Source of the DNA: Tubiluchus corallicola
Taxonomy: Eukaryota; Priapulida; Priapulimorpha; Priapulimorphida; Tubiluchidae
Reading direction: 5' to 3'
DNA: 64,000 nucleotides
Assembly (NCBI GenBank): GCA_030141605.1
Contig: JAQGDQ010000531.1
Coordinates: forward strand, 84,501 to 148,500
Each line of letters starts with the position of its first letter. Within the stretch, counting starts at the first letter, position 1. This document shows, one piece after another, positions 1 to 64,000 of this stretch. The position numbers and the translations under genes were made by a program. Below the pieces are notes generated by a model. The model saw only the letters and a program-made list of their open reading frames with translations. It was not told the DNA's origin and did not search any database.

Positions 1-1611
1 TTAACTGAGCACGAGTTTGATTACTTTGTGAGCGACGAGAATTGAAGAGCCCTCCCTTCCGTACAGAGGCTGTGTGGTCTAGTGTCGCTTAATTAAAACT
101 GGATCTTGATTTACACGAACGTTATTCTCGCTGCTTTAGATCTCTTGCAAAAGACACATCACACTCACTTTATGATTTCATCACAATTCTCCCCTTTCCA
201 ACGAGTTCTAGAACGTTCTGCAAGACATCAACGAAGCAGCACCACAACGGATTTCCACCCGCCAAATTTGGTCAAATTATCAAAAACAGTTTGGATTTGT
301 TTCTAGATGATGTCTTTGATGAGTCACTCACTTGTGTTAAATGGTTCTGTAGTTGTCGACAAAACTGTGTGTTGTATAAATTTTAAAAATATGTAAAAAT
401 AATCTTAAATAAACTTATCATTATATAGGCTAACCAAACCCAGGAATTTTGGTCAAAGCCACAACAACCTACCCACACTAACTAACACACACAAATAGCA
501 CACCACGATCATTCCACATCACGACAACAACAACCCACCCATACAACAAATACCACATCATGCGACATCCCTCCACAACCACCATACCACATTACACGAT
601 GACAGTGATGACGACGACATTGATGAACACAAACTGCAAAAACAACAAACATAACAGCCAACCTTACAGAGACATTTTGCGCAAAGGTACATTATAAACG
701 CTATTAGGTCCATCTACCAATAATCAACAACGAAGTGGCTTACTACTTCTCAGATGATAATAAATAAGACACAACACACACGAGTCTCTCTATAACACAA
801 CATAATGGCGGGCGATGACAATGCCCAGAACAGCCGTTTGTTTTTCTAAAAAATGAGTGTTCCAAACAGAGCTTGATGGGATAGAAATTTAATGAACTTA
901 AAAGTAAATTCTGTACATCTTCTTAAACAAAACGTTAAAACGTTAAACTCTGCTTATTCCATCCTACGCTGAATGTTCTTTCCTGTTATAGCACCGAGTT
1001 TTCGTGGTGCCGTTCTTCCGGTCTCAGTTGATTTTTTTTTTTTGCAAAAAAGCCAGCCAAATAAACTTTTTGACGATATTTTGCCCTTGTTCCTTGCAAT
1101 TGGTCCTGATCAGAAAACGAACCACTGTGGAACTCTGGGAGACTGAGACGATCCGTTTGGGTATGCCATTTGTTCGGTAGGAAAATCACGCATGATGCAT
1201 ACATATCCAATCATCTAGACAGAAAAATATACCCTGAGATTGAATTATTTAGTTAGATCCTGTATCTGTTGTTTTCCGTGTTTCTTTATTTCCCTGTTGG
1301 GCTTGAACTCGTTGACAATTTTGCTTAGGTATATTTACTTGCTAAATTAATCATCTTAGTAGAATTATATTCCACGTCAGATTTGTTAGAAGAACACTGA
1401 TGGTAGTAGATATTGTGGCTCGCATTTAATAATTTCACAGAATCACACTCTGAAACATAATTATTGAAATTAATATTCATGAAATCAATAAACAAAATTC
1501 TGATCAGCTGCATCTCTTGTCACTTTACTTGCCCTGCACTGACTGACTCTGGTGTAGGGTTTGTAAGCGCCACTATTTTGCAGAAAATCAATATCGGCTT
1601 AAATAATAAGG
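1..1611. other. Gene-less stretch with CA-rich low-complexity DNA
   Basis: No reading frame here looks like a protein. About 455-660 is rich in CA/CAA/CCA words (degenerate ACAACC and CACCAC runs), similar in style to 39,840-40,220. The remainder is ordinary AT-rich sequence. Confidence 0.5.
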
Positions 1612-2680
1612 CAAGATAAGATAAGATAAATTTTATTTAATGTCGATCATTTACATAAATAACATTGGCAGTTGAAGATCTTTATCGACAAAATATAATT
1701 ATAAAATAAATCGATAATATAAAAATACAAACGTCGTCTTAGAATCTAGTACAGAGAAAAAACTACAATCTACTTTTAGTACAAATTAAAAATAATGAAA
1801 TTTTGGTTGATTCAAATCAGGAAAATTAGTAAAATTGCTAATGTTAAAATATCGAAAATATTAAAACCGCTAAAACTAGAATGTATTGTAAGATATTAAA
1901 TAATGATTTTAAGTACAAAAATTATAGTCACGTACAATACATACAGTTTATTTAATTGGTTCCAAACTAAATGAAATCTTGAGCGTTTTTAAATGAATTT
2001 GGCAAGTAGTTCCAAATTTGGGCTGCAATATATCTCTGTGTCGAAAGGAGTGTTTGTTGTACCAAACAGCATTACAGCAAGGTATAATTATTTATATTAA
2101 AGGCCAAGTTTCTCGTTTATTCGTCGGGAGAAACAATGATAACGTGGAATTTAGTAAGGTTAGATTTAAAACCATCGCTCTCAAACCAACCTTTTGCTTT
2201 TTCCGTTTCCTCTTGTAGATAATTCCGGAGAACCTTTATATGTTTGTGGCTGAATGAGATCGAATTATCATCTACTTAGTTACATAAATAGCATGAGTAT
2301 TTATGTGAAAATATCATTCAGATGCACATTAAATAGCAGTGGTCGGAGAATGGGCTCCAGGAACTGCAATGCTGCTCTACTTTTATTCTCTGGCATCTAC
2401 ACGAAAGGAAATGATCGATCATAAGGAGGCTATTGTGTGACAGGCCATATTGTCTAAGTTTCTTTAGCGGGGAATGTTATCCAATGCCTTGGTTAAATCC
2501 ATTAATACTGTACCTAGATAGTGCTTTTGGTCAATTGCACATCTCCAGTCCTCTAGTAATTTCAGCAGCACATCATGACAATCATGTGTTTTTTCTAAAG
2601 TCAAACAAATTAATATATGAAAGGATCACAGTATGAAAATTCTGAAACCCTTCATCGTAACTATGTGCATGATGAATGAA
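1612..2680 (-). mobile_element. Degenerate non-LTR retrotransposon, 3' half (reverse transcriptase fossil)
   Basis: Translating the minus strand in shifting frames gives the reverse transcriptase landmarks in the right order. Near 2,500 is a palm motif like VLMDLTKALDNIPR. Near 2,330 is ILRPLLFNVHLNDIF, the usual ILGPLLFxxYxND block. Near 2,270 the catalytic box reads as VDD after a stop where the Y of YVDD is expected. Then come LQEETEKAKGWF and, near 2,030, the C-terminal YIAAQIWNYLPNSFK block typical of Jockey/CR1/L2-like elements. The 3' end on the minus strand carries a short TTATC repeat (about 1,614-1,630), a common tail for such elements. Stops and frameshifts show it is dead. The clade is not determined. 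Confidence 0.75.
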
Positions 2681-2689
2681 ATTGATTTT

Positions 2690-4540
2690 TTTTCAGACAG
2701 TACAATATTGCTTTAAGCAAATTGCTGCTGACTTTCAAGTCGAACATGGTTTGGTTGGAGGATGTACTTGATGGCAACTGAATTGTGCTACTTCAACTGG
2801 TGACAATATGTACAAGAACAATTACATAGACTGGAAAACAATGTTTCTTCCTAAATTACTGTGAAAAATTAAAGAAATCCAATATGATGTTATGCAGACT
2901 AGCCTCAGATTAGCTATTAGCAAATTAAGTTTCAAAAACTGTAAAAAGACAATGTAGAAAAACTTTAACTTGTGGAACCAACTGACCCATCAGTCAAACA
3001 GCAAAAACTACGCGTGAGTCTTACATAGAGTGTAACAATGTCACCAATGTAGTGTTCCTTTTAAAAAGCATTTATGACAAAAGTATTACCAATTCCAGCT
3101 CTTAATATTTAATTCATCATGAAAGACGCGACGACTACTTTTAAAGAATTTGGAGTCTGTGCTGGTGAACAATCGACAAAAGTATGAACAAAGTGTGACT
3201 TAAGCAAAATTTCAACTTACATAATGAATACCAGGTGACAATCACAAACTGACCATGCGTTATTAAAGGAGGAATATTACCAAATAGCGCTTGCCTATGC
3301 CGCCATTTTAAACAGTGCTCCTGGCGACATTTTGCTGTTCTCGTGACCAATTTTGGAGTGACGTAACAGACGGTCTAGTACAATGGAGTCATTTAGTCGG
3401 AGCATTAACTTTCATGTAGTTTATTATTAACAGGTGCCATGTAATTTAAATACCAAGACGGTTCTTTATAACTGTTTGCAGTGTTCAGATATTTTCCCAT
3501 TTATTTAGTTATTGCATTTTAGATCAAATGCTGTTCTCAGTCGTGGGCCCGAGCGAATGCCTAACTGCAAAGTATTGCCCGCAGAGTTTGTGAAAGTTTC
3601 CTCCACTGTTTTGGCTTTTGATGTAATAAAGTGTTGTTCGAAATGCTTCGTTTTAGCGGATCTTGTTTAAATAAAGTTTAAATAGTTAATTTAATAATAA
3701 TAGCTTTTTATTTAATACACATAATTAAATTTTTTTAAATAATGAAGTTTACAAGTTAATCTTCAACAAAATGTGAGAGCGGCCAACAATTTTAGGATTT
3801 ATGGGCACAGAAGTAGGGCACACCCTAACATTAACTGCATAAATCTGAAAACTACAGCAAAGCGTATCGATTAACTAATTAATAATAAATGCCACCTGAA
3901 AAGTATTTCACAGCATGATCCTTTGCAGTTGCAACTGAACACTATGTTACACTTCTTACATTTGCACCTTAGACTACTGCAGTCACTCTTGCGTGTGTAT
4001 CTGAGAATTTCATGTCGAGCTATCGGTAAGTCGGTTTGGACATGGGCACGTCGTCCATTAATATCATGCCAATAGCAACTTTCTTACAAAATTTTTTGCC
4101 ATTACAATGAATGAAGTCCATCCTCAAGTATTCTATTTTATAGGCACAACAACGCACTTTTCTCCTGTTGACATAATATTGCTGCACAAGTAGATGGCAT
4201 TTTAATCACTACAGCTAGATCGCGGAAATCTTTGTCAGTTTATGAAATGTCAAAGTGGAATTTAATGTTTAGTTTTAATATTATTAAGTCATTTGTGAAT
4301 ATTAATAAATAAATTTTGTATATTCATAATGCATTTATTAATATCAAAAAATACCATTTGTATTATTGATATCAAAAATGAGTTATTAATATTCAAAATT
4401 GATTTAATAATCAATATAGGTATTAGTAAACCGATTTTGAATAATCATAAACATTTTTTAATATTACAGTAAAAATTAATTTGTGGATATTCAGAATTGA
4501 TTTATTGATCTTGAAAAATAAGCATTAAATTACACTTTGG
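2690..4540. other. Gene-less stretch; AT-rich degenerate repeat at 4,270-4,530
   Basis: No supported gene. About 4,270-4,530 is built from imperfect repeats of words such as TTATTAATAT and TCAAAATTGATTTA, a degenerate AT-rich satellite-like block. The rest shows nothing recognisable. Confidence 0.4.
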
Positions 4541-4549
4541 GGTTACATA

Positions 4550-5400
4550 CAGGTTTAAAATTTTTTTAGTAGAGTTCTTTTCCCAATGCAAGAAAAACGA
4601 GAGGTTGTGTCAAAGCCGACTGAAAGCTCCAAGAACTAGTTTCTCCTTGTACTGTTAAGTTGATTCCAGACACGTATTTTTTCGCTCTTGTCTTTGGCTC
4701 AGATTAAAGAGGGAATTGTGACATAAGATGATGTATTAGACAAACAGAATAAGAAAATCTGCATAATCACCGGTAATCACCGTGTTTGTTGTGGCGACAG
4801 AGTCTGCTGCTTTTTGCAGTATAAGAAGATCAGCATAACTCGGGGCAAGCGACACCTGACAGTATGTTTTCTATAAGTGCAGACCAGGCATATTGGTGAA
4901 CTGCTGTTTGTTTGTTTTGTACATAAGGAATTTGCTTTTATTCTTTCCTATAAGAATATAAACATCTACAAAGAGATCACAGAGAGGTGGACACATGGCC
5001 AATGGTCAAGTTAAAAGCCATTGCTTGGATAATCTATGAAAGACTGTTGTAAAAACCATCTTTACTCACATCCTGAGGTTGCTCCGGTTCCATCCTGCTG
5101 AACATGACCTGTTATTTCCAGAAGACTTGGTCGGAGGAGGTCAGAGGTGACATCTGGTACTGCTCATTTAGGTGGCTGATGCAAAGTCCTTTGATGCTTT
5201 TGCTACAATTGTGAGGCATTGGAATAGTAGCTCAATGTTCACATGAATTTCTTCTCTGTTAATCTTGACTGAAGACCTTGTAGTGAAGGTGACCTTCTTA
5301 AATATGAGCTCTGCTGATTTCTATCAATCCATGCTTAAGAAAATGGTTTTGCCGATTTCCTTAGGTGCACGTGTAGGAAATACATTGAACGGTATGCAAC
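4550..5400 (-). mobile_element. Degenerate ORF of a multicopy, probably mobile-element-associated protein
   Basis: Base composition here is less AT-rich than its surroundings, and the minus strand reads as a decayed coding region in changing frames. In 5'-3' order it gives EEIHVNIELLFQCLTIVAK (about 5,240), LLILQKAADSVATTNTV followed by a DYADFLIL block (about 4,800), and VGFDTTSRFSCIGKRT (about 4,600). From memory these match the INPQLLFQRL, DTDLLVLL and GCDTTSRxxGIGK blocks of a large family of uncharacterised multicopy animal proteins usually regarded as element-derived. Stops and shifts make this copy non-functional. The element class is not identified. Confidence 0.45.
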
Positions 5401-5409
5401 AACTGCAGT

Positions 5410-7089
5410 GGATCAGACTGTGAAAATGCCTTTCAGATGACAGCCACCGTTGTTAATGACATTGATAAATAATTAGAATGGTTCATTAAATTACTTCAAT
5501 GCTTTAAATTCATTAGTTAAAGTAACTAAAATTAATTAATTTCATTTAACGATTTATTTATTATTGATTAGTTAATTTTACATATTTCCTTACGTACCAT
5601 ATTGGTTTTGGTGCAAAATACTGTTTTGGTTGGTTGCGGATAATATTAAATTTTTCTCGGGATGCGTATGTAAACATGTTTACGTAAGCAGAAATTTGAC
5701 GTCATCAAATTGGCACATTTCAATCAATATTTTTTTTTCACATCGGTACAACACTACAGAACAAATACATGTACAAAAAGTAAAATAACCAAAATAACGA
5801 AATAATTAACATCAAATCAGAAAAATTTACGTAGGTCGTACATATTGTACTGCAGAACACTGAAGAATGTGAGGGCTTGTAAAAGCTTTCTGAAAATGTG
5901 AAGAAGAGAAAATAGGTTAGTAGTAGTAAGAATGGTTGGGGGGAAAATAGTGCCAAGAATGGAGATCAACGGGGGTATTGCGGTAAAAACTGTATTCTTA
6001 AATGATAAGTACAACGTACAAAGACAAAGATAGACATAAACTCCAATAAATGTTTGTAAATTTGACAGTTGACAAAGACGTTCGCTATGTGCATATATTA
6101 ACAAAATAAGCAAAAAAAACAATTATTATACTATAATAACAGATTTACTAGGGCAGATTCATGCAACTTTAAACACTTTTACTCAAGAAGTGTAGTTCTC
6201 AGCAACAACGCCTTGCAGTAACAGTTTTAACAGCTAGCTAGAACTTTACCTAGTTCATTTTTTTCTTATCAAGATCTTGCTAGTAAATCACCCTACGCGC
6301 AGACGAACACATGCGGGTTTTTGCTTATTCACGTATCTCATGACAGTTATAGCTAAGACTCATTGCTGTGGCACACTTAACCTTTGATCTACAGCAACTG
6401 CGCCTGCGCACAACGAAACTGCGAAAAGGTATATTCATAAAACTAAAAATTTCATCTTTATAAAATTCTGTTGCTATTAGTGGATGGTTCCTCCTTTATT
6501 TTTTACAAAATGTCTGGACTATATATGTTGTGCGCCTTACATAATACAGCTAAATGAAATAAATAACAAAGTCTTAGGAATCTGGATAATTTACCCAAAA
6601 AATACTGTTATGACTAAAGACAGATATTAATTTATCGTAAGACATTAATCAAGGTATGGGTCATTTAACTGGACCTTACACAACATACAAATGCAAAGAA
6701 TGCCAACATTTCAGTGCGTATAATAATTTTTGTGTTAACTCAGCTTTGCTAGGCTAGAAGAACGGCTTAAAAGCCTCAGTCTGAAAACACGTAACCATGA
6801 AAACCGAATACAAAGAACTAAGAGCTATTTCGCTTCATTTTTATTGTTGTTTTTACAAGAACCCATTTCACAAAATGTATTTGACAAAAATATATTTAAT
6901 TATAACAGACGCTTTTATCATTTCTAGGAAACCGAAAAACTCGTTCAACTGATTTATTCAACTGTTTTTTTTCTTTTCTCTTAATCCAATTAAACGTTCT
7001 CGTCTTATGGCAGTAATTAGCAATGTTTTTTGATGACTCACAAAATCGAAATAAACTAACGCTAGTCTCCATCAGCAATTAACGCATCC
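5410..7089. other. Gene-less stretch
   Basis: I see no coding region. The short minus-strand frames near 5.7-6.1 kb are AT-rich and hydrophobic by composition. A TTTATT at 6,953-6,958 could be the minus-strand AATAAA-complement poly(A) signal of the methyltransferase gene, about 130 bases past its stop. Confidence 0.4.
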
Positions 7090-8097
7090 TTATTTAAATG
7101 GCTTCTTTCTTCCTATGAAATATACTCCTGTCTCATTGCACTTTCGCTTTAAACTTTCTGAAGTTGGTTCTCTATTAACAAAAATGGGTTCGAATGCAGC
7201 TAAGAACTTTTCCACCACGAGTAATGATATTCTAATTGGGTGAAGCTTAAACGATCCCAACACACAGTTGCCTTGTTCTGGATCTTTGTACCATCTTTCA
7301 TGCCAGATTATTGTGCCATTGTCTTTCAATAATGTGTGGGCGTTGTGAAGAAACAATAGAGCATCCTGTACATGTTCTATTACATTGATACTAATGAGCG
7401 TATCGAATGTACCAGGTTTAGAGAACGTTTCTGCTGGAGAAGAGACAATTGTTGTTGGGTAATTGAGAATTTTACCATTTTTGTATGTACATGTTTTTAC
7501 GTGTTTCATGTACAAATCAGCCATTGGTTCAACAAGTGTGACGTGACTCACATTTACTTGTTGATTGTCTTTTAAGATATAAAAACTTTGAGTAAATGGA
7601 CCGGCGCCAATTTCCACTAAGTTACCCACGTCTTTTAGTAGCCGTTTGTAACCATGGAAACCTTCTACATGTTCATTTGCACGGTCACCTTGAGGCCTTT
7701 TAATAGTCCATCTACTTAGCTCCTTCTCCTGGGCAGCTTTCCATAAGAACATTGGCACTTGGACTATACCCGTTTGTGGATTCATAAAACAACTCGCCGA
7801 CAAAGAAGTTTTGGGCATGTGTTTGTCATACGTTAAAGATTGCCTTAAATTAGGGCACTCGTTCAGCCTGTTGTTATTAATCAGAAGCTTTTCACAACAT
7901 TGTTCTCCACTGTATCCAGGATGGCAAAAACAATAGTTAAAATACCAACTTCCATGAGGATGACAGGCACATCTGCTGCCAATAAACGATTTTGCGCTAT
8001 TTTGCCGTTGATTTTTCAAAATCATACAGAAAACTGTTAGTAACAACAACGTGGCAGGTAACTTCAATTTTGCCGTGTTCCTCAAAAAAGAATACAT
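7090..8097 (-). CDS. Type II membrane EGF-like/SAM-dependent methyltransferase
   Basis: Predicted 335-residue protein from the ATG at 8097; the frame extends slightly upstream but with no ATG. Residues 1-10 form a basic tail and about 12-28 (PATLLLLTVFCMIL) a signal anchor, so the enzyme should face the Golgi or ER lumen. A Cys-rich stretch (C43, C45, C56, C58, C67, C68, with the HPGYSGEQC pattern) resembles part of an EGF-like module. The C-terminal two thirds is a class I methyltransferase: motif I VEIGAGPF (161-168), an acidic post-I LVEP (188-191) and FDTLISINVIEHV (231-243). Class I folds of this kind bind S-adenosylmethionine. The acceptor cannot be read from sequence; a glycan hydroxyl is my inference from the neighbours. 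It appears to be a single exon, divergently placed to the sulfotransferase gene that starts at 9929. Confidence 0.85.
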   Translation of the reverse strand: MYSFLRNTAKLKLPATLLLLTVFCMILKNQRQNSAKSFIGSRCACHPHGSWYFNYCFCHPGYSGEQCCEKLLINNNRLNECPNLRQSLTYDKHMPKTSLSASCFMNPQTGIVQVPMFLWKAAQEKELSRWTIKRPQGDRANEHVEGFHGYKRLLKDVGNLVEIGAGPFTQSFYILKDNQQVNVSHVTLVEPMADLYMKHVKTCTYKNGKILNYPTTIVSSPAETFSKPGTFDTLISINVIEHVQDALLFLHNAHTLLKDNGTIIWHERWYKDPEQGNCVLGSFKLHPIRISLLVVEKFLAAFEPIFVNREPTSESLKRKCNETGVYFIGRKKPFK

Positions 8098-9928
8098 AGC
8101 TTCGTTAAAAATGAACAACTTTGAAGATAAATGACCTGAGCTTTTTTATCACAGAAATTTTAGTTTCATTAACACCCACGGATTTATACAGATCAAATAA
8201 GTAAGAAAACATCCATTTATATTTTTGTTTGTAAAAAGTTCCCCAAGATCCGTGCAAAATTCCTATGCGTATGCTATGTGCTTGAGCAGGCTTGCAGAAT
8301 TTATTTTTTAATCCATGTCCCCACCAGCGACAAGGGACGAAAGTGCAACCCCAACTCCTACAACAGAGTGTTTTGTGATAAAAAGTATGCAGTAAAAACT
8401 CTTTTTTTCAGTTGAACATTCACTGGTAAGTTTAAATATTCGCAAAACTTCCATTTTCCAGTTCGATTTTCGCATTTTGCTTAAATCTAGTAAAACAGTT
8501 CCATAATTTAAACCTTTTTGGAGTCTAGGAAATGCCTCTGATTTTGTTCATACGCTAATAACGGTCATGTAGACGAAAATTGTGCGGTAAAGAAAAATGA
8601 ATCGCAAGTTTTATCGTCTGAGATTGAGACATATAAGTGACACTAGAGCTGTTCTAGAGGCTTCATTAGAATAACATATAAATCTACTGACAAAACCTCC
8701 ACATTTTGTAAAACACCCGGTAGGAATTTCTATGCAGTGTTGCAACGTTTATACCCTGGATTCAACCACTTCGTATAGTTTTCACCTGGGGGATACCAGG
8801 GATAGTAAAAGTTTTTCACAGATTGTTTCGACTTTCTCATTTAGCTAAGGTCTTCAGTCAATGCGCTATTAGTGATGTTATTGTCAGTAAAAATATGAAA
8901 GTGAATACAGGGAGATGTTACCATAAGAGAAATTTCGCTGCGAAGTAAAATTGCTCCAAAATCTTGTCTCGTTATCAGAACAACGTGAATTGTAGTCCTT
9001 CTTTGTTCATACTGATTAACATAATAATTTGGGAGAGAATTAATCCTGTAAAAAGTTCATTATAAAATAGTATAACAGCATAAATATGAAAAAAAACTAG
9101 CAAAAAAGTTTAAACTTCATTGCCAAACTATCTATTACTACCAAAATGACTTGACGTTTTTTTTTCAATGCATCTTTAGAGAACTCAATCTGGCTTCTCT
9201 AGTTAAGAAAAAATTACACGATAGCCAAATGTGACCAGCACGAAGAGGATAGAAACGCTGAACGTTGGCGTGTAGACACACACATTTTAAAAAAAGACTT
9301 AAAGAAGCCTACTTTGCTGTTCGAATTTTCAACTTAAATATACACCTACTATAGGAAATGGTAATATATCAACGCAGATCTAAAACGCTGGCTATTTGAA
9401 AACTGATCAACACACAACATTTTTCAGTGTTTTCACTGAGAAAGAACTGTCTTTCAAGAAGCAATCTGTGAGTCGACGTTTTCCAAATATTCACTCTGCC
9501 ACAGCTCATTAAAGCAGAAGAAATAGAGAAATATTCTTCTTTCGCAGAAATAGCCTGACGCGATTTAGCAAAGGATAAGAAGCACAACTTCTCAGAAATA
9601 TCTTTCTGAAAAACTGTCAGCAAAACCTCGTATACCTGTTAAGTTTTTTTTCAAATGCGCAGTATTTTATAAAGTAAGTTTGTCGGGAGATTTTATACGT
9701 TACGACTGCTAGTTGATCAACATGAATACGAGTGTGTGACGCATGTGGAAAAATTTGAGTAGTACTTGAAAATGTACTATTGTTGTTGAATCTGTCAATA
9801 AGTATAGAACGTGTCACGTAAACGTAATGCCAGATTTAACTGACATGAACTAATAAATACTAGACACATTTGCAAGTTCAACGCTTTACATTCGATGAAT
9901 AACAATTTGTGTGTTGCAAAACTCAAGC
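8098..9928. other. Divergent intergenic region between methyltransferase and sulfotransferase genes
   Basis: It should hold the promoters of both flanking genes. I could not pick out a convincing TATA box or initiator. Two minus-strand frames at 9.37-9.82 kb match nothing I recognise. An ATG at 9895 begins a 16-codon upstream frame that overlaps the sulfotransferase start in another frame and could dampen its translation. Confidence 0.4.
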
Positions 9929-12900
9929 ATGAGATATTTTTCTAAATCAATACGGATCAAATTCGTGTGTGTTTCAATAACATTAACGTTGGCTCTCGTT
10001 TTTTACTTATATATCTACACACATCCGTTAAACGAAGGTAAGATAAAGCAAGATGATGAGCGATCTATCAATTAATTTAGTTGATCATTAAACCCAAAAG
10101 AATGGTCAATATTCAAGAATTACTAAAACTAAAGTTGGATTTTAACGTTAATCATACAAAACGAATAAATTTTACAGTATAAATTTCCAAGAGGCTTACC
10201 AACGGTCAACAGCAGATTATTAATTTAATTCTTTTTTTTAATATTTGAATTTTGGTCGATTTATACTAAACATTGTAGTGTGTAAACAGGTAGTACTTTT
10301 TATCCTTCTGACAATGTATAAGAAACGTTGAATGCCCTTTATAACCCATAATAAGTTGAAAAATTACAGGCGGAATGTTTAAACAATACAATATCAGTGC
10401 GAAAGAAGAACATTAAAAGAAAAGTTAATAGTTGAACATAATTGACCTGAAATATGATAAAAGTTAGAGAAAGAGTAAAAAACGACTGCATAGGAAGAAA
10501 AATTGGAACACTATGCAATTGGTATTGATGAATACGTGAATTGATTGAGCTGCTAACCTGAGAGTGGCATTTACAGAATTTGCAATAAAGGGTATTCAAC
10601 GTTTTTGTACGTTAAAGGTTGCATGCTCACGAGAGGGCTCTCATATTTTTTACAAACTGGTTGAATAGCTGAAACTTCGTTGAACTGTTGAACGGTAATT
10701 AGTAAGACAAAATACAAAGATCAAAGGTTCAGTAGGTATCATTTTCATAAAGATCTCGTTAAGTATTAAAGATCATTAATTTTGACTAGTGAGCAATTTG
10801 GCGAGTTTGTTTGCCTTTCACAAAATCTTTACAATTTTAGGAAGCTTGTTATGCAGGTCGTTAATTAGTGACGGGTCTGAGACAGGCATTAGCCCTTACT
10901 ACCCAAAAATGTGATGTCGAATTTTTTGTTAACTGCTGTGGGAAACCAACGCAAAGACGTTTTCTTAGAGGTTTTAGAGGCAGAGTGGGCTTTTTAGATT
11001 TTTATGATCGGTAAGCTTAATTTTGCATTACTGGTTACATATAATTACAAAATTGGACGCCCTTTCAGTGTTCTCAAAGCAAGATTTAGATCCTTGTATC
11101 ATTCTAATGGTATGTTTATGTACACGGTTAATAGCAGATGATGGATAAAAGTATTATTTATTTTGATACAAAATATTGGTAAAAGAATCAACGTACCTTC
11201 CCCATTCGGACTTCAAATGCTTGATGCAGAAAAAGAAGAGGAGCAATTAAAAGTCAAATTGAGATTTAAAGTCATAAAGTATAAATGATTGATTAGCTGA
11301 TCAAAGATATTAGAAAAATACAAAAAATAAAGGCATTCTAACAGTTTGTGACGTTTTCCTCGCCACTGTTGATAAAAGATAACAAATAAACAACTAAGCA
11401 ACATTAAAATATTTAAAAGGCTTTGTTAAAGTAATAATATTATTGTTATTATATTATTTATTTCGAACATATTGTTCACATTACAGTTATAAAAAAGTAC
11501 AAAATTATCTAGGAAAAAATAAAAATTTACAATTATAGGATTGGTAGACACTGACAGAAACAATAATACATAAAAAATTAATACTTTAGATTAATTACTA
11601 CTTTAGAATAGTAATTAGATCAAAACAAAGAATAGCAGTACAATACAGATATTACAATTACACATATCCCAAATAACCACATACCTATTACACAATTTTT
11701 ATACATATTACGTTATAACAATGGAAAACACCAATGAAAGGCTAATTAACACAGAGCCAATTTTTAATTTAATTTAAGTTACACTTTTTTAAAAAATCAT
11801 TATTGCATTCAGTAGCATTTTTTATATCTTCTATCACTGGGCAAACGATTTCTTCCTCAGATTACTATCTTTAATTTTTCTCCCTTCATTTTTAGTGAAA
11901 TTAATGCAATAGTTATTATTGTATTTAAAGTTAAACAATTGGTGATAATAACGTAAGATAGATCTTGTTGAAAATTCAGCTTGCCTAGCAAAATTATTAA
12001 CTAATGTATTGTGGCTCTTCGCACAAGATACATAAGATTGCACGAAACGCTTTTCAAACGGTTTATTTGGTCAAGAAAATTTACTGATGTATTTACAAAT
12101 TTTGCAAATGTTATTTTGGCAGCTTCCGTATCCATTGAACAAGCCACATAACACGTTTTAACTAATTAACGAACTATAGTATTTCCACGAGACGTGTGTG
12201 GGTATTAGCCTTACATGTAAAATTAAGAAATTGGTATGGAATTGAATTCTCATGGCACTCATCTACATTCAGTACGCAGAAGGTCTATTATTGCCTTGTC
12301 TCATTCAAAGTCTCATCTCTGGAAAAGATTTAAAATATTTGGCTATCAACACTGATTAGTACAGCAATTAAAATGCCTAGCATGCCACGTAACTTTGTTA
12401 AATAGATTTAATAAGATATATGCTGCAGTTGGAAATGTCGCATTGTGTCCTCACAATATTAGAAAACAGTTGTATTACATGTAAAAGCAAAGTTTAATTC
12501 TGATGCTAATTTACTAAAACTTTAATTTTTATAGTATTTATAAAACAGAAGCAACTTGTAAAACTCTTGATTTTAGTTAATCGATGGACATAAATGGAAA
12601 CATGTTGAACTGCGTTCTTTCGCTCATTGAGCTGTTTGGTTGCACATGATAGCTGTTCAAATTTTTGGTAATTTGTTGCAAGATTTTGATTTTTTTTATA
12701 AACCCATTTAATCAGTTTAATCGTTCAAAAATTGTTTGCAGATTTTACACCTAAGAGAATAGTGAAAGTTTTGTTATCGAAATGCCGGGATTCAAAATAA
12801 ATTAGTTATTGTGTCTCTGCTAGTATAGGCGCTTGAGACTTCCATCATCATTAATGTCGGATTCCTCATCGTAAATATGTTTAGTTTTGAGTTTTGTTGC

Positions 12901-14380
12901 TAAATTTTAATTCTTGCCTAATTAAACGGTTTTGGTAATTATTTGGCCTGGGATTTTTTTTGAAAGCACTGATCGCTATTACTTTTTGCCAAAATTTGTT
13001 TTATTCATTTATTGGTTCTCTTGACATATCTTACTGGTTGTTAACTATTGAATTACTGAAAACATTTTTTTCTTTTAATGTACAAATTTTCCATTTGCTT
13101 GGTGTGAAATAAACAATCTTGAAATCCTGAAAGTCTTGAAAATTTATTTGGTTTTTTGTTTTTTAATTACTATAGCAATTTATTGATACTGCTCCACTAT
13201 GGTTCTTACAAATTCTGTCAACTTAATGTTATCGTTATCATAGTATAATGAGAGATGGGTGGATGCTCGATGACTGAGTTGTCATTCTCCACTTTGTCTC
13301 TCTTAGACCTTGTTATTGTGTACTAACACTTTGTTTTCTCATAACAAAGATATGTGAAATGAACAAATCGATTTAAATTCAAATTAAAATTCAGTTTTAT
13401 TTTATTCACAACTAAATAATTGCAATTCTGTCTAATAAAATAGAAGCTGAACTTAAGTATTAAACGAATTTATTTTGTAAATTTTTCCTTCAGAAAATTT
13501 TGTCTCAGTTTCTCGGCGGACGGTGCTAGTGAAATCGGAAAATTTTAACGGAAGGCGAAAAAAGCTGATAAGAGACACGTGTGAAAAACTCACATTTGAA
13601 AGATTTAACAGTGATATTGCGAATATTATGGATGTAAAACGTTGGCTCGAAGAAACTTATGTAGTGCATAATTACAACTTACTTTACTGTGCTATACCAA
13701 AGGTGGCGAGTACAATGTGGAAAAGCATATTGATGGAGTTAGCATTAAAAAGCAACAAAACTACTGAAACACCTCATGGTTCAAACATCCATGCTGAAAC
13801 GTATTCCTTAATATTTCGCAGAATCTTTAGAGAAAAGAGACGACACGAGGTACTAGAAACTTACAAGAAGTTCCTGTTTGTCAGGGAACCACTGGGAAGA
13901 CTTTTGTCAGCTTACAAAAGTAAAATAGAGGCTGGAAGAACGTTTTTCATCAAACCAATCTACTATTTCTTTCATAAGAATTTTACGAATGTCACCATAT
14001 CCTTGTCAAACTGGACTCCCACTTTCGAGCAATTTCTAATCTACATTGTACAAACTAAATTTTCAGAATTAAATGAACACTGGGCGAGATATGTGGATTT
14101 GTGTAATGTATGTTATATAAAGTATGATTTTATAGGAAAGTTGGAGAGATTTGAGAAAGAAGCAACTAGCTTTTTAAAACCCATTTTAACACCAAAACAT
14201 TTAAACTTTGTTGCCAAAAAAATTCAAAACATCGACCTTTTACTGCATTCAAGTGACGTTTTAGTTAAGTACTACAAAAATATATCTTTGGAACTGGGAC
14301 GTATGATACATCAAAAATATTATTTGGACTTCACCATGTTCAATTATAGTTTTAGGGAGGATTTATTTCGAAAACACTGA
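9929..14380 (+). CDS. CHST8-14-type carbohydrate sulfotransferase (two exons)
   Basis: Exon 1 is 9929-10037 (36 codons plus one base). It encodes a basic tail and a signal anchor (IKFVCVSITLTLALVFYLYI) and stops at GAAG|GTAAGATA. Exon 2 is 13494-14380, after TTTTTCCTTCAG. Both ends are phase 1, so the join keeps frame and gives 331 residues, near the family's usual size. Exon 2 alone has no ATG at its head, only an in-frame GTG at 13523. It carries the family's RRKKLIRDTC lead-in, the PAPS 5'-phosphosulfate loop CAIPKVASTMWKS (102-114), the 3'-phosphate motif FLFVREPLGRLLSAY (163-177), and the HWARYVDLC...YDFIGKLE block that marks Sulfotransfer_2 (HNK-1ST, chondroitin and dermatan 4-O-sulfotransferases). 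It should move sulfate from PAPS to a sugar in the Golgi. The exact sugar is unknown. Confidence 0.88.
10038..13493 (+). other. 3.46-kb intron of the sulfotransferase gene
   Basis: It begins GTAAGATA and ends in a pyrimidine-rich TTTTTCCTTCAG. It contains the probable retroelement relic at 11.4-12.1 kb and otherwise AT-rich sequence without a recognisable gene. Confidence 0.7.
11430..12060 (-). mobile_element. Possible 3' end of a retroelement inside the intron
   Basis: The minus strand reads a short frame (11,834-12,043) containing SHNTLVNNFARQAEFSTRSI, then a long AT-rich trailer ending in an AATAAATAATA/ATAACAATA repeat near 11,440. The layout, a coding end followed by an AT-rich trailer and a simple-repeat tail, fits a non-LTR element. 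The protein match is only a family resemblance, so this is weak. Confidence 0.3.
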
Positions 14381-14479
14381 TTGTAGTCATATATGGAAAA
14401 GGCTTAATGTAATCACTTCCTGCAGTTTGGGATTGTAACCACAACAAATTTAAGAATGTGTTTAAAAATCATAAAAGTC

Positions 14480-14790
14480 AAAATCCTGCAAATACACTAA
14501 AAACGTTCATACATGTTTCAACACACTGCTGGTGTCATCAGTGGAATGAAGAACTATAACAACAAAACAACATATATACTAGGCAAAGTTAATTACTGTG
14601 ACTGTGCAGAAACCTGATGATGAATGAAACACGTTGATAAGTATACAGGAATTGGACAGAGGGGTTGGTAGCGTTAGAACAGTGATGATTTGAGTTTTAT
14701 GATTAGGTTTGGTGTGCATACGAGGAAGACTTTCTTTGATAAGCAAGAAAAGTTCAGTAGGTGCGCGGGTTTTCATGCTTAAATAATGTT
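14480..14790 (-). mobile_element. Possible 3' end of a Penelope-like element
   Basis: The minus strand reads LFLLIKESLPRMHTKPN, close to the I/LRESLxIxxxKPxLN end of Penelope-type GIY-YIG/RT proteins. It is followed by CATTCATCATCAGG and CCACTGATGACACC plus a TGTTGAAACATG word; short ...TGATGA...GTCGAAACG trailers are common in these elements. The reading is short and damaged. Confidence 0.35.
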
Positions 14791-16543
14791 ATTAATGTGA
14801 TCCAAAATTAATGTGTGTTTTTTTAGAGTTATGAATATTAAATGAGAGATGTGCTTTTACGATCAAACGCAGATGTTTTTTACTAATGGTCTCAGTATTG
14901 CAGCTGGGATGCGTATATTTGTAAATAACATTTGATGATAACAACATAGAAACCCTATCTTTGAATTTCAAATGGCACCAGTTTTAAGTGGCTATGATTT
15001 TATTTCAAAATAATATAAAAATCATTTTGAGGATGTAATCACTTGACTAATTTGACAATTTCGTTTTTCAGATCTAAACATTTTCTGCCACAGAAAGAAC
15101 AGAGATAAATAATTATATGGGGTTGTTGGGTGACATTTCGTTTCCTGAAGTTTTCGTTTAAAAAATTTCTAATATCTTTTGCATCAGTGTTGTCTGTTGC
15201 TAGGATTTCTTTCAAAAATAGAACCTCGTTAATTAAAGCACGAGGTATAGCATCACAATATATGCGATATATTATAAGAATGACGAACGAGTGATTGCAT
15301 TAAGTTGGACTTTCATTTTTCTGGGTAAAAAAGAGCAGTTGTCAAAATATAGTTCAGTGTAAATCTGTTTTCTAAAAACTTCAGTGGTCAAACTGCCAAA
15401 ATAATGACTGACATAGAAGTTTCACGAGTTAAAATTGATATTAGGTAATCCAAAAAAGTAAGTTGTGATGTATAGATTTACACATGTATCATATATATGT
15501 ATCAGCTAAAATGTATCGTCTATGTAGTATAAATACGAAAGAGAGTTAAAATTGGAAGTATAGTTGGACATTCAAATCTTTTCCCAATAATACATGAATA
15601 TTTGAACACAGGTACGATAAAGAGGTAAACTGATGCCTTAATCTTCATTCTTGGAATATCCCCTAATATTAAATTTCTACAGACAGACTTTCACGGGGTT
15701 TGCGATTTCGGTGACAATGCAAAAGCCCAGCAGTTCCAAAACATGTGCCAACAGCTCTCCCAAATAGTTACAAAATATTCGTGAGTGTTCAACACTGTTG
15801 CCAAAAGGTCGCTGGCTATTTAAAAAAATATCGCAAATTTGTCTAGTTCCGAACCATTTAACCCGATCATTTTAATTCGTATTAACCAATCAGCCACGAG
15901 AAAAAATTTTAGCTGATATTTCAAGCATACGTCCTAACTTTACAAGTGTGAGCAATGAAGATGAATATTTGGCTTTGGCAGGAGGTAACAATCAAGAAAT
16001 ACTAATAATTGTTTGTCATTTAAGATTTATAATATGAAGAATTTATAAAATTTATATTCATACGATTTGTTAGTTAATTTTCTTATGAATTTTAGAGTGT
16101 TGTATGTGCATGTATAGTTGGGTTTATTGCATAATATCTGGGATTGCTGTTGTTTTTATGTTTCCTAATAAACGGTGTTATGCACCAACCAATGTATTTA
16201 TAACTGTTTTTTGGTATCCTGTATGTAATGATAGTGTGCTCTTCTATATATGTTTTAACCAATAAACTATAAATTATAAATTACAAAATTACTTATTATT
16301 AATTTCCTATTAAAAAAATTACACCGATTTACTTCACAGCAGTAAAATTGTTACGCAATTTAAATCTACGATTAACATTGCAATTTGACACACATTTTAC
16401 ATTGCACAACTTTAAACCAAAAAAGACAACTGAGGTACCTTCAATATTGCTCATTTATTATAGCTCAAACAGGTTTTCCTTGTAAAAACTATAATATCGT
16501 AATTAGTGTTTGATAAATTAACACTCTTTAACCTGAATAGTTC

Positions 16544-16634
16544 TTGTGTGTGTGTGTGTGTGTGCGTTAGTGCATGCGTGTGTGTGCGCGTGTGTGTGAG
16601 ATGAGAGCGAGCGAGTGTGTGTGTGTGTGTGTGT
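16544..16634. repeat. Imperfect (TG)n microsatellite
   Basis: Two TG runs are joined by GTTAGTGCATGCGTG and a GAGATGAGAGCGAGCGAG interruption. The minus-strand frame over it is a composition artefact (Thr/His repeats). Confidence 0.9.
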
Positions 16635-18007
16635 TCCTTTTCAATATTTATTGAGTACATTGTTTTAAGATATAGTTTAAGATTGGGTCTGTGTTTTCCT
16701 TTAAACATTCACTGAATAATCAACATTACAGGAAATTCCATTACAAACGTTACAGCAAAAAAGTATGGCAGAAACAAATGATTAAAACGTTATATATATT
16801 ATATATATATATATAAACGTATAAATATGTATATATGTTTATATGTATGTATAATTATTATATTATATAAAATAATTTATATGCATAAACGCAATTTTGC
16901 GTTCACGCAGCTAGTTTTTCACTGTTACATGCATTTCGGAAAGGGGTCGCACAAGAAACAGGTGCTTTACATCTCAGTTCTGAGGTGTTCGTTGTGACAT
17001 AGTACACATGTTTGACAGCTCATGCGTGAGTACAGCGCTAAATTTGAAATTTGAATTTTTATTTTAAAATTTGCTGGGCTTTTGTATATCACACTGACAC
17101 TGTTGAATGTACACTTTGAAAGCTGTACTTTAGAAGGACTGCTCCTCTTGCTATTACTTTTCAATACTCGACACGACACGGAATTGGACACAACGCAAAT
17201 CATTTACATCAAACATCGAAGTTTAAAACCATATAGATAACACAGCACAAAAACCTGCACATCAATTATACACAAATTATTCCAGCTGAATCCTCATAAT
17301 AATCCGTGAGCATAATGAACGCCAACATAAGACTTTGCAAATTGATTGAATTTCACGAACGCAACTTTCAGAACAACAACATTAAGTTGCCATGACGATA
17401 CAGCTTCCAATGGCAGCAAAAATCTCCCTTCTTACTGAAATGAAAAGCAAGTTTGATTTTGGAAGGTTTTAGTAGATAAAGGCTGTTACTTTAGTGAAAA
17501 TTAATTTTACTAGCAGCATAGTCTGTTTTACCAAATCTAAATATAAAAAATCTACTACATAATTCGTTACTATACTTTAACTTTATTCTGAGGTGGACTG
17601 CACACATTATTGCAATGTCATATTGTGATCTCCCAAGCTGCATCAATCAATTCAATTCAGTTCGCATCAACTTTTATTTCGGCGATAAAATTGCAGTATG
17701 TTACTACACATATACAAGCACACAAAATATTAACTCAACTAATTACATGTCACAACAACAACAACAAATTTTAATATTAAAAGCTACCTACACCAAATAA
17801 GAATGACTTCAACAACTTGAAAATCAAACACTTACAAGAGCAACCTAATTATCTCAATTTATCGTTTCTTTTCAACTAAAAGAGTAGAACTTATTGGTTT
17901 CTTCTAATGGAATCTCCATAATAATATAAATTGAACAGACGTTTAAATATCTATCAGTTCCCTTGCCACCCAACCCATATGTCAGATTTTGATTCGAAAC
18001 GTGCACT

Positions 18008-18402
18008 TTAGCAAGGCTGCAATTGCTGCAGATTGTTAACCTCAAAAGGACTTTCTCTTTGCCAGTTGCATTTATCCATCTTTACTGGTGGAACAGAATA
18101 CTTCTTATGCAATGTTGTGTTTTTATTGTACCATACTTTACTCATATTTTCTGTCAAAAGCCATCGGTGTACACTTATATAACGTTCACACAGCTCTTCG
18201 TAATTTTGTATGTTTTCACGTTTGACAGATAAACTAACTTTGCCAGTGTAATGGCGCTGATTGTCGCCAAAGAAATTCAGTTTTTGGTTGGTTTTTTCCT
18301 CCCAAGTACTCCGCCACCATCCAAGAGCAAATCCACCATAATTTGTACATAGAAGTTCTTCTCTACTAAGAATTACAAAGTCTTCATCCATGAAAGCGCC
18401 AC
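18008..18402 (-). CDS. C-terminal exon of a beta-1,3-galactosyltransferase-like protein (orphan exon)
   Basis: The exon opens after a minus-strand TTTTCCCCCAG acceptor at 18403 and runs to a TAA at 18008, about 130 residues. It begins GGAFMDEDFVILSREELL, in the same phase 1 position and with the same MDE-F-SR pattern as exon 2 of the intact gene at 24335 (WRRMDEFFFLVSRNII). Near its end CERYISVHRWLLTENMSKVW lines up with CSKIIVVHQ...IKKIW there and with the C-x-IxVHH...MxxxW signature of Galactosyl_T (GT31-like) enzymes. I found no upstream exon carrying the DDD metal-binding motif on this strand. The sequence immediately upstream looks like retroelement debris. It may therefore be a fragment, or its first exon may be beyond my recognition. 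Confidence 0.55.
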
Positions 18403-19270
18403 CTGGGGGAAAACCAAAGGATGCTTTAGTCGTTTACACCAAGAACACATCACTAGCGACAATTTCAACAACAGTGAGAACAGAAACTGGAAAAACAATG
18501 ATAATGATATGTGAAAGATAATGTTTGTAAACTATTTTACCGTCTTTGTAACAATACTTAATAATTTTTTAAGTGTTTATGTATATTTTCAGCGGAAGTA
18601 TTTCAAACTTTTGCTAAGCATGTATACATTGAACTACCAGTGCAGGTAAATGGTTCCAGTAAAGAGATGCTGTATACATGGCCAGAGTTCAATGCTCTAT
18701 CACGAGGTCTATCAATGCTCTATCAAGAACTATCACGAGGTCTTGTTCAATGACGACGTTTTCCTGATTGTCAACCATTACATTAAAAGCTTGAGTTGAA
18801 ACTTGTGTATTTGCAGGAAAGTCGACAACCCACATTTGCAGGTTAATTAGACTGGTTGAAAAATTGTAGACTGGTCAAATCATATTGTTCAAATCATTGT
18901 TTTAGATCAGCAATCTGTAATTGAGATGAGAGTAGTGCGGCACTGAGAAATTAAGTTTAAAAATACAACTTATAATAATTAACAGTAAATTTCAGAATTG
19001 GAAACTAAATTCTGAAGCACAGCTCGCATCTGTGACAAACTGGTTGAAAAGCTAAAAGGTGCAATTTCATGGTGAAGTGGAATTCCTAGATAATCCAGAT
19101 AAATCGTAGAGTTCTATAAAAACAAAATTACGTATTAACAATTTTGTTCAAAGAAACTACTGTTTGGACGTGGCAGTCTGTGGGACACACTTCAGTCATC
19201 ATCGCATTCATATTCTCAGCAATAATTAGAATTAGTTTGTTGGTATCTTCACTAGGTAACTCAGGCATGC
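18403..19270. other. Upstream of the orphan exon; no gene assigned
   Basis: A plus-strand open stretch at about 18,592-18,752 (beginning AEVFQTFAKHVYIELPVQV, after a TATTTTCAG) looks coding-like but has no partner exons and no family I recognise. No minus-strand exon that could precede 18402 in phase 1 was convincing. Confidence 0.3.
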
Positions 19271-19277
19271 CTTCTAT

Positions 19278-20385
19278 TTAAAGGCAATCCCTGCATATAC
19301 TGTTCCAGTCTGTCAACTGCACTAGTATCATGTTGATCTTGCAGTGTTGATCATACATACCCTGGCATTGATTTTCAACTTCACAACGGGTTTCAATACG
19401 ACACTTCTGATCTTTGTGCTCAGCACTAAAATGCACTTCATACTGTGTGCCAATGAATTCCTGACTGTGTGTTAAGTCCGATATTTGTTTGTCTAAGTTG
19501 TCTAATCTAGCATTTACTAATGTAATTAAATTCCTCAGTGACATGGTTAACTGCTGTAGAGTAGGGGTTTCACTGTCAGCTCTGCCTTTATCACCTGATT
19601 CATCCATTTCAGGAGCCTTCTATAGGGTTTCATAGGTAGCAAGCGTTGCTAATGTGGAGTTTTCTCTGGCATTTTTGCTATCAACAGTGGTTGGCATATT
19701 ACCAGGAATCCCTTAAGAGACTGTATCGGTCTGTTTAAATTGTCACAGTGGGATAAAAAGGTGCTGGTAATTTTTGATCTACACTAGCCACTTCACTGCC
19801 TGTATGACGAGAATCTACCGTCATGCTTAATATGCAAATTAGCTGACGCCCATGCCAGTAGCAATAATACTTACACACTCCACGTGCAATTGAGGAATCT
19901 AGCTTCGAAAACAAAAAGCGGTGGTATCCTCTATTGTCTAAAAAAGATGATATAGAAGCTACAACACATTCATGGCCAAACACGTGCAAAATGAGCATGC
20001 GCCAGCTGGAATACAAATTGCACGGCAGTGAAGTGGCTAGACACACTGCCATCAAGTATTTGATCTAGGTTACACATACACATTTCATATTGGGGATCAC
20101 TATCAGCCTAATCAGTTTTAGTTTCAGGCAACACAATGTCTGAACAGGATGATAAGTTAACGGATTCCTCAATAAATATTTTATCAATGGCTCTGAGCTC
20201 CGCTTCAGTAATAGCTTTACTTTCTTGCGGCTCTAGTAATTTCAGTTCCATTTCGTTTTCCAGTTTTTGTGGCTAAAATTTCCATAAGGCATTTTCAGCA
20301 TCTAGCTTAGTCGTGGTTTCTCTTCTCGCTACTCTGTTTGATACAGACTCAGTCTTTGATACATATGATGCACATGTCTTCATCA
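19278..20385 (-). mobile_element. Degenerate retrotransposon, gag/ORF1-like debris
   Basis: Two minus-strand stretches look like decayed structural genes. At 20.1-20.38 kb a frame with two stops reads ARRETTTKLDAENALW and then acidic coiled-coil sequence ending KIFIEESVNLSS. At 19,278-19,607 an ATG-started frame reads LVNARLDNLDKQISDLTHSQ, a heptad-rich stretch like non-LTR ORF1 proteins. The part between (19,735-20,055) is open but unrecognised. No reverse transcriptase was found beside it, so the class is uncertain. Confidence 0.4.
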
Positions 20386-20389
20386 TAAT

Positions 20390-21128
20390 TCGTTAAACTT
20401 ACTCCAGCGCAGTAAACTTTTTGCGTTCGCCACTTGTCGAAGTGAACTCGAAGGCAACATTTTTTAATATAAGTATGTTTTAGTACAATATTTTATAATA
20501 TAACTTTATTATAATATAACTTTTTACTCGTAACTCATTTTTTGGATCTTTCTTTAATTATATTTATTGAGCACTTTAAAACGGTAATTTGCCATAACAA
20601 ATCCGTGCATTGCAATAATAGAAATCCTCTGTGTCAAGGTCACTGTTACACCCATGTCATCGTTACATGAAATTTACCTGTAATATTGAATATAACGGTT
20701 CTTTATCCTTTCTAGACACACAACTTCATCATGATCAGGATGCTGTATGCTACATATGTTTTTAGAAAAAAACACGTTTACTGGTCTATACACTGATTTT
20801 GAATTTTTCTTCAAAGTGACAAGATAGAATACTGATGGAGCAGAGAGTGTTTATACTTTCTTTTAAATTTTGGAAATGATGGCAATTTCGGCGTTTGAGA
20901 CGTTTCATAAAAAACCACAGCATTTTATTGAAATTTGCGAAGATTATTATTGCGTTTAACAGATTGATAGTTAAGCTTGTATCGAATGTTGTATCCACGA
21001 ATATTTACATTTGCTCAAAGTAGTTATCGAAATACGATGGAAGTAAATTGCTGTTGTACTTGTACATAAAAATAGCAGTATAGTAGCATAGCTGTATAGC
21101 AAAAATAGCAGTACAATAAAAATAGCTT

Positions 21129-21211
<83 letters not shown>

Positions 21212-22317
21212 TATATCGTAAAAATCTAAAAAAATCTAGATTCTTAATAAGGCGCAGGTTGTTCTTTACAGGTGGGAATAAATGGTTTTAGCAATACGTT
21301 TTTGAAGAAGATAAAGACAAACTCGATGCATAATTGCTACACCAAATAATATTACAATGCTGATCAAACGGTAAGATTAGAGAGTTGCACAATATTGGAA
21401 GGATATATATGGGCAGGAAATGTCTGACTTCAATTCTGTTGTAATGAGGGATACGTCCAATATGTATATTTGTAAATGAAAGAGCCAGCTTCTAAAAATC
21501 ACTGTGTTTATTGAGCAACGATCGTCTAATACAGCTGTTATCAAACTATAAATCAAACCAAAAACAAGAATAAATAAAACATTAATGATTCAAAGGCACA
21601 AACAGAAACTACAAAACAATAGACTGGCATCTAAATTATTGAAATAAATGATGATATAACTTGAAAATATGCATAGAATTGCCTTAGACATGAGAATCAG
21701 AAAGGATCACAACACAATAAAGAATTAGAGAAAATCTACATAATAAAGAATCGTAGCAGTAAGCATTAGAAGAACAAAAACACAACTTCTACATTTTGCT
21801 CAATTTACAACAAGGTGGAACTACAATAGGGGTAACCAGCAGCGCTGCTCTGACACAAAGAATAAATCCTCAAGGACCATTACAGTCTGTGTAACATAGT
21901 CAAACAAATTCCAAAAGGAATAAGTACCACGGATGACAGTTGATTGTTAATAATTTTGTGGTGTTTCATAATGTATAGGCCTCAGCTATCTTGAGAGCTT
22001 GAGCATTACTTGCACTATATAAAATGCTAAATGCAGAGTCGAAGCCATGCCCTTGCAATGCTAGCCTGTTCTAGTACAAAGATGGCGCTTCGTCTGAACT
22101 TGTGTACATGTGTACTTTTGTACAACATTAGAACATCTTTTGTAGTCGCAGTTTGTGCCTTTGTATCATTAATGTGTTATTTATTATTGTTTTTGCCTTG
22201 ATTTACAGTTTGATAATGGCTACAGTAGCCGCAATCATTTCTCACTAAACATAATTATATTTATATTTTGTGATAGAATTTTCTTTTGATCTTTCAAGAC
22301 CTAAACACAAAAGAAAT
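20390..22317. other. Gene-less stretch with a long AC microsatellite
   Basis: No supported gene. A long dinucleotide run lies at 21,131-21,209. A TTTATT at 22,180-22,185 could be the minus-strand poly(A) signal of the next gene, about 130 bases past its stop. Confidence 0.45.
21131..21209. repeat. (AC)n microsatellite, about 39 units
   Basis: Nearly uninterrupted AC dinucleotides over about 79 bases. The two minus-strand frames across it are Cys-Val artefacts. Confidence 0.98.
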
Positions 22318-23304
22318 TTATGCAATGCAATTTTCCCCATATTTGTCAAGGAACCAGTGATAGTTTAATTTAGCACGGCGGATCTTTTTGTTAACACCAG
22401 TTAACCAATTATTGTTTATCAAATAAGGATGTAGAGCTTGTCTATGAGTGTCTGAATCTCTGTAAATCATTCCATCTGCAATAAAATGATATGGATACAA
22501 TGCACACCTTGCATTTGCGAATTTGTTTTTGCACAAGAAGTCCATCACATCATCAGCATGCTCCCCGTTGGTATCTCTTTCTGCAATATGAACCATTTTT
22601 TGCCATATGGCTATGCCACTAGATGTGGCGTTAACAAAAATATAGCTAAAGCTTAAGTTTGAAGCTGCTAAATTGCGGCCAGATTGAGCTGCCAAGATGT
22701 CATAATCTCTAAACTGAGACAAAACCAAAGGAAGTGGATTTTTTATCCAAATTGAGTCAGTTTCAAAAAGTTGGAACGAAATCTCACTTTGCAAAATAAA
22801 TAAAAGAAGTTTTATCCATTCCAAGGTTAACACATGATGCTCGCGAGACCCCGATGAATACTTTCCCTGGAGATTCGCTTTAGTTCTATAATGATAAATA
22901 TTTAAGTCTGGCCACTTTGTCAATAACCTTTTGGCTGTGTTTTTATCTGTTGTGATAAAAACAACTTGTTCATGAAGGTTCATATTTCTAGTGTTACATA
23001 GCCAACTCTCGACGAATTCACGAAATCCTTTGTTAAAAAGTGTGATTAATGGAAGCTTTCTTTTAGATGTTATATTCTTAAGTATAAGAAGCAAGCTATG
23101 CTTGTTACTTGGAATATTAAATCGGCTCGGTCGTTTTTCAATTTGTCTAACTGCCATTTCGTCAAGCCATTTTTTGACAACTTCGCCTTTTGATAACAGA
23201 TTGCCTGTGCTAGCACGATTAATACCATTCAGATAGACACCGACGCCGTATATCAAAAATACGCATAGCACAACCAATACGATGCAGTATATTTTGTTGC
23301 GCAT
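22318..23304 (-). CDS. Nucleotid_trans (GT77-like) type II glycosyltransferase, paralog A
   Basis: Single-exon gene for 328 residues starting at an ATG with A at -3. Residues 5-25 (IYCIVLVVLCVFLIYGVGVYL) form a signal anchor after a short basic end. The body matches the nucleotide-diphospho-sugar transferase family PF03407: KGFREFVESWLCNTRN (92-107), VVFITTD (114-120), then FQLFETDSIWIKNPLPL (177-193), whose ETD (181-183) takes the place of the DxD metal/nucleotide-sugar motif. The NNNWLTG (297-303) and NYHWFLD (314-320) blocks close the domain. It shares order, length and most motifs with the 30980-31969 gene, so the two are duplicates. The donor and acceptor sugars cannot be read from sequence. 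It is divergent from the 24080/24335 genes. Confidence 0.85.
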   Translation of the reverse strand: MRNKIYCIVLVVLCVFLIYGVGVYLNGINRASTGNLLSKGEVVKKWLDEMAVRQIEKRPSRFNIPSNKHSLLLILKNITSKRKLPLITLFNKGFREFVESWLCNTRNMNLHEQVVFITTDKNTAKRLLTKWPDLNIYHYRTKANLQGKYSSGSREHHVLTLEWIKLLLFILQSEISFQLFETDSIWIKNPLPLVLSQFRDYDILAAQSGRNLAASNLSFSYIFVNATSSGIAIWQKMVHIAERDTNGEHADDVMDFLCKNKFANARCALYPYHFIADGMIYRDSDTHRQALHPYLINNNWLTGVNKKIRRAKLNYHWFLDKYGENCIA

Positions 23305-24079
23305 TTCTAAACGTTTTTAACACTTCACAGTCTGATAATGTGCACTTTCGCCCGTTGTATGTAGGACTTATTGTTTAGGTAATGTGCATTGCATGATGCT
23401 CTGTAATAATTATTATTATTACACACGGTATCTCATATCTTCCTGTGCGTGTTGTGAATTAAAGTAGACAGACAAGAAGAATCACAGCAAAGCGACCAAG
23501 TTCGAAAACTCACCACGATTCCACCTAAGACGAATGCTGCTATAGTCGTTTGGGAATGGGAATGTTGCAGATTACATTTATTTATACAGTGGCTCATGAC
23601 ATCTGCCAACGCCTCATACCATCAATTTAAGGGAAATTCAATGAAACTTAAGTCGAGGACCTTTGTTGCACAATAACGCATTTTTGCCGCTTGTTAAGCA
23701 GTTCTGTTTAATCACTCTATTTTACTGTTAAATTGTTCTGCACGCCAAACCTGACCTTTCATGTCAGAATTCAAGTTTTATCTGCAGAAAAATAACTGTT
23801 AACCTCTTTACCAGCCACTTTGCTTTACCAGGTACTTGTTAATACACAATGATGGACTAGTTAATCTTTTCCTATTAAGGGATTAGCCATTTTTCTAAAA
23901 AACAGCTCAACCACGTGAAACTACTGCAAAAAACACCAAAAATGTTCAAAGAATTTTACAAAGAAGTATCAAATTGTGCGATATATTAATTTGCCTATCA
24001 GGACGAGGATGAAGTGGTGTTAGCCTGCAATTTAAATGGATAAAAGGAACATTATATCTTAACAGTTACGTAGCTAAAA
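23305..24079. other. Divergent promoter region between GT77-like A and the 24080 gene
   Basis: 775 bases between two outward-facing starts. Nothing coding is visible, and I saw no clear TATA box. Confidence 0.45.
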
Positions 24080-24310
24080 ATGAGCACGTCGAACAGTTGC
24101 GATCGTAGTTACCGCAGTATGCAGCAAATATTTCAAAATTTAAGAGAAGGAATGAGACAGCTAAAAGTTATGGTTCAGCTGTGAGTGCTGGTAGCTGATA
24201 TATAATAACTTAATAATTATAAATCCTCCTTTACTAGGACTAATCTCTCACTAATCAAGATATTGCCAAGTATCTTTCAGAAACACATACTTCCTCTACG
24301 ACGTGATTGA
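24080..24310 (+). CDS. Two-exon microprotein gene of unknown function
   Basis: Exon 1 (24080-24180) starts with an ATG in an AAAAATGA context and encodes 33 codons plus two bases. Exon 2 (24238-24310) ends in TGA. The 57-base intron between them begins GTGAGT and ends CTCCTTTACTAG, and the splice keeps frame to give 57 residues: a Ser/Arg-rich start, a helix-rich SMQQIFQNLREGMRQLKVMV, and a basic end ILPLRRD. Without splicing the frame would stop at the donor itself. It ends 24 bases before the ATG of the galactosyltransferase-like gene, so it is either a separate upstream cistron on the same transcript or a regulatory upstream ORF. I do not recognise the protein, and no transcript evidence is available. 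Confidence 0.4.
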
Positions 24311-24334
24311 TAAAAGCATAATTATCTAATCGCA

Positions 24335-25738
24335 ATGATAAAAGCTAACGTAACTAAAATAGCAATTCGTTTTCTAATACTAGCTGTTCTCGTTTATTAT
24401 GTATGCATTGTAGTGATGAAAACTGAACTACTGCTCTTGAAAAATCGCAATAAGTTCGACATGAAAATTCATTATGCAGAAAACGTAACTGGCACCAAAA
24501 GGAAAATATTGCTCTTTGTAGGAATCACAAGTGCACATAAGGAGAGAAGGGATGCAATTCGGTCATCATGGATGAAATGGTGCGATGACTTTGATGATGT
24601 GATTTGTCTATTTTTCATTCAAGCACAGGATATGTTTGGAGAAAGACTTGATGATGTGACTTTTAGCCAACTTACAGACGAAACTAAAATTCACGGAGAC
24701 ACTATATTGGCAGATACACCTGGCGGTTTGAATTTTGGAAGACGTTTAGTGTGGATGTGGAACTGGGCTTTCCACAGATACGATTTCAAGTACTTTTTAA
24801 AAATAGACGACGACACGTTTTTGTGCTTAAAAAAAGTAAGAGCAGAACTGATTGTGCTGCCATACGAAAAAGTAAATTGGGGATACAGACACTGCGAAAA
24901 AACTACAGGTATGGAATTTTTTGTTCCAAAATGAAAATAAATCTAGATACAACTTATAATTTGCTCAAACTATATCTTTTTAGGGTTTGTAGAGTAAATG
25001 TTATTGGAAAAATGTCTTGCAGAAAATGTCTTGTTAGAATCACTGGTTTTGACATTAGCTTGCATACATTATGAGAGTTTTCTGCGTTATCTTCCAATTA
25101 TTTAGTAAAAAGTGAAAAAAATAATTCGTTCTTGTCAATTCTTATTCAATTGATTCCATAAAAGAACTAGTCCTTTCTTCTTGTGACAGCTACAACCATA
25201 ATGTTCATATTGGCAGATTTTCTAAACAAAATTAGCTGTTTGTGATAGAACGTTATAATTTTTGACTTTTTTCTTAGGCTGGAGGCGCATGGACGAATTC
25301 TTTTTCTTAGTATCAAGAAATATTATTCAAGAGATTCTACGTAAATACTGGGCAAATTCACTTTTGTGTGATGAACATGCTGCAATATCTGCAAGAGTGT
25401 GGCTTTATGAGATTAACAATGTCACATACTTGGATGATAATGCCAGGTTGCTCATAAACTTTGACAAGCATTTTCAGTTTCGCTCTCATGACATGTGTAG
25501 CAAAATTATTGTCGTTCACCAGGCCTATCCACCCGAGATAAAAAAAATTTGGGATTTGACAAAGGAATCCGTGCTTTATGAAAATTATACGACCAGTTTT
25601 TTCAAAAGTTGTCCTCTCGGCAAGCCTACATATGAAAACAAACGTTTTAAATATTGCCACAACGAGACGTTTACTAGGACAGGTTTCTATGCTGGAGGAG
25701 AAGCAAGATTTTATAAGCGATATCAACGAATGGGTTAA
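24335..25738 (+). CDS. Beta-1,3-galactosyltransferase-like protein (two exons)
   Basis: Exon 1 is 24335-24908 (donor ACTACAG|GTATGG). Exon 2 is 25278-25738 (acceptor TTTTTTCTTAG). Both boundaries are phase 1, so a 369-base intron is removed in frame to give 344 residues. Residues 10-28 are a signal anchor. Galactosyl_T (PF01762/GT31-like) landmarks follow in order: ILLFVGITSAHKERRDAIRSSW-like start (58-79), DVICLFF (88-94), DTPGGLNFGRRLVW (127-140) and the metal-binding KIDDDTFL (156-163). Exon 2 adds RRMDEFFFLVSR and CSKIIVVHQ. The usual EDVYxG box is weak (CDEHAAISA). It should transfer a hexose from UDP-sugar to a glycan in the Golgi; linkage and sugar are not inferable. An AATAAA at 25,891-25,896 is a likely poly(A) signal. 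Confidence 0.8.
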
Positions 25739-25949
25739 ACGAATATTTTTTCTTCTCCAAGACATCAGCATTATGAAGTTAGCCAACTAACATTTATATA
25801 TCCTACATATGAAATGCTATATATATATATAACATATATAACGTAAAATTATACATTATAAGTTAAGGTTAACAGATTATATTAGAAATCAATAAATATA
25901 TGTAATAAACTATATATATATATATATAATTTTGGAATTTACTTTGCAG

Positions 25950-25980
<31 letters not shown>

Positions 25981-27900
25981 GCTGCAAAGTAAATTCCAAA
26001 ATTTTGCCTACATAAAAGACCAAACGGAGTAGCAAGTTACCACACATCATCTGGCACCCGTACTTTGTAAAAAAGTACAAATAATAATTTTCAACAAAAC
26101 CAAAGTATGATTGCACAGCAAATCGAAAAATATTTATTCAATACAAGTTTGAAAACTTTTCGTTGTGTGCATCAATACAAAAAATGTGATCAAACGCTCC
26201 TTACGTAATTTTTTACCCCAGTTGGTCACTAACTGTCAGGCCTGCTCACATACTTTTGTAAATATTGCTTGACCCCACGTTGCTACTGCAGGACCAAATG
26301 TTACATTTTCTTGTGAAAAAAACAAACAAACAGAAACAATCAAAGCCTCTGGACTCTGGTTTTCTTTTATCTGCGACACTGTGAGAGAAAAAAATGCAGC
26401 TGCAGACTACTTTGTGCTAGAACTTAAAGGAAAACCAGATGACTGATTAGCACTCACTTTTAATTACCGTTCAAAATATGCATTTTCTTGCCATTTTCTT
26501 ATCAAAAGTTTCTTATCAATTGTTTCTAATATTTGAATAATTACTTTGGAAAGTTAATTAACGGCAACCGAACACGGCTGTAGATTACGTCACAAACTAA
26601 CTATAGTTTGTGCAATGGTGGGCATCTTCCCTGCACGTCAAGCACTTTTGCATAAATGAAGGATGCTATGACGCGCTGGTGTTATGTCTCAGAAATTAGC
26701 ACTACATCACAGTGATGTCACAAACGAACACTGCAGTTCATCATCATGTTTATCACGGTATGCGCCTATATGTTGGCCAACCGAAGGTGACAAAAAGACA
26801 TCATTAAGTGCCAGTCTTAAACGATTCGCTAAGCCACATGTAACTTTGAAAATTTAACAAAATTTATCTAGTGGAGGTAATTAATCTAAGCTTTGATCTA
26901 AAAAGCTGTTGTAGTTCAATATATCAGAGTATACTTTAGTTAAAAAACTACGCAATCTTCCGGATTCAATTTAATGTGGTATGAGAATTGATGTAAGGTA
27001 GTGATAACAGTATTTTGTCTGTGATTAGAGTTGTTTTACATATGTGCTATTTTTTGTAATTAGCATTATTCACTTATATGATATGAGTATTCAGTAATAT
27101 GATTATTCACTTCACGTTTTACTGATCATGTTTACTGATAAGAAATGAAGCAAATAAAAACACTAAGTGAAATGACTAAAACTAAATTATAATAATGCAC
27201 ACGTTTTGGCCTGCTATCTGCACCCTCAGCTGAATCTTACTGAGGGTTTATTGTCAGTCCCTTGTCAATCAAAAGGAAGCCGCAGATGGCGGATGGCTGC
27301 AGTCATAGGCAGATGGCAGACATTCGAAGCTCCAGGAGTGTCAAACGTTGGTACTTACAATGTAGTCATACAATGTAGCCAAACAATGGAGGAGAGATTA
27401 AATCAGGTGTGTGACGTCATTGTCCGTATTAAAATTATGCTGCAGTTAATTTTGTACTTCAAATAAGATATCCACTTTTCTTCCACGTTTGGGTTTGATT
27501 CCTGCCCATCCTTTAATACCTCTCCTCTATTTCATGTTTATTGCAGCAAGTTTGAGGTCTCATGAAATCAGTTTGTTATTTTAATGGCGCCTCAAACAAA
27601 GTGGTTTTTGTCTTCTCATCGTAATCAAATTTCTCTGAGAGGAGGCCAGACGGTTCCTGGGCAGTTTTGCTAGTAGCCAGGAAACTTTGTCGTGTACGTC
27701 ATCTGTCCAAGTAGATCATGACAGTTGTTAGTGGAGTAGCGGAATGCAGACGTTCAGATTTAGGAGTTTTCAGTGTAGTTTGGAAATGCCTAATGAGGTT
27801 GCCGCCGAAGTTTGAGAACGAGGAACTTTTCTCGCTTCCTCCGCCATTTGCTGACTCCTGCAGGAGTGAACGGAGACGTTTTGGAGATACTGGGATTCTT
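25739..27900. other. Gene-less stretch with TA repeats and a perfect palindrome
   Basis: TA-rich microsatellites run at about 25,816-25,840 and 25,912-25,981, including the loop of the hairpin at 25,928-26,003. No supported gene follows to 27.9 kb; frames at 27.2-27.5 kb match nothing known. Confidence 0.45.
25928..26003. repeat. Perfect 22-base inverted repeat around a TA-rich loop
   Basis: The left arm 25,928-25,949 and right arm 25,982-26,003 are exact reverse complements (AATTTTGGAATTTACTTTGC... against its complement). The 32-base spacer is almost pure TA, so the whole block could form one long hairpin or cruciform. Confidence 0.95.
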
Positions 27901-27929
27901 GTTTCTGGTTAAAACTGTTTTTTGGTGGA

Positions 27930-28160
27930 GTCTACAATGCGTGAGCCATTGCAAACTGTTCCGGTTTGATTTCTTGGTTTTGGAAGTGTGATCCTGGATA
28001 ACTGGGCACACGGTACCACGTCCTGATGATAGCCCATTGGTACAGCTGTATGTCAAATGCATTTTGGGAGAGTGTGAAGCTTCTTAATGTGAAGCGGTGA
28101 ACGATTAGCGCGCGCTTCTGAATGTGAGTGGTGGCAGTGCATTTACTCATAATGTCATTT
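27930..28160. repeat. Divergent third copy of the 28.2/35.4-kb dispersed repeat core
   Basis: The end of this block (about 28,040-28,150) resembles the right part of the repeat at 28,200-28,530: GTGAAGCTTCTTAATGTGAAGCGGTG against CTGTAAAGCTTCTCAATG..., then GATTAGCGCG and GTGGCAG. It is more diverged than the other two copies. Confidence 0.5.
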
Positions 28161-28199
28161 TTATCCTTTTCTTACTATTCTTCTCGCCACCCCTGCATC

Positions 28200-28530
28200 C
28201 TACCAGAGACAGATTCGAGGACCTTCCCAAGAGAAGCTAACTTCAGCAGCAGGCATAGTTTTCAATACGGTTTTCAACCGACTTGGTCAAAAACAAAAGC
28301 TAAGCAATCAGGCTAGCAATATGCATAACTTGCATTGGTTTACATTTGTGACATTTTTTAAATCTATTTGCTACCCGTTTCGTGACCTTGCAGTTTTCTT
28401 CTTCTTTTTTTTAACACATGCCTTCGGAAATTTTGTGAGGCTGTAAAGCTTCTCAATGCAAAGTGGTGCAGGATTAGCGCATACCTCTGACAGAGAACAG
28501 TGGCAGAGAAAATGCTATTCTTCTTGGGAT
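28200..28530. repeat. Dispersed repeat R1, copy 1
   Basis: About 330 bases closely match 35,447-35,769 in the same orientation, starting AGAGACAGATTC and containing AAGAGAAGCTAACTTCAGC, ATATGCATAACTTGCATTGG and ACATGCCTTCGGAAATTTTG. The short minus-strand frames found in both copies follow from this and are not supported as genes. Confidence 0.85.
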
Positions 28531-28854
28531 TACCGCGGGTATCGGCTCCAGGCGTCACAAGCTCTAACTGAGTAACTTTCTGGACGGATTGGACAATTCC
28601 GTCCAAAGGACAGAGCCACCAGTTGGGTTTAACACCCCAGGCGAACCTAAAAAAAATAAATAAATAAATCAGCTAGGAGGTCTAGGAATGAGCCACGGTA
28701 AGCTCCCCCAGCAGGACCCAGAGGTTTGATTAACAATCTCTTTTGCAGTAATATATTTCGTTTTCTATATATTCTTTCATATAATACACCATAGAGTGTC
28801 AAAAATGGTGGCAGTGGTCGTCACAATTAGTGTCAAAATGTGCAAAAACAGCCA

Positions 28855-29187
28855 ATATTATAATTATGCATTATTTCAAGGTCTTAAAATTCTTGGTATA
28901 TGGTTTCACTAACCACAGTTTTAATTTATGCATTTTCTTCATCCTTTAATGCTCCCCATCGTTGCAGAGGAATATGCCGCCATCTTGGTTTAAATAACTA
29001 TTTTATTAACTTTAATTTTGCATAACTATTAATGGCAAGTCTTTTTTTCTAATTTTGGTTTGTCATTGTCACTCTCTTTATGGATCCTTTCAATTTTGAT
29101 AACTTCCTCCTGCTTTATTGTTCTACGTACAGTGCAAAGTTTGATGATTTGTTATTTTTTGTTGTTGTCGTTGTTGTTGTTGTTGTT

Positions 29188-29246
<59 letters not shown>

Positions 29247-29345
29247 CGTCGTTGTTGTTGTTATTATTATTTAGGTGTAACAGACAACAATGTTAATCTT
29301 TTCTTCAAAAGTTTCTTTATTTGAATTAAAGTAATGAAGTTTTAA
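28855..29345. repeat. Dispersed repeat R2, copy 1, with a (GTT)n microsatellite
   Basis: It matches 33,945-34,870 in the same orientation (ATATGGTTTCACTAACCAC, TTAATGCTCCCCAT, GACAACAATGTTAATC, AAGTAATGAAGTTTT). In this copy a GTT/ATT triplet run occupies about 29,158-29,272. The Leu- and Val-repeat frames on the plus strand come from that run. Confidence 0.8.
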
Positions 29346-30979
29346 AGAAGTTTGCTTTATTTTCCAAGGCGGAAGTTAAAAGAGTTGCAAAAAAGTTGCG
29401 CTGCCACCGCTCTTAAAAGGCGAATACTAATGTGTTACAGGATATGAATGTCACACTACGTGTTTCAATTTGAAAACCCTCTCTTGACAAACTGAATAAG
29501 ACGCCCCCAGCTTTCATCTGCAACCAGACATTGCTGAATGTTAAACGACAGAATAATGTCTTTCTTGGCATCATATCTCTGCGCATTTCCACCATGCATT
29601 CTGTGATCCTCATCTATTTTCTACTTTTCCTATTTAAAACCTGACGACACAAGATCAGGAATGCCACGTAAGGCTTCAAATTTTTGAAAATAATTGTGAA
29701 CAATTGTGCAGTGAGATCACCTTCCATTTCCAAGTACATCACTGGATCTTGTTACTATACATATAAACAATGCTAGCCAGGGCTTTTATGTCCCATTTCT
29801 TTGCTCCAGGAACACAATATTTAACATTGATTGGTCAATGTCAACCTTTTGGAAAACCAACATCTTAAATATTCTTGTTACTGAAAAAGGAGGCACTTCC
29901 CGTGCTTTATGAGCTGGATCATCTATCTTGCAACACAGTCTGAAGCGTGTGAGATATGATATTTACACTAGATATGTTCTGACTGTGAAAGTTACAGGGT
30001 GGTGGAGTTTTGCTGCTTGGTCCACATCATGAGGTTATGTTTGTATGGCTAAACACCAAGTTTGGTGTGAACCTGTCTTTAATGGCACTCGTATGCTGTG
30101 AGATCATTTATCACAAAGACAATGATTTTGTTTATTTTTGTCTACTTTTGTTTATTCGTTATTTGCTGTTATGACAGTCTTGACATTCCAAGAAGCAAGT
30201 GTTTGGTAACCATATTTATACCTGCAGGATAGGACTCGAATTCTCGCTGAATAGTAGTGGAAAATCAGTTGAGGACCACGTGAGGATCAGATAGGACCAA
30301 GTTCTATCTGGACCAATGGTTCTGTTTGTTTGAACTGAAGGTTCTGTTTGTCACCCTGCAAAAGCACGATATCTGGCTTTATTACTGGGAATCTGAATCA
30401 ACCAGGTAAGGGTTCAACCGCTGGATTGCTGGAACAGTTTTAAAGCGTGGACCATGCCAGATGCTGGATTGGTGACCATTGGCAAAGAGTTGCTGGCGAG
30501 GACGTGGCTGACTACTGGAGATGAAAAGCTGATGTGGTATGGTTGGAGACTCAAGAGCATGGTTGGTGTATATATATATACCTCTTCTTTGCAATTAGAA
30601 CAGCATGAGCTAGGTAAAAACCACGAGATTTGCAAGATCTTCATAAGATTATTGTCACTTACGATTGGTTTTGTGCTTTTGATATTTTCGTTTGAGCCTC
30701 GCGACAAATTAGGATAAATCGAAATTGCCAATTTAGGAAAGTTCAGAGCTTCGTCTGGAGAAGTATAACAACAGATTTGTGCAATATGAATGACACCACT
30801 GTGTGACAACTATGAAAAAACTGCTTGATAAGCTCATTTGTTTGCATATTTGTAAAACTGTATGATAAGCTAAGTCCATGTCAGTAAATGCTATAGCTGC
30901 TATGATCTGAACAGCAGGGCTAAAAGTGTGTGCTTGTGTTACTCAAGTAACACAAAATATTTGATCTGCTTCATCAAAA
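29346..30979. other. Gene-less stretch upstream of GT77-like B 3' end
   Basis: Short overlapping frames on both strands near 30.4-30.8 kb show no family features and are mutual shadows. Nothing else is recognisable. Confidence 0.4.
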
Positions 30980-31969
30980 CTATTGCGCTTTAAAACTAGT
31001 TTTCCTGTGATATCTGTTCAAATCAATCTCTAGACATGTCTTATTGTCACTGTCCATGAACCAGTGACTGTGTTTTTTAGCTATAGTCACCTTCCTGTCA
31101 ATACCAGTTATCCAGTTGATATTAATCACAGCAGGATCAGGAGCAAAGTCTTTAGCACCCTGAGTAAAATAAACAAGACCATCTGCTACTTGATTGTAAG
31201 GGTAAAAATCGCACTTTGCTTTTGCATAGCCTATTTTGCATAAATTATCTAAAACTCCCTGCTCGTATTTATGTCGAAAATCATTTTCTACTCTTTGTAC
31301 CATCTCACCCCAAATATGGCGGGCACTAATCGTATTGTTGACGAACATGAACCCCACAGAAATGTTATAATTGTCAAGTCTTTCGCCGACAAGAGATCCT
31401 ATCAAATCAACTCCACAGTGTTCTTCAAGCAGAGGTATAGGGTTTTTCAACCAAACTGCATCTGTTTCAAAGATGTGAAAGGCAATTCCTTCCAAAAGAA
31501 GTTCGTGAAGCAACCGTATTCGTTCTAGAATTATATACCTGTACCCAGCACTGTCAAATTCATATTTCATTTTTAGAGGTTTTTCAGTTGTGTGTTTGAA
31601 TACGTTCAAATTTGGCCAAAGACGCAGCAGAATCACACGTGTATCCTCATCTGTAGCAACTATAATAATCTGATCTAAAATTCCCATCATTCTAATGTTG
31701 CACAACCAGCTCAATGTTATATTTACGTATCCTTGGTTAGCAATGGCAATATAAGGTATTTTGCCATTAGCAGTGATATTTTTGCACAAATCGATTAACT
31801 TTACCGGTTTTGTTGCCGGTTTGAGACTTTCCAATTGCTCAGGAAGCAGCGGTCCTTTTCTGTGCATTAACCTACTCGTACTTAATATAATTGTTTCATC
31901 AAACCAAAAAATAATGGCGACCACAAAAACTCCAAAGAGTAACTTAGATAAACGCCTGTGTGCCCTCAT
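30980..31969 (-). CDS. Nucleotid_trans (GT77-like) type II glycosyltransferase, paralog B
   Basis: Single exon, 329 residues, starting at the ATG at 31969. Residues 1-9 are basic and 10-23 (LLFGVFVVAIIFWF) form a short signal anchor. The catalytic body matches PF03407: IANQGYVNITLSWLCNIRM (76-94), IIIVATDEDT (101-110), FHIFETDAVWLKNPIPL (164-180) with ETD at 168-170, and NINWITGIDRK (283-293) followed by HSHWFMD (300-306). These are the same landmarks, in the same order, as in paralog A at 22318. The two are strongly diverged outside the motifs, so the duplication is old or their acceptors differ. Sugar specificity is unknown. It is head to head with the GT2-like gene, 532 bases away. Confidence 0.85.
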   Translation of the reverse strand: MRAHRRLSKLLFGVFVVAIIFWFDETIILSTSRLMHRKGPLLPEQLESLKPATKPVKLIDLCKNITANGKIPYIAIANQGYVNITLSWLCNIRMMGILDQIIIVATDEDTRVILLRLWPNLNVFKHTTEKPLKMKYEFDSAGYRYIILERIRLLHELLLEGIAFHIFETDAVWLKNPIPLLEEHCGVDLIGSLVGERLDNYNISVGFMFVNNTISARHIWGEMVQRVENDFRHKYEQGVLDNLCKIGYAKAKCDFYPYNQVADGLVYFTQGAKDFAPDPAVININWITGIDRKVTIAKKHSHWFMDSDNKTCLEIDLNRYHRKTSFKAQ

Positions 31970-32501
31970 TTCAGGACCGTATGTAAAACCGAGAAACCAT
32001 ATGCCACATACGGCTATGCGATGGCAAATCTATACGTGATGTTCGCACACTTTTTCAAAAATTATCTTTCGCAACTAACAACTGCGCCAAAAAGTTAACG
32101 TTACGTTGGCATTTTTCAAAAGTTCGGCAAACTTAACTACTAAATGTTGCGAAATTGAGCGTTTGTGTAGATTTGTTTATTTGCAGATGAAAAGTGGATA
32201 AAATAATAACATATTTAATACGCAGAAACAGGAACTGGAATGTACGAACAGAAATTGAAGTATAAAACAACAATCTACACAAAAGTACCATCTTAAACTG
32301 GACAGATTTATTGAAAGTAATTTCACTCTGATGTGCGTGATTTTTTTCTATAGTGGTGGGACTTATTAAGAAAACAATTCATTCATGCTGATGATCATTT
32401 TATAAGACGATTTAATGTGAAAATAATGTTTTTTTGAGCTACAGGACGGATAGAAGAAATTTTGAAGTGCGCGATGTTCTGAGGTCATTAGAAAGACAAA
32501 T
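31970..32501. other. 532-base divergent promoter region
   Basis: The two outward-facing starts at 31969 (-) and 32502 (+) are close enough to share a bidirectional promoter. No clear TATA box or named factor site was identified. Confidence 0.45.
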
Positions 32502-33569
32502 ATGCGTATTTCACTTACTGTTATGAAGTCCCATTTTTGTCTCTTTTATCTCTGTTGCGCTGTAATACTTCTACAGATATTGAAATCATCTTACTTTTTT
32601 GTTCATTTTGCGAATTTATTTTATGACAACGAAGGAGTTACTAATTTACCAACAAAGGTAGAAGTGAATCCCTTTTCATTAAAAAATTTTGACTTTCGTT
32701 TAACAATCACAGTTATAGCTTTTAATCGAAACTATTCGCTCAAAAGATTGCTTTTGTCCCTTGAATCTGCTCATTACATGAATGATACAGTTTTTCTTGA
32801 AGTCTGGATTGACTGTCCTGTTGATGGTTTTGCTGATGAAAAAACTGTGCAGGTGGCACAGCAAGCAAAATGGACACATGGAAGAAAGACAGTCCATGTA
32901 AGAAGTGAGCATGCTGGTGCTTATAAACAATGGTATGACACATGGATGCCAGATTTAGACAGAAGGGGCAACGAATTTGGTCTTATCTTAGAAGATGATT
33001 GTGAAGTCTCTATACACTATTATAAATGGTTGAAGGCTGCAATTTACATGTACAAGGATCTGGTGGATTTGGCCAGCATAAGTTTACATCGAGGTCGGCT
33101 TGTTGTCAAGCCTGGAGTGGACAGGGATATTGTTTGCCCTACTTGTACAGACAGTGTTTTTCTCTATCGGCTTTTCAGCACGTGGGGTTGTGCACCAATG
33201 CCTTGGATTTGGGCAAAGTTTAGACAATGGTATCATACAGTCAAACAAAATAAAACATTTCTACCTTTAGTGCCTGGTGACAAAGATTTGGTTATAAATG
33301 GCTGGATGAAGCATTTTCATCCTAAAGGCAAAATGAACGAAGCTTATTTTCTTCACTATACAGGAAAACATGAACTGCACACGCTTTACCCAAATTTACC
33401 AAATAATTTAACATTCGTGTGCAATCACAGAGATATCGGAATTCATTTTATCAAAAGTTTTAAGGGTTTAGGAATGTGCACATACCCCTTAGTAAAAAAG
33501 TGGTCAAGCTCATTTACTATGTTTCCCACTAATCCAGTCAAAGTCTACTGGGACGGTTATCCCAGTTAA
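32502..33569 (+). CDS. GT2-like (GT-A fold) type II glycosyltransferase
   Basis: Single exon, 355 residues, from ATG at 32502; a second ATG eight codons in is also possible. Residues 11-35 (HFCLFYLCCAVILLQIL) form a signal anchor. The domain opens LTITVIAFNRNYSLKRLLLS (67-86), a GT-A start like that of GT2 and GnT-I-type enzymes. It continues with EVWIDCP (100-106), HAGAYKQWYDTW (137-148) and LILEDDCEVS (161-170), where EDD stands at the metal/nucleotide-sugar (DxD) position. The CAPMPWIWAKFRQW and GDKDLVINGWM blocks further on probably shape the acceptor site. The closest relatives, from memory, are uncharacterised invertebrate GT2-like proteins, so donor and acceptor are unknown. Confidence 0.8.
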   Translation: MRISLTVMKSHFCLFYLCCAVILLQILKSSYFFVHFANLFYDNEGVTNLPTKVEVNPFSLKNFDFRLTITVIAFNRNYSLKRLLLSLESAHYMNDTVFLEVWIDCPVDGFADEKTVQVAQQAKWTHGRKTVHVRSEHAGAYKQWYDTWMPDLDRRGNEFGLILEDDCEVSIHYYKWLKAAIYMYKDLVDLASISLHRGRLVVKPGVDRDIVCPTCTDSVFLYRLFSTWGCAPMPWIWAKFRQWYHTVKQNKTFLPLVPGDKDLVINGWMKHFHPKGKMNEAYFLHYTGKHELHTLYPNLPNNLTFVCNHRDIGIHFIKSFKGLGMCTYPLVKKWSSSFTMFPTNPVKVYWDGYPS

Positions 33570-33944
33570 ATTGTGCTAACTTCATCATAGTCCAGCTATT
33601 AAGAGATAAATTGTACAAAAATGAAAGAGGCTTGAAACTTTAATGAAGCACAATAGTTCCCCAGACTATGGTCATTAAGGGCACCCTATTTTCGCCAAAA
33701 TCTAAGATGGCCACCAAAATAAGAATGTCAATTTCAGTTGGCAAAAGTGCTCTATACGGGTTAGCGATAAATTTCAGGTTGGTACCAAACTTGAAAAATT
33801 ATCTGAACTAAAATCCAAGATAGCAGCCAAGACGGTTCCCAGACTGAAAACATCAATAGCTCCAGACGTAATATCCCTAGAAAGCATTGCAAGTGTACTG
33901 TTAGTGGTTTTGGTGGATTGTTAGAAATTCAAAGTGGCAAAGGT

Positions 33945-34870
33945 CATTATTATAGCTATGCATTATTTCATGTTCTTGTAATTCTTGGAATATGGTTTCA
34001 CTGACCACGGTTTTAATTTATGCATTGCTTCATCTCTTAATGCTCCCCATTGTTACACCTCCCTAAAACATTACGCAACACCTATCTCTTTAACGTTTAA
34101 ATAACTATAAGTTTATTAGTTTTAGCAAAGACATTTTAATTTGTTTTTTCTAATTTTGGTTTGTCGTTGTCGTCCTCTTAATGGATCCATTTAATTTTGA
34201 TAATTTCCTGCTATTTTATTATTCTAACTACGTGCAAAGTTGATGATTTGTTGAAGTTTGTGAAAGTATATTTTAACTTTGTTGTTGTAACATTTTCTCG
34301 GTTACTGTAAAGCTCTTTCAGACATACTGTGTAAGGTGCTTAATAAAAATATTATTATTATTATTATTGGACAAAAGAAAATCATTTTTAATTATTCTAA
34401 ATTTAAATTTATGTTGTATATTTATCCTAATGTCATCATACTTTTTTAGTTTTGGATAGTGCTGCCACCTTCAGGTGCTCTTGTTAAAATTGTTGAACTT
34501 TCTCTTTCCTGTTTAAATTTTCATTGGCTTCTACAGTCTTTATGAATGCATAATCTCTAAACCTGTTTTCACACCTAAATGATTTCACTTGTAGTTCTGG
34601 TCACTTGGTTTTCTGCTTTTCAATATGACACTACTTCACTGTTTATGTAGGCATTTCAGAATAAAATCTGAAAAATAAATCTCAAGTTTTTTGGTTTCTT
34701 CAAACCAATTATTTTTATTATTATTATTATTATTATCGTTCTCATTTAACTGCAATGCATGCAAACAACAATGTCTTTGTTTTCTTCATAAATTTCTTTA
34801 TTCTCTACTAATGTAATGAACTTTACAGAAGTTTGCAAATTTTACAAGGCTAAAGTTCAAAGTGTTATGG
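33945..34870. repeat. Dispersed repeat R2, copy 2
   Basis: Same orientation and block order as 28,855-29,345 but longer, because unrelated AT-rich sequence and ATT-triplet runs lie between the two matching ends (33,945-34,250 and 34,760-34,870). Confidence 0.75.
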
Positions 34871-35446
34871 AAATTCAGTTTCATTATCAGGAACTTGTAA
34901 ACAGTCGAGAAGAATTTATTGCAAAATTACAGAAGTGAATCCAACTGAATAACTGACGTAAATATTATATAGACTACACACGCCCACGCACGTGATCAAT
35001 TTGTTGAAATTAATTAACGATCTAAATATACTAAATCGCCTGTGCCTTTAACAGATAACATTGACAGGAATGAAATCTCCATGTGCATCATTACAAACAC
35101 AAACGATGTAAAGTCACAATGTCAAAATTTTACAAGAGGTCAAGCTATTTACATAAAATGAAAGCTATAAATGAGACAAACTGACTGTTGACCTTTGACC
35201 TGTGGGTGATGGGCTGAATAGTTAAGTGCTGAGGTTTCGTTGTGAAATTCACTTGCCTTGTTTTCAAGCAAAGAATAAAAGAAAATAAGCACTTTTAAAA
35301 AAGGCTGTCATCTCTTCATTTTTATGGCTGAATTTTACAACTATTGTTTGCAAAATCTTCAATTTCTGACCAGGTCAGAATCATTGTCAACTAGTGTTAT
35401 CTTTATTCGCTTTTACTGTTATTCTCGCCAACACATGCCTCCTAGC

Positions 35447-35769
35447 AGAGACAGATTCCAGGACCTTCCCAAGAGAAGCTAACTTCAGCAGCAGGCATAG
35501 TTTTCAATACGGTTTTCAACCGACTATGATCAACCTCAAAAGCTAAGCAATCAGGCTAGCAATATGCATAACTTGCATTGGTTTACATTTGTGACATTTT
35601 TTAAATATATTTACTACCCGTTTCGTGACCTTGCAGTTTTCTTCTTCTTCTTTTGAACACATGCCTTCGGAAATTTTGTGAGGCTGTAAAGCTTCTCAAT
35701 GCGAAGTGGTGCAGGATTAGAGCATACCTCTGACAGAGATCAGTGGCAGAGAAAATGCTATTCTTCTGC
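35447..35769. repeat. Dispersed repeat R1, copy 2
   Basis: Near-identical to 28,200-28,530 over its whole length in the same orientation. Differences are scattered single bases and small gaps. Confidence 0.85.
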
Positions 35770-36657
35770 TCTCCAATCAACACACCCTATCAGAACGAGA
35801 TCCAGTTCTTAAAATATTTCTTTCTTTAATAAAACACAAGTCAACCACAGGCACATTTTTAGACATGCTTATGACATGAATATGGTCAACACCAAAAGCT
35901 CAGTTGTCAAACTGACAAAATGCTTTGTTTGCATTAGTTTACTTTTGCCCAAGATTTCAAAATTAGGGCTCCATTTTTCATTTCAGATCTTTTGTCCTAT
36001 TGTCACACGTTTTGTGACCTTGGAAAGCTTTTAAACTGTTTTTTTAAACAGGCATATAAGTGAAGGAAAAACCATTTTTGTACGACTGTTTACGCTAAGA
36101 ACAATTAAAAAAGAAAAAAACAAAAAAGCAATAGAAAGTGAACATATATAGTTGCAGGAGTCACAATTTCAACACTGTACAGTAGGTAAGTAAGCCCTTA
36201 TTGTACAGTACTGCGCCACAGGCGGAATTAAAAGTAACTGATATTTTATTTGCTTCTCGCATGAAAACTATATAATTACACGTTGGCACGCACGAAAATT
36301 GTAGTTTTTCTATCGCCGTGCATGGTGCGCAATTACATTTTCAATTTTAAGAAATAGAAGAAATAGAAAAAATAATTCTGATAAAACCCGAAGATTCAAG
36401 ACAAATAATTGTGGGGTTTTTTACTACATAAATTGCAAAAACATGCAAAATGCCTATGATCCCGCCGTTAGCCTTTTAATACCCTGCACAATGCCAAGTC
36501 ACAAAAACGCTCATTTAATATGCTAGTATATGTGAGGAAAAGTTACAGGAGAGTACAAGTCGGTAGTCCACAGATCGGTAGTGATACAAAGTTTGAATGT
36601 GCGCGTATAATAAGCAATCGTGATCCACTGTAAAGAATTATACCTGCAAATTAAAGG

Positions 36658-37740
36658 ATGTGGACAAACATCATATCTGTTATTTTCTCTTTCAGATATT
36701 ATAAAAGTAGAGCATACTTTTATACTGGATTAGTTCTTGCTGTTTTATTGCTTAATGCACGACGAAATATTTTGCAATTTAGCATTGATAACTGCTATTC
36801 TAATAAAATAAATTCTGTTAATTACGGTGAAGATGTGAAGAACTTTTTGTTTTCGTCCTCTATACAATTAAACAAGAGTGATATTTACTGTGGACAAGCC
36901 TGTGATATCAACAGTCAACATTTTCAACAGTCGCCTGGCTTGGACTATCCAATGTTACATAAACAGTTTGACTGCCTTTCTCTTATGCAGCGTTTGTATT
37001 TAGAGAAACCAGCTGAGCAATGGCCTCCTCCACGTGCGCCACCAAGTGAACTACTCGATGAATTTACAATGTATGGAAAAATGCCATTACTTTTACAGCA
37101 ACGATGGTACTTTGCTTCCAACTATGCAAAAACTAGAAAAGAATTGTTTACACCGGAGTTAATGTCACAGTTGCAAAAAACTGCATCAGAAGGAAAGAAC
37201 ATTTCAGTTTATGGCATTCATGCAATGCAAGTCGTAGAGGAAGCTTTAGATATGTACAGAGAAATGATAGAAGGTAAACATGGTTTTGTTATTGGCACAG
37301 AATATCCATGGATCGAAGCTCTACTGCTTAATAGAAACGTTGGTCACATCACAACTATGGATTACAGTGATCTTGTGTCATATCACAGTAAAATATCAAC
37401 AATTTTGCCTAAAATCCTATCAAAGCAATATCTTCGTCATCCAAGGCCATTATATGATTTTGGTATCAGCTATTCTTCAATAGAACACAGTGGACTTGGA
37501 CGCTATGGTGACGCATTGAATCCAAGTGGTGATCTTGAAACAATGGCTCAGGCCTGGTGCTTAATTAAACCAGGAGGTTATTTCTTTCTAAATGTAGAAA
37601 CTGATCATGGTAGAAGCTACTTAGCATGGAATGCACATAGAGTTTATGGAAATGAAAGGCTAAAGCACCTCACTGCAAACTGGAATGTTTCAACAGTTTT
37701 ATACAAAAATAGGCAAATTCTGAGAATAATGAAAAAGTAG
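36658..37740 (+). CDS. DUF268 family protein, methyltransferase-like, type II membrane
   Basis: Single exon, 360 residues. Residues 21-33 (FYTGLVLAVLLLN) after a basic patch form a signal anchor. The C-terminal half carries the DUF268 (PF03269) signature: GTEYPWIEALLLNRNVGHIT (213-232) followed by TMDYSD, YDFGISYSSIEHSGLGRYGD (266-285), AWCLIKPGGYFFLNVE (299-314) and HRVYGNERL (327-335). The order 'G-x-PW-E ... T-x-DY ... SIEH ... LKPGG' mirrors the motifs of class I SAM methyltransferases. A methyltransferase role is therefore likely from fold logic, but the family's reaction is not established to my knowledge. Its setting among Golgi glycan enzymes suggests a sugar substrate, which is inference. 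Confidence 0.87.
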   Translation: MWTNIISVIFSFRYYKSRAYFYTGLVLAVLLLNARRNILQFSIDNCYSNKINSVNYGEDVKNFLFSSSIQLNKSDIYCGQACDINSQHFQQSPGLDYPMLHKQFDCLSLMQRLYLEKPAEQWPPPRAPPSELLDEFTMYGKMPLLLQQRWYFASNYAKTRKELFTPELMSQLQKTASEGKNISVYGIHAMQVVEEALDMYREMIEGKHGFVIGTEYPWIEALLLNRNVGHITTMDYSDLVSYHSKISTILPKILSKQYLRHPRPLYDFGISYSSIEHSGLGRYGDALNPSGDLETMAQAWCLIKPGGYFFLNVETDHGRSYLAWNAHRVYGNERLKHLTANWNVSTVLYKNRQILRIMKK

Positions 37741-40617
37741 CCCAGTTTAAAACAGTTGTACCAGTGCTAAAAGAATAGTTACAGCTTAATGCTACAGTTC
37801 ATCTAATGTAACCTAATGTATAATTTATGTTGTTTTTCTTAAAGGTACATGTAAGTAATTTATATTATTCTATATTATATGTTCTGCAGACAGAGATGAT
37901 AGCTACATACCAGCGATGATACTTACCTACTGCTGAAAACGGTTTCCTAACGCTGATGATACATAACTTCTTAAAGATTATATTTACCAGTTGTTGGTGA
38001 TGTCTGCTGCTGATGGTACTTACCCGTGTTTACCTGATGTTGATGATACTGCCATTGGTGCTTCCATGCTGTGATTACGAAATTGGTGATCCTTACCTTG
38101 TGACGAATGTCGTCATCAGGAGTCGTGAAAGTTTGGATAGTGGAAGTCGTTTGGAGAGTTTGGAGTCGTCGTTCACGTAATCAGATTCATGAAGAGATAG
38201 TGTGTTCAACCGTACTATGGTGCACCATTTCTCGCCGAAACCCACTGGTGAGGAGTCAGAGAGATGACGTCAGACGGAGGCTGGAGAAAAGTTGCCTGGT
38301 CATGCCGAGACAGTACTGATGAAAAACAAATCCCTAGCCATCAAACCTACTAATGCACACCCAACGGCTGTTCCCATTCAGACTGAAAGTTCATTTTTAG
38401 TGGCAAAGTATGTGAGGATGTGATACATTTAAGGATACCTTGACAGAAATTGGAACGAATTTAGATCTTGCAGAGAGCATTACGTGTGCCACGAAACTGT
38501 ACACAAATATGTACTCAGTAAAGGAAAAAAATTGTTTTGTCTTGGGAACTAATTCCAATGCTTTCTCGTACAGTAAAAATGGTAATGTGCGAAAAAAGGA
38601 AAATACAAGGTTAATAATGCTGTTTGTATCCCCCACCCCCAAATAAGTTTGCCAGCGTATCAAGAATACAAATTTACTTAAGTGCCACGTTTTGTTGGCA
38701 TTCATTTTCATCCCAGGAATCTACTAAAATAGTTGCTAGAACTTTTCATTATGCAGCCTTTACTAGGATTTCTTAAAATTCAGTCATAGCTAGTGTACAA
38801 ACACTGGATGGTGAAAATATTTTACCCAAGCTTGCGGGTTTGTATAGAGCGGGGCAGAAACGATATGCGCTTGTACGCATGCCGGAGGAGTGAGTGTAGC
38901 GAAGCATGTATGGAAGTAACGATGCACGTGAGATCTCATGGGTAAGAGTGATTGACAGCACTGGAGTGCTGTATAGCTCCAAGTAGCTGAATAGCATCAT
39001 GTAACAGCCGTCTGGTGTACAAAAATCACAACTAATGCAACAGCTACATTAATAGCTACAACTACAACTGCTACGCTAACATATTAAATTATTAGCAAGG
39101 GAATCAGAACTGGCACAGAAATGATGACTCAACAATTTCTTGCTTTCAAGACCTTTACTACCTTTCTGCAGAACGCAAAATCGGGCAAAAAATTTAACAC
39201 CACATTAGGAAAATAGTAGATTGCAAACTGGTGCACAGCACGACTCTACGTCAGATAGAGTTAAGAGTAAAAGATACAAAACCTTATAGAAAGTACTGGT
39301 ACTTAGCAGGGTTTCAGTACCATTGCAGGTATTGCTCAGAAAGAATAGGAGAGTAGCAGATCGAAAATACAGATTTAGTAATTCAATGAATTTAACATGT
39401 CGAAACTGGCTCAGTTTTGAATCTGTAAACTTGTCGGTCACTTTCCATCACAAAAGCTGTAAACTGTCAAAAAGAAACAAGATTAAATTAATGACTAGTG
39501 GACGTTTTTGACCATGTCAAAAACTGTGCTAAGATTCTGCTTCTGTAACATGAGATGCTTTAAATGACGGCTTTTGTTTCGTATTTACAAATAAAAATTA
39601 TTTTCAAAATAATAAACATCAGTGTATGTTGTTAAATGTACGTAAGAACAGTTGTGTCTGATTCGAATAACACTTCAACGAAATCAGAGCTGGTCACTTT
39701 TTGACCGGTGACCAGTGACTCAAGGCTCAACCAAATACGGGTCAAGATACACCATTCAATTTGTCTCACTGAGACCTTTCGTTTGATGTATTATAACATT
39801 AAACTGGAATTTCCAATTTAAATATGACCTCGTGGTCAAAGGTCAACACCTTACGCACACCCGCCACACAACATCCACCACACTGGACACACTACATCAA
39901 CCACACCCTGCCACCCCCACCACCAACATCTCCCACACCACACCAATCACACCATACCATACCCACCACCACAGCACCCATTATGATACTATACCACACA
40001 CCCACACAATATCTCACTCACAACACAACCCGCAAAACACCATCAACACCATGCCACACCCTCTATGCTACACCAGTTACACCATACCATACCCACCACT
40101 ACAACGCCTATACAATGCCACACCTGCCATACAACATCCATCACACTAGTCACACCACATCACCCACACGATGCCACCCACATCACACAACCCTCACCAC
40201 AACATCCATACCAAATGCATTTTGACCCATCAACTGATGATTATTACTACGCAAACATTCTACATAGTGTTTGTAAACTACATTTTTGACTTACATTATA
40301 ACAGCCAGCAGTAGCTTAATAAAATAGCAAAGGTGCAGACATAATACAATGGACTTTGCGCACCAGTTTTCTAAGCGAGAATCACCCAAAATGGACGCCC
40401 AATCAACTCGTAGCTGGTCCTCTTGATAGACATCTTCTTTCTACAGAACAACAAATCGCCTTTCAAGAGTCCCACCAGAGACGTTTTTCTGGACCCTGTT
40501 TGGTCAAAATTTCCAAAAAAACTGGGTAGCTTTGTTTGGGAAAACGCCGGTTGTGAGAAGAGCAACCGAGAAATCTAGAAGAGGATAAAATAACACAGGA
40601 AAAATGGCGCAGGAAAA
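37741..40617. other. Gene-less stretch with low-complexity DNA
   Basis: About 37,890-38,100 repeats the loose word GATGATACTTACC in degenerate form. The 38,107-38,319 frame is GC-richer but matches nothing known. 39,840-40,220 is CA/CAC-rich low-complexity DNA that opens three overlapping Thr/His/Pro frames. Confidence 0.45.
39840..40220. repeat. CA/CCA-rich low-complexity tract
   Basis: On the plus strand this stretch is composed mainly of A and C, with repeated CACCACAC and ACCATACC words. All three plus frames stay partly open only because stop codons need T and G. Confidence 0.9.
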
Positions 40618-40935
40618 ATGGCACACTTGGTACAATATGTGTTTAGGATTAGAGTTAGAGCTGAGATACTTATTTTAGTTATTTTTACCTCTGAAAGGAA
40701 AATTATACTTCAACGCAGTTTGTTTGTTTGTCTGATTATTTGGCTGGTTTTGTCTGTTACAGCAATAAGCCTATTACATAATTACTATCCAACATATTTG
40801 CATAGAAATAAAACATTCAGAAACACTTCGTTGATGTCTCAGAGGACGTGTTTAGTACTTCCTTTTTATTATATCAAACTGGGCAAACAACAGAGAGTTA
40901 GTTATACTTCCATTTCGAGAATTTCTCGCTTGTAA
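40618..40935 (+). CDS. Possible N-terminal exon of a type II membrane protein
   Basis: An ATG-started frame of 105 residues carries a basic N-terminal region, a clear hydrophobic segment SLFVCLIIWLVLSVTAISLL (about 34-53), then NKT and NTS glycosylation sequons. This is the layout of the other Golgi enzymes in the window. The part after about residue 75 looks random, so a splice donor may lie near 40,850-40,860, but the candidates there are weak. No catalytic exon downstream was found. It could be a relic, a first exon with distant partners, or chance. Confidence 0.25.
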   Translation: MAHLVQYVFRIRVRAEILILVIFTSERKIILQRSLFVCLIIWLVLSVTAISLLHNYYPTYLHRNKTFRNTSLMSQRTCLVLPFYYIKLGKQQRVSYTSISRISRL

Positions 40936-41910
40936 AACTGTGATAATAACCTTTGCTCCATGTGCATAGATTTATTAAGATGACTTGGTGGCTTGCAAAT
41001 CAAAAACCCTCCTTAAGTCGGCGTAGTTAAAACTACATTATGGTGCTGCAAAGTAGAATGCACCAAAAATTTGTTCAAATATCAATTTTTTGTTTTTTTT
41101 TATAAAAAAAACGCTAAATATATTCGAGTTTTATATTCTTATTATCAAGTTATCAAGAAATTATCAAGAAAATTTTCAAAAAAAATACTAAAAATTCAAT
41201 TTTATAATCCCATACCCTCTTCTCTGGCTATAAACTAGTACTGCAATTGTAAAAAACTTGTATTTTAAAACTCAGATTGTAGCTCGTAGAAGCAGTCATT
41301 TTGCTTCGTATTTTTTCTGTTGAAAAGCTTAGATCTTCTAAAACTTCGCCAGGAGAACCGTCTACTTTACTTAAACATAACTTCAATTTGTTTTCACAAA
41401 GTCCATAGCAACCAACATTTGTGCGTTTGCTAATGTTTAGAAACGCTTAGAAACGCGACAAAAACAATGGCTAACGTTATCAGTGATTTTCGCAAGGTTA
41501 TGGTTTTCAGTGTGCAGCCTGCACCTCAACTTCAACGTGGATTATCTCAGCTTAAAAATAACGCAGAGCAATGAGCTTGATACCAAAATGATCCTCATGA
41601 AATGGAGATTCGGAATGTGTGAATAACTAGAATGGCTTAATTGCCGACTTATGGACCTCTACTACAACCTCCAAAATTAGCGGTTAAAAGGTATATAGAT
41701 ACTATGTGGAACATCGTGCATTATTGAAATCTATTTTATGAACAAATATTAATTTGTGAGTCTTTTACTAGGCTCGGTATTGGCAGAGATCTGCTTTCTA
41801 TTGAGGGCATTCTAGTTTTACCATAGAAGACAGTTGCAACAAAATAACATAAGTGCCATTTTTCCTGTAAAATTTTCTCCTACTTTCTCATTTGTGCTTA
41901 TATTAAACAA

Positions 41911-41936
41911 ACAATATGGGGTGCTCCCCATATTGT
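41911..41936. repeat. Perfect 11-base hairpin with 4-base loop
   Basis: ACAATATGGGG and CCCCATATTGT flank TGCT. The purpose is unknown. Confidence 0.85.
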
Positions 41937-44900
41937 CACTTGTAAACAACTTTAAGTCAAAATCTTCAGCACCATGGATTCTGCAGTTTAAGTCCGGATG
42001 CTGACGACGGGCGTAAAACGTCTCTTTCCTCAACAGCTCATGCCGTGTATGAGGGGAATATCCCTCTTCCTCCTGGTCTGGTCGTGGACGGTTGCTGCAA
42101 TCATATCGCAGCTTGGGGTGTTAAGTCCAGCACCCCACGAAATATTTTGTTTGTTTAATAAAAGCATTAAATTTTGTCAGTGGTGCCAGCTTTCGTAGCC
42201 GATTTTTCATTTGTTTCATTTTTTCATGTGGCATTTTTTTTCTGTTCCATTTTTACCAGTGCCATTTTTACCGCGCGCCACACGACTAGCAAAGGCCATG
42301 CAAAGACGCCGGAAAAAGCCCACTGTGGGAAACAGTGGCATTCCGCGAATTCTAAATGAGCCGAATTGATATATATATATATATATGGATGAAGAGTGCT
42401 CAATTTCATTCAATACCTGGCATGAACATTGAATAAGTTCAATTATATGACCTCCTTGAAAACAAAGTTAGCATAAACTTTCATCACCCTCAAGTTCCTT
42501 TTCAATGAATTATTTCTAATTTATATATTTGCATTGTAAAAGCCGCATGGCTAAAGTTGAGTTCTTATTGTTGTGGACACCGATAAAAAATAAACTGACA
42601 TTAATAAATAACATGAATGAAATGTAAGATAAACCACATGGACCTTAAGAGGCACAAACGTTGCCCAAATCCTTTCAAAAGTAACCTGACTTCCACCTTT
42701 ATAGTCATTGAGGATTTTGTTTTTCATTACCGATTTCGCTATTGTTAGTATTACTATTATTTAAAAAAAACTGCTTAAAACTTTTTCTTTAGGATAGAAG
42801 AAGGGAATATTGTCTGATGATCTAATGCAAAAAAAGAGGAAAGAGAAAGGTTGCCATCATCTGCTGTAGACAAGGAATTGGCTCTTACTTTACTGTTGAA
42901 ATTTCCTACAAGAATCCTAATATTTTATAATGCAAAAAGAAATATAGTGAAGTTCTTTTAAGTGCAAAAAGAGCGCAGAAGCACAACATAAGACACACAG
43001 ATTTTGTAGAGAAAATTTGTTTTATTTTCAGTAGTGAAATTAACATTGTGTTCTAATGATTGATGAGTTTGGTTTCGTAGCTTTCTCTGGGATGCTGTTA
43101 TAGGAAATTAACTTAAAACATAAAAATGGCTAAATATCAGAAACGGTTAATGCTTAAAGAAAAAATTAGAGAGAGAAGATACTGTGTGCTGCGATATGAG
43201 CATTTAGCAAAGAATACAGAAAATACTACAGCTAAATTTCTACACACATTAGCGTTTGGAGTACATTTATAAATGTGCAAAGACTGAACTAATGGTGAAT
43301 GCAGAGTAAATGTTTGACTATGGTCATGATTACAGTACATGCGAAGTAAACTCGGCGACAACTGCATATAATTGGATAGGTCAAATACCTGACCATTATT
43401 TAAAAATTGTGGAAAATTCTTGGTAAATTTGCTTGAAAACCATAAAAAATGTGGTGGAATTTTCTTCACAGAAATTTTGTCATAATGTCAGATAATTACA
43501 CAAGTTGCATTACTTAATATTAACGTAAGAATCTTTCTACAAAAAATGACTGTAAAGATGGTGTTTAACTGAACTGAAAAAATGCAATAAAGTTGCACCA
43601 AACAACTGGTTAACCTTTACTGCCAATAAAGTAAAACTGTTTACTGTTAAACACAGAATCTTTCATCAAGCTCGTAAAAATTTACTTAAAAAATCAGGCA
43701 TGCCAAAACTGGCTAACGTTTGCTGTTGACATGGTAAAGTTTTTAACAAATGCTGGAAATTTTAACCATAAATACACAATATCTTCACCGCAAGATGTTC
43801 AACTGCAGAGCTACTTTTATCTAAACAAATTTTTCTAAAAAGCAGCTATATTAAAAATTTGTTCAATTTAAATTTTGACAATTACCAGGAAAATTGGCGT
43901 ATATTTGCAGAATCGACCAACATACAGCAGCTACCAGAAAAATTAGACATACGACGCTGAATGCTAATCCATGTACAACAATATTTCAAACTCAATGCAA
44001 GTTGAGGGGTTATATAAATACTATTATGTTTTTGTTAAACTGTAAATATTTCTTGATAATCAACGCATGGACTACCGAACAAAAGCTGGAATTACCTGCC
44101 TACTTTAGGAAGCCCATCAGGCTGCAAAAACAATTATATATTCCTACTTTGTTGTGGCACATTGAAAGTGTGATCTATGAATTCTAAGCACAGACCTTGT
44201 TTGACAGCAAAAAGTGCCTATGCAGGTGGCCTAATGCAAGTTCCTAAATACCTTGTCCAAATGACCTACGGTCTAAATTGCCAAGTGTGAAGAGATATCC
44301 AAGGGTCCAAATTGCCTTCTGCGCAAATGACCGATGTGTCCCCAAATGTCTATGTCGAAATGTTTGCACACCTTTATGCTTGATCCCTTAATCGTCTCAT
44401 AATGCCGGTTCTGTTGTTTTGTTCTTTAATTTCATTTTGTTCTATTTGCCTGTGTATTATAGAATGCCAGCTCTAGTGAGACTGCCTTTTGAATATTTAC
44501 AGAATTTTACTGACACGCAAACACGAACAAAATATCACATTTTCTTTTCAAGGTAAAGTAAAAATGGCCCTTATAAGTCTTCAAATAACATAACAAGGAA
44601 GAGGCACTTTATGTTGGGTCCCATTCAGGTCGCTTACGTTTAAAAAAGACTGATTAGTTTGCTAAAGTCGGGCGCTTATTTTCGAAATTAAAGTCAATTA
44701 TCACAAAGAAAATCTGTTTTATGCTCGGATTAGCTTTTCACACGCCGAGTGTTTGCAAATTTCTGTCATTTAGGAAATCAGCTTTACAGAGTGATCATCC
44801 AGGTAGAAAAAATAAACGCTCTCTATCACTAATAGCTTTGAGGGATTAGTGCCGTTTTCAACTTATCTCCAAACACTGATAGCAATCACAATCATTTAGC

Positions 44901-44960
44901 ATTACACTAACCCTGCGTTCAAGGATATTCTCTATACTTTATCTGTCTCTCAGTCTTGCA

Positions 44961-45105
<145 letters not shown>

Positions 45106-48100
45106 CCTGTCTCCCCCTATTTTCTATTCATTACAACAATCTAAAAAAGTAATTGATCGGTCGATTTTTCAGTCTGTTATACGTTTATTTTTGCTGAATT
45201 TGCAGATCGAAAGTTAATCTGATTAAAATGCTCAGATAGAATAAATTATCCTGCCTTAAACACTTGGTAGAATAATAGTCATTGTTTGCATTATTGGCGT
45301 TTTGATGCTAATCTCGTAACTTAATCCTATTATCTGCTTACTAACTCGGATTATAGAAGCAAAGCACCAAAAAAATGACAACAGAACAATTTATTATTCC
45401 TTAACATTCCAATAGAATGCTATTACACGTTTTTGCAGCAGGGGTTTGTGGGAACAATTAGCATGACAATCGTGATAACACTTAATACCTTATAAACTGT
45501 AAAGCGATTTTGAACAGAAACTGTAAATGGATTTTAAGCATTTTTAGCTATGATTGTAGGGTATTTGTGAAGTTTTGTTTCAAGTTTCAGATTTCACATC
45601 ACTGCCACACAGCTGCATTTACAACAAAAATTTTATTTCGATATCTTTGTGACTGCGCTTATAAAATTCAACGTGTTTTTGTCTTAACGAGTTATTATTT
45701 TGTTATTTTGATTACATCTATTTCTAGGAGTTTTTAATAGTAATAGGAATGCTAGTCTTTTTCTATTTTCTCTAGATGTTTACAAACATTCCCATAATGG
45801 CTGTTTAAAGGATAATGTCTGACGCCTGGCTATTAGGATGTATGCCAGTCACCCTTGAGTTATTATAAAAAGACCATTCAGATAATTTCTGGTGGACTAA
45901 CCAGATGGCTCATTTCTAGGATTAAAGGTAGTTATCTTAGAGTTAATCTGCTTAGATGGATTAAGCTTTTGTTGTTGAGATGAGCTAGCCATGTTTGTAA
46001 ATTTCAATAATTATGGTCTGCATTCAAGCCAGAAACTTTTATCAGCAAACAAAAAAGCTTTGAAATCTTAAGCTCCTTTGCAATGCAAAACCTGCGGCAT
46101 CAAGTCAAATCCTTAATCATCAACCTTCAGCTTCGAAGGCAGGGATTATGAGATGCTATAATCTGTATCTTGGCAATAGTGTGCCATTATTTAGTAATAA
46201 GTTTTATATTGAGAAAAGGAATGTAGGTAAACATGGAGCAGGAAAAAAGAGCATAAACGGAAATATAGGAAAAATAGCAAAATACTTGATTGTGCCATTA
46301 TATTATATGGGAGTAATGTGATTCCCTATAAAATGTCCACGTGTAACTGTGGAGCGGTCTTGCAAACTTCCCTCCATTTACAATGTGAGTGGCAGCTAGT
46401 CAATATATCTGTTAGAAATGAATCTTTATGTCACTTAAACAACAAGATCTGGAGTGTATTATAACAATTAATTAGAATTCTTGGTCTTACTTTCAAGACA
46501 ATACTTCTCTTGCTGGATTTGAGAAATGGCTTGTGATATGATGAACACACGAAACAAGGTAGTTACGCCATTGAATGTTGGACTGAGCGAAAAATTGTGA
46601 TGCTTACGAACTAGTATGACGTTCAAAAAACCTTAGCCATAAATTTCATATATGTGACAATCTATCAAAGGTCACGAGTGCAACAGAGTCTGTACTGTTT
46701 GCGCGGTCCAAACTATTTCTTAGCTACTATTTGCGGATTCGGCTTCAAAGCTGGAGTATTAAGTTTTATGAAAGCTTATTCGAGTTTTCTTTGCAGTGCG
46801 CAAACAAAAAACATGCAAAACTAGTTACTCACTACCCGCCATATTGCATAAAAATTCTTCACCGTTGATTATCAAGCTAAACCGCTCTTTCGGACAGTGC
46901 GGATTTCCTGACCAAAAATCAGTCTCTTCGTTTCAGATTCCGCGGATTATGCGGACGTGCGTAACAACTCTTGCAGATTTCCGAACCTAAAAGTTTCGCG
47001 GACACCTGGCGTGCAAATCTTCTACCTATCCATTAGCATGAGTAAATAGCCCCACTTTCCAGAGTTCATTTTACATTAATTGTGTAAGCTGTTTTTCATT
47101 CGACTCATTTGCAAATGAAAGTTGTCTTCTCCTTTATTGTGTTATTGTGGGATTTTCTGTTAGTCAAGTGAATATAAGCTGTTTATCCTCTAGTAAAACC
47201 TGGAAGGTCATGCCCAGGATTAAACGGCAGGATATCCTACTCGTCTGGAATGATTTCTGAATACCGTGTTTGACATTATGCGATTACAACGCAGGAAAGA
47301 AAATGTTTGTCAATTTGTGAAACTCGACAAAGTGTCAGTGAAATCGAAACAGTGCGGGGTTAATAAATTGGAATAATCCAAAATCAAAATTATTTTGGAT
47401 GATTATTGTGCAAATTCGGATTACGTTTTGGAATATTTTCTTGGAGAGAAATTAAAGTGGATTGCACAGAATTTGTAAGTTAATTGTTGTTTTGCATTAG
47501 ATTTGCAGGGTACGCGGGCATTTCTTTCCAAATTCTTTGGTGCATCGATGTTTCTTGTCGCTATAGCACTGGCAACTCCGACATAAACGTTTTTTTGTAA
47601 TTTTCTTTTTAATATAAATAAATGGATATAGGGTATACATTTTTAAATTTTCTTTTAGGATATGGCAAGGTGTTAAAGGTCCGGTTACTCCATTCGAGTA
47701 TCTCACATCTACAAATAGCCACACTGTCGTATGTCTGTTGAAGATGATCGTAGAATCTTTAACACAATGAAATATCCAATACATTTGACATTTCAAAAGT
47801 TATATATAAGAAAAATGACAACACGAACAGACAGTACAGATTACTGATCCGAGCTAACCTACTTTGAAAGGAGAGTTACACCCCGTATTATCATGCTATG
47901 TAGTCCTTAACTCAGAGATATAAAATCATTAAACAAAGATATACTAATTAAACATTACACAGACATCGTGACACCACATGCCACGTATCTTGTCAGGGCC
48001 ACCCTCAGCTAAAAATAATAATATTCGTTCGGCAATGGCCACTAATAAACAGAATCCTGAAAGGATCACCAACACTTACAAACTTTTAAGGGTCGCCAAT

Positions 48101-48994
48101 ACTTTCAATTATCTGACATCCAAATCACGCTGACAGAGCTACTTCAATAAAAGTTTTAACAGACAAAAATTTTTCTCAGAGATTGTAATTTTAGTATTGT
48201 TTTCGTACGGTTATAAAAATGATGTGGCAGTTGACAAAAGTCATTGCTTGGTCTGAGAATTTTGCAGCTTGCAAATCAAGGCGAGACATAATAAATTGTG
48301 TATGTAGTTGTCAGCGCAACAGTGAGCAAGACGAGATAAGGAAGAGATTCTGAAATAAGAAACCGTGAGTCTTCAGTCAGCACGATGCAAATGAAACCAA
48401 TCTAGAGAGTGAAAATAATTAAACCAATCATCCAAATACTACAGGCGCAAAAAACGTAAATGGGGCCTGGAACAAATTATAAGAAGCGTAATATTAACTT
48501 TGTTCAGCCATTTCACTCTAATTCAATGCAATTATTTCTTTAAATGAACTGAAAAGAATTGGTTACATCCCGTTGTGACATCCCGTTGTGTTAATCTTCG
48601 TCAAATCTGAGCTTCAATGTTGGAATCAGCTGTAACGTTACTATGTTCCAAGCTTGACATCTATTATGTAAGGACAATATTTTAACCCTCTATTTCTGAC
48701 TCTTGTATGGGAATGTACTGCACATCTCAAGCTTTGTAGAAACATTTGTATTTAAATAAGAACATTTCAAAATGTATATCGCTATTGAGGACTGTTGAGA
48801 ACTTTGCCGATCAATGCAAAAGAGCAACGATTTAATAACTGCCTATTGCCTGCGTAAGTAAATGCTTAGCCAGCAAATTTAACATGCAGGCCTAACACTC
48901 TAACCACTGGATTTCGTATCTAAAGAAGTTATAGTTTTTGTGTATTTTATGTATGCAGTTACGTTACCTGCAGGCAGATTATGCTAGATTGTTA

Positions 48995-51821
48995 CTTGAG
49001 CTGTGCTGGATTGTTACCTTAAATGCGTTCTATGTTTTTCTGTAAAACCTGCATATAACTTCTAGTAGTAAGTAGTGTTGTGTTATAATTATATTAAATA
49101 TTTGTCACCAGTGAGCAGGCAATTTAAGACAACATCTTAAAAACTTGTTTAAAGGCTTAACACATTGTGTCTACCACAAAGTTATTAATTAAGTAAAAAG
49201 TAGCTTAATACAAATTTATATCTGTTGCATAATTATGTAACTTTTGTAATCTAAGACAAATAGCACGAAATTTCAAACTAAATGGTAATAATAGATAAAT
49301 GGTGTGGGATTCATAAATTTATCGATTTTGCAATCTATTATCATACATCTCCTACTGTCGCTCCTACATGCAGTTGGTACGGAATTATTGCATGGTTTTA
49401 TAGAGGTACGAAGTACAGCACTTCTATCGTACAAGTCAGCATGATTCCTTAACAGCATAGCTTTATCAGGCATTATTCCAAGATAATTGTAAAAATATGT
49501 ATTGAAATCTGAAAAAAGGCTATTTTTTCCACATTAGCCTATTTTATTGGTCTTGTCCGGTATACCTTATTGGTATACCTTGTCCTGGCCAATCACTACA
49601 TAAATTACTTTCCAATATACTTTTTCCTAGTGTGGAAAATGGCTTTTGCTATATACACTGGTGCTGCTGCAGTTAGGTGCATTATATTTTCGTCTGACAC
49701 ATCATCTCTGCGTACTTGCAGAGATTCGAGCCAAGAACTGCTCGGGACTTTATCTTGTCTGATAAATTGTAGCTCTTTAGCTTCACGTAAGAATCTTATG
49801 TGCCAAGGCTTCGGATTTCATTACTGAATTGAAAATGTTTCCTTATCTCTTCTTTCCAATGAGCGAAGAATTTGTATCAAGCCAAATGTCCTTTTAAGCT
49901 AATATTCCTATAAGAAATGTTTGTCTTATCATGTTTATTATGTTTTTCGGTTAAATGATGAGCATTTGGAAAGAAACATTGCACCATGTTTGAGACAAAC
50001 GTGCATCATAAATCCCACGACAGTACTGGACATTGCAACGAATTAGGAAATATACTATACATTCTAAACTTTCCAGAAAGTGTAACAGTTGCTGTCAGAT
50101 TATTTTCCCTTTGCTTATCCATACAGCAAGGTGTAGTGAAACAAGTTGTTGCCGAAACTTCCTGCAAACATTCTCGCTGTTATGTAACACAGAGCTGGAT
50201 CTATTGAATGCAAAATGCCTAATATTTGATGCAAAATGTAAATCTGTAGAATATTTTGATTTTGAGCCTTGCCTATGTTATAGAAAAATGGAATTTCATA
50301 ATTGTATTGAACAAAAACTAAGAAAGGCACATGCTTCAATGTATTAAGTGATTAAAGTGAATAATAAAAAAATAAATAACCGAGTGCGATTTCCAATAAG
50401 ATTCTGCTAGATGCAGAATCTAAACTACTTGTCAAATACACACAAACAGTGATGGGAAAATTTCGTTTCTGAATTCACGGCCTTTACAGTGCACTGTTAT
50501 AACTCAAAACTCAAAGTCAGGTAGGTGAGAATGCTGCGTTATTGATGACCTATTTAACTGGCACGTTTTATGCCTAATAAGTTAGAACCATCCCTGCTGT
50601 GATTAGCTGAAATCAAAATAATTTAACAGAGAATTTAATGCCATTCTTATCCAAAAATTCTTATCCAACGTCTCACACCATAAATGTGATAGCGTGTTAA
50701 GGAAGTGTAAAAGAAGATTGCCAATATGTCCCCCCGTCATGTTTTATACATTGACCGAGCAACATATAGTAAAAACTATATATGAGCTAGCTCACATCTC
50801 CCTACTGCCCAAGGAAATGATTACACAAGCAACAGGATCTTCAATTACTACAATGAACAAGACAATGTATTATTTGTGATTCTTGTCAGTGTTCTCAAGT
50901 TCTTAGGTAAACAGACTCATAGAAAATATTGTTTAATATATATATGTATACGCGTCTATTACATAGCGTTACAATGGTAATATTACCTATCAGTTCTAAT
51001 CCTCGAAGAACTTGTGGAGACGTGCTGACATTGGATAACTCTGTGAAGATTTTCTTATACTGATTTATTTCAGTTTTTTGAGTGGTTGTCATGTTGCATA
51101 GGCATGACAAATCTGTACAAAAGTATATAGCAGAGTATTTGTTTTGTAGTAATCACAAAAACTTTTATTTTAAATTCTATATTACAGATAAAGTCAAATA
51201 TATGGCAATTTCTGCACTTCCAATGAGTAGACTAAAAAACGCGCTCAATTCTGATTGGCTGACTTACTAAAATGCATATAACGAAGCCAAGTTTTACAGA
51301 CAATTCTAAATAAGTACAACATTAGACTAAAGGGCAAGCAGAGAGAAACCTTCCGAACATTTCTCCCCTCTTTGATAAGTTTTAACAAAACATATCAACA
51401 AAAGCTATTAATCTAGTCAAAATAAACAATGTAACTAGTTTTACTAAACCGTTAGTTTTCCATACAACCATCAATACACATAGCAGTGGAAGCTAAATTT
51501 TAAGTTTTGACTGTTACAAGTTATTCTAACATTTGCTAATTAAAATTTTTCATTCTGTGCTACATAACGTTTACGTTTAGCTACGAAAAACAAAATTCTT
51601 GCAAACTTTAGCAAGTAGTACGAAAACGAAAAATCGCAAAATCATAGTAATAATTTTCTGTGGTGCTGATCATCAGCAGTGTTTGTAGAAACTTCACTTT
51701 TTTGTCGGTTTTTCTTCCGCAATGAACTCCAGAGGCCAGAGTTTGGTAATTGGTCGTAAATGTTCACTATTGCCAATCTTCAGTTTTGCAACTCGAGTGT
51801 GCCAGTCGCTACCAAGGTAGA
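48995..51821. repeat. Tandem segmental array, unit A (about 2.83 kb)
   Basis: It begins at CTTGAG before CTGTGCTGGATTGTTACC and ends at the matching CTTGAG of unit B. Unit B repeats it almost throughout with scattered substitutions and indels. Small frames inside (for example 49,986-50,207) occur in both units with amino-acid changes but without a clear pattern of selection. An acceptor-like TTTGCTTATCCATACAG is conserved at about 50,108-50,126 and 52,815-52,833. No gene was recognised. Confidence 0.85.
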
Positions 51822-54246
51822 CTTGAGTTATGCTGGATTGTTACTTTAAGTGCGTTCTATGTTTTTCTGTAAAAGCTGCATATGACTTCTAGTAGTAAGC
51901 AGTGTTGTATTAAAGTTATATTAAATGTTTGTCACCAGTGAGCAGGCAATTTAAGACAACATCTTATAAACTTGTTTAAAGGCTTAACACATTGTGTCTA
52001 CCACAAAGTTATTAATTAAGTAAAAAGTAGCTTAATACAAATTTATATCTGTTGCATAATTATGTAACTTTTGTAATCTAAGATAAATAGTACGAAATTT
52101 CAAACTAAATGGTATGAAAATTAATAATAGATAAATGGTGTGCGATTAATAAATTAATCGATTTTGCAATTCATCATTAAACACCTCCTGCTGTCGCTCC
52201 TACATGCAGTTGGTATGAATTTACTGCAGGGTTGTATAGAGGTACGAAGTACAGCACTTCTATCGTACTATACCGTACTGCCAAGCTTGGCTGAGGACAC
52301 CACGAGGACACTACATAAATTACTTTCCAATATACTTTTTCCTCGTGTGGAAAATGGCTTTTGCTATATACACTGGTGCTTCTGCAGTTAGGTGCATTAT
52401 ATTTTCATCTGACACATCATCTCTGCGTACTTGCAGAGATTCGAGCCAAGATCTGCTCGGGACTTTGTCTAAATTGTAGCTCTTTAGCTTCACGTAAAGA
52501 ATCTTATGTGACAAGGCCTTGGTTTCATTACTGAATTGAAATAGTTTCCTTATCTCTTCTTTCCAATGAGCGAGGAATTTGTATCAAGCCAAATGTCCTT
52601 TTAAGTTAATATTCCTATAAGAAATGTTTGTCTTATCATGTTTATTACGTTTTTCGGTTAAATGATGAGCATTTGGAAAGAAGCATTGCACCATGTTTGA
52701 GACAAACGTGCATCATAAATCCCACGACAGTACTGGACATTGCAACGAATTAGGAAATATACTATACATTCTAAACTTTCCAGAAAGTGTAACAGTTGCT
52801 GTCAGATTATTTTCCCTTTGCTTATCCATACAGCAAGGTGTACTGAAACAAGTTGTTGCCGAAGCTTCCTGCAAACATTCTCGCTGTTATGTAACACAGA
52901 GCTGGATCTATTGAATGCAAAACGCATAATATTCATAATGAATGCATAGTATTTGATACAAAATGTAAATCTGCAGGATGTTTTGATATTGAGCCTTGCC
53001 TATGTTATAGATAAATGGAATTTTATAATTGTATTGAACAAAAGCTTAGGAGGGCACATGCTTCAATGTATTAAGTGATTAAAGTGAATAATAAAAAAGT
53101 AAATAACTGAGTGCGATTTCCAATAAGATTCTGTAAGATGCAGAATCTAAACTGCTTGTCAAATACACCCAAATAGTGATGGGCAAATTTCGTTTCTGAA
53201 TTGGCAGTCTTTACAGTGCACTGTTATAACTCAAAACTCAAAGTCAGGTAGGTGAGAATGCTGCGTTATTGATGACCTATTTAACTGGCACGTTTTTGTG
53301 CCTAATAAGTTAGAACCATCCCTGCTGTGATTAGCTGAAATCAAAATAATTTAAAAGAGAATTTAATGAAATTCTAATCCAAAAATTCTTATCAACGTCT
53401 CACACCATAAATGTGATAGCGTGTTAAGGAAGTGTTAAGAAGATTGCCAATATGTCCCCCCGTCATGTTTTAAACATTGACCGAGCAATACATAGTAAAA
53501 ACTATATATGAGCTAGCTCACATCTCTCTACTGCCCAAGGAAATGATTACACAAGCATTTCACATATTGCCAATATGTCCCCCCGTCATGTTTTATACAT
53601 TGACCGGGCAATATATAGTAAGAACTATATATGAGCTAGCTCACATCTCTCTACTGCCCAAGGAAATGATTACACAAGCAACAGGATCTTTAATTACTAC
53701 AATGATTGTTGTCAGTGTTCGCAAGTTCTTACGTAAAAAGACTCATAGAAAACTTTGTTTAATATACGCGTCTATTACATAGCGTTACAATGGTAATATT
53801 ACCTATCAGTTCTAATCCTCGAAGAACTTGTGGAGACGTGCTGACATTGGATAACTCTGTGAAGATTTTCTTATACTGATTTATTTCAGTTTTTTGAGTG
53901 GTTGTCAGGTTGCATAGGCATGACAAATCTGTACAAAAGTATATAGCAGAGTATTTGTTTTGAAGTAATCACAAAAACTTTCATATTAAATTCAGTATTA
54001 CAGATAAAGCCAAATATGTGGCAATTTCTTCGCTTCCAATGAGTAGACTAAAGAACGTGCATAAATCATAGTAATAATTTTCTGTGGTGCTGATCATCTG
54101 CAGTGTTTGTAGAAACTTCACTTTTTTTGTCGGTTTTTCTTCAGCAATGAACTACAGAGGACAGAGTTTGGTAATTGGTCGTAAAAGTTCACTATTGCCA
54201 ATCTTCAGTTTTGCAACTCGAGTGTGCCAGTCGCTACCAAGGTAGA
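51822..54246. repeat. Tandem segmental array, unit B (about 2.43 kb)
   Basis: A direct repeat of unit A that lacks several hundred bases present in A (around 51,290-51,640). It carries an extra internal tandem copy of about 115 bases (roughly 53,444-53,559 and 53,567-53,680, both containing GCCAATATGTCCCCCCGTCA). Confidence 0.85.
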
Positions 54247-54666
54247 CTTGAGTTATGCTGGATTGTTACTTTAAGTGCGTTCTATGTTTTTCTGTAAAAG
54301 CTGCATATGACTACTAGTAGTAAGCAGTGTTGTATTATAATTATATTAAATGTTTGTCACCAGTGAGCAGGCAATTTAAGACAACATCTTATAAACTTGT
54401 TTAAAGGCTTAACACATTATGTCTACCACAAAGTTATTAATTAAGTAAAAAGTAGCTTAATACAAATTCATATCTGTTGCATAATTATGTAACTTTTGTA
54501 ATCTAAGATAAATAGTGCGAAATTTCAAACTAAATGGTATGAAAATTAATAATAGATAAATGGTGTGCGATTAATAAATTAATCGATTTTGCAATTCATT
54601 ATTACACACCTCCTGCTGTCGCTCCTACATGCAGTTGGTACGGAATTATTGCATGGTTTTATAGAG
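54247..54666. repeat. Tandem segmental array, truncated unit C
   Basis: The first about 420 bases of the unit, matching 51,822-52,240 and 48,995-49,408, then an abrupt change of sequence after ATAGAG at 54,666. Confidence 0.85.
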
Positions 54667-55520
54667 AGACCGAGAAGTTCCGTACTGACACAACCGTCGA
54701 CATATTAAATATTCCCTTGTCTTTAGACTGCGAAAATAAAAGCCACGAGTAGAAAATACGGAATTAGTAAAAAATCTCGAAATGGGGAATTTACTTATGA
54801 ATGGTAAAGGGCCGGATTTAGGTCCTGGAGTTCCAGGCTAGTCCAGGTTCAGGGCCCCTCAATATAAGAATGAAATTACACAGCAAATAAAAAACTGAAC
54901 TAAAATGAATTATAAACCGCATTTATTCGAAAAATATGTCAGCTGCCGACTGAAACCTTTGATTCTATTTTTCTCAATTTTAGTGACTGTAAGAATAACT
55001 TTGACTACACTTTTCAGTTTGTAATAGAGGACATAGTGATACAAATTGTACTGGTGACTATCTGGCGGTAGTGCACGGTAAAAATGGCACAGACAAAAAA
55101 GTAGGAAAAAAATGACACGTATGTTATTTTGATGTAGCTGATTTCTAGAATAAAACTAGAATGCGTTCGTAGGAAGCAGATCTCTGTCAAAGCTGAACAA
55201 TTCTAAACTTTTTAGTCTGATACTTTTCATTATAGAAAATTAGCAAAAATGTAAACAAGAAAACGTACAACACGTAGCTGTATTTTCGTAGTAGCTGTAT
55301 TTTGTGACTAGCAACATAGTCACAAAATATTTGTTCATTAAATAGGTTTATAGTCAATAATGCACGACTGTTCCACATATTGTATATCTATCTTTTTAAC
55401 CTTCAAGTTTCGCGATGGTAATAGAGAGGCAAATATACGTACCAAGTCTTCTTTAAAGGCTATACTAATTACTAAGTAAAGATTATAGATTACAGTAAAG
55501 ATACAATACAGTAAGATTAC
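54667..55520. other. Gene-less stretch
   Basis: A locally GC-richer patch at about 54,800-54,865 (GTCCTGGAGTTCCAGG palindromic words) sits in AT-rich sequence. No gene or known element was recognised. Confidence 0.4.
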
Positions 55521-55530
55521 ACAGTAAAAA

Positions 55531-55975
55531 TTACAGTTTTGCAAGGGGAATTTCTCGAATGGGAACCTGGAGACAACTCGTTGTTGTTTGTCCATGTGGA
55601 GATAACAAAAAAGAAGTTCCAATCACTCCCTGTGAGATCTCCATGAAGTGTTTCAGGAACGTTTCCGTGGTGTTCGGTCTATAAACAGGACTATAAACAG
55701 GACTATAAACAGGACTATAAACACAAAAATCGTTTAACCCACAACGCTTATTCACGACTGGCGCATTATTACAAAGCCACAAGAAATGTATACTGCAATA
55801 AACAATGTATGCATCTGACAATCTCTTTAAACTGATAGACGGAAATTCCAGTGTAGTTGAAAACATTTTTCGTTATTACTCCTGATCGTCTGAAATAACG
55901 TTGCAGATTCTCCTTTACTTCGCCTTCTGTCATAAATGAGTCTGACCCACAAAACGGATTATTGCAAAACGCCAT
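55531..55975 (-). pseudogene. Coding-like minus-strand region of unknown family, frame-shifted
   Basis: Two overlapping frames of better-than-background GC content look like one coding region broken by a frameshift near 55,770-55,800. The first (ATG at 55975) reads MAFCNNPFCGSDSFMTEGEV and continues through YQFKEIVRCIHCLLQ. The second continues NNAPVVNKRCGLNDFCVYSP. The second contains a four-copy 12-base tandem repeat (55,679-55,726) that adds YSPV units in frame, which is compatible with coding. I do not recognise the protein. A splice donor at ACT|GTAATTTT near 55,534 is possible, so this could also be an exon. Confidence 0.3.
55679..55726. repeat. 12-base tandem repeat, four copies
   Basis: Unit CTATAAACAGGA, the last copy degenerate. 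The unit length is a multiple of three, giving a (SPVY)n stretch on the minus strand. Confidence 0.95.
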
Positions 55976-56351
55976 GTTCGTTACCCAGAGAAAGCCGTAA
56001 AGCACAGATAATGACGGGCGACTTACGGAAGTTGGAAGATGCCTTATGGCTTACGTATTATGGATTATTGCTTGCTTCTTTTTCCTTTCTATGTGTGTCA
56101 CTGGCCTAAAACAAATACATCGTGACGTTTCAATTTAACGTGATAAAATTAAATGATAGTCATACAAATTGAGAAAGTTTGTACTTTTCACAATTCACTG
56201 AAATGAAGCGACGAAGTGCATGATTGGAATATCGCCTTGTCCTGGTTTGCATTGAGATATCACATCTATAGATACGTTGGTCGCATAGTCGTCATTACTT
56301 ATGTTATGGTCTTTTATCGTTAGAATTCATTTTGCCATCCATTTTGTTTAC

Positions 56352-57122
56352 CTTTGATTCGTCTAGCCTATGAATAAATGGTATTATGCGAACTAAAACC
56401 AGTACTTGGAATAAAGTTCATTTGTGTTTAAAGGAGATTTTATAATTTTCTACTCATACCTTTCCACTAGTTAAGTGGCGTTATTTCTTCTTTTAGTCAG
56501 AAAATTCTGGTTTGATAACAATGGCAAATTGTACAATCCAGTTATCCTTCTGACTTCGCGTTAATGCAAGTAAGCTGATTTAAAGTCTGAATCCACAGAT
56601 AAACAACTTTGTTATTTGAGCAAATCGAAGTTCTGACCCTGGGAGTGTTTTGAAACAGCAAATATATCTGGCGAAGATATTTAAAATTAAATTAATTGCT
56701 CTCCTTTACTTTACTCCCTTGTGCAAATTAATTGAAACAACAAAAGTTAGTTTTGTTCATTTTTTTACTATGAACAATATTCGTATACTTAAATCAGTGT
56801 ATGATATGAAGCCCCTTGAGAAGATTACTTAAACAAGAGAAGTATAGTGTGTACCAATTTTAACTGAGCTGTTCTATGATATTTTTGGATCTCTGTACAA
56901 AAGTTGGATTAGTGACTGTGAATCAGTTTCTCCATCGTTGTGCAGTCCTTACCACATTTTTTTGGGTTCAGGTCAAGAGCGATTCCATGCCAGTCCAACA
57001 AGCTTATTTGATTTTCATCTAAAAAATTTTCACTTGCTTCAACATGGGGCCAGATCTTGTTGAAAAATACCAGATACATTGTCAAACAAATTTTCCATTT
57101 CTGGAACAACTCTTCTGTGGAG
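56352..57122 (-). mobile_element. Tc1/mariner-like transposon fossil, copy 1
   Basis: This block matches 62,093-62,650 from CTTTGATTCGTCTAGCCTATG to CTTCTGTGGAG, with a private insertion of about 270 bases at 56,651-56,920. The minus strand reads NFLDENQISLLDWHGIALDL followed by NP, which is the DDE-transposase segment (normally LLDWPxxSPDLNPIEN) with the catalytic-region consensus eroded. Only the C-terminal part of a transposase remains, so the copy cannot move. Terminal inverted repeats could not be defined. Confidence 0.65.
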
Positions 57123-57600
57123 TTTGTATGATTTCAAGCAGAATTCATACTGATATGATAAAAAAATTTCCCATCTAAATGAGTAATTAGATTTTTATAC
57201 AATAATTTTTGTACTTTCCGTACAAAAATGTTTACCTTTCTATATTACAGGCCATTGACCCGTATGGGGTCAAATCACAAAGGATTTACATCACAGGGCG
57301 TGTTGGTACTATTGTACATGTCGTTGTGATGTAATTTGTTTATTTAAAATTGAAGGTTTTTAAATTCTATATCTTGAAATTCCAAGTGATTAATTTTATG
57401 TAACCCGATCAAGGGAGCTGCTATTTCACAAATATTCTTCTTATTATTATTAATAAACATCATTGTGCCTATCTTTGTAGTATTGTACAAATTTCAGTTG
57501 AACGAATTATGTACGTGTATTGTGGTATTTGTCTATGTCCATAGAATTACTTTTATACCTTTTGCATAATGCAAGTATACCTAGTACAATCTTGACTTTA
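57123..57600. other. Short AT-rich spacer
   Basis: Nothing recognised between the Tc1-like fossil and the broken enzyme gene. Confidence 0.4.
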
Positions 57601-57615
57601 TACGATATAGTAGTT

Positions 57616-58701
57616 CTAGCAATGGTCGATCGAGAGACATAGATACATATCGTCATCCAGTCTTAGAAAATACTCCTGTTCTCTTGCCCACTTCATGGCA
57701 TAAAGTAGTCGTCTAGCAAAATTATATCCACCAGGCGTGTGGTTATCAAAAACAACGTCGCCATACAGGGCAGCTTCCTTTCGTAAGATGGCGTCCATTT
57801 TTTCTGGAACATGTTTCCGAATTCGTCCAGTTTCTCAGTGAAGAAAATGCATATGACATCAGAGTAAGAATCCGACGACCAGTCCACGGAGCGCAGTTTC
57901 ATCTCGGAGTTAGCAACCTCATTTCTCTCTCTAATTTCATAATCTAACCAAACTTTCTGCTGATCTGTTTCTTGGAGACCTGTAAATAGTAGCAGCTTTT
58001 TCCCGTGCCAACAGGATCCCTGCCTAGTTCCTCATAGCGTAGCAGCATGTAGATGTTGGGATACTTGCTGGCAATTACTTTGCTTGTTTCCAACTCTTCT
58101 AGCATATATCTGCACAAATCTGAAACGCCTGAAACAAGTTTTGTATTGCCTTCTTTTGCACGACGAAGCCATCCCCGAGGGTCACGGATGAGGTGTACGA
58201 CTCTGACATCTATCAGTGGGCCATTAAATAATGGAATCACGTCTATTAGTCTGGTACATATGGTTTTAATCGCCACGTGTTTGTACAGTAGCCAGAAACC
58301 ATTAGCTTTGCATTGCACAGCATCAGCGAATATCATAGATTTCACTTCACTCAAAACTGATGCATTAGTTTTTCTTAATCTATCAGGTCTTTCATGTCTC
58401 CATCAGTTTTTCTTGCCATTTCGTCTAACCAGTTAAAATCTGATGCTAATGACCTCACATTGAATCCTGCGTGTAGAGGCTCGTGTATGTAAGACACGTC
58501 CCCATGGTTATTAAAGTAGGTCCCGGGAAATGTTGATCCGGAGTGGAATCGACATAGCACAATTATTTCCTTCTTTCTAGATGTCAGGTGATCTGAGAGA
58601 CTCAAATGACCTAGTTGAAAGTGGTCTTCTTTATGATTGTTCTCTTCTAACAAAAGGCCTCCAGCTATTCTTGCAATATTTGCAAAGTAAAGTCCAGACA
58701 A
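57616..58701 (-). pseudogene. Broken chimera: CHST1-7-type sulfotransferase followed by a GalT-like domain
   Basis: Minus strand, three frame breaks. Part 1 (58,701-58,392) has the PAPS loop IIVLCRFHSGSTFPGTYF and HEPLH. Part 2 (58,390-58,000) has VRVVHLIRDPRGWLRRAKEG (3'-phosphate motif) and RYEELGRDPVGTG, the C-terminal part of Sulfotransfer_1/Gal-GlcNAc 6-O-sulfotransferases. Part 3 runs without a gap from the sulfotransferase end (LLLFTGLQETDQQKVWLDYE) into SDVICIFF. Part 4 gives HTPGGYNFARRLLYAMKW and LRLDDDMYLCL, the first-exon core of the beta-1,3-GalT-like family, then a stop. Each break lies in an A run (58,390-58,392; 57,997-58,001; 57,797-57,802), and each would be mended by one extra A. 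That fits either base-calling errors or slippage decay. The GalT C-terminal exon is missing. No clear start or signal anchor was found; an ATG at 58729 is in another frame. Confidence 0.75.
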
Positions 58702-58729
58702 CTTTAAACAGGTTTGCGTGCTGCTTCAT

Positions 58730-61700
58730 GGACTGTAATATTTTTATGGAGAATGCTGTTAGAATAAATACTTGTTAAAAAAGTAAAAGTCAAATTCATA
58801 GAAAAATTGCATACGATAATCTGGAAGCCGGAATGTGAGATTCTGAGAATAATAATGAGCAGCCACCACAACATAACCATATTTAAATATATAAGTGATG
58901 GCTGCTTTCAAGGTCTTATATGGTTCCTAGATATGTACAGTATTATGGCTTGACTGTGTTATTTTTTCTTAGTATTTCTCTTTCATTTGACTTTGAAATA
59001 GCATTAAATTTTCGTCTCAAGGTCATAATTTTCCTTTTTTAACTTGCCATTGATTGATAACAAGGAGTAGCATTTTGTTCTTCTCTCTCTTGACTGTCAC
59101 TCTTGACGAGTGACACATGTGTCAGCAAATCTCCGAGAAGCTATTATAAATATAAATAATAAAAACCATTTATGAGTAAATCTGAACAGCACGGGCTTAT
59201 AGGCCTTTGTGTATTATGAATATGGAATCTAGAGCTAATTAACTGTTACACCGGCCAGTACAGCAAGTCGTCCATTGCATCTTACTGTGTTATGGTTGTG
59301 TTTTGACGTTAGAATAGGTAAGACAATAGCAAATATTTTCTTTTCATTGACAGTACTAGAAGCTTTTGTTCATTTGCTTTGCTGACTTGTGTACTCATAC
59401 TGTAAGTCATAAAACCTAAACCATCAGGCAAGTATGTTCGAGTCTATTCATGTATGTAAAAACTATCATTTTAAAACTGCACCCACAACTCATTTGTAGC
59501 CAATGAGAACTATGCATGAGAAAGTATGGTTGCGGCACTGTAACTTTTGCAACACCTGTTCTCAACTTTTGACATTTTGACTTTCAAGTTATTTTTGCCG
59601 TTTACGGTAAAGCCCGTGTCAGACAGAGCTGGACATAATCCGTAAGGTGTAAGGAGAAAAAGCCACTAATCAATGATCATTGACACAGAGATAAGTCATT
59701 TGCCGTCTTCGTTGTAAAACGTCAGCCATAGTCCGCGGTAGGTTCCTCACAATCCCCTTGAGCAGCTCATAATGCGGCTTATTGTGAAATGAATTTGGCC
59801 ATTAATTTCACTTGCCATAAGGCGTTTTTTGCTTACCGTCTAATGAGGTACTTAGTTTATTCGTGGTATTTACAGTATATAATTCATTTATAAAAATTCA
59901 TAACACCGAAGGACTGTAAACATAAAAACATTTTAAGTTGTTTAAGTTTTTGCCAGGTATACTTAACTTTAATCATCTCTCGTTTTTCTAGTCACTTTTT
60001 TGTTATAAATGGCTTCATTTGACTTTGGAGAGAATGAGTTAACTTACTTTGAAAACCTGTGATATTTGTTAAATGTAAATTAATTTTTTTCATTTATTTA
60101 TTCTTGTTCAATCTTCAGAGTTTCTTGTTAGAACATTAAGCCTTTTTTTTATTCGTTTGTTCTTGTTTTTCTTTATATTTTATCAGTACTACAGTACCGT
60201 TCACGTTGCAATCAGACCTGCTTGGGAAGACAAGAAATCTTAGTAATAATATGGTTAATAAACTTACTTCTTTTACATATGCAATGCACCTCCAATTTAT
60301 GTAGCGAGCTTTCCTACTTTCGCTCTCCCACTTTGATAAAATTAAGTCAATTTTTACCACCAAAGATTTGAAAAGACACTAGTTCAAATCTAGTAGTAAA
60401 CAAACTTAATCATTATTATATTTGCAGTTATTCCCCAAGAGAGAATTCGCATATTATTTTCTATTTGAATAATGACTACAGTGTTTCATCAATGTATTTG
60501 GAGTGTTCTATTTCTCATTTCAATGACATACGCAAACAAAACTGACTGAGTTTGCAGAAACGCATTACAAATTATGACAATACTTTTCATTAATGATTGT
60601 GAACAGTGATTTGAGAACAGTATCATTTTATTTTAAATGGTGGCTTAAACTTAACACTTATTACAGTATTTCTTCCATTTAAAGCAGGAGTTAAGCACAT
60701 ACAAAATATACAACAGCTTTATAAAAAATCCCCTCTCGAAACATTTCATTCACATTTTTATTAACTTTTTGTTGATTTGTGATGGAGAAAACGAATTCTT
60801 AAAATAAAAATGACAGCCAGCACCCACTTAAGAAATGACGTGGCTTTTATTTACATACAAGATCTGTAACGTTTCGACATGGTTACATGACACCCAACAA
60901 TCACCTAAATAGAAATACATACAAAAGCGTAAAAAATATTTACAACAATCAACACTGTGACAAGCAAACAACACAATTCTAAATAGCAAACTTACATATC
61001 ATGATATACAAAGCCAAAGACAGAAAATACAGTTAAGCAACTACAATACACTTTATTTTCTGACCAAAGCTTTTGGGTTGCAATGCAAGAAATCTTCGTA
61101 CAATACTGTAATCGAGCAACTACAAGGACCAGCTCGTGCACCCTTTAATATTAATAATTTGTTATGTTAATTTAAACGGATAATTAAATGACGTTATATA
61201 TTGATTGAAGAAAAAGCTTGCAAGATTATGATAACTTACAATGGGTAGTTGAACTAGGTACCTTGTAGAACTAAAGGGCCGCATTTGACTATAAAGTTAA
61301 GTAATGCTGACCCTTGTCATTAAATGAGTGAGTGACTGCCGGAATAAGCTTTACTGTTTCTTTCACTGAGCGAGAGTTTATTTACATTTAAAGTGGCTAA
61401 GACGCTTGTTCTTCACTTAGTGACTTTTCAGTCGGTTGCACGGGAAAATGAGATTACTTTTAGTTGCATGTGACAATGAGGGTAGTTTTTTCACCTGCTC
61501 TTGCACTCGGCTTTCAGAGTGTCGTACTGTGTACAATGTCGTAATCACGTGATAAATCTACTTCACTCACCACAGTATTGTAGAGTTTGTCTGCAATGAA
61601 ATGAGTACAATATACAAAACACAATTAGGAATCATGTTTAGCAACGAAAAAATCTTGGCCAATTTTTTCAATGATTTTGCTGCAGTTACAGATAAAAGTG

Positions 61701-62092
61701 TAGCTCAGCTATATAAATCGGCCCACAGCCCATACTGGGAAAAGCCTAGGAAGAGCTGGGATAACAAGGCACATAGTTCAAAGCCTGCAAAATATTTTTA
61801 CTATGGACACAGTGAGGAATATTCATCTCAACAGAAGATGAAAATGGTACATATAAGCAATATATTACGAAGCAGTTGTGCAAATAAACGATTGAGCCCA
61901 GATTGCAACTTTTAGTTGTGCAATTTTTAGTTGCATATATGTGTACACTCTCATAGACTTCAGATATTTGCAGATTTTGTAACCTTTAATTGCGCAACTG
62001 TAAGTTGTATATCTTAGCCAGCCTTAATGTTATTTTTGCTGCAACTTATTAACAAGCCCATTTCTGCTTACTGTTTCATTCCATTTGCATAA
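58730..62092. other. Gene-less stretch; possible Penelope-like tail near 60.85 kb
   Basis: At about 60,800-60,910 the minus strand reads CATGTAACCATGTCGAAACG, then a GTAAATAAAAG trailer, in the style of a Penelope-like 3' end, but no coding part is attached. The 61,601-61,915 frame is listed separately. Confidence 0.35.
61601..61915 (+). CDS. Unrecognised small ORF
   Basis: 104 residues from an ATG, containing NEKILANFFNDFAAVTDKSV and a Tyr/Lys-rich tail, with no signal peptide, repeats or family motif that I recognise. It is longer than chance suggests in such AT-rich DNA but lacks splice or homology support. Confidence 0.15.
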   Translation: MSTIYKTQLGIMFSNEKILANFFNDFAAVTDKSVAQLYKSAHSPYWEKPRKSWDNKAHSSKPAKYFYYGHSEEYSSQQKMKMVHISNILRSSCANKRLSPDCNF

Positions 62093-62650
62093 CTTTGATT
62101 CGTCTAGCCTATGAATAAATGGCTTTGCCATGTAAACTAAATCCATAGTACTTGGAATAAAGTTCATTTGAGTTTAAAGCGGATTTTATAATTTTTACTC
62201 AAACCATTCAACTAGCAAAATAGTTTTATTTCTTCTTTTAGTCAAGGAATTCTGGTTTGATAACAATGGCAAATTGTACATTCCAGTTTATCCTTCTGAC
62301 TTCGTGTTAATGTAAGTAAGCTGATTTAGAAAATACTGCTCCTTAAGATGGGAATATTTTTAGGAAAAAAATCAAACATTTATGTACGGTACTCACTGAA
62401 TCCACAGAGAAATTATTTTGATATTTGAGCAAATAGAAATTCTGACCCAGGGAGTGTTTCTCCATCGTCGTTCAGTCCTTAGAACAATTTTTTGGGTTCA
62501 GGTCAGGAGACATTCCGTGCCACTCCAACAAGCCTATTTGATTTTCATAAAAAAAATTCACTTGTTTCGACACGGGGCCAGATCTTGTTGAAAAATACCA
62601 GATATTCGTCAAATAAATGTTTCAGTTCTGGAACAAAACTTCTGTGGAGA
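62093..62650 (-). mobile_element. Tc1/mariner-like transposon fossil, copy 2
   Basis: It matches copy 1 at 56,352-57,122 block for block. The minus strand reads YENQIGLLEWHGMSPDLNP followed by KNCSKD and a stop, keeping SPDLNP better than copy 1. This is the region just before the last catalytic acidic residue of Tc1/mariner transposases. It ends about 70 bases downstream (minus direction) of the sulfotransferase relic and shares its orientation. Confidence 0.7.
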
Positions 62651-62719
62651 ATCCCAGTGTGTTGTGGAGAATGCTCCATGCCCTCAATTCGTTGGAAGCT
62701 GCCAATGCCTTAATAGCAG

Positions 62720-63010
62720 TTACTGTGACCCGCCTTTGTAATATAAATTAGGTTTTGTAATATATTCTCTATTTTTAAGATTACAAAACTCTTTAGAGAA
62801 AAATGTCAGTTTTGTATATACATCATTTGATACACCTAGAAACTGGCTCAACCAGTGGGTGGTTTCTTCGTCTAAGTTTTCAAATTTGCCAATAAAGTTG
62901 TAATTAATAAAACACATGCTGCATAAGTCCACACATCTATCAAAACGTTCGTCCATTTTATCGTCTTCTGTACGAATCATGTATCCCAAAAAATTCCACA
63001 TATCTAGCAA
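62720..63010 (-). pseudogene. Sulfotransferase (CHST8-14-type) relic, C-terminal part
   Basis: About 95 residues without a start codon (the frame opens at a TTG). WNFLGYMIRTEDDKMDERF then RCVDLCSMCFINYNFIGKFE align with FLIYIVQTKFSELNEHWARY and VDLCNVCYIKYDFIGKLE of the intact gene at 9929-14380. The frame ends early after NLYYKGGSQ, where the intact protein continues YYKNISLEL, and the transposon fossil starts soon after. Neither the PAPS loop nor the 3'-phosphate motif is present. The upstream side dissolves into the 67-base repeat, so this is a broken gene or an exon left from one. Confidence 0.7.
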
Positions 63011-63268
63011 AACGTTCGTCCACTTTATTGTCTTCTGTACGAACCATGTATCCCAAAAAACTCCACATATCTAGCAAAACGTTCGTCCATTTTATCGTGT
63101 TCTGTACGAACCATGTATCCCAAAAAAGTCCACATATTTAGAAGAACGTTCGTCCATTATATCGTTTTCTCTTAGAGCCACGCATCCAAAAAACTCCACA
63201 CATATCCAGCAAAATGTTAATCCATTTTGTTGTTTTCTCTACGAATCATGTATCCGAAACTTCGTTAA
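62935..63268. repeat. 67-base minisatellite derived from the sulfotransferase exon, five units
   Basis: The shared word CGTTCGTCCA (TGTTAATCCA in the last unit) recurs at 62,946, 63,013, 63,080, 63,147 and 63,215, giving periods of 67, 67, 67 and 68. Each unit encodes, on the minus strand, a version of FLGYMVRTEDDKMDERF. Because 67 is not divisible by three, successive units fall in different frames and cannot be read as one protein. Divergence rises towards 63,268. Confidence 0.92.
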
Positions 63269-64000
63269 GGATTGCATACCAATGCAGACTTTGAATCAGC
63301 ACAGTTAAGCATACTGCCGTGAATTTCCTGTTATCGCGGAATTTTAGTGTACTACTTTAAAACCAAATCGCAAAAACAACTTAACTCCAAAATAACTTTT
63401 TATAATTTTAATTCCATAAGCTTTGGATCAGAATCAGTAACACAGCCTTTTTTTTCTAAAGTTAAAGCCACAAAACTGGTCTTGAAAAAGTTCCCCTAAA
63501 ACCAGTATTCATCCACCAGTCAAATCTTAAGAAAAAGTAGGGCCAATTATTATGTATAAAGACATTAATGTGACTAGAGACTGTGGACTTGTTCAAGTTC
63601 ACAACATATATAGCAGTTCTCATTCTTATATAAAAAAATCACAAAATGACTGTCATATCTTTATTTTATTTTTCATGTGACAATAATTGTGTTTCTTTAA
63701 GTAATATCTTGTTGCGAGCAGTGCTACCAGCGTCTTTGGTTTCATCACTTTCGACAATATTTGTTTGTTCTTTCTCAACTGCAGACACTAGATGCACAGG
63801 ACTGATGATACTCACTTTCGTGTATCATAAGGATTAACTGCAAAGGACATTAGTTTATATAGTCCATGAGCCAGACAACTTCTAGATATCTCTTTTTTCT
63901 CTTAAATGCAAACTTGCTGTTAAGGGTAAGTCGAAGATGGAGAAGATTAGAGATTATCATTGCTGTTATCAAGAAAACGTCGTTTGATAAACCCAGAAAC
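63269..64000. other. Gene-less window end
   Basis: AT-rich sequence with one 63-codon plus-strand frame (63,646-63,837) that shows no family features. Confidence 0.35.

Follow-up and report, generated by a model that had tools for sequence, protein, structure and literature searches.

Co-location of unrelated Golgi-type glycan-enzyme families in the genome of the priapulid Tubiluchus corallicola

Introduction

In animal genomes, the members of a single pathway generally lie dispersed. Bacterial polysaccharide gene clusters, by comparison, hold unrelated sugar-chain enzymes side by side. A stretch of 64,000 nucleotides of the Tubiluchus corallicola genome (hereafter, the window) raises the question of whether unrelated families of glycan-modifying enzymes can be clustered in an animal, as was claimed for it in an earlier note made from its sequence. 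We analyzed the genes of the window and the distribution of their families in the 343.5 Mb genome that holds it.

Genes of the cluster core

The cluster core spans 31 kb (7090–37740) and contains seven intact-looking genes of six families, one fewer than the eight intact genes of the earlier note: a Rossmann-type methyltransferase, a Sulfotransfer_2 gene, two GT77-type genes, a GT31 gene, a GT-A-like transferase, and a DUF268 gene. The proteins, two gene models included, are 328–360 residues long. The genes lie on both strands and form three consecutive divergent pairs (methyltransferase/sulfotransferase, GT77a/GalT, and GT77b/GT13-like). Hydropathy profiles and two gene models revealed a single N-terminal span across the core genes, although this span is weak in DUF268 and lies on a predicted exon in the sulfotransferase. 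A signal anchor, previously ascribed to every intact N-terminus, was thus found in most core genes but not in the sulfotransferase ORF. Each gene may encode a type II Golgi membrane enzyme, its signal anchor followed by a stem and by a catalytic domain in the lumen.

Both GT77-like transferases were confirmed. GT77a (22318–23304, minus strand) and GT77b (30980–31969, minus strand) matched the Nucleotid_trans domain (PF03407) with E-values of 2.1e-24 and 9.3e-26 and scores of 87.1 and 91.5 bits, respectively, against a cut-off of 22, and both have a signal anchor (hydropathy 2.87 and 2.22, respectively). The GT77 family motif is D-x-D; the E-T-D motif found in GT77a was invariant in 9/9 copies aligned from the 16 loci of the genome.

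The GalT gene runs divergently from GT77a, with the two ATGs 1.03 kb apart. Its exon 1 (24335–24908, plus strand) encodes a signal anchor (hydropathy 2.75) and matched Galactosyl_T (GT31, PF01762, E 2.3e-7). A GT-AG intron (24909–25277) separates it from exon 2 (25278–25738, plus strand), which continues in frame to a joined total of 344 aa. The gene had been described as intact and GalT-like, which holds for the domain but not for a single-exon structure. Eighteen of the 58 genomic Galactosyl_T matches, the window's included, stop at profile position 102–111, as if this exon boundary were common to them.

The transferase at 32502–33569 (plus strand), with a signal anchor and an EDD motif, had been called GT2-like. 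This assignment was not upheld; the window gene and two paralogues showed no credible match to any Pfam family, GT2 and GT13 included, and the gene appears nearer to GT13. Its best lead was POMGNT1 (GT13), with a phmmer E-value of 0.034 and, for a profile of 6 of the 49 loci, a single PDB match (5ggf, E 0.0054), a weak resemblance over the nucleotide-sugar domain that would be distant at best. We refer to the gene as GT13-like. EDD was invariant in the 6 aligned copies, and the genome contains 54 matches. The two GT77 genes, the Galactosyl_T gene, and this weakly matched gene all lie inside 11.3 kb.

GT77b and the GT13-like gene are arranged head to head, and the 532 bp between their ATGs (31970–32501) possibly form a shared promoter. 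The pair was duplicated recently; it is kept together with its spacer in contigs C974 and C2300, where the DNA is 92–95% identical. The head-to-head arrangement was seen only in these recent duplicates. In C889 and C1850 the arrangement is tandem, and GT77 lies 4–5 kb from GT13-like genes despite the latter being only 42–43% identical to that of the window.

The main exon (13494–14380, plus strand) of the sulfotransferase gene, which is of CHST type, matched Sulfotransfer_2 (PF03567) at 13523–14380 (E 4.7e-40), and the genome contains 95 matches to this family. The main ORF alone has no anchor. An upstream exon at 9929–10037 (plus strand), with a Met and a strong hydrophobic stretch, would supply the signal anchor; it has a good donor (GTAAGA), its frame agrees with the acceptor at 13493, and the predicted joined frame is 331 aa. 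Because no alignment of this exon was obtained in the 5.9 kb that precede the C974 copy, it counts as a prediction.

The Golgi-type SAM methyltransferase gene (7090–8118, minus strand; first ATG at 8097), which encodes a signal anchor, matched Pfam PF13489, PF08242, and PF08241 (Methyltransf_23, 12, and 11). The earlier reading of an EGF-like methyltransferase therefore stands as to the catalytic domain, but the cysteine-rich (EGF-like) stem had no Pfam EGF match. All 12 genomic loci, 44–100% identical, were aligned. The core also holds the proposed DUF268 gene (36658–37740, plus strand), which Pfam verified (PF03269, E 3.4e-28); its best 19-residue hydropathy is 1.38, and 13 of its 17 genomic loci were aligned. 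DUF268, a subject treated in PMC3534327 and PMC7614267, may have a methyltransferase fold. In hhalign, its motifs were in register with those of the methyltransferase profile, and the match itself was not significant (E 0.081, probability 0.7%). Even at E 10, none of the 13 DUF268 members matched a Pfam methyltransferase family, DUF268 had no PDB match, and a single-sequence AF2 model was unusable (pLDDT 33.5).

Paralogue comparisons gave dN/dS ratios of 0.13–0.37, indicating purifying selection. The ratio was 0.13–0.30 for the methyltransferase (4 of 11 paralogues), 0.20–0.37 for DUF268 (4 paralogues; a fifth comparison was saturated), 0.27 for the GT13-like gene, and 0.24 for GT77b, the last two from one comparison each, with the C974 copy.

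Broken copies and other sequences of the window

To the right of the core, only debris of glycan-enzyme families was seen, and repeats and debris occupy the window's right half. From about 38 to 57 kb we saw none of their genes, although any with short exons would escape notice. At 57870–58725 (minus strand) lies a broken sulfotransferase of a second type (Sulfotransfer_1), with frame changes and an internal loss. Its relative at C461 (L066) has an intact frame of 390 aa, is 84% identical, and passes the PF00685 (Sulfotransfer_1) cut-off. A Sulfotransfer_2-like fragment at 62723–63070 (minus strand; PF03567, E 1.3e-4; 22.6 bits, cut-off 22) overlaps a 67-bp tandem repeat, with more copies in the right flank (L057). 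Together with the Sulfotransfer_2 gene, these agree with the three sulfotransferase loci of two families reported before.

The first of two reported GalT-like fragments was recovered as a broken piece with a DDD motif at 57619–57869 (minus strand). It matched Galactosyl_T at 57619–57834 (E 8e-5; 22.9 bits, cut-off 23) and was 44% identical to GalT exon 1 over 55 aa in tblastn. A second tblastn piece beside it overlaps the sulfotransferase end. Fusion of a sulfotransferase to a GalT start was considered for the pieces at 57.6–58.0 kb and rejected by means of the intact relative; part of the presumed GalT sequence belongs to the end of the sulfotransferase itself, with the junction near 57870. 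The other fragment is perhaps the ORF at 18011–18433 (minus strand), which is unproven as such, having an E-value of 0.004 against GalT exon 2 in a single BLASTP comparison and no credible Pfam match.

Of the 363 further ORFs of at least 48 aa in the window, 277 were scanned with Pfam. Beyond the Galactosyl_T and Sulfotransfer_2 fragments, five families (TBK1_CCD1, TPR_Vps8, DUF6358, Corona_5a, and NCH2) matched one ORF each with E-values of 2.5e-4 to 0.009, no more than 277 queries would yield by chance. None of these ORFs had a transposon domain, the window gave no tRNA or Rfam match, and its NCBIfam matches were weak and far under the cut-offs. A viral or bacterial origin of the cluster genes was rejected, as no relatives were found in the collections scanned. 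In viral contigs, searches with short exact peptide patterns, in which single-protein queries reach close relatives only, detected none for DUF268, the methyltransferase, and GT77; none was detected for DUF268 in plasmids or phages, or for GT77a in phages.

Co-location across the genome

Co-location was compared with uniform placement at a distance limit of 50 kb, a null model that ignores gene-dense and gene-poor regions, for which the controls answer only in part. The six-family set (244 loci) contained 106 cross-family pairs against 6.5 expected. Without the window contig, 83 pairs remained (6.0 expected), and 49 remained when two recent duplicates were also left out (5.3 expected). A neighbor from another family was found for 88 of the 244 loci, compared to 12.9 in simulations (maximum 30 in 500).

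GT10 fucosyltransferases, which were not found inside the window, were predicted to join these families and do so, at 18 of 62 loci versus 4.3 simulated (maximum 12 in 2000). The second-type sulfotransferase joined at 8 of 22 loci versus 1.9, although a distance of just 2.3 kb separates two of these loci. The matches dropped were second or short pieces (3 of 95 for Sulfotransfer_2, 5 of 54 for GT13-like, and 6 of 68 for GT10) or, for the second-type sulfotransferase, the window itself (1 of 23). With near-duplicates collapsed and the window dropped, seven families still formed 62 cross-family pairs against 8.0 expected, and 84 of 265 loci had an other-family neighbor against 15.5 simulated (maximum 33 in 1000). 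This test removed eleven contigs (C2337, C974, C2300, C870, C1850, C865, C2075, C2092, C2341, C2082, and C2123) and three loci, duplicates being judged by eye from equal scores.

Two control families showed no attraction. GPCRs lay near the families at 11 of 147 positions (12.6 expected), these positions being uncollapsed and among the matches listed of 164, with 147 of 1297 first-look candidates scored. P450 genes did so at 1 of 51 (4.3 expected); these remained of 96 matches once identical blocks and second pieces had been collapsed, with 92 of 472 candidates scored. Equal density of such genes throughout the genome had been named as an outcome that would speak against the cluster; instead, the families aggregate at many places that the controls do not join. 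Mixed clusters of at least two of the seven families occur on 36 contigs and vary in make-up. Many loci have no other-family neighbor within 50 kb (GT77, 7/16; GalT, 46/58; GT10, 44/62; Sulfotransfer_2, 56/92). Together with the Pfam matches, the genome-wide excess supports the earlier claim that unrelated families of glycan enzymes are genuinely clustered in this animal.

Neighbor orientation was analyzed in 34 pairs at most 20 kb apart, hand-picked from the tables with duplicates collapsed. Fifteen were tandem, 12 divergent, and 7 convergent (p 0.38 versus random). The strands being mixed without bias, an operon or a general bidirectional-promoter rule was rejected.

Discussion

The genome appears to have several dozen mixed clusters of Golgi glycan enzymes, that of the window among them, and their linkage has probably been kept by selection; we give this reading slightly better than an even chance. 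Genes and segments would have been duplicated again and again to give rise to the clusters, between which pieces would also have been exchanged, and different families would have stayed together or met again instead of scattering at random. The likeliest reason would be selection either for placing the genes in one chromatin or expression domain or for keeping decorating enzymes that are used together as cassettes. GT77, GT31, GT13-like, and, elsewhere, GT10 enzymes may extend or branch glycans, the sulfotransferases would transfer sulfate from PAPS, and the methyltransferase, perhaps with DUF268, would add O-methyl groups from SAM. Duplication of a cluster could then yield a new combination of decorations.

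Linkage without function, however, has a real though lesser probability. Fast-duplicating, mostly single-exon families in unstable repeat-rich regions could meet by chance and then spread by segmental duplication. Consistent with such drift, C2337, C974, and C2300 have a common block that is 92–95% identical, and C2300 forms an inverted duplicate that includes broken copies. In addition, the window's right half is taken up by debris and repeats, some clusters lie on short contigs, and strand order is mixed. Yet the excess persists after near-duplicates are collapsed, many GT13-like genes from separate clusters share only about 40% identity with that of the window, and GPCRs, although numerous and mostly with long open frames, are not attracted. 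An inflation of the counts by uncollapsed haplotypes and repeated contig blocks is very improbable. The assembly is indeed redundant, since an identical P450-bearing block occurs on 13 contigs, and C910/C870 and both halves of C2300 resemble duplicates. Nevertheless, the window cluster is gap-free sequence, its core differs from C974 in gene order and spacing, unlike alleles, and the signal survives removal of exact-score duplicates and of the near-duplicate contigs seen; redundancy should also have raised the uncollapsed GPCR control, which did not rise.

The earlier note had proposed that the enzymes could jointly build one sulfated, perhaps methylated glycan. A true biosynthetic cluster, in which seven enzymes would act in sequence on one sulfated, O-methylated glycan, fits the complementary activities within 31 kb, the purifying selection on the four genes compared, and the three successive divergent pairs, the last with a spacer kept in two other contigs. 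We consider it improbable, given that family make-up varies between clusters, strand order is mixed, and GT10 joins clusters elsewhere. Moreover, no family set recurs whole outside recent duplicates, which hold most of the set, and the nearest methyltransferase copies (C19, C1850) adjoin distant GT13-like members (43–44%). A bolder form of the selection reading, which we regard as doubtful, is that dozens of modular cassettes recombine Golgi transferases, sulfotransferases, the cysteine-stem methyltransferase, and DUF268, each cassette writing its own sulfated or O-methylated epitope per tissue. If so, the long-sought enzymes that O-methylate invertebrate glycans would be this methyltransferase and DUF268.

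Unlike bacterial polysaccharide clusters, the window shows no operon; its genes lie on both strands with large spacers between them, and two of them contain introns. The closer parallel is the C. elegans glycoclusters (C13A2.1-12, K06H6.1-6, and T15D6.1-12), which, as described in PMC7614267, are likewise adjoining genes for single-span Golgi-type proteins, typically of 300–600 residues, with several GT families, potential methyltransferases, and DUF268; their members have partly similar expression, and the meaning of the linkage is given there as unknown. The Tubiluchus clusters are a quantified variant of these glycoclusters, with sulfotransferases and GT77. They carry GT77, GT31, GT13-like, and two sulfotransferase types, whereas DUF273, DUF1647, and sugar transporters, reported for C. 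elegans in PMC7614267, were absent from the Pfam scans of the window. Here a whole-genome excess was measured against controls. With mixed clusters on 36 contigs, the window cluster is not unique, and clusters of unrelated families, uncommon in animals according to the earlier note, have a precedent in C. elegans (PMC7614267).

Seven unrelated families of putative Golgi enzymes attract one another genome-wide, and two control families do not. Guilt by association thereby becomes usable, with families that recur nearby, such as DUF268 and GT13-like, being candidate glycan enzymes. The clusters may offer a route to unknown enzymes, for example those of animal glycan methylation, for which they supply testable methyltransferase candidates; according to the C. 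elegans study PMC7614267, the fucose-modifying methyltransferase is still to be found. Work on mollusc N-glycans (PMC8699351, PMC10301044) concerns chemistry rather than genes, and neither main text uses the word methyltransferase. As reported there, C. gigas N-glycans showed no sulfate, and mollusc N-glycans include hexoses with 3-O- and 4-O-methyl groups, as well as sulfate in some species; enzymes of such kinds must therefore exist.

Core cluster and gene models

The window is 64 kb long and gap-free, has a GC content of about 35%, and corresponds to positions 84501-148500 of C2337, a 152.6-kb contig in an assembly of 343.5 Mb in 2344 contigs. Gene content points to an animal genome: 147 rhodopsin-like GPCR loci were scored, GT-AG introns are present, and GT31, GT10 and CHST-type genes are numerous. 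Its core is a cluster of seven genes at 7090-37740. Pfam searches placed six of these: a methyltransferase (7090-8118, minus strand), a Sulfotransfer_2 gene (main exon 13494-14380, plus), two PF03407 (GT77) genes with 38% identity to each other, GT77a (22318-23304, minus) and GT77b (30980-31969, minus), a GT31 Galactosyl_T gene, GalT (24335-25738, plus), and a DUF268 gene (36658-37740, plus). These assignments support the mixed cluster of glycan enzymes claimed by the earlier note. The seventh gene (32502-33569, plus), labelled "GT2-like" in the earlier note, had no Pfam family. The sole match of a six-member profile that includes it was POMGNT1, a GT13 enzyme (E 0.0054). An E-D-D motif was invariant across all six aligned members, and we cautiously regard the gene as GT13-like.

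GalT contains a single GT-AG intron (369 bp, phase 1), and its joined exons give 344 residues. Eighteen of the 58 genomic Galactosyl_T matches, including GalT, ended at profile position 102-111, and this clustering of match ends suggests a common exon boundary. The Sulfotransfer_2 ORF lacks its own anchor and begins behind a good acceptor. A predicted exon 1 at 9929-10037, which has a Met, a strongly hydrophobic stretch and a GTAAGA donor, is in frame with this ORF and would give 331 residues; it remains a prediction because no alignment was found within 5.9 kb upstream of the sulfotransferase copy on contig C974. Under these gene models, all seven core genes have an N-terminal hydrophobic span, that of DUF268 being weak.

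Comparison of paralogue pairs gave dN/dS values of 0.13-0.30 for the methyltransferase (four pairs), 0.20-0.37 for DUF268 (four pairs, with one more saturated), and 0.27 and 0.24 for the GT13-like gene and GT77b, respectively (one pair each). The silent sites of GT77a and GT77b were too diverged for comparison. The dN/dS ratios indicate purifying selection on the proteins of the four genes. None of the 12 genomic methyltransferase matches had internal stops. The DUF268 domain, examined by eye, has a layout like that of a SAM methyltransferase. Profile comparison with the methyltransferase family placed the later motifs in register without reaching significance (E 0.081), and Pfam and PDB searches gave no further support; a SAM methyltransferase-like fold is only suggested.

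Genome-wide co-location of glycan-enzyme families

Searches of the whole genome yielded 16 PF03407, 12 methyltransferase, 95 Sulfotransfer_2, 58 Galactosyl_T, 17 DUF268 and 54 GT13-like matches. The earlier note would have been contradicted by an equal density of such genes genome-wide; instead, 106 cross-family pairs of the six families lay within 50 kb, compared to an expectation of 6.5 for loci placed uniformly along a single line. This null is conservative for contig ends and blind to uneven gene density. The excess persisted without the window contig (83 vs 6.0 expected) and without this contig and its two recent duplicates (49 vs 5.3). Thirteen contigs carried an identical block in which the spacing of three P450 exon matches was constant (C2, C14, C457, C628, C1781, C1850, C2066, C2159, C2185, C2200, C2228, C2254 and C2271), reflecting assembly redundancy or misjoins; the assembly therefore contains redundant sequence. 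After removal of the window contig, visible near-duplicate contigs and visible exact-score duplicates, 62 cross-family pairs of seven families, GT10 fucosyltransferases now included, remained vs 8.0 expected, and 84 of 265 loci had an other-family neighbour vs 15.5 simulated (maximum 33 in 1000). Mixed clusters, in which loci of at least two families lie near one another, were still found on 31 contigs; in the uncollapsed genome they occurred on 36, 11 of them with at least three families.

If glycan-gene neighbourhoods exist, a glycan family absent inside the window is predicted to join them. GT10 fucosyltransferases did so at 18 of 62 loci vs 4.3 simulated (maximum 12 in 2000), and at 17 of 61 vs 4.0 without the window contig. 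The second sulfotransferase type, Sulfotransfer_1, joined at 8 of 22 loci vs 1.9, its loci having been found with one fragment as query. No attraction was observed for 147 rhodopsin-like GPCR loci (11 vs 12.6 at 50 kb; 14 vs 24.0 at 100 kb) or for P450 loci (1 of 51 vs 4.3). Many glycan loci had no other-family neighbour, for example 46 of 58 for GalT and 44 of 62 for GT10. The cluster is real and non-random.

Origin and interpretation of the clusters

GT77b and the GT13-like gene are arranged head-to-head, 532 bp apart, and C974 and C2300 also carry this pair with its spacer (92-95% identical); on C2300, DUF268 is next and both genes of the pair have split frames. On C889 and C1850, a GT77 gene lies 4-5 kb from a distant GT13-like gene (42-43% identical to that of the window) on the same strand. 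The nearest methyltransferase copies (92%), on C19 and C1850, lie 17-24 kb from distant GT13-like genes. Recent duplicates aside, the clusters have families rather than whole blocks in common, and we therefore infer duplication with reshuffling. The main rival explanation is that drift with segmental duplication accounts for the clusters; the recent duplicates are of the kind it invokes, and the co-location excess was still present when visible duplicates were removed. The orientation of 34 neighbouring pairs was at chance expectation, which argues against operons.

Mixed glycan-gene clusters are of a known kind. Those of C. elegans, described in PMC7614267, combine different glycosyltransferase families with NDP-sugar transporters, DUF268 and potential methyltransferases; the window similarly joins different glycosyltransferase families with a methyltransferase and DUF268. 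That paper describes it as unknown whether this clustering corresponds to consecutive functions. Among the listed open-licence PMC matches, no other animal case was recognised by title or beginning of abstract. Within the literature searched, the membership of sulfotransferases, GT77 and GT10, the excess across the genome, set against negative controls, and the further animal genome appear to be new. That one cluster builds one glycan, as the earlier note proposed, is unproven and, because cluster make-up varies, less likely than a looser reading, in which neighbourhoods of decorating enzymes are held together by shared regulation or repeated reshuffling.

Right half of the window and flanking sequence

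None of the core's glycan-enzyme families was seen at approximately 38-57 kb. A decayed second-type sulfotransferase with an adjoining GalT piece lies at 57.6-58.7 kb. C461 and C77 carry relatives of this sulfotransferase with long open frames (84 and 82% identical, respectively), and that on C461 passed the Sulfotransfer_1 cut-off. A Sulfotransfer_2 fragment at 62.7-63.1 kb and a 67-bp tandem repeat overlap, and further copies occur in the right flank. Such fragments recur by this repeat across 62723-63259 and the right flank (C2337:148501-152607), where tblastn detected four more pieces. Broken GT10 and Sulfotransfer_2 pieces were present in the left flank at C2337:58995 and 60467, 24-26 kb from the window, so that cluster debris reaches past the window. 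Pfam scanning of the other window ORFs of at least 48 aa covered 277 of 363 and returned two known fragments and five chance-level matches, and nothing else.

Several repeats were also observed. C2300:22270-69539 holds an inverted core duplicate (Sulfotransfer_2, DUF268, GT13-like, GT77, then the mirror image), either a true palindrome or an assembly artefact; its Sulfotransfer_2 and GT13-like matches contain stops, and a GT77 frame in it is split. At 48871-54693, direct unit stretches occur in two to three copies (spacing 2.4-2.8 kb, 66-98% identical), with no credible Pfam domain among the ORFs scanned. An interspersed repeat of approximately 340 bp has copies at 28189-28524 and 35431-35767, which are 95% identical and 7.2 kb apart.
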